Source: Bolinopsis microptera (Eukaryota; Ctenophora; Tentaculata; Lobata; Bolinopsidae). Taken from it: a DNA stretch of 64,000 bases. The translations under genes were made by a program, and so were the position numbers. Location: contig NC_087079.1 in NCBI RefSeq assembly GCF_026151205.1, forward strand, positions 1,054,001 to 1,118,000. The letters run 5' to 3'. The notes beneath the pieces are model-generated. The model ran no database searches and had not been told where the DNA came from. It was given only the letters and a program-made list of their open reading frames with translations. Below are positions 1-64,000 of the stretch, one piece after another (within the stretch, counting starts at the first letter, position 1; every line of letters begins with the position of its first letter).

Positions 1-36
<36 letters not shown>
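1..36. repeat. (TA)n microsatellite
   Basis: The window opens inside an uninterrupted TA dinucleotide run. Positions 37-924 that follow are AT-rich with no coding signal I can support, apart from a possible acceptor at 857-858 that could start the 5' UTR part of the first coding exon. Confidence 0.95.
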
Positions 37-39
<3 letters not shown>

Positions 40-924
40 ATATTATGATATGTTCTGATTATCATAAAATTAGAATTTAACGAGTGCACAGCATGTTCCT
101 AATCGAAACTTACTATTTTAGAAGTCACGCAGAAAACATTTCCGTTTGCACTTTTCTTATTCTATGTTGATTACAGATAAAATTATAACTAAGCGTTAGA
201 GTTGAGTCCTGCCCTGGGAACAACCACTGAATGAATTGAATCATTGTACCAATCCTCATATCATCAAGTTCAAAAGAAACATGCAAACTGATAGCTTCTG
301 CTAACTGCTTCCTGGTGGTTAGATTCGGTGTTTCATTAGTTTTATTTGTTAGACCTCTAGTGGAAAATACTTTAGGTTTAGTAATTCAATGAATAATATT
401 TAATGATTTTACAGTCAGGGACCAGGGTAGTTTGGCACATAAAACGCATAAAACATTGTGTACAAATTAATTCCATCTATTAAAATATCGTAAAAAGACA
501 GCCTTTGTTTTGGCCGATAATATCGGAAATCAGCAGTTCACAAAACAAGTCAGAAAATTAGCAATGTTGAAGCCACAATTCACACTGTTTACATTCCTTG
601 ATTTCCTAGTGTTCTGCATCTCTCTAGGAAGCGAAAATTTTTATCGCTAATTTAAGGGTGATGTAATTAGACCCACGCTGCAAAACATAGCACAATGTTT
701 CTGTTTCACGCCCTATTACTATTTTAGCCAAAGTTGCAAAATTTGCGGTGTGCACTTTTAAACACTGCTAAACACTGCAACTGGTCAGTGGGCAGCCACA
801 CTCCTGCTGCTTAGCTATTTTGATCACCAGAAAATAAACTTTCTCTTTCACTTTCCAGGTCCTCTCAAGAAGGGGTAGATAATGAACTCTGTTCCCACGA
901 GGGAATGTTAAAGATGGTTCCTTA

Positions 925-3900
925 ATGGACACAGGAGAGGAGTCGAACTCCAAGTTTCTAGATAGAGCTATGTTAGATACAGTAACCGAAGGGGCCACGG
1001 AGGGAATCACCGACATTGTGAGTTTACACTATAACTTTAAAATAATGGCCCAGTTGTGGTTAAGTTTTAATCGCGTTTTATGCAATTTCGATATTTAACA
1101 AGCATAATTAGATCGGATTATGCTGAACTATTTTATTATTTGTGACGGTGATAAATCATTAATTGTCCTTCAATCTTTTAATACAGTACTATGCATGTGA
1201 ATTTCGTTAGATAAAACGTCTATTCTTTTGTCTTTGGTAGATTTGAGGATTCCCCAACTACAGTTGTTACCATGTTACCATGGTAACTGATGTGTTGTTA
1301 GGATTCCTTTACTTTTCTAGGTAGATAAAGTTCAGTGGGATGTTAAGGAGAAACTAACCAGGTCGAAATCTAAAAAGAAGCTAAAAGGTAAGCCATAGCT
1401 CTCTTCAGGGGTGTTTCTCTTGTTTTATCCATTAAAGTCGACTACGTGGAAACTCTGTAGCCTCCTCGAAATGTCTATACTTGAAAGGATCCCAGCCATG
1501 TCTTTACTTGAAATGAGCCCAGCTATACTATACTTGAAAGGAACCCAGCTATACTATTTGATAGTTCCCCCTCCCCAGGAACTCCCAGATCCGCAGTTTC
1601 CCCCAAGTCCTCCTCGGGAGGATTGTCCTGTCGTCCCCACACAGTCTCCCAGGTCCCCAGCAACTCACTCCGGAGACAGAGATCTAGAGTTGCTAGTGCC
1701 CCTCAACAGCGACCCACTTCCGCCGGACTTAAAGAGGTTTGATAATATACGGAGGGTCTTATCTGGTTATCTCGGGGCTGTTTTTTTACATATTTCCCTG
1801 TAATAAACTGATTAGCTAATCGTTATAGTAGTAGTAGTAATCGTTATAGTAGTAGTAGTAATCGTTATAGTAGTGGTAGTAATCGTTATAGTAGTGGTAG
1901 TAATCGTTATCGAGCGGCCTTTCCTCGGAAAATGCAGCCGATAGCCTCAAAACGTAATCTTAATAATTATTATCTATATTGAAGTTATTATTTATTATTA
2001 TCGCTCGTCTTTATCGGTGGATTTTACACGGGGGTACCTTCATCATGCACTCAAAATTGTATACGGCTGGTTCAAACCAATTTCAACTCTACTAGAGTCA
2101 CCTTTATCATTCTCGATGAATTAACACCTCACAGGGAACAACCGTTGCCATGGTAACCGAGCGATTGACTCTCAGCAAATCACTTTTATCTCGGGTAAAT
2201 ATTTTATTGAATATTTATAACTCAGTGTTCACTGTAGCATCATCTGCTTTTACCGCCTTTTCAATGTTTGTCTCGCTGTATTTATTTTCCAGGTATAATA
2301 GTATAATATATAGTAGTATATATAGTAGTATATATAGTAGTATATATTAGTAGTATTACTTTGCTTTCCGTCCAAATTGCTGCTTCTCTGAGGTAACGTC
2401 TATCTGTCTAACTATTTTGTTTGTCACATTGTGCCTGGCATCCCAGACAAACAACAACAATAAGAACCAAAACCACACACCAGACTCAGTGCTCACATTC
2501 CTGCACGTCTAGTATTACGTACAAACACGTGATATCCTTACAAGGTCATGTTACTGTGGTGAAACTTCCTAATATGGGGGTCACGTGGTTTCTGCTTTAT
2601 ACAACGTATGATCACTATTCTAACTAGACAAGCTTCAGTGGCTTTGCCAGACAGGAGCCATGCTACTAAAAACATGTGCTTTTTATCTTTTTCAATTACA
2701 ATTGTCACTTTTGACTTTTCTACGGCCTGTTTCTTTTATACATTTTGTATAAGTTACTTATAGCTACTGTAGCTGTAATGTTTGATATTTGAAATTGGGC
2801 ACAGAGCCAAAAACGACTTTGGCCTCTTTAAATTGACGAGCTTATTCTTTTGGAGACAACCTCCGTATCAGCTGGTTACCCAGACCGTGAGACACAGTTA
2901 CCCATACTACACACTACACACTACACACTACACACTATCTACACAGTGTGTAGTACACAGCATGGCTGTTTGTAGTAGTTATACAGATTCCGGCCTCTGC
3001 TTTAATTTATTCAATACTAATCATCTGGTAATGAATAGGAATAAGTGGCGCGCACTTTCTATCTCTCAGGTGACTTGTTAGCTTTACTAGCGGGATTTAT
3101 TTAAAGTAACAATGATTTTATATTATTTTATGCTTTCTTAATGTAACAGGATAGAAATTGTATCACTATTATGATTATATTAGAGTAGAATAAGTCACTA
3201 ACCTGGTAACCACCCCTGGTAACCACCCCTGGTAACCACCCCTGGTAACCGCCCCTGGTAACCACCCCTGGTAACCACCCCTGGTAACCATCCCTGGTAA
3301 CCACCCCCCCCCCCTGTAAACCACCCCTGGTAACCACCCCTGATAACCACCCCTGGTAACCACCCCTGGTAACCCCCCTTGTAAACCACCCCTGGTAACC
3401 ACCCCTGATAACCACCCCTGGTAACCACCCCTGATAACCACCCTTGGTAACCACCCCTGGTAACCACCCCTGGTAACCACCCCTGGTAACCGCCCTGGTA
3501 ACCGCCCCTGATAACCACCCCTGGTAACCACCCCTGGTAACCCCCCTCCCTGTAAACCACCCCTGGTAACCACCCCTGATAACCACCCCTGGTAACCACC
3601 CCTGATAACCACCCTTGGTAACCACCCCTGGTAACCACCCCTGGTAACCACCCCTGGTAACCGCCCTGGTAACCGCCCCTGGTAACCACCCCTGGTAACC
3701 ACCCCTGGTAACCACCCCTGGTAACCACCCCTGGTAACCATCCCTGGTAACCACCCCTGGTAACCACCCCTGGTAACCACCCCTTTTGCAGCGGATGGAG
3801 AAGAGAGTGCACGTGACTAAGAGAGTTCAGAGCGCCCCGGAAGTGAGAGCTCTGACTCCACCCACTTTACACAGAACTAAACAGGGCTGCCCCCTTACTT

Positions 3901-6900
3901 TTAGTGACCTTCTCAGAGCCGAGGAGGTTAGAACTTTTGGGACTCTTTTTTTTTCTTTTTTTAACTTGATTTCACTTTGTACAACATTTGCTTGTTTATT
4001 CTAAAGGACAGCGGGTGGTACCCCTATATGCGTTCTCCGAGTTCAGTTGATCATTAGGTGCTCTGTCCGCTCATTAACAACCCCATCCAGCACTCTTTAA
4101 CCAGCCCCCTCTCTCTCTCCAACACTCTTTAACCAGCCCCCTCTCTCTCTCCAACACTCTTTAACCACCACCCCCTCTCTCTCTAGCACTCTTTAACCAC
4201 CCCCCTCTCTCCAACACTCTTTAACCACCCCTCTGTCTCTCTCTCCAGCACTCTTTAACCACCCCCTCTCTCTCTCTCTAGCACTCTTTAACCACTCCCT
4301 CTCTCTCTCCAACACTCTTTAACCACCCCCTCTCTCTCTAGCACTCTTTAACCACCCCCTCTCTCTCTCTCTAGCACTCTTTAACCACTCCCTCTCTCTC
4401 TCCAACACTCTTTAACCACCACCCCCTCTCTCTAGCACTCTTTAACCACCCCTCTCTCTCTCTAACACTCTTTAACCCCCCCCCCCTCTCTCTCTCCAAC
4501 ACTCTTTAACCACCCCTCTCTCTCCAGCACTCTTTAACCACCCCCTTCTCTCCAACACTCTCAACTTCCCCTCGCAGAAAGGCGGTTTCGAGTCTAAGTG
4601 GGTTCTGCAGTGGGTTCTCTCTCCAACACTCTTTAACCACCCCCTCTATCTCTCTCCAGCACTCTTTAACCACTCCCTCTCTCTCTCTCCAACACTCTTT
4701 AACCACCCCCTCTCTCTCTCCAACACTCTTTAACCACCCCCTCTCTCTCTCTCTCTAGCACTCTTTAACCACCCCTCTCTCTCTCCAACACTCTTTAACC
4801 ACCACCCCCTCTCTCTCCAACACTCTTTAACCACCCCTCTCTCTCTCTCTCCAACACTCTTTAACCACCCCCTCTCTCTCTCCAACACTCTTTAACCACC
4901 ACCCCCTCTCTCTCTCTCTAGCACTCTTTAACCACCCCCTCTCTCTCTCCAACACTCTTTAACCACCACCCCCTCTCTCTCCAACACTCTTTAACCACCA
5001 CCCCCTCTCTCTCTCTCTAGCACTCTTTAACCACCCCTCTCTCTCTCTAGCACTCTTTAACCACCCCCTCTCTCTCCAACACTCTTTAACCACCACCCCC
5101 TCTCTCTCTCCAACACTCTTTAACCACCACCCCCTCTCTCTCTAGCACTCTTTAACCACCCCTCTCTCTCTCTCTCTCTCTCCAACACTCTTTAAGGGGG
5201 GGGGCCAATGGATATTTTTTTGTGAAACTTGATTTCGAGATAGTAGTTGACCAACAAACAAAGACCAGTGACCGAACTTTTGAGGGGGTCCCGGACCCCA
5301 ACCGCCAAACGGTGCGCGCAGGGCAGCCACGCCCATATTTGGTCCAAATTAGGCCCAATTTAGCCAAATACCCTGAACATGCCAAAAACCAAGGTTTATG
5401 GTGCTCTACTTGTAGCTAGTGGTCTCCTGAACTCGTATATGAAATTTCATCAAGATTGGACGAAAAATGACTGAGTTATGAGCCAAAAACCATATGCCCA
5501 TATTTGGGCATACGCACCAAATTTGGTAGATTTCGGCCCATAAATTGGCCAAATATCAATATTTTTGAATGAAACTTACTTTATATGAAAGGTAAGCCTA
5601 AACTACATATTATCTGTAAGTTATAGCTTTATATCTGTTTAAATGTGGATACTAAGGCGAAAAAACCACAAAAAATGAACTAAATTGCCCATATCTCGGT
5701 TCGCGATATTTGCGGAATTGATCTCATTAAAATTGTAACAACTCAATCAGTTTTCAAAATTTTTGCATGAAATTTTCGGAATCGACTCGAAATTGCATTT
5801 CCACCTTATTTTAAATACGGATTTTTGATTTAGGCCTCCAAAAAAATTTGGCGGCCAAATTCCAAAATTATCTCACAAAAATTCAGAATTTGGCCGCCAA
5901 ATTTTTTTGGAGGCCTTAATCAAAAATCCGTATTTAAAATAAGGTGGAAATGCGATTTCGAGTCGATTCCGAAAATTTCATGCAAAAATTTTGAAAACTG
6001 ATTGAGTTGTTACAATTTTAATGAGATCAATTCCGCAAATATCGCGAACCGAGATATGGGCAATTTAGTTCATTTTTTGTGGTTTTTTCGCCTTAGTATC
6101 CACATTTAAACAGATATAAAGCTACAACTTACAGATAATATGTAGTTTAGGCTTACCTTTCATATAAAGTAAGTTTCATTCAAAAATATTGATATTTGAC
6201 CAATTTATGGGACGAAATCTACCAAATTTGGTGCGTATGCCCAAATATGGGCATATGGTTTTTGGCTCATAACTCAGTCATTTTTTGTCCAATCTTGATG
6301 AAATTTCATATACGAGTTCAGGAGACCACTAGCTACAAGTAGAGCACCATAAACCTTGGTTTTGGGCATGTTCAGGGTGTTTGGCTAAATTGGGCCTAAT
6401 TTGGACCAAATATGGGCGTGGCTGCCATGCGCGCACCGTTTGGCGGTTGGGGTCCGGGACCCCCTCAAAAGTTCGGTCACTGGTCTTAGTTTGTTGGTCA
6501 ATCGCTATCTCGAAATCAAGTTTCACAAAAAAATACCCATTGGCCCCCCCCCTTAACCACCACCCCCTCTCTCTAGCACTCTTTAACCACCCCCTCTCTC
6601 TCTCCAACACTCTTTAACCACCCCCCTCTCTCTAGCACTCTTTAACCACCCCCTCTCTCTCTCTCTCTCCAACACTCTTTAACCACCCCCTCTCTCTCTA
6701 GCACTCTTTAACCACCCCTCTCTCTCTCTCTCTCTCCAACACTCTTTAACCACCCCCCTCTCTCTAGCACTCTTTAACCACCCCTCTCTCTCTCTCCAAC
6801 ACTCTTTAACCACCCCCTCTCTCTCTAGCACTCTTTAACCACCCCTCTCTCTCTCTCTCCAACACTCTTTAACCACCCCCTCTCTCTAGCACTCTTTAAC

Positions 6901-9900
6901 CACCCCTATCTCTCTCCAACACTCTTTAACCACCACCCCCTCTCTCTCTAGCACTCTTTAACCACCCCCTATCTCTCTCCAACACTCTTTAACCACCACC
7001 CCCTCTCTCTCTAGCACTCTTTAACCACCACCCCCTCTCTCTAGCACTCTTTAACCATCCCATCTCTCTCTCCAGCACTCTTTAACCACCCCTCTCTCTC
7101 TCCAACACTCTTTAACCACCACCCCCTCTCTCTCCAACACTCTTTAACCACCCCTCTCTCTCTCTCCAACACTCTTTAACCACCCCCTCTCTCTCTCCAA
7201 CACTCTTTAACCACCACCCCCTCTCTCTCTCTCTAGCACTCTTTAACCACCCCCTCTCTCTCTCCAACACTCTTTAACCACCACCCCCTCTCTCTCCAAC
7301 ACTCTTTAACCACCACCCCCTCTCTCTCTCTCTAGCACTCTTTAACCACCCCCTCTCTCTCTCCAACACTCTTTAACCACCACCCCCTCTCTCTCTAGCA
7401 CTCTTTAACCACCCCTCTCTCTCTCTCTCCAACACTCTTTAACCCCCCCCCCCCCTCCCCCCCCCCCTCTCTCTCTCCAACACTCTTTAGCCACCCCCTC
7501 TCTCTCTCTCTCTCCAGCACTCTTTAACCACCCCCTTCTCTCCAACACTCTCAACTTCCCCTCGCAGAAAGGCGGTTTCGAGTCTAAGTGGGTTCTGCAG
7601 TGTATTGAGTCGGACCTGTTTAACAAGACCTATAAACCCAAGAAGAGGATAACTTCAGCCCCTCCTAGATTTCACCACCCGCCCGGCAGTCTTAGACCAG
7701 CGTGAGTTAGTCTTAGTGATATAGTTCTTCAATCTGAATAGCTTGTAGTCTTAGACCAGCGTGAGTTAGTCTTAGTAATATAGTTCTTCAATCTGAATAG
7801 CTTGTTAATTTGAATGTAAACTATTTCTAGATATTCGTTAGTTCAAGAGTTCATTAAAAGACAGAAATAAGTGATTTTAGAAGAAGGTACGAGGGATGCT
7901 TTTTATCACACTGTACTTGGTATAATGTCCTCTCACTACTAGACTAGTGACTACTGACTACTGACTACTGACCTGCAGGTATATGGACAAGCCCCCCAAC
8001 CCTGCAGTGGAACCAGCGTATGACGAGGAATGGCACGACAAAATAGTGGAACAACACGAGACACGCAGGTACGTGTTGTTACCATGTGTAACTATAACAG
8101 TTGTTATCATGTGTTGTTACCATGGTAACTGATGTGTTGTTATCATGTGTTGTTATCATGGTAACTGATGTGTTGTTATCATGTGTTGTTACCATGGTAA
8201 CTACTACAGTTGTTATCATGTGTTGTTATCATGTGTTGTTATCTTGTGTAACTACTACAGTTGTTACCATGGTAACTACTACAGTTGTTACCATGGTAAC
8301 TACTACAGTTGTTATCATGGTAACTACAACAGTTGTTACCATGTGTTGTTACCATGGTAACTACAACAGTTGTTATCATGTGTTGTTACCATGGTAACTA
8401 CAACAGTTGTTATCATGTGTTGTTACCATGTGTAACTACTACAGTTGTTATCATGTGTTGTTACCATGGTAACTATAACAGTTGTTACCATGGTAACTGA
8501 TGTGTTGTTTGTTGGACGTTATTCTCATTAAAACATTGTTTACACCGTCTAGTCTTAACCTAAAATTAGACATAACCCATCAATACTGAGAAATAATACA
8601 AAACATTACTTTCAATTCAATAGTATGTATACAATTCAAGTAATTTATCGTTATGATAAATTGTGGTTCAAGATTTGAAGAGCTCAGTAATCATTGATAT
8701 ATATAAAGATTGCTTTAATCAAAACACTCTACAAATACCGTTAAATACGTTGTAATCATTGCAATATATATATATTACTTTAATCAAAACACTCTACAAA
8801 TACCGTTAAATACGTTGTTACGGAAGAATACCGACACTCACTGTCTACTGTCTACTGACTGTAGGGGAATGTAACAACTGAATGTAACAATATTTGATTG
8901 GTGATTGAAATATGAGTGTAGACAAGTTTTGCTAAGTTTTAGGGAATCCAGATGATATTTTGATGAGGTTCGTCATCCAGCACTTTGTCAAGCTCCAGCG
9001 TTTTACTTGTAGATCCTGAACTTTGTCAAACTCCAGCGTTTTACTTCTAGATCCTGAACTTTGCTCAGAGTTATCTGAAATGTGTGTAGCAGCCTATTTA
9101 AGGATGTTTTAATGTTATAATTGGTAGTTGGTGGTTTTTAGAACCACCACATCCGTCAGATCGGCCGCAACTAAAGTACTGGTGTTTTGAAGATTATGTA
9201 GTCATGTTACCATGGTTACCAGTTACATTGGAACTTTTTACATTTCACTAAAAGGAGCAGTTCCTTTTTGTCGTTTCTGCGTGACTTTCAGAAATATGTT
9301 GCAGATGTGATAAACGAGTAGATCCGAGTCCAGTTGTTAAACTTGTTAAAACGCTGTTGTGTCGACTAATTTATACCTTGTATAAATTGAATTCATTTGT
9401 TGTGCGTATTTGAGATTTCTTACCGTTTTCATCTCGTTTTCACACCCCTTGGTGTTAGTTATCCTGTTAAATAGATGGTTTAGCTGAATATTAACACTAT
9501 CCCTCTAAAACCTTGATCACCAGCTGAAGTAACATTGTTTAAATATTCCGATACCTTGATCACCAGCTGAAGTAACATTGTTTAAATATTCCGATACCTT
9601 GATCACCAGCTGAAGTAACATTGTTTAAATATTCCGATACCTTGATCACCAGCTGAATTAACATTGTTTAAATATTTCGATAGTGTTTCTTCGGCTATCT
9701 GTTAACTTTAATCCAACTATCTGTAGCTATAACTTCTATATACACTTTAAAGCCAGTTTAGATGAAAATACGTTATCCCTAGAATTGTTTGTCCCTACCT
9801 CATATAGGTTGCACAGCAAAAGGTGTCACCAATATTAAACCCACTCCCTTTTTAGCATCGACAGTTACTAGATTTAGCCTCACAGTCATTCCATAGCAGC

Positions 9901-12900
9901 GCAGTGATTATTCTAAGATCTATTATCAAGTTTATGTTAACTGTTTACTGTTTACGGTTGGAACCGTTATGTTAACTGTTTAGTGTTTACTAAGGTAACC
10001 TAGGTAACTAAGGTTGGATGCGCTTTTAGTTGTTTTAAGTACACTTCCTGCCTCATGGAACCTGACACAAAGTCTTAACTACGAAGATATTGTAGTGTTG
10101 TGGCGTGTTGTTAATGTGTGACTTGTGTGTAGTTTGGTATCTCGTATCTCAAGTCTCCTTATCAGGTCTTTGTCGTTGATAATGCAGGCAGTCCCCTCCC
10201 AGAGGATTATTTCTTGATGGTCTTTTTGTATCCCAAACTTAGCATCTAAGGATAAGAATTGGGGGAATTCTATCAAAAGGAAGTAGTTAATGGTAGAATA
10301 ATGATCAGCAAATAGGCTAGTAGCACTATCTTACTATTAAGCTATTACAATTAGAGGTAACTGGGCCATTTGCTTTAAAAACTCTTTTCATTTTCACACA
10401 CCTAGTATAAGATTTTATATATCTAACGCTATCTTTTAAAATTCTAATTCGCCAGCTGAAGCAATATTGTTCAATAGTTTTTGTTGTTTTTATTTTTATT
10501 TTGTTGTAAAACTTAGAGCATTAGTCCCCTTTAACAACTCCTATCTCTTTACCTGTGCCGGATAGTTTTTATAACTTTCGACAGCCTTAAACGATAATTT
10601 TAACAATCATCAGCTATAGAGTTTTATCAAAAGGATGGCGATTAAGTTGATATTGACTAAGGATCAGATATCATTGTATTTAAGCGGTGCTCAATGAGCG
10701 AGACTAATCACACCTGGCCCCTGGACCTCTACAACAAGTTGATACCGTGGTGTCAGTACAACCTGGACCTCTACAACATTATCAAGTTATTACTGTTGAT
10801 CCTTTGCCGCTCAGGAGGAACACACGGACGTTAAAAAGTCGTCCAAGACCCATCTGCCGCTTTACTTTTTGATTATCACTGATGTTTGCCTTACGAGAAA
10901 AGGCAGGTTTCAATAAATAATGGCAACTTATTATAACATATTAATAATATTTCTCTCAATGGTTAAGCTTTCAGACAATGTCATTGAACCAATCCCTCTA
11001 AACATTTAACATATTATTTACTTTCTAGATTACAGCTCTTGTTTAAGCTACATTGAACGTATTATTTACTTTCTAAATTACAGCTCTTGTTTAAGCTACA
11101 TTTTTGTCTCTAAATAATATCTCTTTAAGAAGATATCGGACATGTTTAGAGTACCAGACATAGAAGAGAACTTCGTCCCTAACCCCTACAAGCTGAGTCT
11201 GAGTATTAGCAAGTGGGTTACAATACCAGCTGGTGCCCTCCTCTTTATCAGCAGCACTCTCACTGTCTACCTCATTATCAAGCACTTCAGACCCCTCCTG
11301 AAGCTCTATCTCTCTGTTCTAATGTACCTGTTCTCCCAATTACTACTCCTAACTGTTGTCATGTCCTTCTTCATCCTGGAACTAGTCTCACCCACAGATA
11401 CACATGTTACCATGGTAACAGATACACATGATAGATGTCGAATAAAGCAGGGTCTGCAAACATTCGCTCTGCTTCTGCCGGGTTACTGTGTCCTGATCAT
11501 CACCCTGGTGAGAAGCCTGTTTGTAACTTTCCCTCTCTCTTACTCTCACTTCATCAAGAAGAGGTACCAGCTGGCAGGGCTGGGAGTCTCTGTGCTGGTT
11601 TGTGGACTAGTATCAGCTGCACCTAGTCTAGGGCTCTGTAGTGTCACCGTCACTAAGGAGATTGTTGGTGGGGAGGGAAATACAGATGAGATTACAATTT
11701 GTGGTTTTGAGGACAAATCAGAGATGGCCTGCAAAGCTTTCTTTGGTATTCTTTTAGCTTTGGGTTTTATTTTGCCTGTTCTGTCTGTGATCATACTTTA
11801 CTTCTACATTATCCGAGTAGTCATCAGGGCAAGGAAATCACACAGCATCTTGACCAAATCTGCCTCATCATCTAGTGAACATTTCAAATCAAAAGAAAGT
11901 ATGGAGCAAAGGTCGGTACCCTGGTCGATAATAGCGATCCTAGTTGTTTGTCTCACCACCACGCTACCCTGGGCTGGGATGATCGTCTACACTGTGGAGA
12001 TAACTGAAATGCTTGCGAATGGAGGACAGTTTTCCTATGTATTTGATGTTTTCTACTCAGTGCTACAGATCCTGATTGGATGCTCTCCCTTGGTATATCT
12101 TCTAACTACTAACTCTATGAGGGGGGAACTTCTCAGAATGTTTCAAGGTTCTTGCTCCAGACGGAATAACTCTTGAGCCTACGTGAGACTACGTGAGCCT
12201 ACCTGAGACTACGCGAGCCTACTAGTATAATGATTAAGCAGAACTTTTATCTTTTAGTTTTGAAGTGTAGATACTACTATGGGTGACGTGAGACCAAACT
12301 GATGCCATTTTATGCCATTTTAAACCATAGCCTCACCCCCATCCAGCGGATGCTATTAAAGTATTACCAATTACTGCATGTTACCATGGTTACTATTTAC
12401 AATAATTACCAATTATTGCAATCGATGTTTGTGGGATAGTGAGACATCTGGACTGGTGATCTACGTGTCGTCTTAGCCTTAGACTTTCTGTCGTACATTC
12501 TTAATCATATCGAGGAAGATAATGTAAAACTTTACTATTAAGACATTTAATTTAGATAGTTTTAACTAATCATTAGCGCATTAGTACAATTGAAAATGAA
12601 CTCTTTGAAAAGAAGAAATCAGAATTCAGATTCGCGGTATAAAATTGAACATAGTTCACAATCTTATTATGTACAACTGATAGATTCGTTATTCGAAAGA
12701 TTAAACGAATCAGGATGTGATTCTGTAAGTAATAAATATTGCTGAGGAGTAAACTATAGATACAATCATAATATTTTAAGGTAGAATTAATCAATCGATT
12801 ACAATTAAATTTAAATACAAATGTTACATATTCACGAACTATGAAGTCAGAGCTGTAATATATGAGTAGCAAGTATCATGCAATAAACACTTCACAGATT

Positions 12901-15900
12901 TTCTGTCTCAGCTAATACTTGATCTGAAAGTTCCTGATCCTCTAGGACTCTTAAAGGTTCCATCTGTATGACATCCAGATCATTGTTCCCGCTCTGTATG
13001 TCTTCAGTCATCGTCGAAATGAATCTTGTAATCGAAGATACGACTGCGGAGGTACTGAGCCTGATAAGTCTTTTTACTTCCCCTAACTTTCTGCCTAGGA
13101 ACTCTGTTAACGTTTTTTCGTATATCAGCGGGTTGATAACAGAGTTAAGTGGAAGAACTATCATCGCATACGTAACATACCATTTAGTTGCATCAAAAAC
13201 GCCAAGATTATGCATACCGCTTATAACAATAAATGGTACCCAGCAAAGGAAATCAGTCGCAACAATAAGAGTAATTTTATTCTGTACAGATCTATTGTCC
13301 CTCACTCTTTCTGGGGCATGATGCTGTCCTGATCTCCGTGAAGAAATCCTGGTTTGTATATTGATAACTATGTAGCAAAAAGTGATGATGATGAAGCAAA
13401 CTAAGTTCACACCAAGCATAAGCCAAACTACTGGATCTCCTTTATGATCAGTTATGTCCGCTCTACTTTCAATCGATTGTCTAATTCTCCTTGCATCGTC
13501 ACTCCGAACAAAGTACTTGAATAAGCAGACACCGTCGTTACCATAGAAATGAACTGGACGTCTACTCAAAAGTCCATGTTCCTGAGTGAACATACCGTCC
13601 ACCTTATCACCGATTTGTTTCCAGGTTGAATCCATAGTTATGTTAGTGGTATTATAGTGAGCTTGAAGAACATTAACATGTTTCTCTTTGTTGGGGAAGC
13701 CTATGAACACTTTGTAGATGGGGTCATAGTACATTCCCTGTACAAAATATTCCTCTAATGAAGGTATCAATGGCGTAACAGCTATAGCTATCGAAGCAGT
13801 GATAATTCCGGTGACTAGGGAAGCGAGTTTGATAGTAGTACTTCTGTTTGCAGGGCCTGGAATACTCATTTTCTTAAAAGTAAGCTTATACATTCTGATG
13901 ATACTTAAAGCTGTCATTGCGAAAAGGGACACTTGTGATCCAACTGTGCAGATGACCCCTAATATGGAGCATGCTGTTCCGGTGTACCATTCGGCTTGAT
14001 TTCTGCAAAACCCGTTCCCATATACAAAACTATCATAGGAAGACAGAAGAACTAAATATAGTCCGATAACAAGATCCCCTGATCCGATTAGACTGATCAA
14101 GGCTTTGTTAGCTAAAATGCGTTCATTCCCACTATGCTTTATAGTTTTTAGTCCAATGAATACGGTGTACGAGTTAAATATCAATGCTAGCACCCCCATA
14201 ATCCAGGATGATACCTGCAGTGTCAAGTTTTCAAGTATCCTTTTCCCACAAATGTCATTGCATTCATCTGAGAGGTCAAAGCAATCGTATATGCCGTCAC
14301 ATCTCTGCGATAAGGAAATAAACTGATGTTTAGTTGAGTTCAAAGTGTCTTCACAAATCATGTGATTTTCACAGTTCAACTCGTCACTCATGTCCCCACA
14401 ATCATCTATGAGATCACATACTTGCGTGTATTCCACACATCTACTGTTATTGCATTGAAAATAGTCTTGGTGATATCGGCCTTTCGTTGACTTCTCAACA
14501 AACGTTAGAAAAGAGTTGTTAGCAAGTGTATGTACTCGATCAGGATATTGGCCAGGACATGAATTATACAACAATGTCCTTTTTTTATTTAGAGGACAAA
14601 GGGCATCTAGACATAGATCCATGCAACTGAGAAACATGTAATATTCACCAAACAAATAGCTGCAATTAACCTTAGAGGTCGGAACGATTAACTCTGACTT
14701 TTTTACTCCGAATACATCGGTAATCCAGGGTCGTATGAATTCTTTCACTTCACAGTTAGAGTCATCGCATAAATCTCGCCTTGATCCTTGATAAAGAGCG
14801 GTCTTATTGATCGTTGGGAAATCTCTAGCGATCCTACAAACCTCATTCTCTGCACTGTCACCACACGTCTCCAATCCGTCACAGAGTTGTTCGAATTGAA
14901 CGTATGGTTTATCACCTTTCTGACACAGATAGACGTTTCTGCAAATTACGTTGTATTTAAAACGATAAGTTTTGTCATTGTGATTGCCACAGAAACTAAA
15001 GCCCTCAACCTGTTCATCCATTCCATCCATACAATCCACCACATTGTCCATTATCCAAGAAACTGGTATTCCGAACTTTGTATTGAAGTTAAACCTACGA
15101 ACACATTGAAATTCCTTCGTCATGTATTCACACATGTCATCAAGTTCATCACTTCCATCAGGACAATCCCACATTCCGTCACACATCCTGTGTTTGTGTA
15201 CTCTACAACCAGTGGAAGTAGACGGTGATCTACAGTTGGTTTGAAGGTCATCGTCACATATCTTAACTGGTAAACTAGTCTTCTCATCATATTCATAACA
15301 CAACATGTACTTAGAAACACTCGAGTTATACCCATTAATATGACAATACCCCCCTACCCGCTCACTATCAGAACAGTTAGTCTGATCTAGATAGTTCAGA
15401 CAGTATGGATAGATTGAATCATAGTAACTCTTTATATATAAACTCTTTATATCAAATACTGAGCACCTAGTATAGTCCAATATAGGTACTGTTCTAATCT
15501 CGTTACGCACTTTTCTGTAGTAGTGTGTACACGTGTGTGGGGTAGTTTCAGTAACATTACAGTCCTGTTCATCCTCTCCTTCAGTACAGTCATTGTCCCC
15601 GTCACATATCCAGTATACAGGAACATACCTGTCTTTCCCATCATATCTACAGTTAATTCCGTATGCATACCCGTTACAATCACTTTCATCTTTACATGAA
15701 GGAACGACACATTTACCATTACATAGCGTTGTTGTTGGGTGGTACTCGGACTCCGGCTTTTCACATTCGTTATTTTCGAAACAAGCCTCCACACAGCACA
15801 TCCGTGTTTGTTATTTGTGCATTGAACCCACATGCCTGATACACGTGGGGATCGTTCTCACAAACTGCAGTAACGCTCTCGAAATGGCCACACCTTGTCT

Positions 15901-18900
15901 TGTAAAAGTACACATCAGAATGGGCACACTTGAAGTAGTGTTGTTTCCTCTTTTCATCAAAACACACATTTTTGAGGAAGCCCCTTACTATCGTAACTGT
16001 ACAATTTTTTCTTGATTTTCTCAATTCATCCACAACCCTGTAGTCAACACTGTGCGGAGAAGAACAGTGTTCAGTTTTGTCACCACACTGTCCATCCTTT
16101 TTGGCACTACAACACGGGTTCTCGCTATCATGGTTACACTCACCAGGACTGTTATTAGGGAGGCGATTACCACTACCACATCTACCGTCATACCTCCACT
16201 TTATCTTACCTCCTGATTCTCTCCAGTCCCTATATATAACACTGTAGTCAACACAGTCACCACAAGAACAGTGTCTAGCCGTGTTACCACACACACCACC
16301 CCGCCTGTTACTACAACACGGGTTCTCGCCGTCAGGGTCACACTCAGCAGGACTGCCATCAGGGAGGGTAGAATTTGTACCACATCTCCCGTTAGACAAC
16401 CATTTTATCTCGAATTCACCTGATAGTTATTAATGTTAACATCAATTCATGTATAATTCCGCTGTCCTATATTTAAATAAGGCAGTAAAATTGTACTCTA
16501 TTAGAAGCACTTGTATGTTTAAAATTGTGCGCAGTTAAATTTGTTAAATATTTTTACGCCTTAGCTGTTTTCTTACAAATGATGACATATAAGGTACAGT
16601 ACATTTTATTTAAACAATTTCAAATTTCTTACCTTGACAGAAAATGCCCTGAACTAAGACGATCAGTAGTGCGATCGAAAGTTTGACCCCCATTCTCGTT
16701 CCACTTGATTGCTTGAGTCGAGATCTTTAGAATTTGGCTAATTGAATCCTTGAATTAAGTGCAACATGAACATTTTATAAGCAATTTCCAAAAACAAAAT
16801 GGGTTTGTGAACGTTTTTTTTAAAGCAGAAGAAAAATTGTCAGGTACACAAATCGAAGCCAGAAACAGTTGATAATCGATCACTCAACAACCTGGTCATT
16901 ATGAATAGTGAACGTCGAATAATTTAGATGAGGGGCTGATATTTGTATTAAGTAGTGCTAACAATCGTTTTTAACCCCAATTGTTAAGCCCGATTGTTAA
17001 GTGAACAAGCAAATAGAAATTACAAGCGAAATATATCATACGGCCTATTTACAGTAAAAGTTTACTATTATTTTATATGTTGAAAGTACAATAATCACAA
17101 AAGTTCGTTAATAAATTTACTGCGGAACTGAGATGATTGATGTTTAAAAACTGACTTAGCGCACCTCATTTAAGTTCGTCAACTCTAAACTGTAAAGAAA
17201 TACCCGTCCTGGTATGTACTAGTCCTGATCTCAACCTGGGTAAATATAGCGACTATAGGTATTGTGAGCACCAAATATGTCACGTGAACATCTAAACAGT
17301 TTGTAATTGGTCTATTTATTTCTAAGCACGAAACCAAACACCAAAATCAGCTCCTGAGTAGGCCTCAGGAAGAATAAATGGCTGATGATTTTTTCCCTTC
17401 AAATTTACACATGAATAGAAACAATTGTCCGCGCCAAAATATACCTTCAGCTGGTTGTGGTTTTTGAGTGTGGTTGATGATTAATTATGACTTGTTTGAA
17501 GTATGAACGACACATAATCTATGAGGTGATCATTTTTGAATGGCAATGATGATTGTTCGAAAAATGTTGTATAAGGTTATGCCTGTAATCGTCTGAATGA
17601 CCGGATTGTTACGCAAACAGTGCCCAACAAACAGAAATTACTAGCGAAATCATTTTTAGTGGGCCTATTTAACAGTTTATAGTTTTTTAAATCTATATTA
17701 AAGGTCGTTTATGAACTCTCGTTCATGACTCCGTGGAATTGAAATGATTAATGACTAATAATGACTTCAGCTAAATTTGTTATCTCAAAATAAATACGTG
17801 TCCTCGTGTGGGGGGGGGGCGGGGGGCAATGGCATAAAATGGAGAATTACTCAAGGGTTTTTTTTATTTTCTTTATAGAAAAAGTCTTCATTTTATGCCA
17901 TTTAAAAACTTAAATACTTAAAAAACCCAATTTGTTACAAAATTTTGACCTTAAAAGACGAAATAATTTGAATACAATACATCTAGATAGAATCTAAATA
18001 TAATTTCGGACACCAAAAAGACAATTTTTGCCCCTTTATCGTATTTCGACCTTCAATAATTTTCCAGCTCGAACACAAGGGTCCCCCTTGTATGAATATT
18101 GTAAAAATTGTCAAATAATTTGTTTTTCAAATATCGTAATTTTAGTACTAAAAATTTTGCCTTTCCAAGCTGAAAATAATCCTGTACAAATATTTCCGAG
18201 ATTTATAAGTTTTCATGTTTTCTATAATCCCGATTTCGAAGTCCCCACATCACCATCGATATACGTCTACCCATTATGTCAGGAGGTTCAGTACTTTGTG
18301 AAACTCCTGAAGCTCCTAGTCCCCTCATAATGTGGCTTATATATATAGTCAGAATAGCTTTTACTACATGCCACTATTAAAAGTAGCCTTGCTGCTTGAA
18401 TCATAGTAACGAAATGTTATAAAGTATAATGGCAATGCACAATTAGCAGTTGAACAAAAAGATGATTCAGAATCCAACAACAATAGTTGCTTTATCTTTT
18501 GTAGGCCACGAACAAAGAAGTTAGATTCAAAGGCTTTGGCCTTTTCAATTGATACGAATAGTGGCGACAAGTAGGTACTGACTTTCATGAGCTAACAAAT
18601 AAATTGACTAATAACACGATTTTGAAAGGCGAAGCACCTTAGCTATGACTTATGAATGTTGACTTTAGTTTTTGGTAGATCTCAATTTACAATTCAATTT
18701 TTAAAAGCAGTCCCCCAATTTGAGAATTCTTACAAATTCTCTTCTCAAAGAGTTTGTTGTTAGAATATATACCAAGGGAGAACATCCTATCAGGATTTGT
18801 AGCACTGAGTAGAAAACATCAAATATATATGACAGTTTCTCTCCTTCCGCAAGCATTTCAGTTATCTCCACAGTGTAGACGATCATCCCAGCCCAGGGTA

Positions 18901-21900
18901 GCGTGGTGGAAAGACAAACAACTAGGATTGCTATTATCGACCAAGGAATAGTTCTTTGCTCTGCCATTGCCTTTGTTTCTTTGATTGAAGTTGTTGAGGA
19001 TTCGGTCAGGCTACGATGGGTTTCTTTAGCTTTAGCTACCAATCTACAGATGTAGATGTACAGCGTCATAACACTGATGTTTGGAAGAAGAAGCCCCACC
19101 ACGAGAACAACGCTGTAGAAAACTTTGCATTCCAACTTGTTCCTATCATCGTAGCTACAGTATTCCATCTCTTCGCTTTGACCATTGACTAATGTTGTCT
19201 GTACAACTGCCGTTACAGAGCCCAAAACTGGGAGCCGCTGCTATAAGCCCACAGATCAGGAGAGCTCCTCCGAATGTAGCTAGCTGGTATCTTTTCTTTA
19301 TGTAGTAGAAATGAGAGAGAGGGAAGGTTATGAAGATACTCCTTACCCCTGTAATGATCAGAATACTGTATCCAGGCAGTAGAAGAGCGAATGTTTGAAG
19401 ACCTTGCTTTATCTGACATCTAGATTCTGTTTCTTCAGGGTCCAATAGTTCAGTTATCCAAGAAACTGAGAGAACCATCAGAAGAAGTAGCTGTGACATT
19501 ATGTAGAACAACACAGAGAGATAAATGTTCAGCAGTGGTCTAAAGCGTTTGAAGATGATGTAGAAAGCCAAAGCACTGAAGATAACCAAAGCAATGTAGC
19601 TGGGGAAGGAGAAGCCCATACTAAGAGGGAGGTTGTGTTTAAAAGGGTTCGGAACGGGAGGTCCGGGTGGAATTACCGGTGCAGTTAGCCACTTCATCTC
19701 TGTAGGATCTGGCGGTATCGGAGGAGATGGTGTCGGTATCGGAGGAGATGGGTGGGGTGGTGTCGGTATCGGTGGTGGTGGAGGCTCCATTCTGAGAAAT
19801 GTTTAGGGTTCATATAGGACTATAGTGTCATCTCCATGGTATGGTTAAAATGTGACTGTAACATTCAATTGGATCAAATCAAGGAAAAAGGTCAAGATAG
19901 AATTGTTATCAAAATTATCTTCTTTTCACAGTATTAGTACACTTTAGCACGAACCAGCCAAACACGGGCTTATTGAATAAAATTTAGGAGAAAATAGGCC
20001 AGATATTTCAATTCTAATAAACGTATGTGACATGTAAATTGAAAAAATGGAACACAATATGTTTACATAAATTTCAAATTCAATTCAAAATGTGTATAGA
20101 AGTTTCCATTGTGTAAGCGCTAAGATATTGCTACTGATATACATAAAATAGCCACAATACTCTAATCTACTTTCCGCAAAAACTTTGTGCCGGTTCCACG
20201 AGACAATGTGTAAGTTTAAAAAGACGACATAGTACCTCGTTTAGAATCCGATATTGCATGAACATTTACCGTTTGCATACTGGCAATATTACACATGGCA
20301 CTAAAAACGTAAAGGCTTCTGTCTGTTTTGGCCCAAAGTTTCAAAGAAAAACATCAGGGATGAACAAAATAATTGTTAATTAGTTATGATTTGAATATAT
20401 CACACATAATGCCTATATAGTGTATATTGTATACTGTATACACTACATTGTACATTGTACATTGTACATTATACACTATACACTGTACACTATTATACAC
20501 TGTACATTATATACTATACACTGTACACTATACACTATACATGTACATTATACACTATACACTGTAAACTATTACACACTGTACATTATATACTATACAC
20601 TGTACACTATACACTATACACTGCACATTATGCACTATACACTGTATACACTATACACAATACAGGTATATGATATAATGATTGATCTGATTGTGAATAG
20701 ATCGGACTGCTTTGCCTGAGAATTTGTTCTGTATAAAGAAGGAACCTTCACCCCTGAAAGCATAGGGGGATTGTTTACTATCCGACCAAGCACCAGAGAC
20801 GTTATGAGGTTTGAAATGTGACAACACAGATTGCTGGAAGGTGAAACATTGATAGAGCAAGTTAATGTGAGCTTGAAAATACAACCCATCATCACGCCGT
20901 CGAATTAAACAAGATATGCTATACATAAATCTAATTATAATTGACATTAAAAGAGACAATATCTACGAACAAATACCAATATTCAGTAATATCAGCTCTC
21001 TAAAAAATCACTTGAACTACGAAAAAAACACACGTAACTAGTGAAGCGAGCTGCGGTCTTGAGATCTCATTAAAGAACTGAAATGATCCGAGTTTTTGTG
21101 CTTGTGGGTCTCCCTTATTAATTTATCTATTGAGAATAGGCTGTGTGTGTCAGAAAATAGACATGTCTTCTCGTTTCATTTTGTTTCTTTTGAGAAATTG
21201 TCCGATGTTGAGCCAGTCTTTTCATTTGGGAATTCAGAGGTTAGGCTGAGATACCTTTCGCATCGGATAATCTACATCAGTTTTTGGTATGCCTCAATTT
21301 ACGAAATCAGTTCGTTTAACAAGTCCCCTTTTTAAAGGGTCTGTAGTAGTAAATCCAAAATTGCGTACATTAATGTTTTTAACTCTACGAGATCTGAAAA
21401 CAGTCGACTCATCTAGCTAACGAAAATTAACACATGTTATTTGAAAGCTTCCGAAAGAGAAAAAAAATTTGTTTTACTAAAACATGTCCAAAAACTATTC
21501 CAGCTAGTTTCTTTTCTATTAGTCTATCGTCTGCAGCAATCTTTCGCAGACTTTAACATTTTAACAAGCTCTTTCAACATAGAGTTAGTGGTTAGAAGAT
21601 ATACCAAGGGAGAACATCCAATCAGGATTTGTAGCACTGAGTAGAAAACATCAAATATATATGACAGTTTCTCTCCTTCTGCATGCATTTCAGTTATCTC
21701 CACAGTGTATACGATCATCCCAGCCCAGGGTAGCGTGGTGGAAAGACAAACAGCTAGGATTGCTACTATCGACCAAGGAATAGTTCTTTGCTCTGTCATT
21801 GCCTTTGTTTCTTTGATTGAAGTTGTTGAGGATTCGGTAAGGCTACGATGGGTTTCTTTAGCTTTAGCTGCCAATCTACAGATGTAGATGTAAAGCGTAA

Positions 21901-24900
21901 TAACACTGATGTTCGGAAGAAGAAGCCCCACCACGAGAACAACGCTGTAGAAAACTTTGCATTCCAACTTGTTCCTATCATCGTAGCTACAGTATTCCAT
22001 CTCTTCTCTTTGACCATTGACTAATGTTGTCTGTACAACTGCGTTACAGAGCCCGAAACTGGGAGCCGCTGCTATAAGCCCACAGATCAGGAGAGCTCCT
22101 CCGAATGTAGCTAGCTGGTATCTTTTCTTTAAGTAGTAGAAATGAGAGAGAGGGAAGGTTATGAAGATACTCCTCACCCCTGTGATGATCAGAATACTGT
22201 ATCCAGGCAGAAGAAGAGCGAATGTTTGGAGACCTTGCTTTATTTGACATCTGGATTCTGTTTCTTCAGGGTCCAATTGTTCAGTTATCCAAGAAACTGA
22301 GAGGACCATCAGAAGAAGTAGCTGTGACATTATGTAGAACAACACAGAGAGATAAATGTTCAGCAGTGGTCTAAAGCGTTTGAAGATTATGTAGAAAACC
22401 AAAGCACTGAAGATAACTAAAGCAATGTAGCTGGGGAAGGAGAAGCCCATACTAAGAGGAGGTTGTGTTTAAAAGGGTTTGGAACGGGAGGTCCCAGACC
22501 TTGTCTAGTTGTCCGGTGAGGTGGGGTTGGATACTGCGATGTTGCCCATGTTGGTGGAGGTGGCCAGGTGGGTGGGGTTAGAATGAGGTTACAATAGTTT
22601 CAAGTTCTGGTGGTGTTGGAAGTGTTGTATTAGCCATGATTCTGCAAAAGATATCATTGATTAGTTTTAGAAGCATACAAATATATAACATTATATGAAA
22701 CTAGCAGTTACCACCTGGATATGCTAATTGCACTACTTATAACAGAAAAGCTATGGGACGTCCGGTTATTCTTTTTCTCACGCATTCATCAGCATAGATC
22801 AGACTGGTATTCTCGTATTGCATTGGGTATCTTTCACTTGTTCCATCAACACCCAAATAACAGAACGAAATATTCTGGCTAACAATTCACGCCCATTTAC
22901 AATCGTCATATTATAATATTCATCTTTCTCCCTTGCTGTCAAATAAGGGACGTAGGCGGTACCGCGACAATTGACCCCCCCCCCCCCCCCGACAACTGAC
23001 CCCCCGATAATTGACCCCCTATGTAATTACACTGGGGTCAATTGTCGCGAAATCTAGGGCTTAGTACGACAATTGACCCCCCGACAATTGACCACCTATG
23101 TAATTACACTAGGGTAAATAGTCGCGAAATCTAGGGCTTAGTACAGCAATTGGTTAGGGTTAGGGTTAGGGTCGGGGGGTCAATAGTGGGGGGTCAATTT
23201 TCGCCCACTCCACTTTCTCCCTTGCTGTCAAATAAGGGACGCTTAATTAATACCAGTCACGAGACAACTTCTCATTCTGGTATGTATAAAACTATGGATC
23301 TTCGTTGTCCAGCAGATTATGAATAAAGTCTCATTACAATTAGTCCGAAGGTGAGAAATCAACTAGAAATGTACTAGCAATCATAATACTGATGACAAAG
23401 GAACCTTTCACTCTTTTAATTTGTCGGAACATCTGCTACCAATTATTTACAGCTGTAGTCTCCACAAGTGAGAATCAATTTCTAATTCTTAAAATTCTAT
23501 TAGAAGCCTTGAAAGAATGCTTTTGTTTACAGCTGTAGTCTGTATAGAATGCTTTTGTTTCGTGGTATTAAACAAAAAGCTCGCATATTTATCAGTAAAG
23601 TATTTGTAGACATCAGTCTTCTCGCTTCCGCTCATGATTTAGTCTATTATTAAACACCTCCCTGGTTGAGGACAGAGATTTAGAGAAGCAAAGTTTCGTT
23701 GAAGAAATAGCAGTGCACTACACGTGCCATTAGTTCTAAAATCATACTACTAGTTATATTAGTAGCATTATTACTATTACTACCACTAGTATTAGTAGCA
23801 TTATTACTATTACTACTCACTATTCTAAATAAGCTGTTTATACACACCTGACTGATTGGACCGGTGGGCTGCATAAGCTACATTCACTGTGTAGTGACCC
23901 CCCCCCCCCTCCCTACACTGCATAAGCTGTCCTTCACTCGTGGAGTTACAATGTGAAATGTAACCCCCCCCCCCCCCCACCTGGCCTTAACAACTTCCTG
24001 ATTGTTCTGTAACCCCAGCTGATATTTCAGGCGTGTAGCGGAACAGCGTCATTTCGAGGCGGCTGAGAGGCGGCGACTACTAAACTCACAACAGCTCAAG
24101 AAAGCGGCTGTTATACGTGATAAGTGCTACAGAAGCAAGAAGACTAAAACAAACGGTACTGATGATTATATTATCAATGTTCACCTATTATGAGAGGTTT
24201 TACTAACATTTTATTTTCCTTCTCAGTTGATTCACTTAATTATTAAGTTGGAATTTGCTCGAGCGATTAAGTACAGTAACTATTTGTCTAATGTCCTTGT
24301 TCAATTGAAACTGGTAGCGTAGAGTTAAACAGTAGTTAACTCACGAACATTATATATACCAAAACTGGCAGTTGTCCGGCCGAACTGCCCTAGCACTTAC
24401 AAGCGATTACATCACTTTAATCTAATCTAATCTAAATAATCAGGGGGAGGGTAGTTAAGTCACAAATGTTGCATCTCTTTGTTGCTTGCGTCAATCCTCA
24501 TGGCAACCTGCTATCGTCATGGCAACTTTCTATTGTTATTCATGTCACGCCCGACCTCGCTACAATGGGAACAACGATTATTCTGTCTTGTAGATATTAA
24601 TATGGAAATTAATCTGAATTTGCCGAGTTTAATGCAAATACAAATTATAGGCTTTGTCCTCTACTCGGACTTTAATTTAGGATAATGAGGATACTTGGGT
24701 AAGGTTTTGATTATTCAATTTATACTAACATACAAGCCAATAATTTACTAAAATGATCTTATGAAATCGTGACAACAGATAAGTGAGGTAAGTAATATCG
24801 TAAAGATGGCTAATACTCCACTGTCCACCAGCTGAATCAAAACATATCCCGTGCTTATAATAAAGCAGGGGTCAAATATTAATCTAACTTTTCAGTGTAG

Positions 24901-25209
24901 TATTTCTAACTGTCAAACTAACCCCCAGGTTACGGTAACTTTACAGACCGGAGAACTCCCTCCCCTCCTCCCGGTCCCCTCCCCACCGCTATCTCCCTCC
25001 ACAGCTCCCTCAACTACAGAGTAAAGTCAGCTATGAGCTTCACCGCACCTGGCGCCCCTCCTTCTCCTGTCCTCTCCAGGTCCCAGTCTAGTAGTGCCAC
25101 GCACATCACAGAGACTCCCTCTCCAGTATTAGCTAAAGCTGCTGTGTTAAGGAATGCTAGCGAACTCTTCCTGTGTTACAGTGCTGCTGCTACAGCTAGT
25201 GTGGGCTAG
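925..25209 (+). CDS. Nine-exon gene of unknown function with basic S-A-P motifs
   Basis: Proposed exons are 925-1017, 1321-1387, 1579-1736, 2135-2194, 3792-3926, 7568-7701, 7979-8068, 24031-24155 and 24929-25209. All are bounded by AG/GT, and the phases fit at every junction, giving 1143 nt or 380 aa. The start MDTGEES is the first ATG of the first exon and has in-frame stops before it. The protein is basic and Pro/Ser-rich, with a recurring [KR]-x-x-SAP motif (SRVASAP, KRVQSAP, KRITSAP). A charged, probably helical stretch follows (DEEWHDKIVEQHETRRR to RDKCYRSKK), then a Ser/Pro-rich tail. I do not recognise the family. An exact X-box beside and within its exons hints at a ciliary gene, but that is inference only. 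The 2135-2194 exon and the donor at 1737 (GTTTGA) are the weakest parts. Intron 7 is ~16 kb and contains four receptor genes. Confidence 0.6.
1818..1912. repeat. ATCGTTATAGTAGTAGTA minisatellite
   Basis: About five units of roughly 20 nt in an intron of the first gene. Between here and 2135 I see nothing else. Confidence 0.8.
2294..2352. repeat. TATAGTAG-type microsatellite
   Basis: Short reiteration of TATAGTAGTATA units in an intron. A second small run of ACTACAC units lies at 2908-2936. The rest of 2353-3197 shows no supported gene. Confidence 0.8.
3198..3785. repeat. 13-nt minisatellite GGTAACCACCCCT abutting a splice acceptor
   Basis: About 45 units of GGTAACCACCCCT with small variants run up to the acceptor TTTTGCAG of the exon at 3792. 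The pyrimidine-rich repeat therefore supplies the polypyrimidine tract. The unit length of 13 keeps minus-strand frames open as a VTRGGYQGWLPG-like repeat, which I treat as a composition artefact. Confidence 0.95.
4085..5191. repeat. CT-rich minisatellite, left block
   Basis: Tandem array built on CACTCTTTAACCACC plus (CT)n plus CCAA or CTAG, about 27-32 nt per unit with variable CT length. It lies in the intron 3927-7567. At about 4530-4612 it contains a copy of the acceptor and first 33 nt of the exon at 7568. Confidence 0.95.
4578..4612 (+). other. Decoy copy of the exon 7568 start with its acceptor
   Basis: From about 4530 to 4611 the sequence matches 7520-7601 essentially base for base, including CTCGCAG followed by AAAGGCGG. 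It then returns to the CT-rich repeat instead of continuing the exon. It is a partial exon duplication with a usable-looking 3' splice site but no donor of its own, about 3 kb upstream of the real one. Confidence 0.85.
5192..6556. mobile_element. Foldback/MITE element with ~670-bp inverted arms at a TTAA site
   Basis: Arms 5192-5861 and 5887-6556 are near-perfect reverse complements around a ~25-bp centre. The ends read TTAA then G-run CCAATGG, and CCATTGG C-run then TTAA. The element sits inside the CT-rich minisatellite exactly where a normal unit has CTTTAACCACC, so TTAA is the likely target duplication. No transposase is encoded. TTAA duplications with G-rich ends recall Kolobok/T2-type or piggyBac-class MITEs; the superfamily is inference. 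The few arm mismatches suggest a recent insertion or ongoing arm correction. Confidence 0.9.
6557..7540. repeat. CT-rich minisatellite, right block
   Basis: Continuation of the array at 4085-5191 on the far side of the foldback element, ending at the acceptor of the exon at 7568. Confidence 0.95.
7688..7806 (+). repeat. Exon end and donor duplicated (2 x 59 nt)
   Basis: A 59-nt unit begins in the exon at AGTCTTAGACCAGC, crosses the donor GTGAGT at 7702, and is repeated once. This leaves a second identical donor at 7761. Confidence 0.9.
8069..8510. promoter_or_regulatory. Array of perfect RFX X-box palindromes in a minisatellite
   Basis: Immediately after the donor of exon 7979-8068 lies a minisatellite of GTTGTTACCATGGTAACTACTACA-like units. 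I count eight exact GTTACCATGGTAAC palindromes and at least two GTTATCATGGTAAC variants. The palindrome matches the RFX X-box consensus GTNRCC(N0-3)RGYAAC. Function as an enhancer is inference; the motif match is direct. Confidence 0.75.
8511..9507. other. Intronic stretch with small duplications
   Basis: No gene seen. It has two copies of a ~45-nt segment (8712-8757 and 8772-8818), two copies of a ~46-nt segment around 8980-9062, and an X-box variant GTTACCATGGTTAC at 9216-9229. Confidence 0.6.
9508..9682. repeat. ~43-nt tandem repeat (about 4 units)
   Basis: Four near-identical units starting ACCTTGATCACCAGCTGAAG and ending TTTAAATATTCCGAT. From 9683 to 11000 I see no supported gene. Confidence 0.9.
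11018..11102. repeat. Two-copy ~46-nt repeat upstream of a receptor gene
   Basis: The segment TTTACTTTCTAGATTACAGC and following bases occurs twice, ending about 40 nt before the ATG at 11142, so it probably lies in the 5' flank or UTR. Confidence 0.85.
11142..12176 (+). CDS. Single-exon 7TM receptor (rhodopsin-like), nested in an intron
   Basis: 344 aa, with seven hydrophobic segments at roughly 26-46, 54-80, 100-127, 143-165, 197-226, 258-284 and 300-322. C99 and C187 are candidates for the conserved extracellular disulphide. The DRY motif is replaced by LVRS at 122-125. TM6 has LPWAG, and TM7 has SPLVY where NPxxY is expected. It is plainly related to the paralogues at 18701-19790 and 21524-22450 (shared IKQGLQTFALLLPGY, TTLPWAGMIVYTVEITEM, GCSPLVY). 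It differs from both by eight extra residues after P84, caused by a 24-nt duplication around an X-box. The ligand is unknown. It lies on the same strand as the host gene. Confidence 0.9.
   Translation: MFRVPDIEENFVPNPYKLSLSISKWVTIPAGALLFISSTLTVYLIIKHFRPLLKLYLSVLMYLFSQLLLLTVVMSFFILELVSPTDTHVTMVTDTHDRCRIKQGLQTFALLLPGYCVLIITLVRSLFVTFPLSYSHFIKKRYQLAGLGVSVLVCGLVSAAPSLGLCSVTVTKEIVGGEGNTDEITICGFEDKSEMACKAFFGILLALGFILPVLSVIILYFYIIRVVIRARKSHSILTKSASSSSEHFKSKESMEQRSVPWSIIAILVVCLTTTLPWAGMIVYTVEITEMLANGGQFSYVFDVFYSVLQILIGCSPLVYLLTTNSMRGELLRMFQGSCSRRNNS
12177..12891. other. Region between receptor genes
   Basis: The first 55 nt repeat GAGCCTACGTGAGACTAC-like units that start at the receptor stop codon. 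An X-box variant GTTACCATGGTTAC is at 12380-12393, flanked by 16-nt direct repeats with one mismatch. No further gene seen. Confidence 0.6.
12892..16693 (-). CDS. LDLa-repeat 7TM receptor, LGR/relaxin-receptor type, with hevein-like repeats
   Basis: Proposed exons on the minus strand are 16693-16633 (signal peptide MGVKLSIALLIVLVQGIFC), 16419-15845 and 15786-12892, giving about 1176 aa. Exon 2 has two Cys-rich repeats of the form RCG...EC...PCCS...CG.T..HC...VDY, resembling hevein/chitin-binding modules. Exon 3 has about six LDL-receptor class A modules (for example CDGDNDCTEGEDEQDC and CDGMWDCPDGSDEL) and then a 7TM domain. TM2 reads SGDLVIGLYLV, as in LGR and relaxin receptors; TM6 has FLCWVPF and TM7 has SVINPLIY. 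The second extracellular loop is unusually long (~110 aa). No leucine-rich repeats are seen. The exon 2/3 join is uncertain: the frames only connect through a 58-nt candidate intron (15787-15844) or a frameshift. It is likely a plasma-membrane receptor; the ligand is unknown. Confidence 0.8.
16694..18700. other. Intergenic, diverged duplicated segments
   Basis: No gene supported. Segments at about 16975-17165 and 17585-17765 are diverged copies (shared GAAATTAC..GCGAAAT, GGCCTATTTA, GAACTGAGATGATT-like words). They may be an old duplication of a receptor 5' flank. Confidence 0.45.
18701..19790 (-). pseudogene. 7TM receptor paralogue broken by a one-base insertion
   Basis: Two overlapping reading frames, 19790-19155 and 19225-18701, together cover a complete 7TM receptor of the same family as 11142-12176. 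Compared with the intact paralogue at 21524-22450, there is one extra C in the CC at 19210-19211. It shifts the frame just after SFGLCN and ends the first half in a premature stop. The N-terminus is a Pro-rich extension (PPPPP, IPTPP repeats) before NPFKHNLPLS. All seven TM segments, the LPWAG motif and the CSPLVY motif are otherwise preserved, so the break is recent or is a sequencing or assembly error. Confidence 0.85.
19791..21523. other. Region between receptor paralogues
   Basis: It contains a TACACTATACACTGTACA-type microsatellite at about 20415-20665, whose open frames are a by-product of the repeat. No other gene is supported. Confidence 0.65.
20415..20665. repeat. TACACTATA/TGTACA microsatellite
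   Basis: Imperfect reiteration of TATACACTGTACAC and related words, partly self-complementary. Confidence 0.9.
21524..22450 (-). CDS. Single-exon 7TM receptor paralogue
   Basis: 308 aa from MGFSFPSY. It is nearly identical to the broken copy at 18701-19790 and related to the receptor at 11142. The seven TM segments are complete, with TM3 GVRSIF, TM6 LPWAG and TM7 CSPLVYLLTT. The chosen Met lies at the very start of TM1. The two relatives have an NPFK or NPYK-containing extracellular N-terminus before this point. Here that segment (GPPVPNPFKHNL, about 22453-22495) is in another frame because one C is missing near 22455. The true N-terminus may therefore be lost, spliced, or hidden by a sequence error. 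Confidence 0.8.
   Translation of the reverse strand: MGFSFPSYIALVIFSALVFYIIFKRFRPLLNIYLSVLFYIMSQLLLLMVLSVSWITEQLDPEETESRCQIKQGLQTFALLLPGYSILIITGVRSIFITFPLSHFYYLKKRYQLATFGGALLICGLIAAAPSFGLCNAVVQTTLVNGQREEMEYCSYDDRNKLECKVFYSVVLVVGLLLPNISVITLYIYICRLAAKAKETHRSLTESSTTSIKETKAMTEQRTIPWSIVAILAVCLSTTLPWAGMIVYTVEITEMHAEGEKLSYIFDVFYSVLQILIGCSPLVYLLTTNSMLKELVKMLKSAKDCCRR
22954..23208. repeat. GACAATTGACCCCC satellite with TTAGGG, copy 1
   Basis: Units of GACAATTGACCCCC alternate with a longer composite (ATTACACTGGGGTCAATTGTC, GCGAAATCTAGGGCTTAGTA). GGTTAGGGTTAGGGTTAGGG sits inside at about 23154-23173. It begins GGTACCGCGACAATTG and ends TTTTCGCCCACTCC, and is flanked by a 29-bp direct repeat (22925-22953 and 23212-23240). 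It is the inverted counterpart of 34548-35163. Confidence 0.8.
23241..24030. other. Intronic stretch, poly-C and ATTACT runs
   Basis: It contains GTAGCATTATTACTATTACTA repeats (23755-23820) and two C-runs at about 23899 and 23963, both preceded by related sequence. No gene seen. Confidence 0.6.
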
Positions 25210-25370
25210 GTTACCATAGTTACCATAGTTACCATAGTTACACTAGGCATTGCACAGCTATATAGTGTGGGCTATGCATTGTACAGCTAGCGTGGGCTAG
25301 ACATTGCACAGCTATATAGTTACCATAGTTACACTAGGCACTGCACAGCTAGTGTAGGCTAGGCATTGCT
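25207..25370. repeat. Repeats of the stop-codon region in the 3' UTR
   Basis: The end of the first gene's coding sequence (ACAGCTAGTGTGGGCTAG) recurs in variant form several times downstream, mixed with GTTACCATA units. Confidence 0.8.
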
Positions 25371-25976
25371 ATTATTCACTTTCTCTTTACACATGTTGTT
25401 TTTTGCAGTCGGGCGTGAGGTTTCCGTATCAATGATGTCTTCAACTGATCAGAAGTTTTCTTAATTAATACGTATAACAGTCTACCAACAATTTGATCTT
25501 TGAAAATATGGGAATTGTTGCATAATGCACTTAAGCATTTTTGTTTTGGATTGTTTGGAATAAACTATGGATAATATGTGATCAAAATATTTGAAATTTA
25601 TCGATAAATGGGTTATGAATATTGAATATAATGTTTCTCTTAGGTTTTTTGTTAATTGTTAATTGTTACCTTAAAGCTAGATAGAGGTAATAACACTACA
25701 CGAATCTACCAGGTATCACCTTCAAGTTAGATATAGGTAATAGCACTACACGAATCCACCAGTTGTCACTTTCAAGTTAGATAAAGAGGTATTTTGTCTG
25801 GTAAATATCTCCGTTAATGGCTCACCTATCTTTCCTAGCATGCTTCATCGATTATTACCCCTTCGACCTTAAATTTGTTTAATAATACCAACTCTGATAA
25901 TATTTTGAATAGCCATTAATTGTCGAATTGGGGATGTGCTTCTACAGAGATACTTACTTGGATACTTTGATGAGGT

Positions 25977-26640
25977 TTAGCCAAAATAGTCAGGGACGTC
26001 GTGCTGGATGTTCCAGTCTAATAATGAGTTAGGGCATAATGTCGTGTAACTCGGACTTGGACATTTATCCGGAACTTTGTAAAGATACTGTCCTATAGCT
26101 GCTTCGAATGCGTTAAATCCGTTACAGTGTAATTTATGGTCTCGGGCAGAAGATTTCAAAGTTAGGTAGGTTTTACAGAGAAAGAGTTCTCATAGAGGGT
26201 CTGGACAGCTGATGGACAGCTTTTTGGGGGTTGAGGAACCTCTGCTCTCAATCCAAACCTGTCAGACGAGTGGAATGTCATTTTGTCATCAGCCTTTTTC
26301 TGGAGGATTTTCCATGTATTACTACCTCTCGCCTTCTTTGGAGTGATGGCTGATCGAGATATAATTATCTCTCCCAGTAGTCCATTTCTTGATAGCCAGA
26401 TATTCTGCGTGTAAAAGGTCTTTGAATGGCTTCCAGAGTCTGGATATCTTGAACTTTGTGGGGATTCACAGGGGGAACAGTTTATGCTGGTTTCGATTGA
26501 CCATTTACTAACTCTGTCGAGGTATCCTTGGTTACCATAGTTACTTGGAGGAGAGCCAGATCTCTTTCATATTCGATTGGTCTGGAAACTTTGTCGTCTG
26601 AAAAATTATTGACTTTGATTGTTGGATAGTGTTTACTATT
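25977..26640 (-). pseudogene. Degraded LINE, C-terminal part of the reverse-transcriptase protein
   Basis: Read on the minus strand, the sequence encodes IQTLEAIQRPFTRRISG..EMDYWER, then a stop, then SLQRRRE, typical of the thumb and C-terminal region of CR1/jockey-like LINE proteins. After frame changes comes a 60-aa stretch ending PDYFG. Several stops and shifts make it a relic. Confidence 0.7.
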
Positions 26641-27080
26641 AGTCCCAGGAACAGAAGGGACTGTTTTTCATTAACAAGGACTGTTTGGATCCTATTTTCA
26701 GAGATGAAGTATAATTAAATAGTTTAATTACTACTATTATGCATCATCTTGTGATAATATTACATAAAACCAGGGTTTCAGTTAAGAATAAGATTATAAG
26801 ATAAAAATGGCAAAGTTTGCATTTACTATAATTGCAGTTCTCTATGATAATTTGTAAGCAAAAATTTCGATCAATAAAACTTGTATTGACTTTCTATTTA
26901 ATAACAAACCACTGGTAGCAGGGGGATTGTCAGTGAAATGCCGTCTCATTTCTTTATATGTGGGCGATCGCTGAATTTCCCGATCCATGATAACATTTAA
27001 ACGTCTAATATCATATTATTGATCATGAGAGTCATTTCTTATTTCTGTGATTTTTATCTTTGCAACCCTATCCTATGTTG
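26641..27080. other. No recognisable feature
   Basis: AT-rich sequence with no coding or repeat structure that I can support. Confidence 0.5.
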
Positions 27081-27084
27081 TATC

Positions 27085-27178
27085 ACGTGGTGACCCCCAC
27101 TGTCGCTTCACTATAGTCTTCGACGATACAGGGGGAGCCGCACACTTCGTGCGCGGCGGGTCATACAACGTATGACAA
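27085..27178. repeat. Structured ~95-bp element, copy 1
   Basis: Starts TGACCCCCACTGTCG and ends GTCATACAACGTATGAC. It contains a stem-loop (GACCCCCACTGTCG with CGATACAGGGGG), a near-palindrome GCCGCACACTTCGTGCGCGGC, and a terminal inverted repeat GTCATAC-AAC-GTATGAC. Second copy at 31086-31179 in the same orientation. Confidence 0.75.
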
Positions 27179-27615
27179 ATCCTATGGCTATGCAAGCTGA
27201 CACGGATCTGTGAATGATAATTCATGATTAATTGAACAAAAAATGCGGCCACATATGTTTTGTGGATGCCTGCTTAAATTCTGATCCGTGATGCAATGGC
27301 GTATAATATTTGCCTGTTCATGAGCATGAAGATAACTGATAAGGCGGAGTGACAGGCTAGGATGACCACCACCCATTAAATCATTTTATTTATATTTTAT
27401 GCAACCCTATGCTCATTGTTTATGCAAGCTGCACAGATCAGATGTAAAAATGTCATTCTTTGCGTGAGGTTGGTGTGGAACCATATTTTCTTGATCAAAC
27501 CAACGCTACACTGCATGGCAACATAATACATAATAGTAATACGTGACTACCGCACAAAGTTTGCGCGCGAATAGAAGTATACACTTACAACTCGTCAATT
27601 AAGTCGACTTCTGAT

Positions 27616-28926
27616 ATGAGTATACTTCCCCTGAAAAAAGTGAGCAATATACTTGCACCAGTGCTTAGCTGCCTAGTCTCTGCGTCTCTACATCAGGGGA
27701 AGTTTCCGCATAAATTGAAAATCGCGAAAGTAGTTCCACTTCACAAAGGTGGGTCACGTGCTGAAGTTTCAAACTATCGACCTATCTCACTACTCTCATG
27801 TTTCTCAAAAATCTTTGAAAAAATTATGCAAGCGCGACTATTAGATCACTTAAAGACAGAGAAAATCCTATTTGACTCTCAATACGGATTTCGGGCTGGG
27901 CACAGCTGCAAACATGCTTTACTAGAAGCCCAAAACCATATTCACAGGGCACTAGAAAAAAAGCAGGTCACAGCACTGCTTCTATTGGACTACAGCAAGG
28001 CCTTTGACATGGTTGACAGCAGTATTCTTCTGAGAAAACTTGAGCACTATGGAGTTCGGGGGTTGGCTTTATCTTGGTTTCACTCATATCTAACCGATAG
28101 AGAGCAATACGTGAGCGTCAACAACTGCAAGTCCTCTCACCTCAAACTTAACTACGGAGTACCACAGGGCTCCATTCTCGGACCAATTCTGTTCATAATC
28201 TACATCAACGACCTTCCTCAGATTAGTAATTTAGCTAAACATATTTATTTCGCTGACGACGCAAACCTAATAATAAGTACAGATACATTTGAACAACTTA
28301 ATGCATTGGTGAATGAGATTCTGACTTTGATAATTGATTGGGCTACTAATAACGGGCTTAAATTAAATGCTAGCAAAACTAAATATATGATCCTTACAAA
28401 TAAGAAAACTAAGGATATAGAAATCTACATGGGAGGTGAGCGACTAAAGCAAAGTTATCACGAAAAGTTTCTTGGCGTGATTATTGATACTAAGCTAAAT
28501 TGGGCCCACCACATTAGACATTTAGCCACTAAAGTATCTAGAAATGCGGGTATTCTCTACAAACTCAAAGGCTCAGTACCTAACAAAGCACTCAAGTTGA
28601 TATACAACAGCTTTGTTCAGTCTCACTTGTACTACTGCTGCACAGTTTGGGGAACAAGATCGCTAAACTCCGTTAAAAGAGTCTTCTCGGAGCAGAAAAA
28701 GGGCATTCGCGCTGCAGATAACCAATACCACCGCTATTTTTATGACAAAGATCTGAATAGCACACCTTCACACACAAAGGAAATTTTCAATAAACTAGAA
28801 GTATTAGCTTTACCGAACGTGATAGCTAAATGTATATTATGCTTAATGCACAAAGTTTATTCTAACACTAACTGCACCACCAAATATTATAAGAATGTTC
28901 ACTGTTTCAAACTTAAACGCACCTAG
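27616..28926 (+). CDS. LINE reverse transcriptase
   Basis: 436 aa with RT motifs in order: KVVPLHKGG (38-46) and NYRPISLLSC (53-62), QYGFRAGHSC (89-98), LLDYSKAFD with the catalytic Asp at 125, YGVPQGSILGP (180-190), and YFADDAN with the catalytic Asp pair at 214-215. It ends in a stop at 28924-28926. The next frame continues at 28895-29185 with a normal LINE C-terminus (SISYIGPKLYNQTVN), so a single frameshift near 28900-28920 has probably split one protein. It is more intact than the other LINE pieces in the window. The clade (CR1/L2/jockey group) is inference. Confidence 0.9.
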   Translation: MSILPLKKVSNILAPVLSCLVSASLHQGKFPHKLKIAKVVPLHKGGSRAEVSNYRPISLLSCFSKIFEKIMQARLLDHLKTEKILFDSQYGFRAGHSCKHALLEAQNHIHRALEKKQVTALLLLDYSKAFDMVDSSILLRKLEHYGVRGLALSWFHSYLTDREQYVSVNNCKSSHLKLNYGVPQGSILGPILFIIYINDLPQISNLAKHIYFADDANLIISTDTFEQLNALVNEILTLIIDWATNNGLKLNASKTKYMILTNKKTKDIEIYMGGERLKQSYHEKFLGVIIDTKLNWAHHIRHLATKVSRNAGILYKLKGSVPNKALKLIYNSFVQSHLYYCCTVWGTRSLNSVKRVFSEQKKGIRAADNQYHRYFYDKDLNSTPSHTKEIFNKLEVLALPNVIAKCILCLMHKVYSNTNCTTKYYKNVHCFKLKRT

Positions 28927-29185
28927 AAGAGAACCTGAGTTCTTTGCAGTACCATTTAACCGTTTATGTAATTCAGACAAGAGCATTTCTTACATTGGGC
29001 CTAAGTTATATAACCAAACAGTCAACATAATTAACAAGGACATAAAATATGTCACCACTTGCCTACAAGACAAATTCCTAAATTCATTCAAGTCTACAGT
29101 CAACAAGCATGTGCTTACTGCACAAGCACATAAACCGGATGACAAGGACTGGGACAACTCAAATTTCGTACTTTTGGAAATTTAA
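28895..29185 (+). pseudogene. C-terminal end of the LINE protein in a shifted frame
   Basis: Overlaps the end of the RT frame. It encodes REPEFFAVPFNRLCNSDKSI and YIGPKLYNQ, matching the usual C-terminus after the RT thumb in jockey/CR1-type elements. It is separated from the RT by a frame change. Confidence 0.7.
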
Positions 29186-29684
29186 ATAATTTGGTACAAC
29201 ATACGTTGATCATAATAACGAGCAACAAAACTTTAACCTCATAACAAAATATGACTATCTTCGAGCATTTTTTTACAATGCTATCGACACCGCGCAATTT
29301 CACTGTCATTTACAACTTTTAAAAGATAAAAATATCACCGCGCATTCTTCAGACCCTGTGTCGCTGTTCTAAATTTATGTCAAGAGATAAGAGTTATTTA
29401 AAATTCTTAATAGTACTATTTAAATTTGCTAATAGCATAATCATATTTTATACATTATTAATACTTTATACATTGTGTGCATATATTTATATTTGATTGT
29501 AATTAAAGATTTTAAGGCGTTAGTGCCGAGTAATGCCTTCGGGTAGTGCTCCTCAATCAATCACTTACAGCGTGTGTCATATCAAGCAATTGCTGTTTTC
29601 ACGTGCTACTGCACTATATTAGTTTAAAATTTGTTACAATTTTCTAACTTTTGGTTTATTTCACCCGCGATCCTCCGGACTTCC

Positions 29685-30005
29685 GAATTTTGAGAAACCA
29701 GCGTTCAAAAATGGCTCTTACTAATTCGCTCGCCCAAAAATTTCACGTGACTTTGGTTTTTATGGTTTTGCATCCGTACAAAACGGTTTTACATAAATCC
29801 TAACCATAACCCTCACCACAACCCTAACCCTAAACAATCGAATTCGTATTTTACCAGCCTGTCACGTGACCAAAACGGTTTTTTGCCCATAACTCTCCAG
29901 GGAAGCATTTTAACCCTATACTACGTCATGGGGTGTGATTCAGAATCAGCGTCCAAAAATACACCGATTTAGATCACTTTCATGCCCAAAGGGCCTTTTC
30001 ACAAG
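29685..30005. repeat. Left arm of a dispersed inverted repeat
   Basis: Reverse-complementary, with moderate divergence, to 30385-30720. Shared words include GGTTTTACATAAA, CAATCGAATTCGT, CATAACTCTCCAGG and GCGTCCAAAAATACA. Together they form a foldback of ~320-bp arms with a ~380-bp centre. Confidence 0.75.
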
Positions 30006-30384
30006 AATTTTCTTAAAATTTGGGCGAGCAATTAAGTAGGAGCGTTCAAAAATGCATCGATTCAAGTTGGTTTCAATTTTCAGATCCTTTTTAGAAAAAT
30101 CTCAAAATTGGAATGTAAATTGATTTTATAGCAGACTCTCGTATAGTAGTTGTAATTGTTAATTCTAAAATTTGCATATTTGAGCAAAAACCGTATAATT
30201 ATTTCACATAGCCATTGGCCATGAGTCTACACTTCAGCGCACATAGCCATGTGTCTTCGCGTACTGCGTGACGCGCTTGTTTCACAAGTAAAATAGTGTC
30301 GCGCGCTACTGCAGCATGCAAGCGAAAGGGCTTTGGTTAGAGCAATCGATTTAATTATCAAAACCTACCAATAGTATGTTAAAG

Positions 30385-30720
30385 TGATTCAAATCAATGT
30401 ATTTTTGGACGCTGATTCCGAATCACCTTTCACGACGTAGGTTAAAAATGCTTACCTGTGACCTGGAGAGTTATGGGCGAAAAACCATTTTAGTCGCGTG
30501 GCAGGCTATAGCAGCTAGTAAAACACGAATTCGATTGTTTAATTAGGGCTCGGGTTAGTATAGGCAATAGGGTTACGGATTGTGTTAAGGGTTGGGATTA
30601 GTATAGGGTTTATGTAAAACCTTTTTGTTTGTCTGCAAAACCATAAAACCAAAGTGCAAAGTCACGTAATAATTTTTGAGCTAGCAAATTAGTAAATAAT
30701 CCCATTGCCCATAAAACTAA
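30385..30720. repeat. Right arm of the inverted repeat
   Basis: Partner of 29685-30005. It contains degenerate TTAGGG-like words (GGGTTAGTATAGGG). Confidence 0.75.
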
Positions 30721-31085
30721 ATTTTAGTGCTAGATGGTAACATCCAACATACAATTATGAATTATAAATATACTTGATCTGCAGAGTGCAAAATAAATAA
30801 GTATGGTATCACATATCAGCTAGCGCGCTGGTATATAATTAATAATAGTAGTACACGCTGTTAAAGTCGGCCTGACCACACCACCACTCTCATTACCACA
30901 GTTGGTGAAAGAACCCAATCGCCGGGCTTTTATTTTTAGCATATCCAACCATCAAACATTATGTTACAGCTAAAAGCAGCGTATTTTGCCCCATTTTCAT
31001 CACTATATCAACTCCGATATATATATATATAGATATCCACCAAATTTTTCGGACAGTTGTAAAAGCTAGTACATAGTATTACGTC

Positions 31086-31179
31086 GTGACCCCCATCGTC
31101 GTATCACTACCCCTGTAGAGTTTCTACGATACAGTGGGAGCCGCGCACTCGTGCGCGGCGGGTCATACAACGTATGACA
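31086..31179. repeat. Structured ~95-bp element, copy 2
   Basis: Same architecture as 27085-27178. It has a perfect hairpin GCCGCGCACTCGTGCGCGGC and the same terminal GTCATACAACGTATGAC. Compensated differences between the copies suggest that structure is kept. Confidence 0.75.
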
Positions 31180-31329
31180 AGTTTGATTGACGGTGTCAAC
31201 CTATCGAGATCGTTGCTCTGCGAAGCAAGAATGCTAGTTTGCGCGGCGCGTCGAAGCGGCGAAGTCCTCCAAATTACAAGTGAAAGCCCTATTGGAAGGT
31301 CTTCACCAAGGTTATGTGTTATGGATATC

Positions 31330-31720
31330 TTCGGGGTTATAGTTAGGGTTAGGGTTGGGATTAGGGTTTATGTAAATTGTAAAACCGTTTTGTACGGCTG
31401 CAAAACCATAAAAACCAAAGTCACGTGAAATTTTTGGGCGAGCGAATTAGTAAAAGCCCCAATTTTCAGAATGATCTCATTCAAGAAACCAAAGATATGA
31501 CAAAATAATACGACATAAATCAACGAATTTCATCAAATTACGCTGTTTCACTTTTATGCCTATTTTGCTCCAAAAGCCGCGCACAATCAAATGAAACTCA
31601 CTAATTTTTCTAAAAAGGTATACAACATTTGTTGCTCTAACCAGAGCCCTCTCGCTTGCAGTAGCGCGCGACCGCCGAAGGCGCGTCACGCAGTACGTGT
31701 ATACACATGGCTATGTGAAC
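31330..31720. repeat. Third copy of the dispersed repeat at 29685/30385
   Basis: 31330-31460 matches the outer part of 30560-30720 in the same orientation. 31625-31720 (GCTCTAACCAGAGCCCTCTCG and onward) matches 30200-30350 in reverse. It is a rearranged family member. Confidence 0.65.
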
Positions 31721-31842
31721 AAAATTTGGTACTGTGAAAATTCTCACAGTCTCTAGAAAACAATGGTAAACAAATTTTGAAAATCCGAGCAAGTTTATTT
31801 TATCGTGCACCCCTTAGTATGAGCCCAACCAATGACCAAGCT

Positions 31843-31967
31843 CATTCTCAAGGAAGACCAATATCCAGTATGAAGCCCGTCTTGATGTTGCAGCTGTCGG
31901 AGTGTATGCACCCTTTGAAAGAAAGTACTTTGACATCAGGGTCACACATCCTGACTGCGACAATTGA
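31843..31967 (+). pseudogene. Fragment of a retroelement C-terminal domain
   Basis: One frame reads TNIQYEARLDVAAVGVYAP then FERKYFDIRVTHPDC before a stop. This resembles the EARLDI..RGFW...FFDVRV..P block seen in many metazoan retroelement proteins. It is short and flanked by stops. Confidence 0.5.
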
Positions 31968-33580
31968 TTCACGATGTCAATTCTTCCCAGCTTGGCGAGG
32001 CCCAGTGGTGCATCTCGCCGATTTACGAGAAGAATTATTTGACGCGCGGCGCGGCCCAGTATATACTAGTAGTGAATCGCGCTACAACTGTGACACAAAA
32101 AATAAATTTAAACCACTAAATAAGATCTAGATAGAGATCACGAGAAAGAAAATAGTAGAGGCTCTTACGGGCATTGTCTGCTCGATACGCTAGGGACCCC
32201 AGATACACCTTACTAGACGTATTTTTGACCGTAGAATCGATTGAAAGTGGTTTTAAAATGATTGGACTGATTGTTCTGGGGTAAAATTGCAAAAAACCGA
32301 TTTTTGGGCCAAAAATAGGCCAAAAAACCATGTTTTTTGATATTTTGAGCAAGTTAATTTTGTTGGTATGTCGGCAAAACTTGCATGAAGATAGCTAAAA
32401 GACAGCCGCACAAGATTGTGTAAAAATAAAACAAATCCCTCTATTTGTTCCAAAAAAGTGGTAAAAATTTTGACTTTTTTGCGCGCAATTTATTTTTGGT
32501 ACTTATATGCTATATTTTGAAAATTTTTAAACTTATATCTTGTAATAACAATTAATTAAAGTATATTTAATATAATTTTGACCAAAAAATTCATGTTTAA
32601 TGGAACCAAAATTTTAGGTGCGCCGCGCATATTTTCGAAAATTTACACCGTGATATGAAAATCGAGCGCTAAACCAAATAATGTCATATTTTCACAATAA
32701 TATTTAGGTTGTTTTTTAGTGTTATCGTCGCATTTCGAAGCTCCTTTTCACCCTATTTGGTTATCTTTTTAATGTGTAATTTGATTACTAACTATGTTTT
32801 CACGTATTCTCATTGGGTGGAGTACCCATTCGTACTATTTCCTATCGTTTTTAGCATATGCTTTATCCTCTAAATTCGGTTCTATTTGTGACATACCTCT
32901 TATCTTCTACATAGTTTATCGTGGTTTGTTGATACTGAATTGGTTTAATTGATACTATACGATTACTCTGTTAGAAATGTATAGTAAGATGTGACGGAAT
33001 AAGAGAAACTAAAATATTTAAATGGGTTGTGGCCATTTCAAAATATTCGATGAGGTTATATTTTTTAAATTGAAGGTCTTTCACCAAATATGACTTGAAT
33101 AGTTTTTCGACAAAGTTTTTAGAAGAGCTTTAATGATTTCAAAGAATTAGCAAATTGATTGTACATCTTAGAAGCTACTACAGAGAGGCTACCTACACCA
33201 AACATAAATCCGACATATCTTGCAGATAAGTTGGAGCCAATCCTAGTATGGATTTGTGAGATTTTGTAGTGAGATTTTGAATTCAATCCTCTTCTCTATA
33301 TCCATTATCCAACCAGTAAAGATTGATCAGTTCATCCTCAAGATGTTAATGTTTATATTGCCTATCAACAGCTTTGGCTACGGCATTTTGTAGTAACTGG
33401 ACCTGATAGGATACAAGGATACAAGGATACAAGGATACATTTATCCTGAAATAAACATTGACATCATCGGCAAGTAATGGCCTCAAAAATTATGGTCCCT
33501 TCAAGATCAAAATCAACAATAATGTTTAAATTTATAAGATAAGTAGGAATAATAATTTTAGCCAGTCTCGCCTCTAGTTA
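31968..33580. other. No recognisable gene
   Basis: AT-rich with scattered homopolymers and one small GATACAAG(GATACAAG)n run near 33413-33438. Nothing codable is supported. Confidence 0.5.
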
Positions 33581-33586
33581 TACTCT

Positions 33587-34333
33587 CTACAAGCTGACTA
33601 TCTTATTGTTCCTAATACTATGAAACTTGTCAGGCTCTGTAGTTCGTTTCAGTCTCAGTTCTTCTACAAGCTTTTTATAAGCTTTTCGTTCCGTGGCAGT
33701 CCTATCAGGGCAGATGTAAACTGAGCTGTTCCCCTCCTTTGAGCGTAGTGTACTGGTGTTTCTGATCACTGGTGTTGCATGGTCAGAACTGCTCAATGTG
33801 AACTTTACTGGTCTGGATACATTTTCTTTCGGAGCTCCAATACAGCAGCAGTCCCTGACTAAAGGCTTCTCACTAATTTCATTCAGAACCTCCTCAACAT
33901 TACTCAGCAGTTGCTCGTTCTCTGATTCTGATAGACCATAAATGATTACGTTCTTGCTTCACTCAATCTGGTTTTCTACTTTTTTAACTGCAGCGTGGAT
34001 CTTCTTCGGGGCGAAAGCAGCATTGATGCTTTTTCTAACGACTGAAGAGTAGCTTTTCATCTCCGTTTGCACGGTATTCTGCATTGATTTGAGCTGTTTG
34101 TTGCTTTTTTCAATAGCCTTATTCTGAAGATCGATGATAATACTCTGATCTGAAATCTTCTCACTTTTCAACTTGTCAATTTCTTCTGCAAGAGGTATCG
34201 CCTTCCTTAGCCAGCTCCAGGTGATACTGAACTGGTCCAATATACAACAAACAGTTTCCAAGCATTCGCATGGTTTCTCTTTCGTTACTGATCTCTTGTT
34301 CATCAAATTGCAAGATTGAATTTCCTCGTACAT
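33587..34333 (-). pseudogene. LINE ORF1-like protein with one in-frame stop
   Basis: A single minus-strand frame of 249 codons is interrupted only by TGA at 33959-33961. The upstream part (34333-33962) is Lys/Glu-rich and looks like a coiled coil (EEIDKLKSEKISDQSIIIDL). The downstream part reads KNVIIYGLSESE and GAPKENVSRPVKFTL, an RRM-like block, then YICPDRTATERKAYKKLVEEL, typical of LINE ORF1 C-terminal domains. No ORF2 follows on the minus strand below 33587. Confidence 0.75.
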
Positions 34334-34547
34334 TTTCTTGTTGATTTCACTACAAATCTCGTCTAAAACACTCCCTGGCTTTTAATAGTAGGCACAAACA
34401 TTACTAATGTTTTATGAGCGATTTCCACACCATCTCATTGAGCAATACTATATTACTATTAGACCGAAAGACTTTAATTTGAGTTTTAGAATTATTTATA
34501 TTAGTTTTAGAATCATGTACATTAGCTGCAGATAGTATTTAAACGGG

Positions 34548-35163
34548 TGGGCAACAATTGACCCCCCGACAATTGACCCCCCGACAATTTTCCCCCGACA
34601 ATTGACCCCCCAACAATTATCCCCCCGACAATTGACCCCCGACAATTAGCCCCCCTAACCCTAACCCTGACCCTGACCCTGACCCTGACCCTGACCCTGA
34701 CCCTGACCCTGACCCTGACCCTGACCCTGACCCTGACCCTGACCCTGACCCTGACCCTGACCCTGACCCTGACCCTGACCCTGACCCTGACCCTGACCCT
34801 GACCCTGACCCTGACCCTGACCCTGACCCTGACCCTGACCCTGACCCTGACCCTGACCCTGACCCTGACCCGATCAATTGATCCCTGTGTAATTACATGG
34901 GGGGTCAATTGTCAGGGGGTCACTTGTCGGGGGGTCAATTTTCGGGCGGTCAATTGTTGGGGGGTCAATTGTCGGGCGGTCAATTGTCGTACTAAGCCCT
35001 AGATTTCGTGAAAATTGACCCCAGTGTAATTACATAGGGGGTCAATTGTCGGGGGTCAATTGTCGTACTAAACCCTAGATTTCGAGACAATTGACCCCAG
35101 TTTAACTACATAGGGGGTCAATTGTCGGGAAGTCAATTGTCAGGGGGTCAATTGTCGCGGTAC
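34548..35163. repeat. GACAATTGACCCCC satellite with (CCCTGA)n core, copy 2
   Basis: Same family as 22954-23208 in inverted orientation. The core 34654-34871 is CCCTAACCCTAA followed by about 34 exact CCCTGA hexamers, a one-base variant of the TTAGGG telomere repeat. The block is bounded by TATTTAAAC on both sides (34536-34544 and 35165-35173), a possible 9-bp target duplication. Confidence 0.85.
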
Positions 35164-38100
35164 CTATTTAAACATCCAGTTCTTTGTCCTCAAGAAACAA
35201 TTTCTCGGTTGGTTGACGAAGGTTTTGACTTAATCTGAAGAACAGAAATATGTTCATATTTTCATCAGCTGCTATGAAGATATCATGAACACTATCTTAA
35301 TAACAAGTGAAATATGATCTCTTTTGTAAGCATATTGTCCAGGACAATTGAGGTCATCATTACATGCTCATTGCTCCTGTAGCCTTCTCTTTTAATTAGT
35401 TTTACCAAGGTTTGACACTGGTCTGTAGTTTTTCAAGACATCTGGAAAATGATCTTCATCGATTGGGGATAACTGGTGTGATGTAAAAAAATAATTGTGG
35501 CTTATGATACCAGGGAAATGTAGGTGTCAGCTAAACCCTCGATTTTATGTTTAAATACATTGTATTTATCATAAATATCATATCATATATATATACAGTT
35601 ACACTGTGTAGTGTTATCCTTTATTAAATAATTGTGGACACTGGCTGATAATCAGTGAAGGCAGAATCGTGGATTATACCTGATAACTACTGGTGGTGTT
35701 ATGGCTATTAGAGGGTTGTTAGAGGACTGGGCTATTACCGTAACAGCTGGCTACTAGCCTGGTGTTAGAGGGTTGTTAAGATTTTTGGGAGCACAGATAC
35801 ATATACGTAGTAATATATCTTGTTTGGATGTTTGAACTTTTCGATTTGTATCTCGAAAGTTATGTTTAACTTCCCCACGCAGTGTTTTAAATGTATGATA
35901 TTGTAAGATGTATAATGTCATTATTTTATAGCTCCTCAAAGGATATTGTTCTTATCCACGTAGGAATCAAGTGCTCATTTTGATTGAGGTGGCAATTTGA
36001 AGTTGCAGCCCAAGATTTTATTGATTTTAATGTGGTCTATTCTTGATAAAAATATATTGCGCTACTCTTCGTTTAAACTACTTTAGCTTTAAACTGTTTA
36101 GGAGATGATTTGAAGCGGTGCTACAATCTACAGTGGTCGGTGGACAAGTGTGATGGACACCAGAGCCAGATGCTTTAGTTCACACTATGACTGTGACTGA
36201 TGTACCTCTGCAACAAACTGACTGTCTTACTTGTAACCTGGTTAGTTAATATTAGTTATTCTTAATTGTGTACCTTCAAGCTTTCCTCCACAATTACAAC
36301 CAACTTAGAAGCAATGATTTATTGTCAGTATTTTTTATTATTGAACAGACTGAGCCTTGTGCTCGTATTACCTTAGGGCCAATAAATTTGGTTGACAATA
36401 AATTTGGTTACCATAATTTTGAAAATTTTTAGTCTACAACAATTTTAGTCACATTTTTCGACTTTTTTAAACCATTTTCCATTCCATTTATTTGATTTTT
36501 CCATTATTCACAATTAAGAATGATTTCACAAACGTCGTAAGCATTACTTTAAAGTACAGGGGATCTTCGATATTAAGCAGGTTTGGTGGGATTAAATTCT
36601 AAAATCAAGGTCTTATAACTTGATAACACGTTGCCATGGCCCCATAGCAACCACAATCAGTGCCCTAGCAACCGAGGCAAATTTGGTTGATTTACCTAAC
36701 TAATCCTTGGTACTGTTTCACAATTTTAACTTCAATCATCGTCAATTCACTAGCTCACTGTTCATGCAGGTCTCTCCAAAGTAAATTCCAAGGAAAAAGT
36801 TATGGTTTGGTGTGCCATCAGCCATATAGGACCATGGAATAAATTGCCCATATTTCTTCGAGAAAAATATAACTCAAAATTAGCCATTAAACCTTAGAAC
36901 TACCAATAACTTTTCACAAAATCAAGTTTAGACAAGTCATTTGTCTAAACTGCAGTTTACTTTTGTAGTAGCTGATCCTAGTCGGCAATCCTAGCTCTAG
37001 TGGATAAAGAGTTATTCAAAAGTACATCCTTGCAATATTTTTGAACACCCTGTAGTCTGTACGCTCCGAAATCTGATTTAATACTTCAACTCTGATATCA
37101 TCTAGTGCAATGCGATATGCTAATATTTGATTGTAGGAGACTCTCACTTCGTCCCCAAAAATGAAATATGATGGACCCACTCACAAGAGCGAAAAAAGAT
37201 ACACATTACTGTAATGTTTATAAAACACTTTTATGTGCTCGTGCAATGTGTTTATTTTCAAAAACTGTAACATCGCTCAATCAAAGCCTTATCAGCACAA
37301 CACGCACAATCACATAATATATCATCAACTTGATCTCAGCGCATCATAATAACAACCACTCGCAAGGACTGTTACCGCTCACTTCAGACACACACACCCA
37401 CTACACAACTTACCACACACAGTCTGCACAGAGCTCACTGAGCTTTTCCGCAGTATTTTAAAAGTACGTACTTGTACGATACTTTGAAAAGTACGTATGA
37501 TACATACTTCTCATCTTAGGAGCTCAGCAATCAATTCTAAACGGCTAGCTGATTTTGATAAAATAACATCGTGATCCGGCGTGATCAATTATTTTAATTG
37601 AAGTACAACGGCTGCACCCCTGACTTTTTAACTAAAGATAAGAGACGTATATATTAGGACATTTGTAATCTGATAAAATTTAAAGTTTTGGTGTGTGAAT
37701 TAAAGCTTGGTGTGAGAATTAGTGTGGAAATAAAAGAGATATTTATTTTATTACCTATATCATATATCTTAATTAAGTGACAGGATTATTATTTTAACTA
37801 CAGATTATATTATTTCAGTTAGTATCGACATGAATGTTACGATTGCAGTTTTATTTATTTTTATATTATATTGTATTCAATAAACCGGTTTCAAAGCCCT
37901 TTAGTGTGGCCCTCGGGTCTTTAAAACATAATAGGTGAGGTCACGTGGTACCGACATGCTTCAGAGGACAGAAAGAGACTCAGAATTTTAACCACAAGTC
38001 TAGATTCTTTTCATAAATATAGACTTGTGGTTACAATTCTGAGTGTTTCATACTATTATATCACAGAATTATCCTGCTGTTGAAATATTGACAGAAAGGA

Positions 38101-39619
38101 AAGGTGTTTAGAAGTCGAATTGCTACAACTTCAGAATTCAGATTGCATAACAATTGTATAACTTCAGATTGGAGGACGGTCTAGGGAAGGATATAGGAAT
38201 TAAGCTTACTTCACAGCTATACTCTACAAAAGTACCTTCAGCGAATAAGACGTCAACATCCATCTTGTTTATATAAATGATTGTGGACATTACTTTTGTA
38301 TTCTTTGTAATTCAATTCTCTGACGTTGTATTCTCTTAATACATTGCGTTTGCTAGAATTCTTGTGTGTAAGCTTTAGAACTCTAGATGTCAAACACAGA
38401 TTTACGGCCAAGTGTCAACCCGGGGTTTGAAGCACGTTATACCAGTTTCAACTTTTATCAGACTGATCCATCGATTCAGCTATGACATTTTTAGTTCTGA
38501 TTAAACAAATGGTTTTTATTACATTGTTAATTACATTAAAATACAGTTTGATGTTTAAAACGGGGCATATGAAAGTTTTTTATCTTGTAAAACCTCGCCT
38601 AATCGACGAAGTTACAGTCAGATCGAAAATTAGAAATAGCTTATTTTTAAAAGCAGCTGAAAGATTCGTTGGAATTTATTACACTGACCATGACATAAGA
38701 TCCAAATTCCAAACTGGGTGTTAGGGAAATGCAGCGGACTAAATGTTATTTTACATCTTCCCCGTCACTGATCACTGTCACATTTAAAGCTGCAAATGGT
38801 GTATTTGTTATGCCAACTAACACCAGAACAAACAGAGAACTTGTTAAAGTTCAAATTTAGCCCCGTAAAACTCAATGTATGTTATGTAACGGCTAATGTA
38901 ATGTTCTTACAGGATCGTTGACATATTACGTAATCACGTCCTGAACAACGTTTAATTTGACCCCCCCCCCCTCTCGGTGATTCCGTATTATGTGAACGAC
39001 CGCTAATATGCTTACATCGAGGTAGTGCTTACTGATTTATAGCAACATTTATCATAGCAGCTTGTTTTTAAATCACTGTTTCTTATGATACAAGTTCCGT
39101 TACCATTCGTATCACACATAGTAATAAATGACGTATAGTAGTATTACTCGTCGGGAAAAACCCTGGTTCTTTTTGTAGTAATTGTGCGGAACGCGCTTGC
39201 GCCGAATCAAAAATATGTGTGAAAGTTTTTCTTGCGCGCATTTACTGTGACATAATGTGTCACGTGATAATCTGAAACTTTGAATAGTCATAACACCAAG
39301 AGATAGGCAACAGAGGTAAATCTGGCTCCGTAATATCGTCAAGTAGGTATCTAGGAGTTTTGTGAATATTTTGAAATCAAATTCGAGTGGGTATTTTGTG
39401 ATTTAGCGAGGTGCGCGGAAAAAAGCAAATAACCGTCAGCACATGGCCATACAGCCTCCATAGTGGCATCTGAGATCGGCTATCGATGCGGCACTACTTA
39501 CTAGTCCATAAAACAATCATCCCAGGAGCCTAGGGGCTCCAGCAGAAGAGTGCCTTATTTGCCCGTAAGAGCCTCTACTAAAAGAAAGATTTGTATGAAG
39601 AGAGTACATCGAACTGCCT
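35164..39619. other. Long stretch without recognisable genes
   Basis: AT-rich. Short open frames exist (for example 38482-38724 on +) but show no family signature, splice context or composition change that I trust. A C-run is at about 38959. No RNA gene recognised. Confidence 0.45.
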
Positions 39620-39639
39620 GTTATGTTCGATAATGAGGA

Positions 39640-39705
39640 AATCAGAAAGAATGTTTAAAACTAGTGATGATGTTTATGTCATTATTCTTAATCTAATCTA
39701 ATCTA
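39640..39705. repeat. Probable LINE 3' tail ending in (TCTAA)n
   Basis: TGATGATGTTTATGTCATTA is followed by TCTTAATCTAATCTAATCTA. A related tail with (TTTGA)n is at 40905-40945 (TGATGATGTTTGTGTCATTA). Two related 3' ends, each followed by a short microsatellite, are typical of CR1/L2-like LINEs. Confidence 0.5.
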
Positions 39706-39864
39706 AGGAGGCCTAGGAATCATCAATCCCGTCAGGATAGCATCTCGTGAATATGCATGCTCAGTAGCACTCACTAATAATAATAATATATAATATAATA
39801 TTAAGATCTTGTAAGTTTAATCAACCAACAAGACCAGAATATCACCAAGCTGGATATTGGCAAT

Positions 39865-40119
39865 ATGAAAGAAAAGAAAGAAGAACTGATGAAACAAAAA
39901 GAAGAGTTTCTATCCCAAAGGTTTAAGATGCTTTATAATGGGTCATATCTTCTTTTTAAGAACCACTTAAACCAAGCAAGAGAAAAGGGAGCATCAAGAA
40001 GGGAACATCTTTTCAGAGAGCTTGTTCAAGAGCTTGATTTTTGCTTTGGAGTTTGTGTACATGAACTCCATGCAACCAAAGAATCTTCCTTTTATTTGAT
40101 GTCTAGTTCCTATATTTGA
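39865..40119 (+). CDS. Short hypothetical frame, Lys/Glu-rich
   Basis: 84 codons starting MKEKKEELMKQKEEF. No recognised family. It lies between LINE fragments, so it may be a transposon relic rather than a gene. Confidence 0.2.
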   Translation: MKEKKEELMKQKEEFLSQRFKMLYNGSYLLFKNHLNQAREKGASRREHLFRELVQELDFCFGVCVHELHATKESSFYLMSSSYI

Positions 40120-40129
40120 TGTCTAGTTT

Positions 40130-40860
40130 CCAAAGTTTGTTCAAGAGTGCCTCCTAGCAAACTGTATCAAACGCGTTGGCGTAGTCTACAAAACAGGAGA
40201 ACAATCTGCCTTTGTTAGCTTTTACATATTTTCTATGCAAGTCGACAATGTCCTTATATGATATGCCGTTTGCGCGTTTTTGCAAAACCCCAGATGATTG
40301 GGGTGTCAGGGTTTGTCTCAGCACATAATTTTATTAGTCTCTGGAGGAGAATACTTGCAAACATTTTTCCCACGTTGCTAGCTACTGCGATTGCACTTTA
40401 GTTGTTGGGATCGTAGATGTTGCCATTTTTTGTGCAGAGGCCTCTCAACGGATGTTTATAAACTCTGTGTGATAAACATTGGTTGAAGATATGTAGTATA
40501 GCGCACGCCGCACTGCATATTTTTCCCAGAGAGTTTAAGAAATTCGTTTGGGATTAAGTCTTCTGACACTGCCTTCCTTTTCTTGAGCGTTCGAGAACAA
40601 GCCAACAGTTCTTCGTAGCTGATGTCTTGGTCAAGGATTTCTGTGAGTGTTTGCTGGGTGGCATCTCTGGCCATTTCATCTTGTAGCTGTTTTATTTTCT
40701 TTGCGATGATGGATGGTTTACTATACAGCTCTTTGAAGAATTTGCTGAAGTTAAGCATATCAAAGACGTCCAGTTTGCTTCCATTTGTCTTCATTTCTTT
40801 AAGCCTCTTGAAACGGGCCCAGTTTATATTTTAGCCTCGTTCAATGTCACTACAAATGTT
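40130..40860 (-). pseudogene. LINE reverse-transcriptase fragment
   Basis: On the minus strand 40794-40456 reads through KKRKAVSEDLIPNEFLKLSG, the conserved block before the RT core. Further along, near 40194-40156, a shifted frame reads FVDYANAFDTV, the block with the first catalytic Asp. Frame breaks lie between. The 3'-tail-like sequence at 40905 on the other side is not contiguous with this orientation. Confidence 0.7.
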
Positions 40861-41820
40861 CTCTATAAATGCAGATTTTTAAAGTTTTATGAGTTTCCGA
40901 TATATGTGATGATGTTTGTGTCATTATCATTTGATTTGATTTGATGTGATATAAAACATAACACATCTGAATCACAAAATACTGTGATGAGTTATGGCTG
41001 ATAAAGCCACTTAGCACATTCAAAAGCAGTGGTGCTATGTTTCATGATGGTGCCTCTGCATACCTAGCACCCCCTCCCCTTTTCGTGCCCCTTTACCTCC
41101 GAAGAAGGTAAAATTAAATTAAATAGGTGATTTTAGAAGATTGGTGGATAAAATTGTTAAAAATTTTAAAAACAGCTTCCCCTTGTGGCGCCTCCTCCCC
41201 TACTTAAACTAGAAAAGCATAATGGACAAATTAGGTGATTTAGAGGATATGCATGTAAAATCTCTAAAAAAGGGCGTTTCTATAGCAAAACGTGCCATTT
41301 TGCTAGAACTTTAGTTAAGTTTTTCAAAATTGTCCCACATTTAAGCGACGATTTGGCACCCCCCCCTGCACAGTGGGGTAAGTGGGCCCTTAGTTTTTGT
41401 TGCATTGTATAATATGATGAGAGGAGGGAGGGAGGGAGGCGAGAGAGAGGGAATCTTGAATGGCCAGATCAAGAATCAATAGTTCCCACAGTCAGACAAC
41501 GAATGAGTTTAAAAATTCAAACAAAATTTTTATAACATCATTGGTAAAACATTTTCGGACATCTTCAGTACCTAATAAAGATTTAAGGGTTAATACTCCA
41601 ATTATATCAGAAAATTATAAATCTTGAATGGCCTGTAAGCAGTGGACACTTGCTTCCCGGTTCGAAGTTTATTTGCATTTAATTAAGGGTTTGGACAATG
41701 GAAACGAGCGTGATAATAAAGGGTAAACAAAATTAAACTATGAAACAACACAATGAATAATTCGACAACCTCTACTTCAAATCCTAATTAACCAGACTCG
41801 TATCGCCCATAAACGCTCAG
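40861..41820. other. No gene recognised
   Basis: It contains the (TTTGA)n tail noted above and a GAGGGAGG purine run near 41420-41450. Otherwise featureless. Confidence 0.45.
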
Positions 41821-41866
41821 CGATCTAGTGCTGCAACATAAAACACGGATAGCACGGTCAACTCGC

Positions 41867-42440
41867 CTTGACCGTGCCTAATCTAGGTGCCCTGAAACAA
41901 CCACTGTCGATTCTAAACCTCTAACGACACGTTCCATCCGTGCTCACCAGGCCCCAACCCTAACTGGTCCTGGTCCCTTACACTAGTCTGGTATCAACCA
42001 TGAGTCATGACCCTCTATCGAATAGGGTGAGAATGCAAACAAGGGGTATAATAAAGGTGCCCAAGGTACTTAACTGAACAATGAATAATCGAATATTTGC
42101 TCAACCAACGCTTAGTCACTTAGACTCATATTGCCTCAAATACTATGCAACTTGACCGTGCCTAATCTAGGTGCCCTGAAACAACCACTGTCGATTCTAA
42201 ACCTCTAACGACACGTTCCATCCGTGCTCACCAGGCCCCAACCCTAACTGGTCCTGGTCCCTTACACTAGTCTGGTATCAACCATGACCCTCTATCGAAT
42301 AGGGTGAGAATGCAAACAAGGAGTATAATAAAGGTGCCCAAGGTACTTAACTGAACAATGAATAATCGAATATTTGCTCAACCAACGCTTAGTCACTTAG
42401 ACTCATATTGCCTCAAATGCTATGCAACAAATTCCTAATT
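41867..42440. repeat. 284-bp tandem repeat, two copies
   Basis: The unit starting CTTGACCGTGCCTAATCTAG at 41867 recurs at 42151, almost identical apart from a ~7-nt deletion and point changes. A diverged relative (TAACTGGTCC-like, CTCTCGATCGGGT) is near 43180-43310. Confidence 0.9.
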
Positions 42441-42489
42441 GCTCCGATTCATACTGCCTCAAATATTACGCAACCTACTTCCTGCCGTT

Positions 42490-43030
42490 AATCCTGCCCT
42501 TAACTTAGCTTTACCTATCTGAGTCAACCATTGCTGACTATTCCTCCCGGGCTCTTACTCTTATTCTAGCCTTATCTATCTAAGTCAACCAGTGCTGACT
42601 ATTCCTCCCGGGCTCTTATTCTTATTTTAGCTTTACCTATCTGAGTCAACCATTGCTGACTATTCCTCCCGGGCTCTTATTCTTAGTCTAGCTTTATCTA
42701 TCTAAGTCAACCAGCGCTGACTATTTCTCCCGGGCTCCTAATCTTATTCTAGCTTTACCTATCTGAGTCAACCATTGCTGACTATTCCTCCCGGGCTCTT
42801 ATTCTTAGTCTAGCTTTATCTATCTAAGTCAACCAGCGCTGACTATTTCTCCCGGGCTCCTACTCTTAGTCTAGCTTTACCTATCTGAGTCAACCATTGC
42901 TGACTATTCCTCCCGGGCTCTTATTCTTAGTCTAGCTTTATCTATCTAAGTCAACCAGCGCTGACTATTTCTCCCGGGCTCCTACTCTTAGTCTAGCTTT
43001 ACCTATCTGAGTCAACCATTGCTGACTCTC
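42490..43030. repeat. ~59-bp repeat with 118-bp higher-order period
   Basis: Units of AGTCAACCATTGCTGACTAT plus TCCTCCCGGGCTCTTA and CTAGCTTTACCTATCTG. Alternate units carry ACCAGCGCTGAC/TTTCTCCCGGGCTCC versus ACCATTGCTGAC/TTCCTCCCGGGCTCT, so the array is organised as dimers. Confidence 0.9.
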
Positions 43031-43713
43031 GCTCTGCCAGAGCCCAGTGTTGTCAAGACATCCCCTGGTGTCGGACCAACCATTGTTGACCCCGGCCACA
43101 ACCAAGCCTGATAATAGTAACTACGTAATGCTCCACTATTCTACGGCCGCCAATCTTATACTTACCACTATAACCATCTACCTAACTGAACGCCCTAACC
43201 TTAACAGGTTCTAGCTACAGAACCTGCCCGGTATCAAAATGACCCCCCTCTCGATCGGGTAAACTGGCACTCCTCTATCTCAAAAGGCTAATCGTATTTT
43301 CCTCTCGCCCCTGATAGTCTAAACAATCTACCATTTCCCGGGAATTGCAAACTGTCCTGTCGAAAGCCACAACATTGTAACACTAGTATTCTGTAAACAC
43401 TCCATAACTCAACCTCGTACTGACCCAAACATATGTTAAACTGACCTCTCTGCACTTAAACTGCAATAACTGTCGTATACTAATATATGCCCAAAATACT
43501 ACCGTCACATACTGGACACCACGACCGCCTTATTATAATCATTACACTATCTACATATTACACAATATTACCCTAAATTCATCTCAATTAATCACTGCTT
43601 ACAGGCCTACATGCTTGTTCTTGCACCTTATATTGATTTCAGGATTTAATTAATGGATGCCAAAAATGATTTTGTCTATGACAGATACCCCTGTATTAAT
43701 TTTGAACTAAATC

Positions 43714-44376
43714 ATGCAAGCTTCACCTCAGGCAACAACAGTCATGTCTATGTCAAATGAATGCTCACCCAAAAGAAGCAGCTTGCGAGCATCTCTGTAC
43801 AAAGGTCGAAGTCCAAATTGGAAAAGCTCTCTAAAAGATAAGTGCAGATTGGAAATGAAGGTGAGAAGGCAATCAGTGCTGAATCGAATGCGATCTATGG
43901 ATATTAACGATGAATCTTTGATAAATGACATTCTGCACTCACAGTTTATCTCTTTGTCAAGAGAGTTAGGTTTTGTTGATGAGGATATCCTTGAGAGGTC
44001 TGATGAAATCCACACTTTGATGGAGGAAATTAAACAAGAACTGCTAATTGAACAAGCCTCTAATGATATGGCCATGGGTGAAGCTCTCTTTGATGAGATG
44101 GTTAATACCCAGTTTGAAGAGTGTATAATTTGCCCTATTTGCCAGAGAAACAATCTCTTCAAGTTGAACCATAAAATCGTCTGTAACTGTGGAATAGAAC
44201 TGTATGGGCAAAGCAACTTAATTTTGAGTCAGATTGGAGAATCACTAAGGGTAGCTGCTGATCTTCATTCAAATTCTTGTAACCAAATTCCACTCTTCTC
44301 TATTGAAGCTGATGAACATTTATCAGTCTTGTCCATGCAGTGTAATTTCTGTAAATTTGTGTACAGGATACCATAG
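43714..44376 (+). CDS. RPAIN: RPA-interacting protein (RPAIN-like), intronless
   Basis: 220 aa. The N-terminus has the basic WK..LKDKCRLEMKVRRQSVLNRMR motif typical of RPAIN, which binds replication protein A and acts as its nuclear import adaptor. The middle is acidic and helical. The C-terminus has a zinc-binding pattern C140-x2-C143, C157-x-C159, H185, C189, C210-x2-C213, in the expected order and spacing for the family. Length agrees with vertebrate RPAIN. The start is the first in-frame ATG; Met11 or Met13 are alternatives. Vertebrate genes have several exons; this one has none. An AATAAA lies at 44600-44605. It is followed 0.5 kb later by CCNK on the same strand. Confidence 0.85.
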   Translation: MQASPQATTVMSMSNECSPKRSSLRASLYKGRSPNWKSSLKDKCRLEMKVRRQSVLNRMRSMDINDESLINDILHSQFISLSRELGFVDEDILERSDEIHTLMEEIKQELLIEQASNDMAMGEALFDEMVNTQFEECIICPICQRNNLFKLNHKIVCNCGIELYGQSNLILSQIGESLRVAADLHSNSCNQIPLFSIEADEHLSVLSMQCNFCKFVYRIP

Positions 44377-44599
44377 ACATGCCTATGATCTATGATGTAC
44401 GATCTATAGTCTCTATTTGAATACAATTTGACTGAACTGTAATTTCATATGTGTCCATCAACCTCAACTTTTGCTTTAGCCAAATAGTTGACAGACTGAT
44501 TGCCTTGAAATGATTTTGATCGGAAGTTAATCATTTGGAGCTCTGCATTGTATGAATTGTTTTTATTAAAGTTGTGAGTTTTGTTATACATTTAATTGA

Positions 44600-44605
44600 A
44601 TAAAA
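44600..44605 (+). terminator. Polyadenylation signal AATAAA for the RPAIN-like gene
   Basis: AATAAA about 220 nt after the stop, in AT-rich sequence and on the coding strand. Confidence 0.5.
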
Positions 44606-44904
44606 ATTTATAAGTTTATAATTTGAAGTAAAACTTTCAAAATATTGCGTGTATCATTTACTCTCATTTGATTCGCCTTCATGTAAATTACGCTTCATAG
44701 ATAATTGGTTTTTAAGTTGATGTATGCAGTGTGTTTCAATAGATTTTCGAATTTAGTGCAAAAACAGGTTAACTTTTTAACTTAGTAACTTCTATTCTGA
44801 AACATCCTAGCTCCAACCCCCAAAGATCAGTCTTTATAAATATATGTATAATTTCTTTATAACAGTTTTATTATTATATATATAATATGTAAAATATTCT
44901 TAAG

Positions 44905-47900
44905 ATGTTGAACAAATGGATGTTCGATAAAAAGAAGCTGCGACAAACACCAAGTCAGAGTGATGGGGTTGATTATTTGACTGAGATACTTTATCGAAAA
45001 GAAGGTCGGTTAATTTTATATGTTAAGATTTAGAACTACCAGGCAGATGTGTGCTGCACTATAGCCAGGTTTTGAAGTAGCCTTTTATTGACAACTTAGT
45101 GCTTATTCTTATTCTTAAGCATTGCAGTGAAAAATGTTGATAACTTTGCGAACTGCAATAGCGTAGAGTGCAGTTGGGTTTCAAGTTTTGTCGAGATGGC
45201 CATGTGGCCATAATCCTATTATTATTATTATTATTATTATTATAACTTAATTTGTAAGTCTGTTTTTATCATAAAAACAGAAAGGTTCATTTCTTTCACT
45301 ACGGTATAGTAATATTTCATATTTGATATTTTCAGGTGCAAAATTTATCCAAGCAGCAGTAAAAGAACTTCGGCTTACTCATGATACCATGGCAACTGGT
45401 TGTGTATTCTTTCACAGATTCTTTATGTTCCACTCCTTTGAAAAATTCAACAGGTATGTGTGTTGAGTGATGATACGATGCAATCTTAAAAGTTTTAAGT
45501 CGCGAATCAGACAATTGTTTTGTCTGGAAACTGTTTTATTCATTGCCTAATAGATTTCAATAATATGATTTAAAACAGGTGGGTGATGGCTGCATCCTGC
45601 TTGTTTCTAGCTGGCAAAGTGGAAGAAACGCCCAAACTTAGCAAGGATATTGTACGGACAGCTAAGCATCTGTTGAGTAAGGAGCAGTTCACAGCATTTG
45701 CATTGAATCCAGTCGATGAAATGCTTCTTTACGAAAAGATTCTTCTCCAGGTGAACTTCTTTACTTTTTTCTGCTTTTTTGTTTGAAGTATATCTTTACA
45801 ACCTTGAAGTGATATTGAAAACTATCTTGTGCTTAGCTTCCAATTTAATACTCCTCACATTTTATTTTTAACAGCGAATTTAAAATAATCACACATTTTA
45901 TTTCAGACAGTGAAGTTTGACTTCAATATAATTCACCCATACAAGTTTATATTGAAGTATGCGAAGCAGTTCAGGGGAGAAAAAAATCGCAAAAGTGACG
46001 TGGTTCAGGCAAGATTTATATTTTGAAAGTACAATCTTGCAAAGTAAAACTGATGATTAGTTATCACTGCAATTATAACGCTAATTTACGTTTGAAAGCC
46101 GATAATTGAAAATAAGTCATCTGTTTTAAGTTCCATTCGGATTTCAGCTTCATGTTATATAATAAAGCAGTTACCACTTCTTAGGCCTACTGCAATTAAC
46201 AAACATTAGCTATATTATATGTCACCTAATTAGTTCCCCAACGTTTTAAGGTGCTCATGCTATATAATAAGTCATAAGTGTTAATAACAATTAATCACTT
46301 CTGAAATGCCAACACAACATTATATTTTGTATAATTAGTACTAGAACTAGAACATTATTCTGATGAAATTATAAATACCTCTGTTCTTTAAGTGTTACTA
46401 TCAAGTCCATAACACTTCTTTTCAGATGGCATGGAACTACTGTAACGAATCTTTCTGCACGCCTGTGTCCCTGCATTACACGCCTGATGTTATTGCGGGT
46501 TAGTTGAACTAGTGTCTTGGTTAAACTTACTTTATCAAGAGCTTTCTGAGATGGTCAAAACTTATTATTTTATAATAAGTTATAAATAGTATTTTAAATA
46601 TACTCCTGAAACTGTTTTCATGACTCCTGAAACTGTTTTCATGACTCCTGAAACTGTTGTCATGACTCCTGAAACTGTTGTTATGACTCCTGAAACTGTT
46701 GTCATGACTCCTGAAACTGTTGTCATGACTCCTGAAACTGTTGTTATGACTCCTGAAACTGTTGTCATGACTCCTGAAACTGTTGTTATGACTCCTGAAA
46801 CTGTTGTCATGACTCCTGAAACTGTTGTCATGACTCCTGAAACTGTTGTTATGACTCCTGAAACTGTTGTCATGACTCCTGAAGCTGTTGTCATGACTCC
46901 TGAAACTGTTTTCATGACTCCTGAAACTGTTGTCATGACTCCTGAAACTGTTGTCATGACTCCTGAAACTGTTGTTATGACTCCTGAAACTGTTGTCATG
47001 ACTCCTGAAACTGTTGTCATGACTCCTGAAACTGTTGTCATGACTCCTGAAACTGTTGTCATGACTCCTGAAACTGTTGTTATGACTCCTGAAACTGTTG
47101 TCATGACTCCTGAAACTGTTGTCATGACTCCTGAAACTGTTGTCATGACTCCTGAAACTGTTGTTATAACTCCTGAAACTGTTGTCATGACTCCTGAAAC
47201 TGTTGTCATGACTCCTGAAACTGTTGTTATGACTCCTGAAACTATTGTTATGACTGCTGAAACTATTGTTATGACTCCTGAAACTGTTGTCATGACTCCT
47301 GAAACTGTTGTCATGACTCCTGAAACTGTTGTCATGACTTCTGAAACTGTGACCCTCAGGAGCGTTGCTCACACTGTCTGCTAAGCGGTGTAAGTTCAGC
47401 ATTAGTCTCTCTAAAGACGTAGAGAAGGATGATCTGTACGAACAGATTGACGCCCCTTGGTGGGGCTATCTCATTGAGGTAAAGACGAACCAGTCTAAAT
47501 CAAATGTTGGTCCTTCTTATGTTTATTTTGATGCAATGAAACACAATCTTACTATATATAAAGCGAGACGATATATATATGTGTATATATCCGTGCCATT
47601 TTACTGACACCACGGCATCAACTTTAACGCGACTTTCCGCAAAAACCGTAAAACATATACAACTGAAACTTTTTTGACTGGGTCAAATGCTTTAATGGCC
47701 TTCAAATCAGCATGAAAAAATAAAAAATTGGCCAAGGAATAATAATTTTAGTGCCCAAAATTTGGACTCTCAAGTGGTGTCAAAAACGCGAATTAAATAG
47801 GTAATAATTATTTTAGTCTCTCGAGTCTTGACACCACTTTAGGGTTAGACGGGTTCCTGCTAGTTAGATATAATGTCTATTATATATAATTTAATATATT

Positions 47901-48436
47901 GTAGAAAAGTAGAAAAGACATACAAATTGTTTTGCTCATCTTTTTATAGTAAACAAAATTGTATTTAAAAATTGAATTAATATATTTTTCATCAATTATT
48001 GGAAACTAATTTCATGTTATTATATTTTCAGAGTTCCACCTCGGTAGACGACATAGAGGAGATTCAGAACATAATGCAGCGTCTCAGTGAAGAGAAAGCA
48101 GATCTTTACGAGGACGAGGTGGACGTTACAGCCTGCGACTCACCTGGTAACGAGGACAACGAACTGTCAGACGTTGACATAGAGGATGTAGCGCCGCCTC
48201 CCCCACCCCGCGATAACAAGCGACACATTCCTGGACTTGAGCCAAGTCAGCATGCGTCAAAACGCGCGGCGCTAAGAGACAGTGCTCCGAGTAATGGGAG
48301 TAAAGCAGACAGTATTCCCATGTTAGGAGAATCACACCCCCCTCCTCCTCCTGCACCCCCTTCAAGAAGGAGGGAGTCGGGGAGACACAGCAGGGACAAC
48401 CCCGGCATATATGATCCTAGCAGGGGTTTCTTATAG
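44905..48436 (+). CDS. CCNK: Cyclin K
   Basis: Seven exons: 44905-45004, 45336-45453, 45579-45750, 45907-46008, 46426-46498, 47360-47478 and 48032-48436. Phases agree throughout, giving 362 aa. The N-terminal cyclin box matches cyclin K closely: TPSQ..G, YRKEGAKFI, DTMATGCVFFHRFFMFHSF, CLFLAGKVEETPK. The second fold contains PYKFILKYAKQ and the PWWGYLIE segment. The acidic, Pro-rich tail (PPPPPRD, PPPPPAPPSRRRES) is much shorter than in vertebrates. Cyclin K activates CDK12/CDK13 to phosphorylate RNA polymerase II in the nucleus. Intron 4 begins GCAAGA after CAG, a GC-AG intron. Intron 5 is filled by a 21-nt minisatellite. The last coding bases and stop are triplicated in the 3' UTR. Confidence 0.92.
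45215..45242. repeat. (TTA)n microsatellite in CCNK intron 1
   Basis: About nine ATT/TTA units. Confidence 0.85.
46602..47355. repeat. 21-nt minisatellite in CCNK intron 5, reaching the acceptor
   Basis: About 35 units of ATGACTCCTGAAACTGTTGT plus C. The last, degenerate unit runs into the acceptor CCCTCAG at 47359. Because 21 is a multiple of three, several frames stay open on both strands as seven-residue repeats (MTPETVV, HDNSFRS). I read these as shadows and not as a protein. Confidence 0.95.
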
Positions 48437-48590
48437 CTCCAACTTTTCAGTCTACTTTTAAACAACCCCGGCATATATGATCCTAGCAGGGGTTTCTTAT
48501 AGTTCCAACTAAAAGTCTACTTTTAAACAACCCCGGCATATATGATCCTAGCAGGGGTTTCTTATAGTTCCAACTAAAAGTCTACTTTTA
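48395..48590 (+). repeat. CCNK coding end and stop triplicated
   Basis: The last ~42 nt of coding sequence plus TAG (stop at 48434-48436) recur with stops at 48500-48502 and 48564-48566, in ~64-66 nt units that include AAAGTCTACTTTTAAAC. No further gene is seen between 48590 and 49199. Confidence 0.95.
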
Positions 48591-49199
48591 AACGTGCCCA
48601 GAATTAGGTACCCTTGTTAGAGTTGAAATGCTCAGATCCCAGGCAGGGACTATAATATCATCTAGACTATATTCTAGTCTATCCAATATATAGTATCTAT
48701 ACTATCTAGACTATCAGCTATAATACTAATTTACTATCTGGATTATCTAGTCGGTAATGACTAATGTTATCAGATATAATGATGTTCATTGTTCAGGGTT
48801 ATAAGAACTGATAATAATAATTCACGCATCTTTAAATTCTTCAAGGGGTAAATATTTAATACAGAATAATGTTAGTTAATAACCTTACTCGCTGTGAGGT
48901 GTCTCTACTTAGAGATCAGGTGAATGAAAATAACTCTCATTACAACTATTACTGTTTGTTAATTAATTTTAATTTATAACCAACAATGTTTTACTGTTTA
49001 ATGAAGGTCGCTTTGGTCGGTAATAATATAATTGTATAATATCATGGTTCGTTACCAAGGGGATTATTACTCATAATAAATGTATTATTCTCAACCTAGA
49101 TTGGAAATGATGGCAATATATCTGGCAATATATCTCGTTATAATGTGATGACGTCACTGTGATATAATCTCCCGTTCCTATGGTTACTAGCTCACTTAC

Positions 49200-52100
49200 A
49201 TGAGATTAAGTGATAACGTACAATCTTTCCAATGCTGGGATGAACTCGTTGAAGAATGTCAAGGTACAAATTTAAAGATTTAGATGCTATTAATAAAATC
49301 AACTTCTCGTTGATTTAGCCATTTTACGAAACGAAAATGGGTAAAATAACGCCTGTAAAACTGAGAATAATGTCCGTAGAAAGAACACGTGACACAGTTT
49401 TCCTCTGTTAGGTGAACTTAAGTTTGTGGACGAGGTGAAGAGTTACTTCACACAGCGTAAGAAGCTAGAAGAGGACTATGCTGAGAGCATCAGACGTCTT
49501 GACTCCCAGTTTATTAAGCAATGTAATAACCTGACTACTACTTACGGGACTAAAACATGGTTAAAACTACTGGACCAGAGCTCCAGAGCTGCAGACTGTA
49601 TGAGCAAGGGGGTGGAGACCTTCGAGACGGTAATTAGTTGCTTAATCAATTAATTAGTTAATGAGTTACCTTCGAGACGGTACGATTATTTGCTTAATCA
49701 ATTAATTAGTTAATGAGTTACCTTTGAGGCGGTACAATTAGTTGTTTAATCAATTAATTAAATAATGAGTTACCTTTGAGACGGTACGATTATTTGCTTA
49801 AACAATTAATTAGTTAATGAGTTACCTTTGAGGCGGTACAATTAGTTGTTTAATCAATTAATTATTTAATGAGTTACCTTTAAAACGGTACGATTAGTTG
49901 TTTAATCAATTAATTAGTTAATGAGTTACATTCGAGACGGTACAATTAGTCGTTTAATCAATTAATTAGTTAATGAGTTACCTTTGAGACGGTACAATTA
50001 GTTGCTTAATCAATTAATTAGTTAATGAGTTACATTCGAGACGGTAATTAATTGCTTAATCAATTAATTAGTTAATGAGTTACCTTTGAGGCGGTACAAT
50101 TACTTGTTTAATCAATTAATTATTTAATGAGTTACCTTTAAAACGGTACGATTAGTTGTTTAATCAATTAATTAGTTAATGAGTTACCTTTAAAACGGTA
50201 CGATTAGTTGTTTAATCAATTAATTAGTTAATGAGTTACCTTTAAAACGGTACGATTAGTTGTTTAATCAATTAGTTAGATAATGAGTTACCTTTGAGAC
50301 GGTACAATTAGTTGCTTAAACAATTGATTATTTAATGAGTTACCTTTGAGGCGGTACAATTAGTTGTTTAATCAATTAAATATTTAATGAGTTACCTTTG
50401 AGACGGTACAATTAGTTGCTTAATCAATTAATTAGTTAATGAGTTACCTTTGAGACGGTACAATTAATTGCCTAATCAATTAATTAGTTAATGCGTTACT
50501 TTTTAGACGGTACGACTCAATTAGTTCGTTAATCAATTAATTAGTTAATGAGTTACTTAATTTATTTACGAGTATCGTGCCGTTTAAATTTTCATAGTCA
50601 ATATTTTTTCATCATTTATCGTCATTTATGTAATAAAAGGTTATTATTATTATAAAACAGGATCTTACCGACAAAAATGATTCTTAAAAATACCTTAATG
50701 CGGTAAACTGTACCTTTGAAACAGATTCTCCCAACATCTGTTGCATGCAGCTATATCTCCAATTTCGTTCAATTCTTTGCACCTTTCATACAATGCTTTG
50801 TTGCTTATCATACCTTTAGGCCATTTGATGTTTAAAATGGACCTGAGGTGTCTACGATGAAGTGTGTCCATTTTCTCCATGGTTGCTTTCTTAATAGGAC
50901 TCCAACTATTTGAGTTATAAATCAATACAGATACAACTTGAGCATCATATAACCTCAGCTTTCTTTCAAGGGAAATTTCAAGGGAAATTTTCTTACCGGA
51001 CAACCATACTTTTTCGAAGTTCTTAAAAGCAATCTCAGCTAGGATTCTCCTTCTTTGAATGTCCTTCTCAGACTATTAAAACATGTTTTTTAAAGCTCCT
51101 GCTACTGTAAACTTTAACTTGATTTAACAACCCCCTCCCGGCCCCCCCCCCTCCTCCAACTATTGCAATATGTTTTCAGGAGATTTTACCTGGAATAAGT
51201 GCGGTATCAGAAAAGAAGAAGAAAGCGATAATAGATCTGGTAACAACTAAAAACAGACTAGAATCTCACATGTCATTGGTCGGGAAGGATATCACAAAGT
51301 TACAGAACTCTATTGAAGATTTCGCTAAAGCAACAGAGGCTAACAAGATTAAATACGAGGAGGGGACGAGAGAAAGGTCAAATATTGATTATAAGGAGAA
51401 ATACAAAACAAGGTCAGTGTTATCGATTAAAATACAATTACTGCTGTAAAAACTAAATAGACATTTGTTGTTCACAGAAGTTATTAATTGATTAAGTTTA
51501 CTAATTAATAATTGATGGCAGTCATGTACTAATTATTACAGTGAGATTAATTATCTCCGGGTAACAAGTTCTAGAGTAGATTTATACGTATGCCCCCCCC
51601 CCCCTCCTCACCGCTCCCTCCTCCAGCCCCCCTCCCAGAACTCCAGAAATCAGTCATTAATATTACAGTGAAACCTCTATATTAATGTATTGACTTTAAT
51701 ATTGGGTACAGGAGTTATGCAGCACATAAATTACAAAACTCTTCTGATAGGTTCGTATCGAACGCAGCGAAACTTCAAGAGTACAACAACGACTATAACA
51801 TCCTTCTAAACGTAGTGTCAATGCATGAGGTGTCGTATATCGAGCACATCCTCCCTGCCTGGATAGACTACCATCAACATCTCCTCACTAACCAGGTCCT
51901 TAACCGTTAGTCTATTAATTAATTAGTCTATTAATTAATTAGTTTATTAATTAATTAGTCTATTAATTAATTAGTACATTAATTAATTAGTCTATTAATT
52001 AATTAGTCTATTAATTAATTAGTCTATTAATTAATTAGTCTATTAATTAATTAGTCTAATAATTAATTAGTCTAATAATTAATTAGTCTAATAATTAATT

Positions 52101-55100
52101 AGTCTAGTAATTAATTAGTCTAGTAATTAATTAGTTTATAATTAATTTGGACTTTATAGAGAAGTGTCGACTGTTGCAATCCTATCAGACATCTAAGGAT
52201 GACCTGATTAAAGCAGTCCAGCCCCAAGTTCGTTCTGGTAGAGTTTGGAGGCCTGAGACAGAACTGGAAGAGGCCAGAAGAGATTTGGTCTGTGAATCGG
52301 TGCGGGGGATGGTGCAACCTCAAAAAAGAGTTGGCATCGGTTTTGGTGACTGGAAAAAACCTTGGGAGAGGATGGAGAGCGGGAAAGAGAGAGGGAGGTT
52401 ATGCTGAGAGTGAAGGAGAACATTGAAAGAGAGAGGGAGGTGCAAGTAGGTTCTCTGGAGATGCAGAGCAGGTGGGGTGAGTGGAGAGAGCTCGTAATGA
52501 AGACGGATTTGAGCTGGCATACACTTTTTAAGTATGGTGACTCACTTATTGGGTTCATGCTAAGTGCTGTGTACGGCACCCTCTTAACCCCCTCTATGGT
52601 TTCCAAGTGGAGTGAAGATGAGGATGGGAAGTGCAAGTTATGTGAGGAGAGGATGGGCACAGGGGTCGACCGAGGGCAGGATTTTCGACCGAGGCCGAGG
52701 CCGAGGAAAATACAGTTAGTTAAGACCGAGGCCGAGGACAACCGAGGTTTCTTTTTTTTGACCGAGGCCGAGGCCGAGGCCGAGGAGTGCAAATTTTGAC
52801 CGAGGCCGAGGCCGAGGCCGAGGAATTTTGGCAGAAAAATTGTTGGAAAAAAGGGCATTGTTTATTAGGAAAAGCGCACTGTACCTGGATAGTACCTCAC
52901 AGTCTGAAGAAGACGATGAATTCGAAGAAAATAGTGAGAAGATAAGGAGGGAAGCTAACAGATACTTAAAAGACTCTCGAGTTGATTTATCATTTCAACC
53001 ATTAGTTTTCTGGAAAGCTAATAAGCAGAGCTATCCGAACCTTGCTGAGTGTTCAAGGAAATATATATCTGCGCCGGCGAGCTCAGCAGCACCAGAGAGA
53101 TTGTTTTCTACAGCAGGGCACATCCTGAAGTTAAATCGCCTCAGCCTTAAGCCAACAAACTTTGAGGGGTGCTTGTTTCTCAAAAAGAACATCGGAACAT
53201 TTGGGGACGACTTCGGCCCCTGTCCAAATGAATTTGAAGCCCCAAATAAAGAGGACTGTCCCCCTTCTGAGCTGTGCACAGAAGATTATTCTGATTCAGA
53301 GTGCTCAGATATTGTCATTTCATCAGACGATGAATCTTAGACTATGATATTTTTAGTTTTGTGTCCTGGTCAATTGGTCGTTTTATTTTCAATTTTACAA
53401 ATTCGTTTACATAAACCTCTGTAAGTCTGTAGAAAAATTCCCAAAATTTCAAGAAAAATCCTCGGTCAAATCCTCGGTAAAATCGTCAAATTTCGCCGAG
53501 GCCGAGGAATTTCGAATCTATTTTTGACCGAGGCCGAGGCGAACCGAGGAATTGTCCTCCTGACCGAGGCCGAGGCCGAGGCCGAGGAAAAATCGCCATT
53601 CCTCGGTAAAACCGAGGCCGAGGCCGAGGACTCGGTCGACCCTTGGATGGGCACCATTCAGCACATTTTGGCTGGGTGTAAGGTGGCCCTTAGTCAAGGA
53701 AGGTATAGATGGCGGCACGACAAGGTTCTGAAGCAGATCTCTGAACAGGTTGTCTTCCATTGTGATCGCCGAGTGAACACTTATAAGAACAAGGCCGGCG
53801 ATGGAAGGCAGTTCATTGATTTTGTTCCTGCTGGGAAAAGAAAAGCAGGTACAGACGACCGGAAGGAGAGTCGTGGTTTTAGGATCCTGAGTGGGTATCG
53901 GGATTGGATAGTGCTGTCAGACCTTGAGGGGCAGCTTAAGTTTCCCAGTGAGATTGTGGAAACACGGCTGAGGCCGGACCTTGTGATATTCTCAAGGTCG
54001 GCAAAGACAGTTATTTGGTGGGAGCTAACAGTACCATCTGAAGAGCGGATCGCTGAATCGCACGAGTACAAGCTCGACCGATACAGCGGTCTGCAGGCTG
54101 AGATTCAGGCAAAAGGTTGGTGCTGTTATAATGCCGCAGTCGAAGTTGGAGCTAGGGGAGTGGTTGCGCAGAGTTTGGAGAGAGCTGCGAGGAGGATTGG
54201 TTTTAGGGGAAGAGAGCTGAAGAAGCTGGTACGGGACAGCGGGAAAGAGGCAGCCCACTGTTCCAGATGGATTTATTTGTTATCGAGAAAGAGGGAGTGG
54301 GAGTTCAGGAAGGTTGGAGCTTGAAAGTTCACTATAACATCTAGAGGTACCATAAACGTTATCTCGTCGCCAATTGCGAGCTCTAACGGGTCTCCTCAAG
54401 TGACTCTCGGATCAGATGGTGGTTCAAGGGTGGACTGCTGGGGCGCCTGACAGGAAACCGTATTGCGATTAAAGCCCCGAAACGGTGTCAGGTTGGTAAC
54501 TGATGATTCTGATCCATGCTCCTGTGAGTTTGCTGTTGTATCTCAACTCGCTAAACTGAGGCATCTCCGCATCTTGGGTGAATATGCGTACATCTTCATA
54601 CTAAACCCAGGTGTGGCATGTGTCAGTGAATACGGGCGAGCGGATGCAATAGCGAAGGTGGTGTGGCAAGGCCTAAAAGACACAGTCAGATAGTTGTCAG
54701 CTCGCTGACTGTAAGGGAGAAGGTATATCCGTATTTCGCTGCTACTGATGCAGTCCTTGATCTGGCAATCAAGGCTTCTCTGTTTTTCGTCTAACTATGT
54801 ACCGTTGGGCTTGTGGAACCCTTAGGGGGGACATACATAGGTTAGAATGGTTTTGCGCACCAAGAGGAGTGAGGGAATGAGGGTTGAAGAGAGAGAGCTA
54901 GAGAGTTGTTAGGGTGGTTAGGATCAGTAGGTGGAGTGTTTGGTTGGAGCGTTCTGTTTTTGCTGTATAGCATTTTAGTCACTCCGCAGTTTATTAACTG
55001 TGTCTCAACTCTGAACCTCCGAATAAGTGCCTACAGGTTTACTGAAGGCACAAGGTTTGCTTCCTTTATCATATTTTATAGATAGACAAGGTTATTGGGA

Positions 55101-58100
55101 TATTAACAATATCAAATCCGAAGATTGATTGGGGACCAGCTTTGCTTACTGGCCAATGTTTACTTTAGATATTATATATTATTATAGATACAAAATTGAT
55201 GTAAAAAAGTTGCACAAAATACTCAGTAACTCCTAACCTCTATATGACTGATAAATGATAAATGTGACCGCCCCTCAGATTGCTGATATCAAGTCATTGC
55301 TGAGGTTTAGTTTCGAGATACTTCTCCATCATGACGAGGGTTACACGCTGGCTATGTCCAACATCTACTCTTACATCAGCAAGATTAATTTCGACTCTGA
55401 GTACACCGACTTCACCTTGTCCCACGACCGGTGCAACACCTTGAAACCATGTAAGTAACTATGGTAACTATGGTAACTATAGTAACTATGAGTACACCGA
55501 CTTCACCTTGTCCCACGACCGGTGTAACACCTTGAAACCCTGTAAGTAACTATGGTAACTATGGTAACTATAGTAACTATAGTAACTCTGAGTACACCGA
55601 CTTCACCTTGTCCCACGACCGGTGTAACACCTTGAAACCCTGTAAGTAACTATAGTAACTATAGTAACTATAGTAACTATAGTAACTCTGAGTACACCGA
55701 CTTCACCTTGTCCCACGACCGGTGTAACACCTTGAAACCCTGTAAGTAACTATAGTAACTATAGTAACTATAGTAACTATAGTAACTCTGAGTACACCGA
55801 CTTCACCTTGTCCCACGACCGCTGCAACACCTTGAAACCCTGTAAGTAACTATGGTAACTATGGTAACTATAGTAACTCTGAGTACACCGACTTCACCTT
55901 GTCCCACGACCGGTGCAACACCTTGAAACCCTGTAAGTAACTATAGTAACTATGGTAACTATAGTAACTCTGAGTACACCGACTTCACCCTGTCCCACGA
56001 CCGCTGCAACACCTTGAAAGTTGAAACCCTGTAAGTAACTATAGTAACTATAGTAACTCTGAGTACACCGACTTCACCTTGTCCCACGACCGGTGTAACA
56101 CCTTGAAACCCTGTAAGTAACTATAGTAACTATAGTAACTATAGTAACTATAGTAACTCTGAGTACACCGACTTCACCTTGTCCCACGACCGCTGCAACA
56201 CCTTGAAACCCTGTAAGTAACTATGGTAACTATAGTAACTATAGTAACTCTGAGTACACCGACTTCACCTTGTCCCACGACCGGTGCAACACCTTGAAAC
56301 CCTGTAAGTAACTATAGTAACTATGGTAACTATAGTAACTATAGTAACTCTGTGTACACCGACTTCACCTTGTCCCACGACCGGTGCAACACCTTGAAAC
56401 CATGTAAGTAACTATGGTAACTATGGTAACTATAGTAACTCTGAGTACACCGACTTCACCTTGTCCCACGACCGGTGCAACACCTTGAAACCCTGTAAGT
56501 AACTATGGTAACTATGGTAACTATAGTAACTATAGTAACTATAGTAACTCTGAGTACACCGACTTCACCTTGTCCCACGACCGGTGCAACACCTTGAAAC
56601 CCTGTAAGTAACTATAGTAACTATGGTAACTATAGTAACTATAGTAACTCTGAGTACACCGACTTCACCTTGTCCCACGACCGGTGCAACACCTTGAAAC
56701 CCTGTAAGTAACTATAGTAACTATGGTAACTATAGTAACTATAGTAACTCTGAGTACACCGACTTCACCTTGTCCCACGACCGGTGCAACACCTTGAAAC
56801 CCTGTAAGGAACTATGGTAACTATGGTAACTATAGTAACTCTGAGTACACCGACTTCACCCTGCCCCACGACCGGTGTAACACCATGAAACCCTGTAAGT
56901 AACTATGGTAACTATGGTAACTATGGTAACTATAGTAACTCTGAGTACACCGACTTCACCTTGTCCCACGACCGGTGTAACACCTTGAAACCCTGTAAGT
57001 AACTATGGTAACTATGGTAACTATAGTAACTCTGAGAACACCGACTTCACCTTGTCCCACGACCGGTGTAACACCTTGAAACCCTGTAAGTAACTATAGT
57101 AACTATAGTAACTATAGTAACTCTGAGTACACCGACTTCACCTTGTACCACGACCGGTGTAACACCACGAAACCCTGTAAGTAACTATGGTAACTATGGT
57201 AACTATGGTAACTATGGTAACTATAGTAACTCTGAGTACACCGACTTCACCTTGTCCCACGACCGGTGTAACACCTTGAAACCCTGTAAGTAACTATGGT
57301 AACTATGGTAACTATAGTAACTCTGAGAACACCGACTTCACCTTGTCCCACGACCGGTGTAACACCTTGAAACCCTGTAAGTAACTATAGTAACTATAGT
57401 AACTATAGTAACTATGGTAACTCTGAGTACACCGACTTCACCTTGTCCCACGACCGCTGCAACACCTTGAAACCCTGTAAGTAACTATGGTAACTATGGT
57501 AACTATAGTAACTATAGTAACTCTGAGTACACCGACTTCACCTTGTCCCACGACCACTGCAACACCTTGAAACCCTGTAAGTAACTATGGTAACTATGGT
57601 AACTATAGTAACTATTTACTATAGTAACTCTGAGTACACCGACTTCACCATGTCCCACGACCGCTGCAACACCTTGAAACCCTGTAAGTAACTATGGTAA
57701 CTATAGTAACTATGGTAACTCTGAGTACATCGACTTCACCTTGTCCCACGACCGCTGCAACACCTTGAAACCCTGTAATTAATTAGTTAATTACGTGCTT
57801 TAAGTATCAATTAATAACGGTATGAAATGTTTGCTGTTGGATCCCGAAAAACGATTTTAAATAACTTATATCAAGAAATTATCAATATTTATCATATTAT
57901 TTTATGTCGAGTCAGTACATTACGTATTTGAAGGTGGATATGCAAGTTATTACTCCTTTTAGGTAACGAGGAGTAGTAACTATAGTAACTATTACTCCTG
58001 TCAGGTAACGAGGAGTACAACACGTCTCTCCAGAAGTACACCTCTCTAAACCTGCCCATAAAGCAGCTAATAGTTAACGAGCTGACTGACTACACACTGC

Positions 58101-61100
58101 GTGCTAAACTAGATGCTCACAAGACAGACCTGAAGTATATAGACGAGAAGCTGGAGGCGAAGTCTCAGAAACTGGAACAGTATGAGACTGAGGGTGGGGA
58201 GAAGACTGACGAGTCTAAGGTTATTTTTAGGTTTTATTATTTTATAGTTTATTTATTTTATGATATTATACTGGTAATAAATATACTCTTATAAACACCT
58301 CCGGGGGCGGTCCGGGACATTTAATTGTAAATGGGAATGCCTCCCAGAGATCCTAAAAAATATAATTTTATTTAAATATCATTAATTATAAATGACTGAA
58401 TTTTAAAATTTTGTTTCGAATTTGAATTCAAATCTATTATCTAATAAAATAACAATATTTGTTTGTTTAGAAACTGAACATCAAGTTATCTATTATATAC
58501 TAATAAAATAACAATATTTGTTTGTTTAGAAACTGAACATCAAGGCTCACTTGCATGAGTTAGGCGCACAGAGATGCCGGTACCAGATGACAGTGAACTT
58601 TATATCAGATAGTGTAGAGCAGTGGAAGGGGAAACCGTTAGAGCCGTTCTACAAACTACTCCCTTGTACTTTAGACCCTATCAGAGGGAACACACTGTCT
58701 AACATCAGTCAGAGTATGATGTTACCGCAGTGTTTGGGAGCTGTCTCTCCTGCTACTCAGAGGTAAGCTCCCCCCAGTGCACCCCACCCCCCTCCTCCTG
58801 CAATATATTCTAGATGTTGAATATATTCTAGAAGTTGAGTATATTCTAGATTCAGTTAAATAGAGTATGACGAAATGTTATAACTGTAATTATGGAATAA
58901 TATTAATTATTCGTATAATAATATTATTTTCCCAGACGGCCAAATGCAACTCTAACTAAGATCAAGAATCTTCTGACACTGGGACGACAGACTTCGTTCG
59001 ATAACACTAAAGACCTCAACCTTGGTAACTAAACTTTAATAACCTCCATTTCCCTGCATACATCTCATCTATCAATTATTAATACTTGCCCTGACCACGC
59101 TTTCTTTTGGTAACCGTCTGCTTCCACATTTTAAAATTATTCCAGAATTGACTAATAAGCAAATTTAATTGCAGAAAGTTTATTAATCCAAACGTACTTT
59201 ACCCACCGATCCTGTTGTTTGTTTGACCAAATATACGACAGGCCGGGTATGTACTAAACCAGTGTGGTGTGTTAGAGTGGTGTTCTAACTAGTGGCGTGT
59301 TAGTTACCTAGTTACCTAGTTACCTAGTTACCTAGTTACCTAGTTACCTAGTTACCTAGTTACCTAGTTACCTAGTTACCTAGTTACCTAGTTACCTAGT
59401 TACCTAGTTACCTAGTTACCTAGTTACCTAGTTACCTAGTTACCTAGTTACCTAGTTACCTAGTTACCTAGTTACCTAGTTACCTAGTTACCTAGTTACC
59501 TAGTTACCTAGTTACCTAGTTACCTAGTTACCTAGTTACCTAGTTACCTAGTTACCTAGTTACCTAGTTACCTAGTTACCTAGTTACCTAGTTACCTAGT
59601 TACCTAGTTACCTAGTTACCTAGTTACCTAGTTACCTAGTTACCTAGTTACCTAGTTACCTAGTTACCTAGTTACCTAGTTACCTAGTTACCTAGTTACC
59701 TAGTTACCTAGTTACCTAGTTACCTAGTTACCTAGTTACCTAGTTACCTAGTTACCTAGTTACCTAGTTACCTAGTTACCTAGTTACCTAGTTACCTAGT
59801 TACCTAGTTACCTAGTTACCTAGTTACCTAGTTACCTAGTTACCTAGTTACCTAGTTACCTAGTTAGAGTGGTGTTCTAACTAGTGGCGTGTTAGTTACC
59901 TAGTTACCTAGTTACCTAGTTACCTAGTTACCTAGTTACCTAGTTACCTAGTTACCTAGTTACCTAGTTACCTAGTTACCTAGTTACCTAGTTACCTAGT
60001 TACCTAGTTACCTAGTTACCTAGTTACCTAGTTACCTAGTTACCTAGTTACCTAGTTACCTAGTTAACACTGTAACCTCTAGTTACCTAGTTACCTAGTT
60101 ACCTAGTTACTTAGTTACCTAGTTACCTAGTTACCTAGTTACCTAGTTACCTAGTTACCTAGTTACCTAGTTACCTAGTTAGAGTGGTCTTCTCTGTACT
60201 ATAGTAGTGACTAGTGGTGTGTTAGTTACCTATTTACCTAGTTACCTAGTTACCTAGTTACCTAGTTACCTAGTTACCTAGTTAGAGTGGTATTCTCTGT
60301 ACTATAGTAGTGACTAGTGGTGTGTTAGTTACCTAGTTACCTAGTTACCTAGTTACCTAGTTACCTAGTTACCTAGTTACCTAGTTACCTAGTTACCTAG
60401 TTACCTAGTTACCTAGTTACCTAGTTACCTAGTTACCTAGTTACCTAGTTACCTAGTTACCTAGTTACCTAGTTACCTAGTTACCTAGTTACCTAGTTAC
60501 CTAGTTACCTAGTTACCTAGTTACCTAGTTACCTAGTTACCTAGTTAGAGTGGTGTTCTAACTAGTGGCGTGTTAGTTACCTAGTTACCTAGTTACCTAG
60601 TTACCTAGTTACCTAGTTACCTAGTTACCTAGTTACCTAGTTACCTAGTTACCTAGTTACCTAGTTACCTAGTTACCTAGTTACCTAGTTACCTAGTTAC
60701 CTAGTTACCTAGTTACCTAGTTACCTAGTTAACACTGTAACCTCTAGTTACCTAGTTACCTAGTTACCTAGTTACTTAGTTACCTAGTTACCTAGTTACC
60801 TAGTTACCTAGTTACCTAGTTACCTAGTTACCTAGTTACCTAGTTAGAGTGGTCTTCTCTGTACTATAGTAGTGACTAGTGGTGTGTTAGTTACCTATTT
60901 ACCTAGTTACCTAGTTACCTAGTTACCTAGTTACCTAGTTACCTAGTTAGAGTGGTCTTCTCTGTACTATAGTAGTGACTAGTGGTGTGTTAGTTACCTA
61001 GTTACCTAGTTACCTAGTTACCTAGTTACCTAGTTACCTAGTTACCTAGTTACCTAGTTAGAGTGGTCTTCTCTGTACTAGAGTAGTGACTAGTGACTAG

Positions 61101-62192
61101 TGACTAGTGGTGTGTGTCTAATGTTGACTTCTAGCTCTCTAACTCTATGAGTTAACCCTGATAGGGTGTCTGGTTTTATTTGTCTTATTTGTCTCTTGAC
61201 CCCCCACCGCTTTACTGTCTCTTGAAAGGTTGAGAAGTTGTGTATTATAACATTATACCTCTTATTATCACCTACATTTGTTTCATGTGTGTGTGTATTG
61301 CTTGCGGAGTTGTGTCTCTACTGAAGTGAGGCACTGTTTCAAATATGATTTAGTTGTAAAAAAGTAAAAGTAAAAAGTAAAAAGCCCCACAACCTCGTTC
61401 TGACTTATTACTGTGAAGAGAAGAATCATGAATAAAAATATTGATGAAAATATTATATATTATATAGTTTACTCACAAACTACGCAACTAAACCCCCTAA
61501 GCTAAGTTAAGCCACTAAGCTAAGTAAACCCGCTAAGCTAAATAAACCCACTAAGCTAAGTAAACCCGCAGGAACACCAGTAGCGATGAAGTGGGAGGAA
61601 GATGAAGATAAGGACTATGTAATAATGACGAAGGAGGATGAGGCTTCCAACAGTTCGGGTAACAGTAACGAGGAGGAGGAGGCTGAGTGCCCTAAAGTAC
61701 TTCTAGAGACCGACTCTAATGTGAGTAAGGATTATTGTTCACATTTAAACTGGAAACATAAACCAACCAAAATAACTTATTGAAGTATTATCCCCGAAAT
61801 GAAACTACTTCTTCTATCTCTCGAGAAAGTAACAACACGATCACTGCACTAGTACAGTGATATGCTGCACTAGTAGTACTGCACTAGTACAGTGATATGG
61901 GACCCCGCTTTACTACCAGTCCCTCTTCAGGACTCGCTGGAGAACCAGCCGTGGTTCCACAACGACATAACCCGGCAAGAAACAGCAGAGCTGCTCCAGA
62001 GTAAAGGACAGTTTCTGATCAGGAAGACTATAGACTCTAAACGTCGCACTGCGGTTCTTGTGCTGAGTGTGAACGCTGGGAGTGTCGGGATCAAACACTT
62101 TATAATGCAGATCAATGATAAGGGACAGTTTAGATTAGAGGGAACCTGGTTCAATTCCATCCAACAGCTTCTTAACTATCATATTGATACTG
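49200..62192 (+). CDS. FES/FER: FES/FER-type tyrosine kinase, F-BAR to SH2 (3' end outside the window)
   Basis: Ten exons: 49200-49263, 49412-49629, 51180-51412, 51712-51895, 55279-55450, 58005-58219, 58530-58762, 58936-59024, 61572-61720 and 61931-62192. Phases fit at all nine junctions; 606 codons so far. Residues ~1-280 are helical and F-BAR-like (ELKFVDEVKSYFTQRKKLEEDYAES; EILPGISAVSEKKKKAIIDL). A second helical region follows (FX-like), then an acidic linker, then an SH2 domain from about 520 with W527, the phosphotyrosine-binding FLIR (R550), HFIMQI and FRLEGTWFNSI. F-BAR plus SH2 is diagnostic of FES/FER, membrane- and cytoskeleton-linked non-receptor kinases. The kinase domain should follow beyond 64000. 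Introns 2, 5 and 10 and the upstream edges of exons 6, 7 and 9 carry junction-derived repeats. Confidence 0.88.
49621..50560 (+). repeat. FES/FER exon 2 end and donor amplified (~17 units of ~52 nt)
   Basis: Each unit contains a copy of the exon end ACCTTCGAGACG and the following donor GGTA, plus TTAATCAATTAATTAGTTAA and TGAGTTAC. Variants are TTTGAGGCG and TTTAAAACG. The first unit is the real exon 2 end at 49629. Confidence 0.92.
50695..51060 (-). pseudogene. LINE C-terminal fragment in FES/FER intron 2
   Basis: The minus strand reads RRILAEIAFKNFEKVW, then RKLRLYDAQVVSVLIYNSNSW and MDTLHRRHLRSILNI, the typical thumb and C-terminal block of LINE proteins. It is short, with no RT core. Confidence 0.75.
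51900..52146. repeat. 16-nt minisatellite TAGTCTATTAATTAAT
   Basis: About 15 units immediately after FES/FER exon 4. The LINE-derived sequence starts at its right edge. Confidence 0.93.
52660..53645 (+). mobile_element. Internally deleted hAT transposon, 986 bp, 8-bp target duplication
   Basis: Ends are CAGGGGTCGACCGAG and its inverted partner CTCGGTCGACCCTTG (one mismatch). The flanks GATGGGCA at 52652-52659 and 53646-53653 are an exact 8-bp duplication, as expected for hAT. Both subterminal regions are crowded with GACCGAGGCCGAGG repeats. The interior keeps only the transposase C-terminus. Confidence 0.93.
52828..53340 (+). pseudogene. hAT transposase C-terminal (dimerisation) domain remnant
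   Basis: 170 codons. PLVFWKANKQSYPNLAECSR and ASSAAPERLFSTAGHI are the hallmark of the hAT dimerisation domain, followed by RLSLKPTNFEGCLFLKKN and an acidic tail. The catalytic DDE region and BED finger are absent, so it cannot act alone. Confidence 0.88.
54831..55278. other. Rest of FES/FER intron 4
   Basis: No gene seen. AT-rich towards the acceptor CCCCTCAG at 55271-55278. Confidence 0.5.
55394..57779 (+). repeat. FES/FER exon 5 end and donor amplified (about 24 extra units)
   Basis: Units of ~85-110 nt carry a copy of the last ~55 nt of exon 5 (from GAGTACACCGACTTCACC to TTGAAACCCT), the donor GTAAGT, and a variable run of AACTATGGT/AACTATAGT. I count 24 copies after the real exon end at 55450. 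Nearly all keep the GTAAGT; the last has GTAATT. Confidence 0.95.
57950..58004 (+). repeat. Duplicated acceptor before FES/FER exon 6
   Basis: TTACTCCTTTTAG|GTAACGAGGAGTA at 57950-57974 repeats as TTACTCCTGTCAG|GTAACGAGGAGTA at the true exon start 58005, 43 nt later. Confidence 0.85.
58441..58545 (+). repeat. Duplicated acceptor and exon 7 start
   Basis: A ~46-nt segment ending TTTGTTTAG|AAACTGAACATCAAG occurs twice, with acceptors at 58470 and 58529. Only the second copy continues into exon 7. Confidence 0.9.
59303..61056. repeat. 8-nt satellite TTACCTAG with higher-order spacers
   Basis: About 200 units of GTTACCTA in FES/FER intron 8. They are interrupted by recurrent spacers (AGAGTGGTGTTCTAACTAGTG; AGAGTGGTCTTCTCTGTACT; AACACTGTAACCTCTA) that recur in the same order, so blocks of about 650 bp have themselves been duplicated. 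Confidence 0.95.
61496..61571. repeat. CTAAGCTAAGTAAACCC repeat ending at the exon 9 acceptor
   Basis: Four to five ~18-nt units. In the last the CTAAG step is replaced by CAG, which serves as the acceptor. Confidence 0.85.
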
Positions 62193-64000
62193 GTAAGTCA
62201 GCAACTTCTTAACTATCATATTGATACTGGTAAGTCAGCAACTTCTTAACTATCATATTGATACTGGTAAGTCAGCAACTTCTTAACTACCATATTGATA
62301 CTGGTAAGTCAGCAACTTCTTAACTATCATATTGATACTGGTAAGTCAGCAACTTCTTAACTATCATATTGATACTGGTAAGTCAGCAACTTCTTAACTA
62401 CCATATTGATACTGGTAAGTCAACAGCTGCTTAACTACCATATTGATACTGGTAAGTCAGCAACGTCTTAACTACCATATTGATACTGGTAAGTCAGCAA
62501 CTTCTTAACTACCATATTGATACTGGTAAGTCTGCAACTTCTTAACTATCATATTGATACTGGTAAGTCAACAACTTCTTAACTACCATATTGATACTGG
62601 TAAGTCAGCAACGTCTTAACTACCATATTGATACTGGTAAGTCAGCAACGTCTTAACTACCATATTGATACTGGTAAGTCAGCAACTTCTTAACTATCAT
62701 ATTGATACTGGTAAGTCAACAACTTCTTAACTATCATATTGATACTGGTAAGTCAGCAACTTCTTAACTACCATATTGATACTGGTAAGTCAGCAACTTC
62801 TTAACTACCATATTGATACTGGTAAGTCAGCAACTTCTTAACTACCATATTGATACTGGTAAGTCAGCAACTTCTTAACTACCATATTGATACTGGTAAG
62901 TCAGCAACTTCTTAACTACCATATTGATACTGGTAAGTCAGCAACGTCTTAACTACCATATTGATACTGGTAAGTCAGCAACTTCTTAACTATCATATTG
63001 ATACTGGTAAGTCTGCAACTTCTTAACTATCATATTGATACTGGTAAGTCTGCAACTTCTTAACTATCATATTGATACTGGTAAGTCAGCAACTTCTTAA
63101 CTATCATATTGATACTGGTAAGTCTGCAACTTCTTAACTACCATATTGATACTGGTAAGTCTGCAACTTCTTAACTATCATATTGATACTGGTATGTCAG
63201 CAACATCTTAACTATCATATTGATACTGGTAAGTCAGCAGCTTCTTAACTATCATATTGATACTGGTAAGTCAGCAACTTCTTAACTATCATATTGATAC
63301 TGGTAAGTCAGCAACTTCTTAACTACCATATTGATACTGGTAAGTCAGCAGCTTCTTAACTATCATATTGATACTGGTAAGTCAGCAGCTTCTTAACTAT
63401 CATATTGATACTGGTAAGTCTGCAACATCTTAACTATCATATTGATACTGGTAAGTCAGCAACTTCTTAACTATCATATTGATACTGGTAAGTCTGCAAC
63501 TTCTTAACTACCATATTGATACTGGTAAGTCTGCAACATCTTAACTATCATATTGATACTGGTAAGTCAGCAACTTCTTAACTACCATATTGATACTGGT
63601 AAGTCAGCAACTTGTTAACTACCATATTGATACTGGTAAGTCAGCAACATCTTAACTATCATATTGATACTGGTAAGTCTGCAACTTCTTAACTACCATA
63701 TTGATACTGGTAAGTCAGCAACTTCTTAACTATCATATTGATACTGGTAAGTCAGCAACTTCTCAACTACCATATTGATACTGGTAAGTCAGCAACTTGT
63801 TAACTATCATATTGATACTGGTAAGTCAGCAACTTCTCAACTACCATATTGATACTGGTAAGTCAGCAACTTGTTAACTATCATATTGATACTGGTAAGT
63901 CAGCAACTTCTTAACTATCATATTGATACTGGTAAGTCAGCAACTTCTTAACTATCATATTGATACTGGTAAGTCAGCAACTTCTTAACTATCATATTGA
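62168..64000 (+). repeat. FES/FER exon 10 end and donor amplified (37-nt unit, at least 48 copies)
   Basis: Each unit holds ~25 nt of SH2-coding exon end (CTTCTTAACTATCATATTGA then TACTG) and 12 nt of intron starting GTAAGTCAGCAA. The real donor is at 62193. The array runs to the window edge at constant 37-nt spacing, with few variants (TCTGC, AACGTC, CTACC). Nearly every unit keeps CTG|GTAAGT. Confidence 0.97.

Follow-up and report, generated by a model that had tools for sequence, protein, structure and literature searches.

Minisatellite arrays spanning exon-intron boundaries in the ctenophore Bolinopsis microptera, with a modest excess at gene junctions

The window, the whole stretch of 64,000 nucleotides that was analysed, corresponds to positions 1054001-1118000 of contig C8 in a 264.65-Mb assembly of 232 contigs. 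It harbours a gene called G1 here, a cyclin K gene, exons of a FES/FER-like gene (FES-like in the following) and a single-exon ORF that was named receptor-like by eye (Table 1). The models of G1 and cyclin K were built by hand from the sequence and then matched letter for letter to RefSeq proteins. The G1 model is frame-consistent and shows 100% identity over 360 aa to the B. microptera uncharacterized protein LOC134819248 isoform X2, and the cyclin K model shows 100% identity over 362 aa to the B. microptera cyclin-K-like isoform X2. A Pfam search of the G1 protein returned no family. For the FES-like gene we located 16 exons between 49200 and 81816, with 0 stops; its last exon was looked for beyond 81816 and was not found. 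Pfam identified FCH (F-BAR) and SH2 domains in its product, and the top PDB match was the SH2 domain of FER. The model aligned without gaps to an 895-aa FES-like relative, with 833 of 847 residues being identical. This relative has a kinase domain and is encoded on a contig of 2858 bases, which is too short for introns. The gene neighbouring the FES-like gene is presumably GCAT-like (2-amino-3-ketobutyrate CoA ligase).

Table 1. Genes and repeat arrays, in window coordinates
Feature	Coordinates	Strand	Remarks
Gene G1	925-25209	+	8 exons: 925-1017, 1321-1387, 1579-1736, 3792-3926, 7568-7701, 7979-8068, 24031-24155, 24929-25209
13-bp x45 array	3202..3784	+	Ends 8 bp short of G1 acceptor 3792
32-bp minisatellite, G1 intron 4	4086..7535	+	TRF rows 4086-5174 and 6553-7535; last unit ends 33 bp upstream of acceptor 7568
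59-bp x2 repeat	7688..7805	+	Crosses G1 donor 7701
Weak 7-bp array	7935-7972		7 bp from G1 acceptor 7979
Array with units carrying GTTACCATGGTAAC	8073..8498	+	Begins 5 bp beyond G1 donor 8068
Single-exon ORF, receptor-like	11118-12176	+	Stop to stop
20-bp x2.5 repeat	12174..12222	+	Starts at stop codon of receptor-like ORF (12176)
9-bp GTTACCATA repeat	25210..25241	+	Directly 3′ of G1 stop codon (25209)
Cyclin K gene	44905-48436	+	7 exons; Pfam Cyclin_N
21-bp x36 array, cyclin K intron 5	46602..47350	+	Ends 10 bp short of acceptor 47360
65-bp x3 repeat	48396..48593	+	Crosses cyclin K stop codon (48436)
FES/FER-like gene, part in window	49200-64000	+	Exons 49200-49263, 49412-49629, 51180-51412, 51751-51895, 55279-55450, 58005-58219, 58530-58762, 58936-59024, 61572-61720, 61931-62192; runs past window
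52-bp x18 array	49618..50556	+	Crosses FES-like donor 49629
16-bp x15 array	51907..52147	+	Begins 12 bp beyond FES-like donor 51895
100-bp x24 array	55394..57782	+	Crosses FES-like donor 55450
Low-copy duplication, shift 42	57949..58018	+	Duplicates FES-like acceptor 58005
Low-copy duplication, shift 59	58445..58544	+	Duplicates FES-like acceptor 58530
8-bp array, 1.76-kb	59301-61060		Contacts no junction
18-bp x4 array	61489..61567	+	Ends 5 bp short of FES-like acceptor 61572
37-bp array	62168..64000, on to 69434	+	Crosses FES-like donor 62192; about 196 copies, 7.3 kb
FES-like arrays beyond window, donor-spanning	69807, 72191, 74628, 81816		19 x8, 39 x34, 51 x50 and 45 x20, respectively
FES-like array beyond window, acceptor-spanning	74528		43 x23

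In total, TRF reported 101 rows for the window, which were merged into 42 arrays (period of at least 7) covering 23% of it. Repeat coverage is regional: among 20 sampled stretches of 10 kb, the five from the 0.7-1.31 Mb interval of C8 showed 14-77%, and the remaining fifteen 0.3-21%. Coding sequence is largely free of arrays, which take up 152 of its 10,593 bases. Introns are covered to 37-41% at distances of more than 120 bp from a junction, and to 16% within 15 bp of it. When the repeats are subtracted, the median original intron length is 294 bp.

The initial annotation had listed 14 splice sites and stop codons at which repeats start, cross or abut. Tandem repeats were indeed found at, across or beside all 14, and 11 of these are boundaries in use: donors 7702, 8069, 49630, 55451 and 62193, acceptors 3791, 47359 and 61571, and the stop codons at 12176, 25209 and 48436. 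The other three, listed as acceptors 4577, 57961 and 58470, duplicate acceptors 7568, 58005 and 58530, respectively, and are not in use; being made by duplications, they are themselves cases of boundary duplication. For instance, the minisatellite in G1 intron 4, which is interrupted by a foldback element (about 5192-6556), holds a duplicated exon-5 acceptor together with the start of that exon at about 4577-4611, and 4476-4612 matches 7457-7602 at 93%. Furthermore, three junctions had been overlooked, namely donor 51895, with an array starting 12 bp further, donor 58219, with a weak array 2 bp away, and acceptor 7979, with a weak array at 7 bp.

The four genes have 12 junction-spanning arrays, with the exon-intron boundary inside the repeated unit. 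They affect splice sites of either type, namely eight donors in G1 and the FES-like gene, acceptor 74528 and three GCAT-like acceptors. The units that span donors measure 19 to 100 bp. In the 10-kb GCAT-like stretch, all three arrays cross an acceptor, one of them with only 5 exon bases inside the array. With regard to stop codons, three have repeats (12176, 25209 and 48436), and 0 of 3 minus-strand ORF ends in the window carry repeats (raw counts).

The units consist of contiguous exon-intron DNA. Across 104 kb, TGATACTG is followed by GTAAGT in 192 of 195 occurrences, and an intact donor is present in nearly all copies found in the four arrays examined. The copies are similar to each other, with TRF matches of 80-98% in most arrays. 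At the protein level, the 895-aa FES-like relative has no extra residue in the 847 aligned, at any junction. The Mnemiopsis FES-like protein has short insertions at three places, of 2, 1 and 8 residues, and no array-spanned junction is among these places; the nearest lies 10 residues before junction 58219. Since the repeat copies are absent from the proteins of these relatives, the outer splice sites are evidently the ones in use there, judging from the alignments. This poses a splicing puzzle, as one donor has to be chosen when about 190 identical donors follow.

Of the 45 junctions in the window, 4 lay inside arrays and 11 had an array no more than 15 bp away, where a circular-shift null gave 10.4 and 11.1, respectively. 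Genome-wide boundary overlap was the measure by which the initial annotation had wanted its proposed bias to be judged; in the window, such overlap is no higher than repeat density predicts. Because exons are nearly closed to arrays, such a plain overlap test is blunt. Array edges were found within 15 bp of a junction in 9 cases against 1.8 expected, an excess that is partly forced because arrays hardly enter exons. All circular-shift counts used 51712 for one FES-like acceptor, which is 51751 in the corrected model.

A second null describes founding duplications: the array length is subtracted from each intron, and a unit is placed anywhere in the remainder or across its edge. Contacts were scored for arrays with units of at least 12 bp that span a junction or have an edge within 15 bp of it. 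Contact was made by 21 of the 46 intronic arrays of the four genes, compared to 8.2 expected (P: 0 of 100,000), and 12 were spanning compared to 5.0. With introns capped at 400 bp, to allow for lengthening by later insertions, the expectations were 13.0 for contacts (P=0.004) and 8.0 for spanning arrays (P=0.07); expected contacts and fold excess vary with the assumed original intron length, with shorter introns giving a higher expectation. Four arrays with units below 12 bp were left out of this null, including 59301-61060 (no contact) and 7935-7972 (touching acceptor 7979). When they were added, 22 of 50 arrays made contact against 8.4-13.4. The FES-like gene alone has 6 donor-spanning arrays where 1.3 are expected. 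After its removal, 7 of 20 arrays made contact against 3.6 (P=0.013), or against 5.6 when introns were capped at 600 bp (P=0.3), and 8 of 22 against 3.8-5.8 with the short-unit arrays. The junction excess is modest, about 1.6- to 2.6-fold, and is mostly carried by the FES-like gene.

Two other calculations were set aside. With the full intron length as denominator, 8 donor-spanning arrays were compared to 0.47 expected, which was discarded as overly favourable, given that the array bases enlarge the denominator. A placement simulation, which gave 13 against 1.4 for the genes of the window and 8 against 0.9 for the sequence downstream, has the same inflated denominator and treated nested single-exon genes as non-coding. 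In a base-level self-similarity analysis of the repeat-rich zone, a local copy was present at 756 of 1500 random intron positions, 7 of 29 donors and 3 of 28 acceptors.

As the hypothesis arose from the window, only held-out sequence counts as an independent test. This set comprises the rest of the FES-like gene past 64000 and the GCAT-like gene, both in the same repeat-rich chromosomal zone. Here, 11 of 20 arrays made contact against 4.7 expected, or 5.6 with a 600-bp intron cap (P=0.003), and 8 were spanning against 2.9. Among the large held-out arrays, 6 of 7 span a junction, where 1.8 are expected. For the GCAT-like gene alone, contacts were not significantly increased (3 of 3 arrays against 1.8, P=0.17). 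What stands of the boundary bias claimed at the outset is thus an excess of contacts over a uniform null that is also seen in held-out sequence; outside the FES-like gene the bias is weak or absent.

In addition, we analysed 25 other regions totalling 243 kb, with 144 arrays and 144 predicted exons; six myosin loci and three stretches taken from the repeat-rich part of C8 are among them. The exon predictor was trained on 12.8 kb, of which one piece (506 nt) was out of frame. Leaving out the FES-like gene, it made 14 calls at the cut-off used, of which 13 overlapped true exons, and 9 of 15 exons were exact. Before counting, any predicted exon with half or more of its length in arrays was removed. 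We observed 16 contacts against 8.2 expected (P=0.0135), with 10 donor-adjacent arrays against 2.0, 4 acceptor-adjacent arrays against 2.0 and 2 spanning arrays against 4.2; this null is a placement simulation with the inflated denominator, a flaw that is smaller here as most of the regions are repeat-poor. For arrays scoring at least 150, there were 6 contacts against 4.2. At the six myosin loci, which have domain-model support, local copies were found at 0 of 28 donors and 0 of 28 acceptors (about 0.5 each expected from random intron positions); at random, intron positions there have a local copy in just 41 of 2173 cases, so zero at the junctions says little. A kinase family search gave mostly intronless kinases and was not used.

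The initial annotation had known of no described process behind such repeats and had regarded them as a candidate for an undescribed system. However, similar repeats have already been described in amphioxus. According to the available excerpts, the ‘mirages’ in amphioxus Adh3 and in the globin genes BflGb6 and BflGb9 are minisatellite-like repeats that span exon-intron boundaries, and the mechanism that makes them was called unclear (PMC3087553); TnC and PGBD5 are further examples (PMC3902484). As in Bolinopsis, the units described contain the boundary, and donors as well as acceptors are affected; for amphioxus, regular splicing is reported (PMC3087553, PMC3902484). The Bolinopsis arrays differ in that they occur in another phylum, that one of them reaches about 196 copies, that several lie in one gene and that repeats also cross or abut stop codons. 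In the Rogers model of intron gain by tandem genomic duplication, as cited in the excerpted part of PMC3087553, the duplication likewise carries splice signals, whereas the Bolinopsis introns already part frame-consistent exons. Human variable internal tandem repeats, as excerpts of PMC2812944 present them, are also minisatellites that alter gene structure, some of them at exon-intron boundaries, but they lie in segmental duplications and half are within coding sequence. In an open-licence literature search, we found neither a ctenophore report of boundary-spanning repeats (PMC12221973, one of the papers returned, concerns chromatin loops) nor a test of a genome-wide junction bias for such repeats. 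The Bolinopsis arrays are real and known in kind, and as far as this search reaches they are new in Ctenophora. They provide a second, distant lineage, with a chromosome-scale genome, in which the origin of mirages can be addressed. The question at stake is whether duplications really arise more often at exon edges or just survive there.

We consider it probable that the arrays are mirage-type minisatellites, that is ordinary tandem duplications tolerated at exon edges and followed by minisatellite growth. The unit anatomy, the exon models, the missing extra residues in the relative and the counts are observations, to which this explanation adds a mutational step, a selective filter and a growth mechanism by inference. 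In a duplication-prone chromosomal region, replication slippage or template switching in the germline would generate tandem duplications of about 20-100 bp. Selection would remove copies that lie wholly within an exon. Intronic or edge-straddling copies may be tolerated, since the splice site adjoining the exon body (the first donor or the last acceptor) would still work, and copies of a stop codon, since the first stop would still be used; the extra copies would stay in the intron or the 3′ UTR. Tolerated copies could then expand via ordinary minisatellite turnover. With introns of a median of about 300 bp without repeats, many founding duplications would touch a junction anyway. However, such a uniform process with a filter underpredicts the contacts both in the four genes (21 of 46 against 8.2-13.0) and in the held-out set (11 of 20 against 4.7-5.6), so some component is missing from this explanation. 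The donor-adjacent excess in the 25 regions is also unlike a one-gene accident.

Alternatively, the duplication rate might be raised at junctions by paused polymerase, R-loops, bound splicing factors or the step in exon/intron composition. The donor-spanning arrays of the FES-like gene, the large held-out arrays and the donor-adjacent arrays of the 25 regions all point in this direction. However, the excess is weak or gone once the FES-like gene is removed, spanning arrays are fewer than expected in the 25 regions, and stop codons also carry arrays without any splicing there. We hold junction-directed duplication to be unlikely. In its broadest form, a germline process of ctenophores would be directed at coding/non-coding edges, donors above all but also acceptors and stops; minisatellites of active regions would then originate mainly at exon edges, where introns would also be continually lengthened. 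This, too, we regard as rather unlikely.

Tolerated duplication followed by minisatellite growth also fares better than explanations based on motifs or on selection, both of which appear improbable. If the splice motif GTAAG itself were prone to tandem duplication, it should be common in arrays elsewhere. Among 183 non-junction arrays, GGTAAC and GGTTAC are shared (4.4- and 5.0-fold over background), so motifs matter generally, but the donor core GTAAG is not enriched (9 against 10.0, 0.9 of expectation). Selection for tunable splicing or splice-site redundancy, one of the origins put forward by the initial annotation, could account for the intact donors in nearly all copies of the four arrays. 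Copies this similar need no selection to keep their motifs, however, and we found no evidence for tunable splicing: the FES-like relative has no alternative product at the array junctions. That GC-rich, exon-like DNA is more prone to form arrays, of which only edge cases survive, is very improbable; exons have 47% GC compared to 38% in non-array introns, but the GC content of the units does not exceed that of the background they were matched to (medians of 0.357 and 0.367, respectively; n=122, P=0.58). Least probable are copies templated by lariats, as considered at the outset, or by spliced cDNA; nothing was found in their favour, since lariats are without exon and cDNA is without introns, whereas the units join both; this contiguity speaks against these two templates only, and unspliced pre-mRNA could still have served as one.

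Repeat coverage in the B. microptera genome assembly is regional and is high at about 0.7-1.3 Mb of C8, the contig that holds the window. In five 10-kb samples from this part of C8, repeats covered 14-77% of the sequence, and in fifteen other 10-kb samples, taken on C8 and on contig C1, they covered 0.3-21%.

In the window, we found a motif (GTTACCATGGTAAC/GTTGCCATGGCAAC) that resembles the palindromic RFX X-box. When counted in the whole genome, GTTACCATGGTAAC occurred 786 times versus once for its reversed control, and GTTGCCATGGCAAC 123 times versus none. The two hexamers GGTAAC and GGTTAC are common to many minisatellites that have no relation to one another.

The 32-bp array in intron 4 of gene G1 contains a foldback element, which matched its own reverse complement at 97% across 1365 bases. 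A piece of its arm matched at least 41 places in the genome with 98-100% identity, a lower bound on places in which one element is often counted as two.

Features in the window (positions in nt)
Feature	Position	Strand	Basis or remark
Exact X-box-like motif	8073-8498, 11405		
Related GTAAC/GTTAC units	3202, 25210, 55394, 59301		
Foldback element	5192-6556		self-match to reverse complement
Cysteine-rich, LDLR-like ORF	15770-16426	minus	named by eye
Seven-pass receptor-like ORF, after LDLR-like ORF	12892-15810	minus	named by eye
Two close copies of receptor-like gene	18701-19802, 21524-22468	minus	named by eye
Reverse-transcriptase-like ORFs, LINE-type element	27547-29185		named by eye
Long (CCCTGA)n array	34653-34871		36 copies, 99%; TRF

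On stretch L009, a 30-bp array of 38 copies (8295-9422) starts at a predicted minus-strand donor. On stretch L030, which carries a GCAT-like gene, the GCAT donor has a short copy (AACGCTGGTATG) roughly 50 bp inside its intron (5848-5921); TRF called no repeat there, and the copy is possibly a decayed donor duplication. In the window, intron 4 of cyclin K is a GC-AG intron (GC start at 46009, TCAG|gcaagatt), and the exon model around it is identical to that of RefSeq.

The LDLR-like and seven-pass ORFs overlap in different frames, so either an intron has been overlooked or the reading frame is broken. The first of the two receptor-like copies is split across two frames. The (CCCTGA)n array is flanked on both sides by CAATTGAC-type repeats in opposite orientations.
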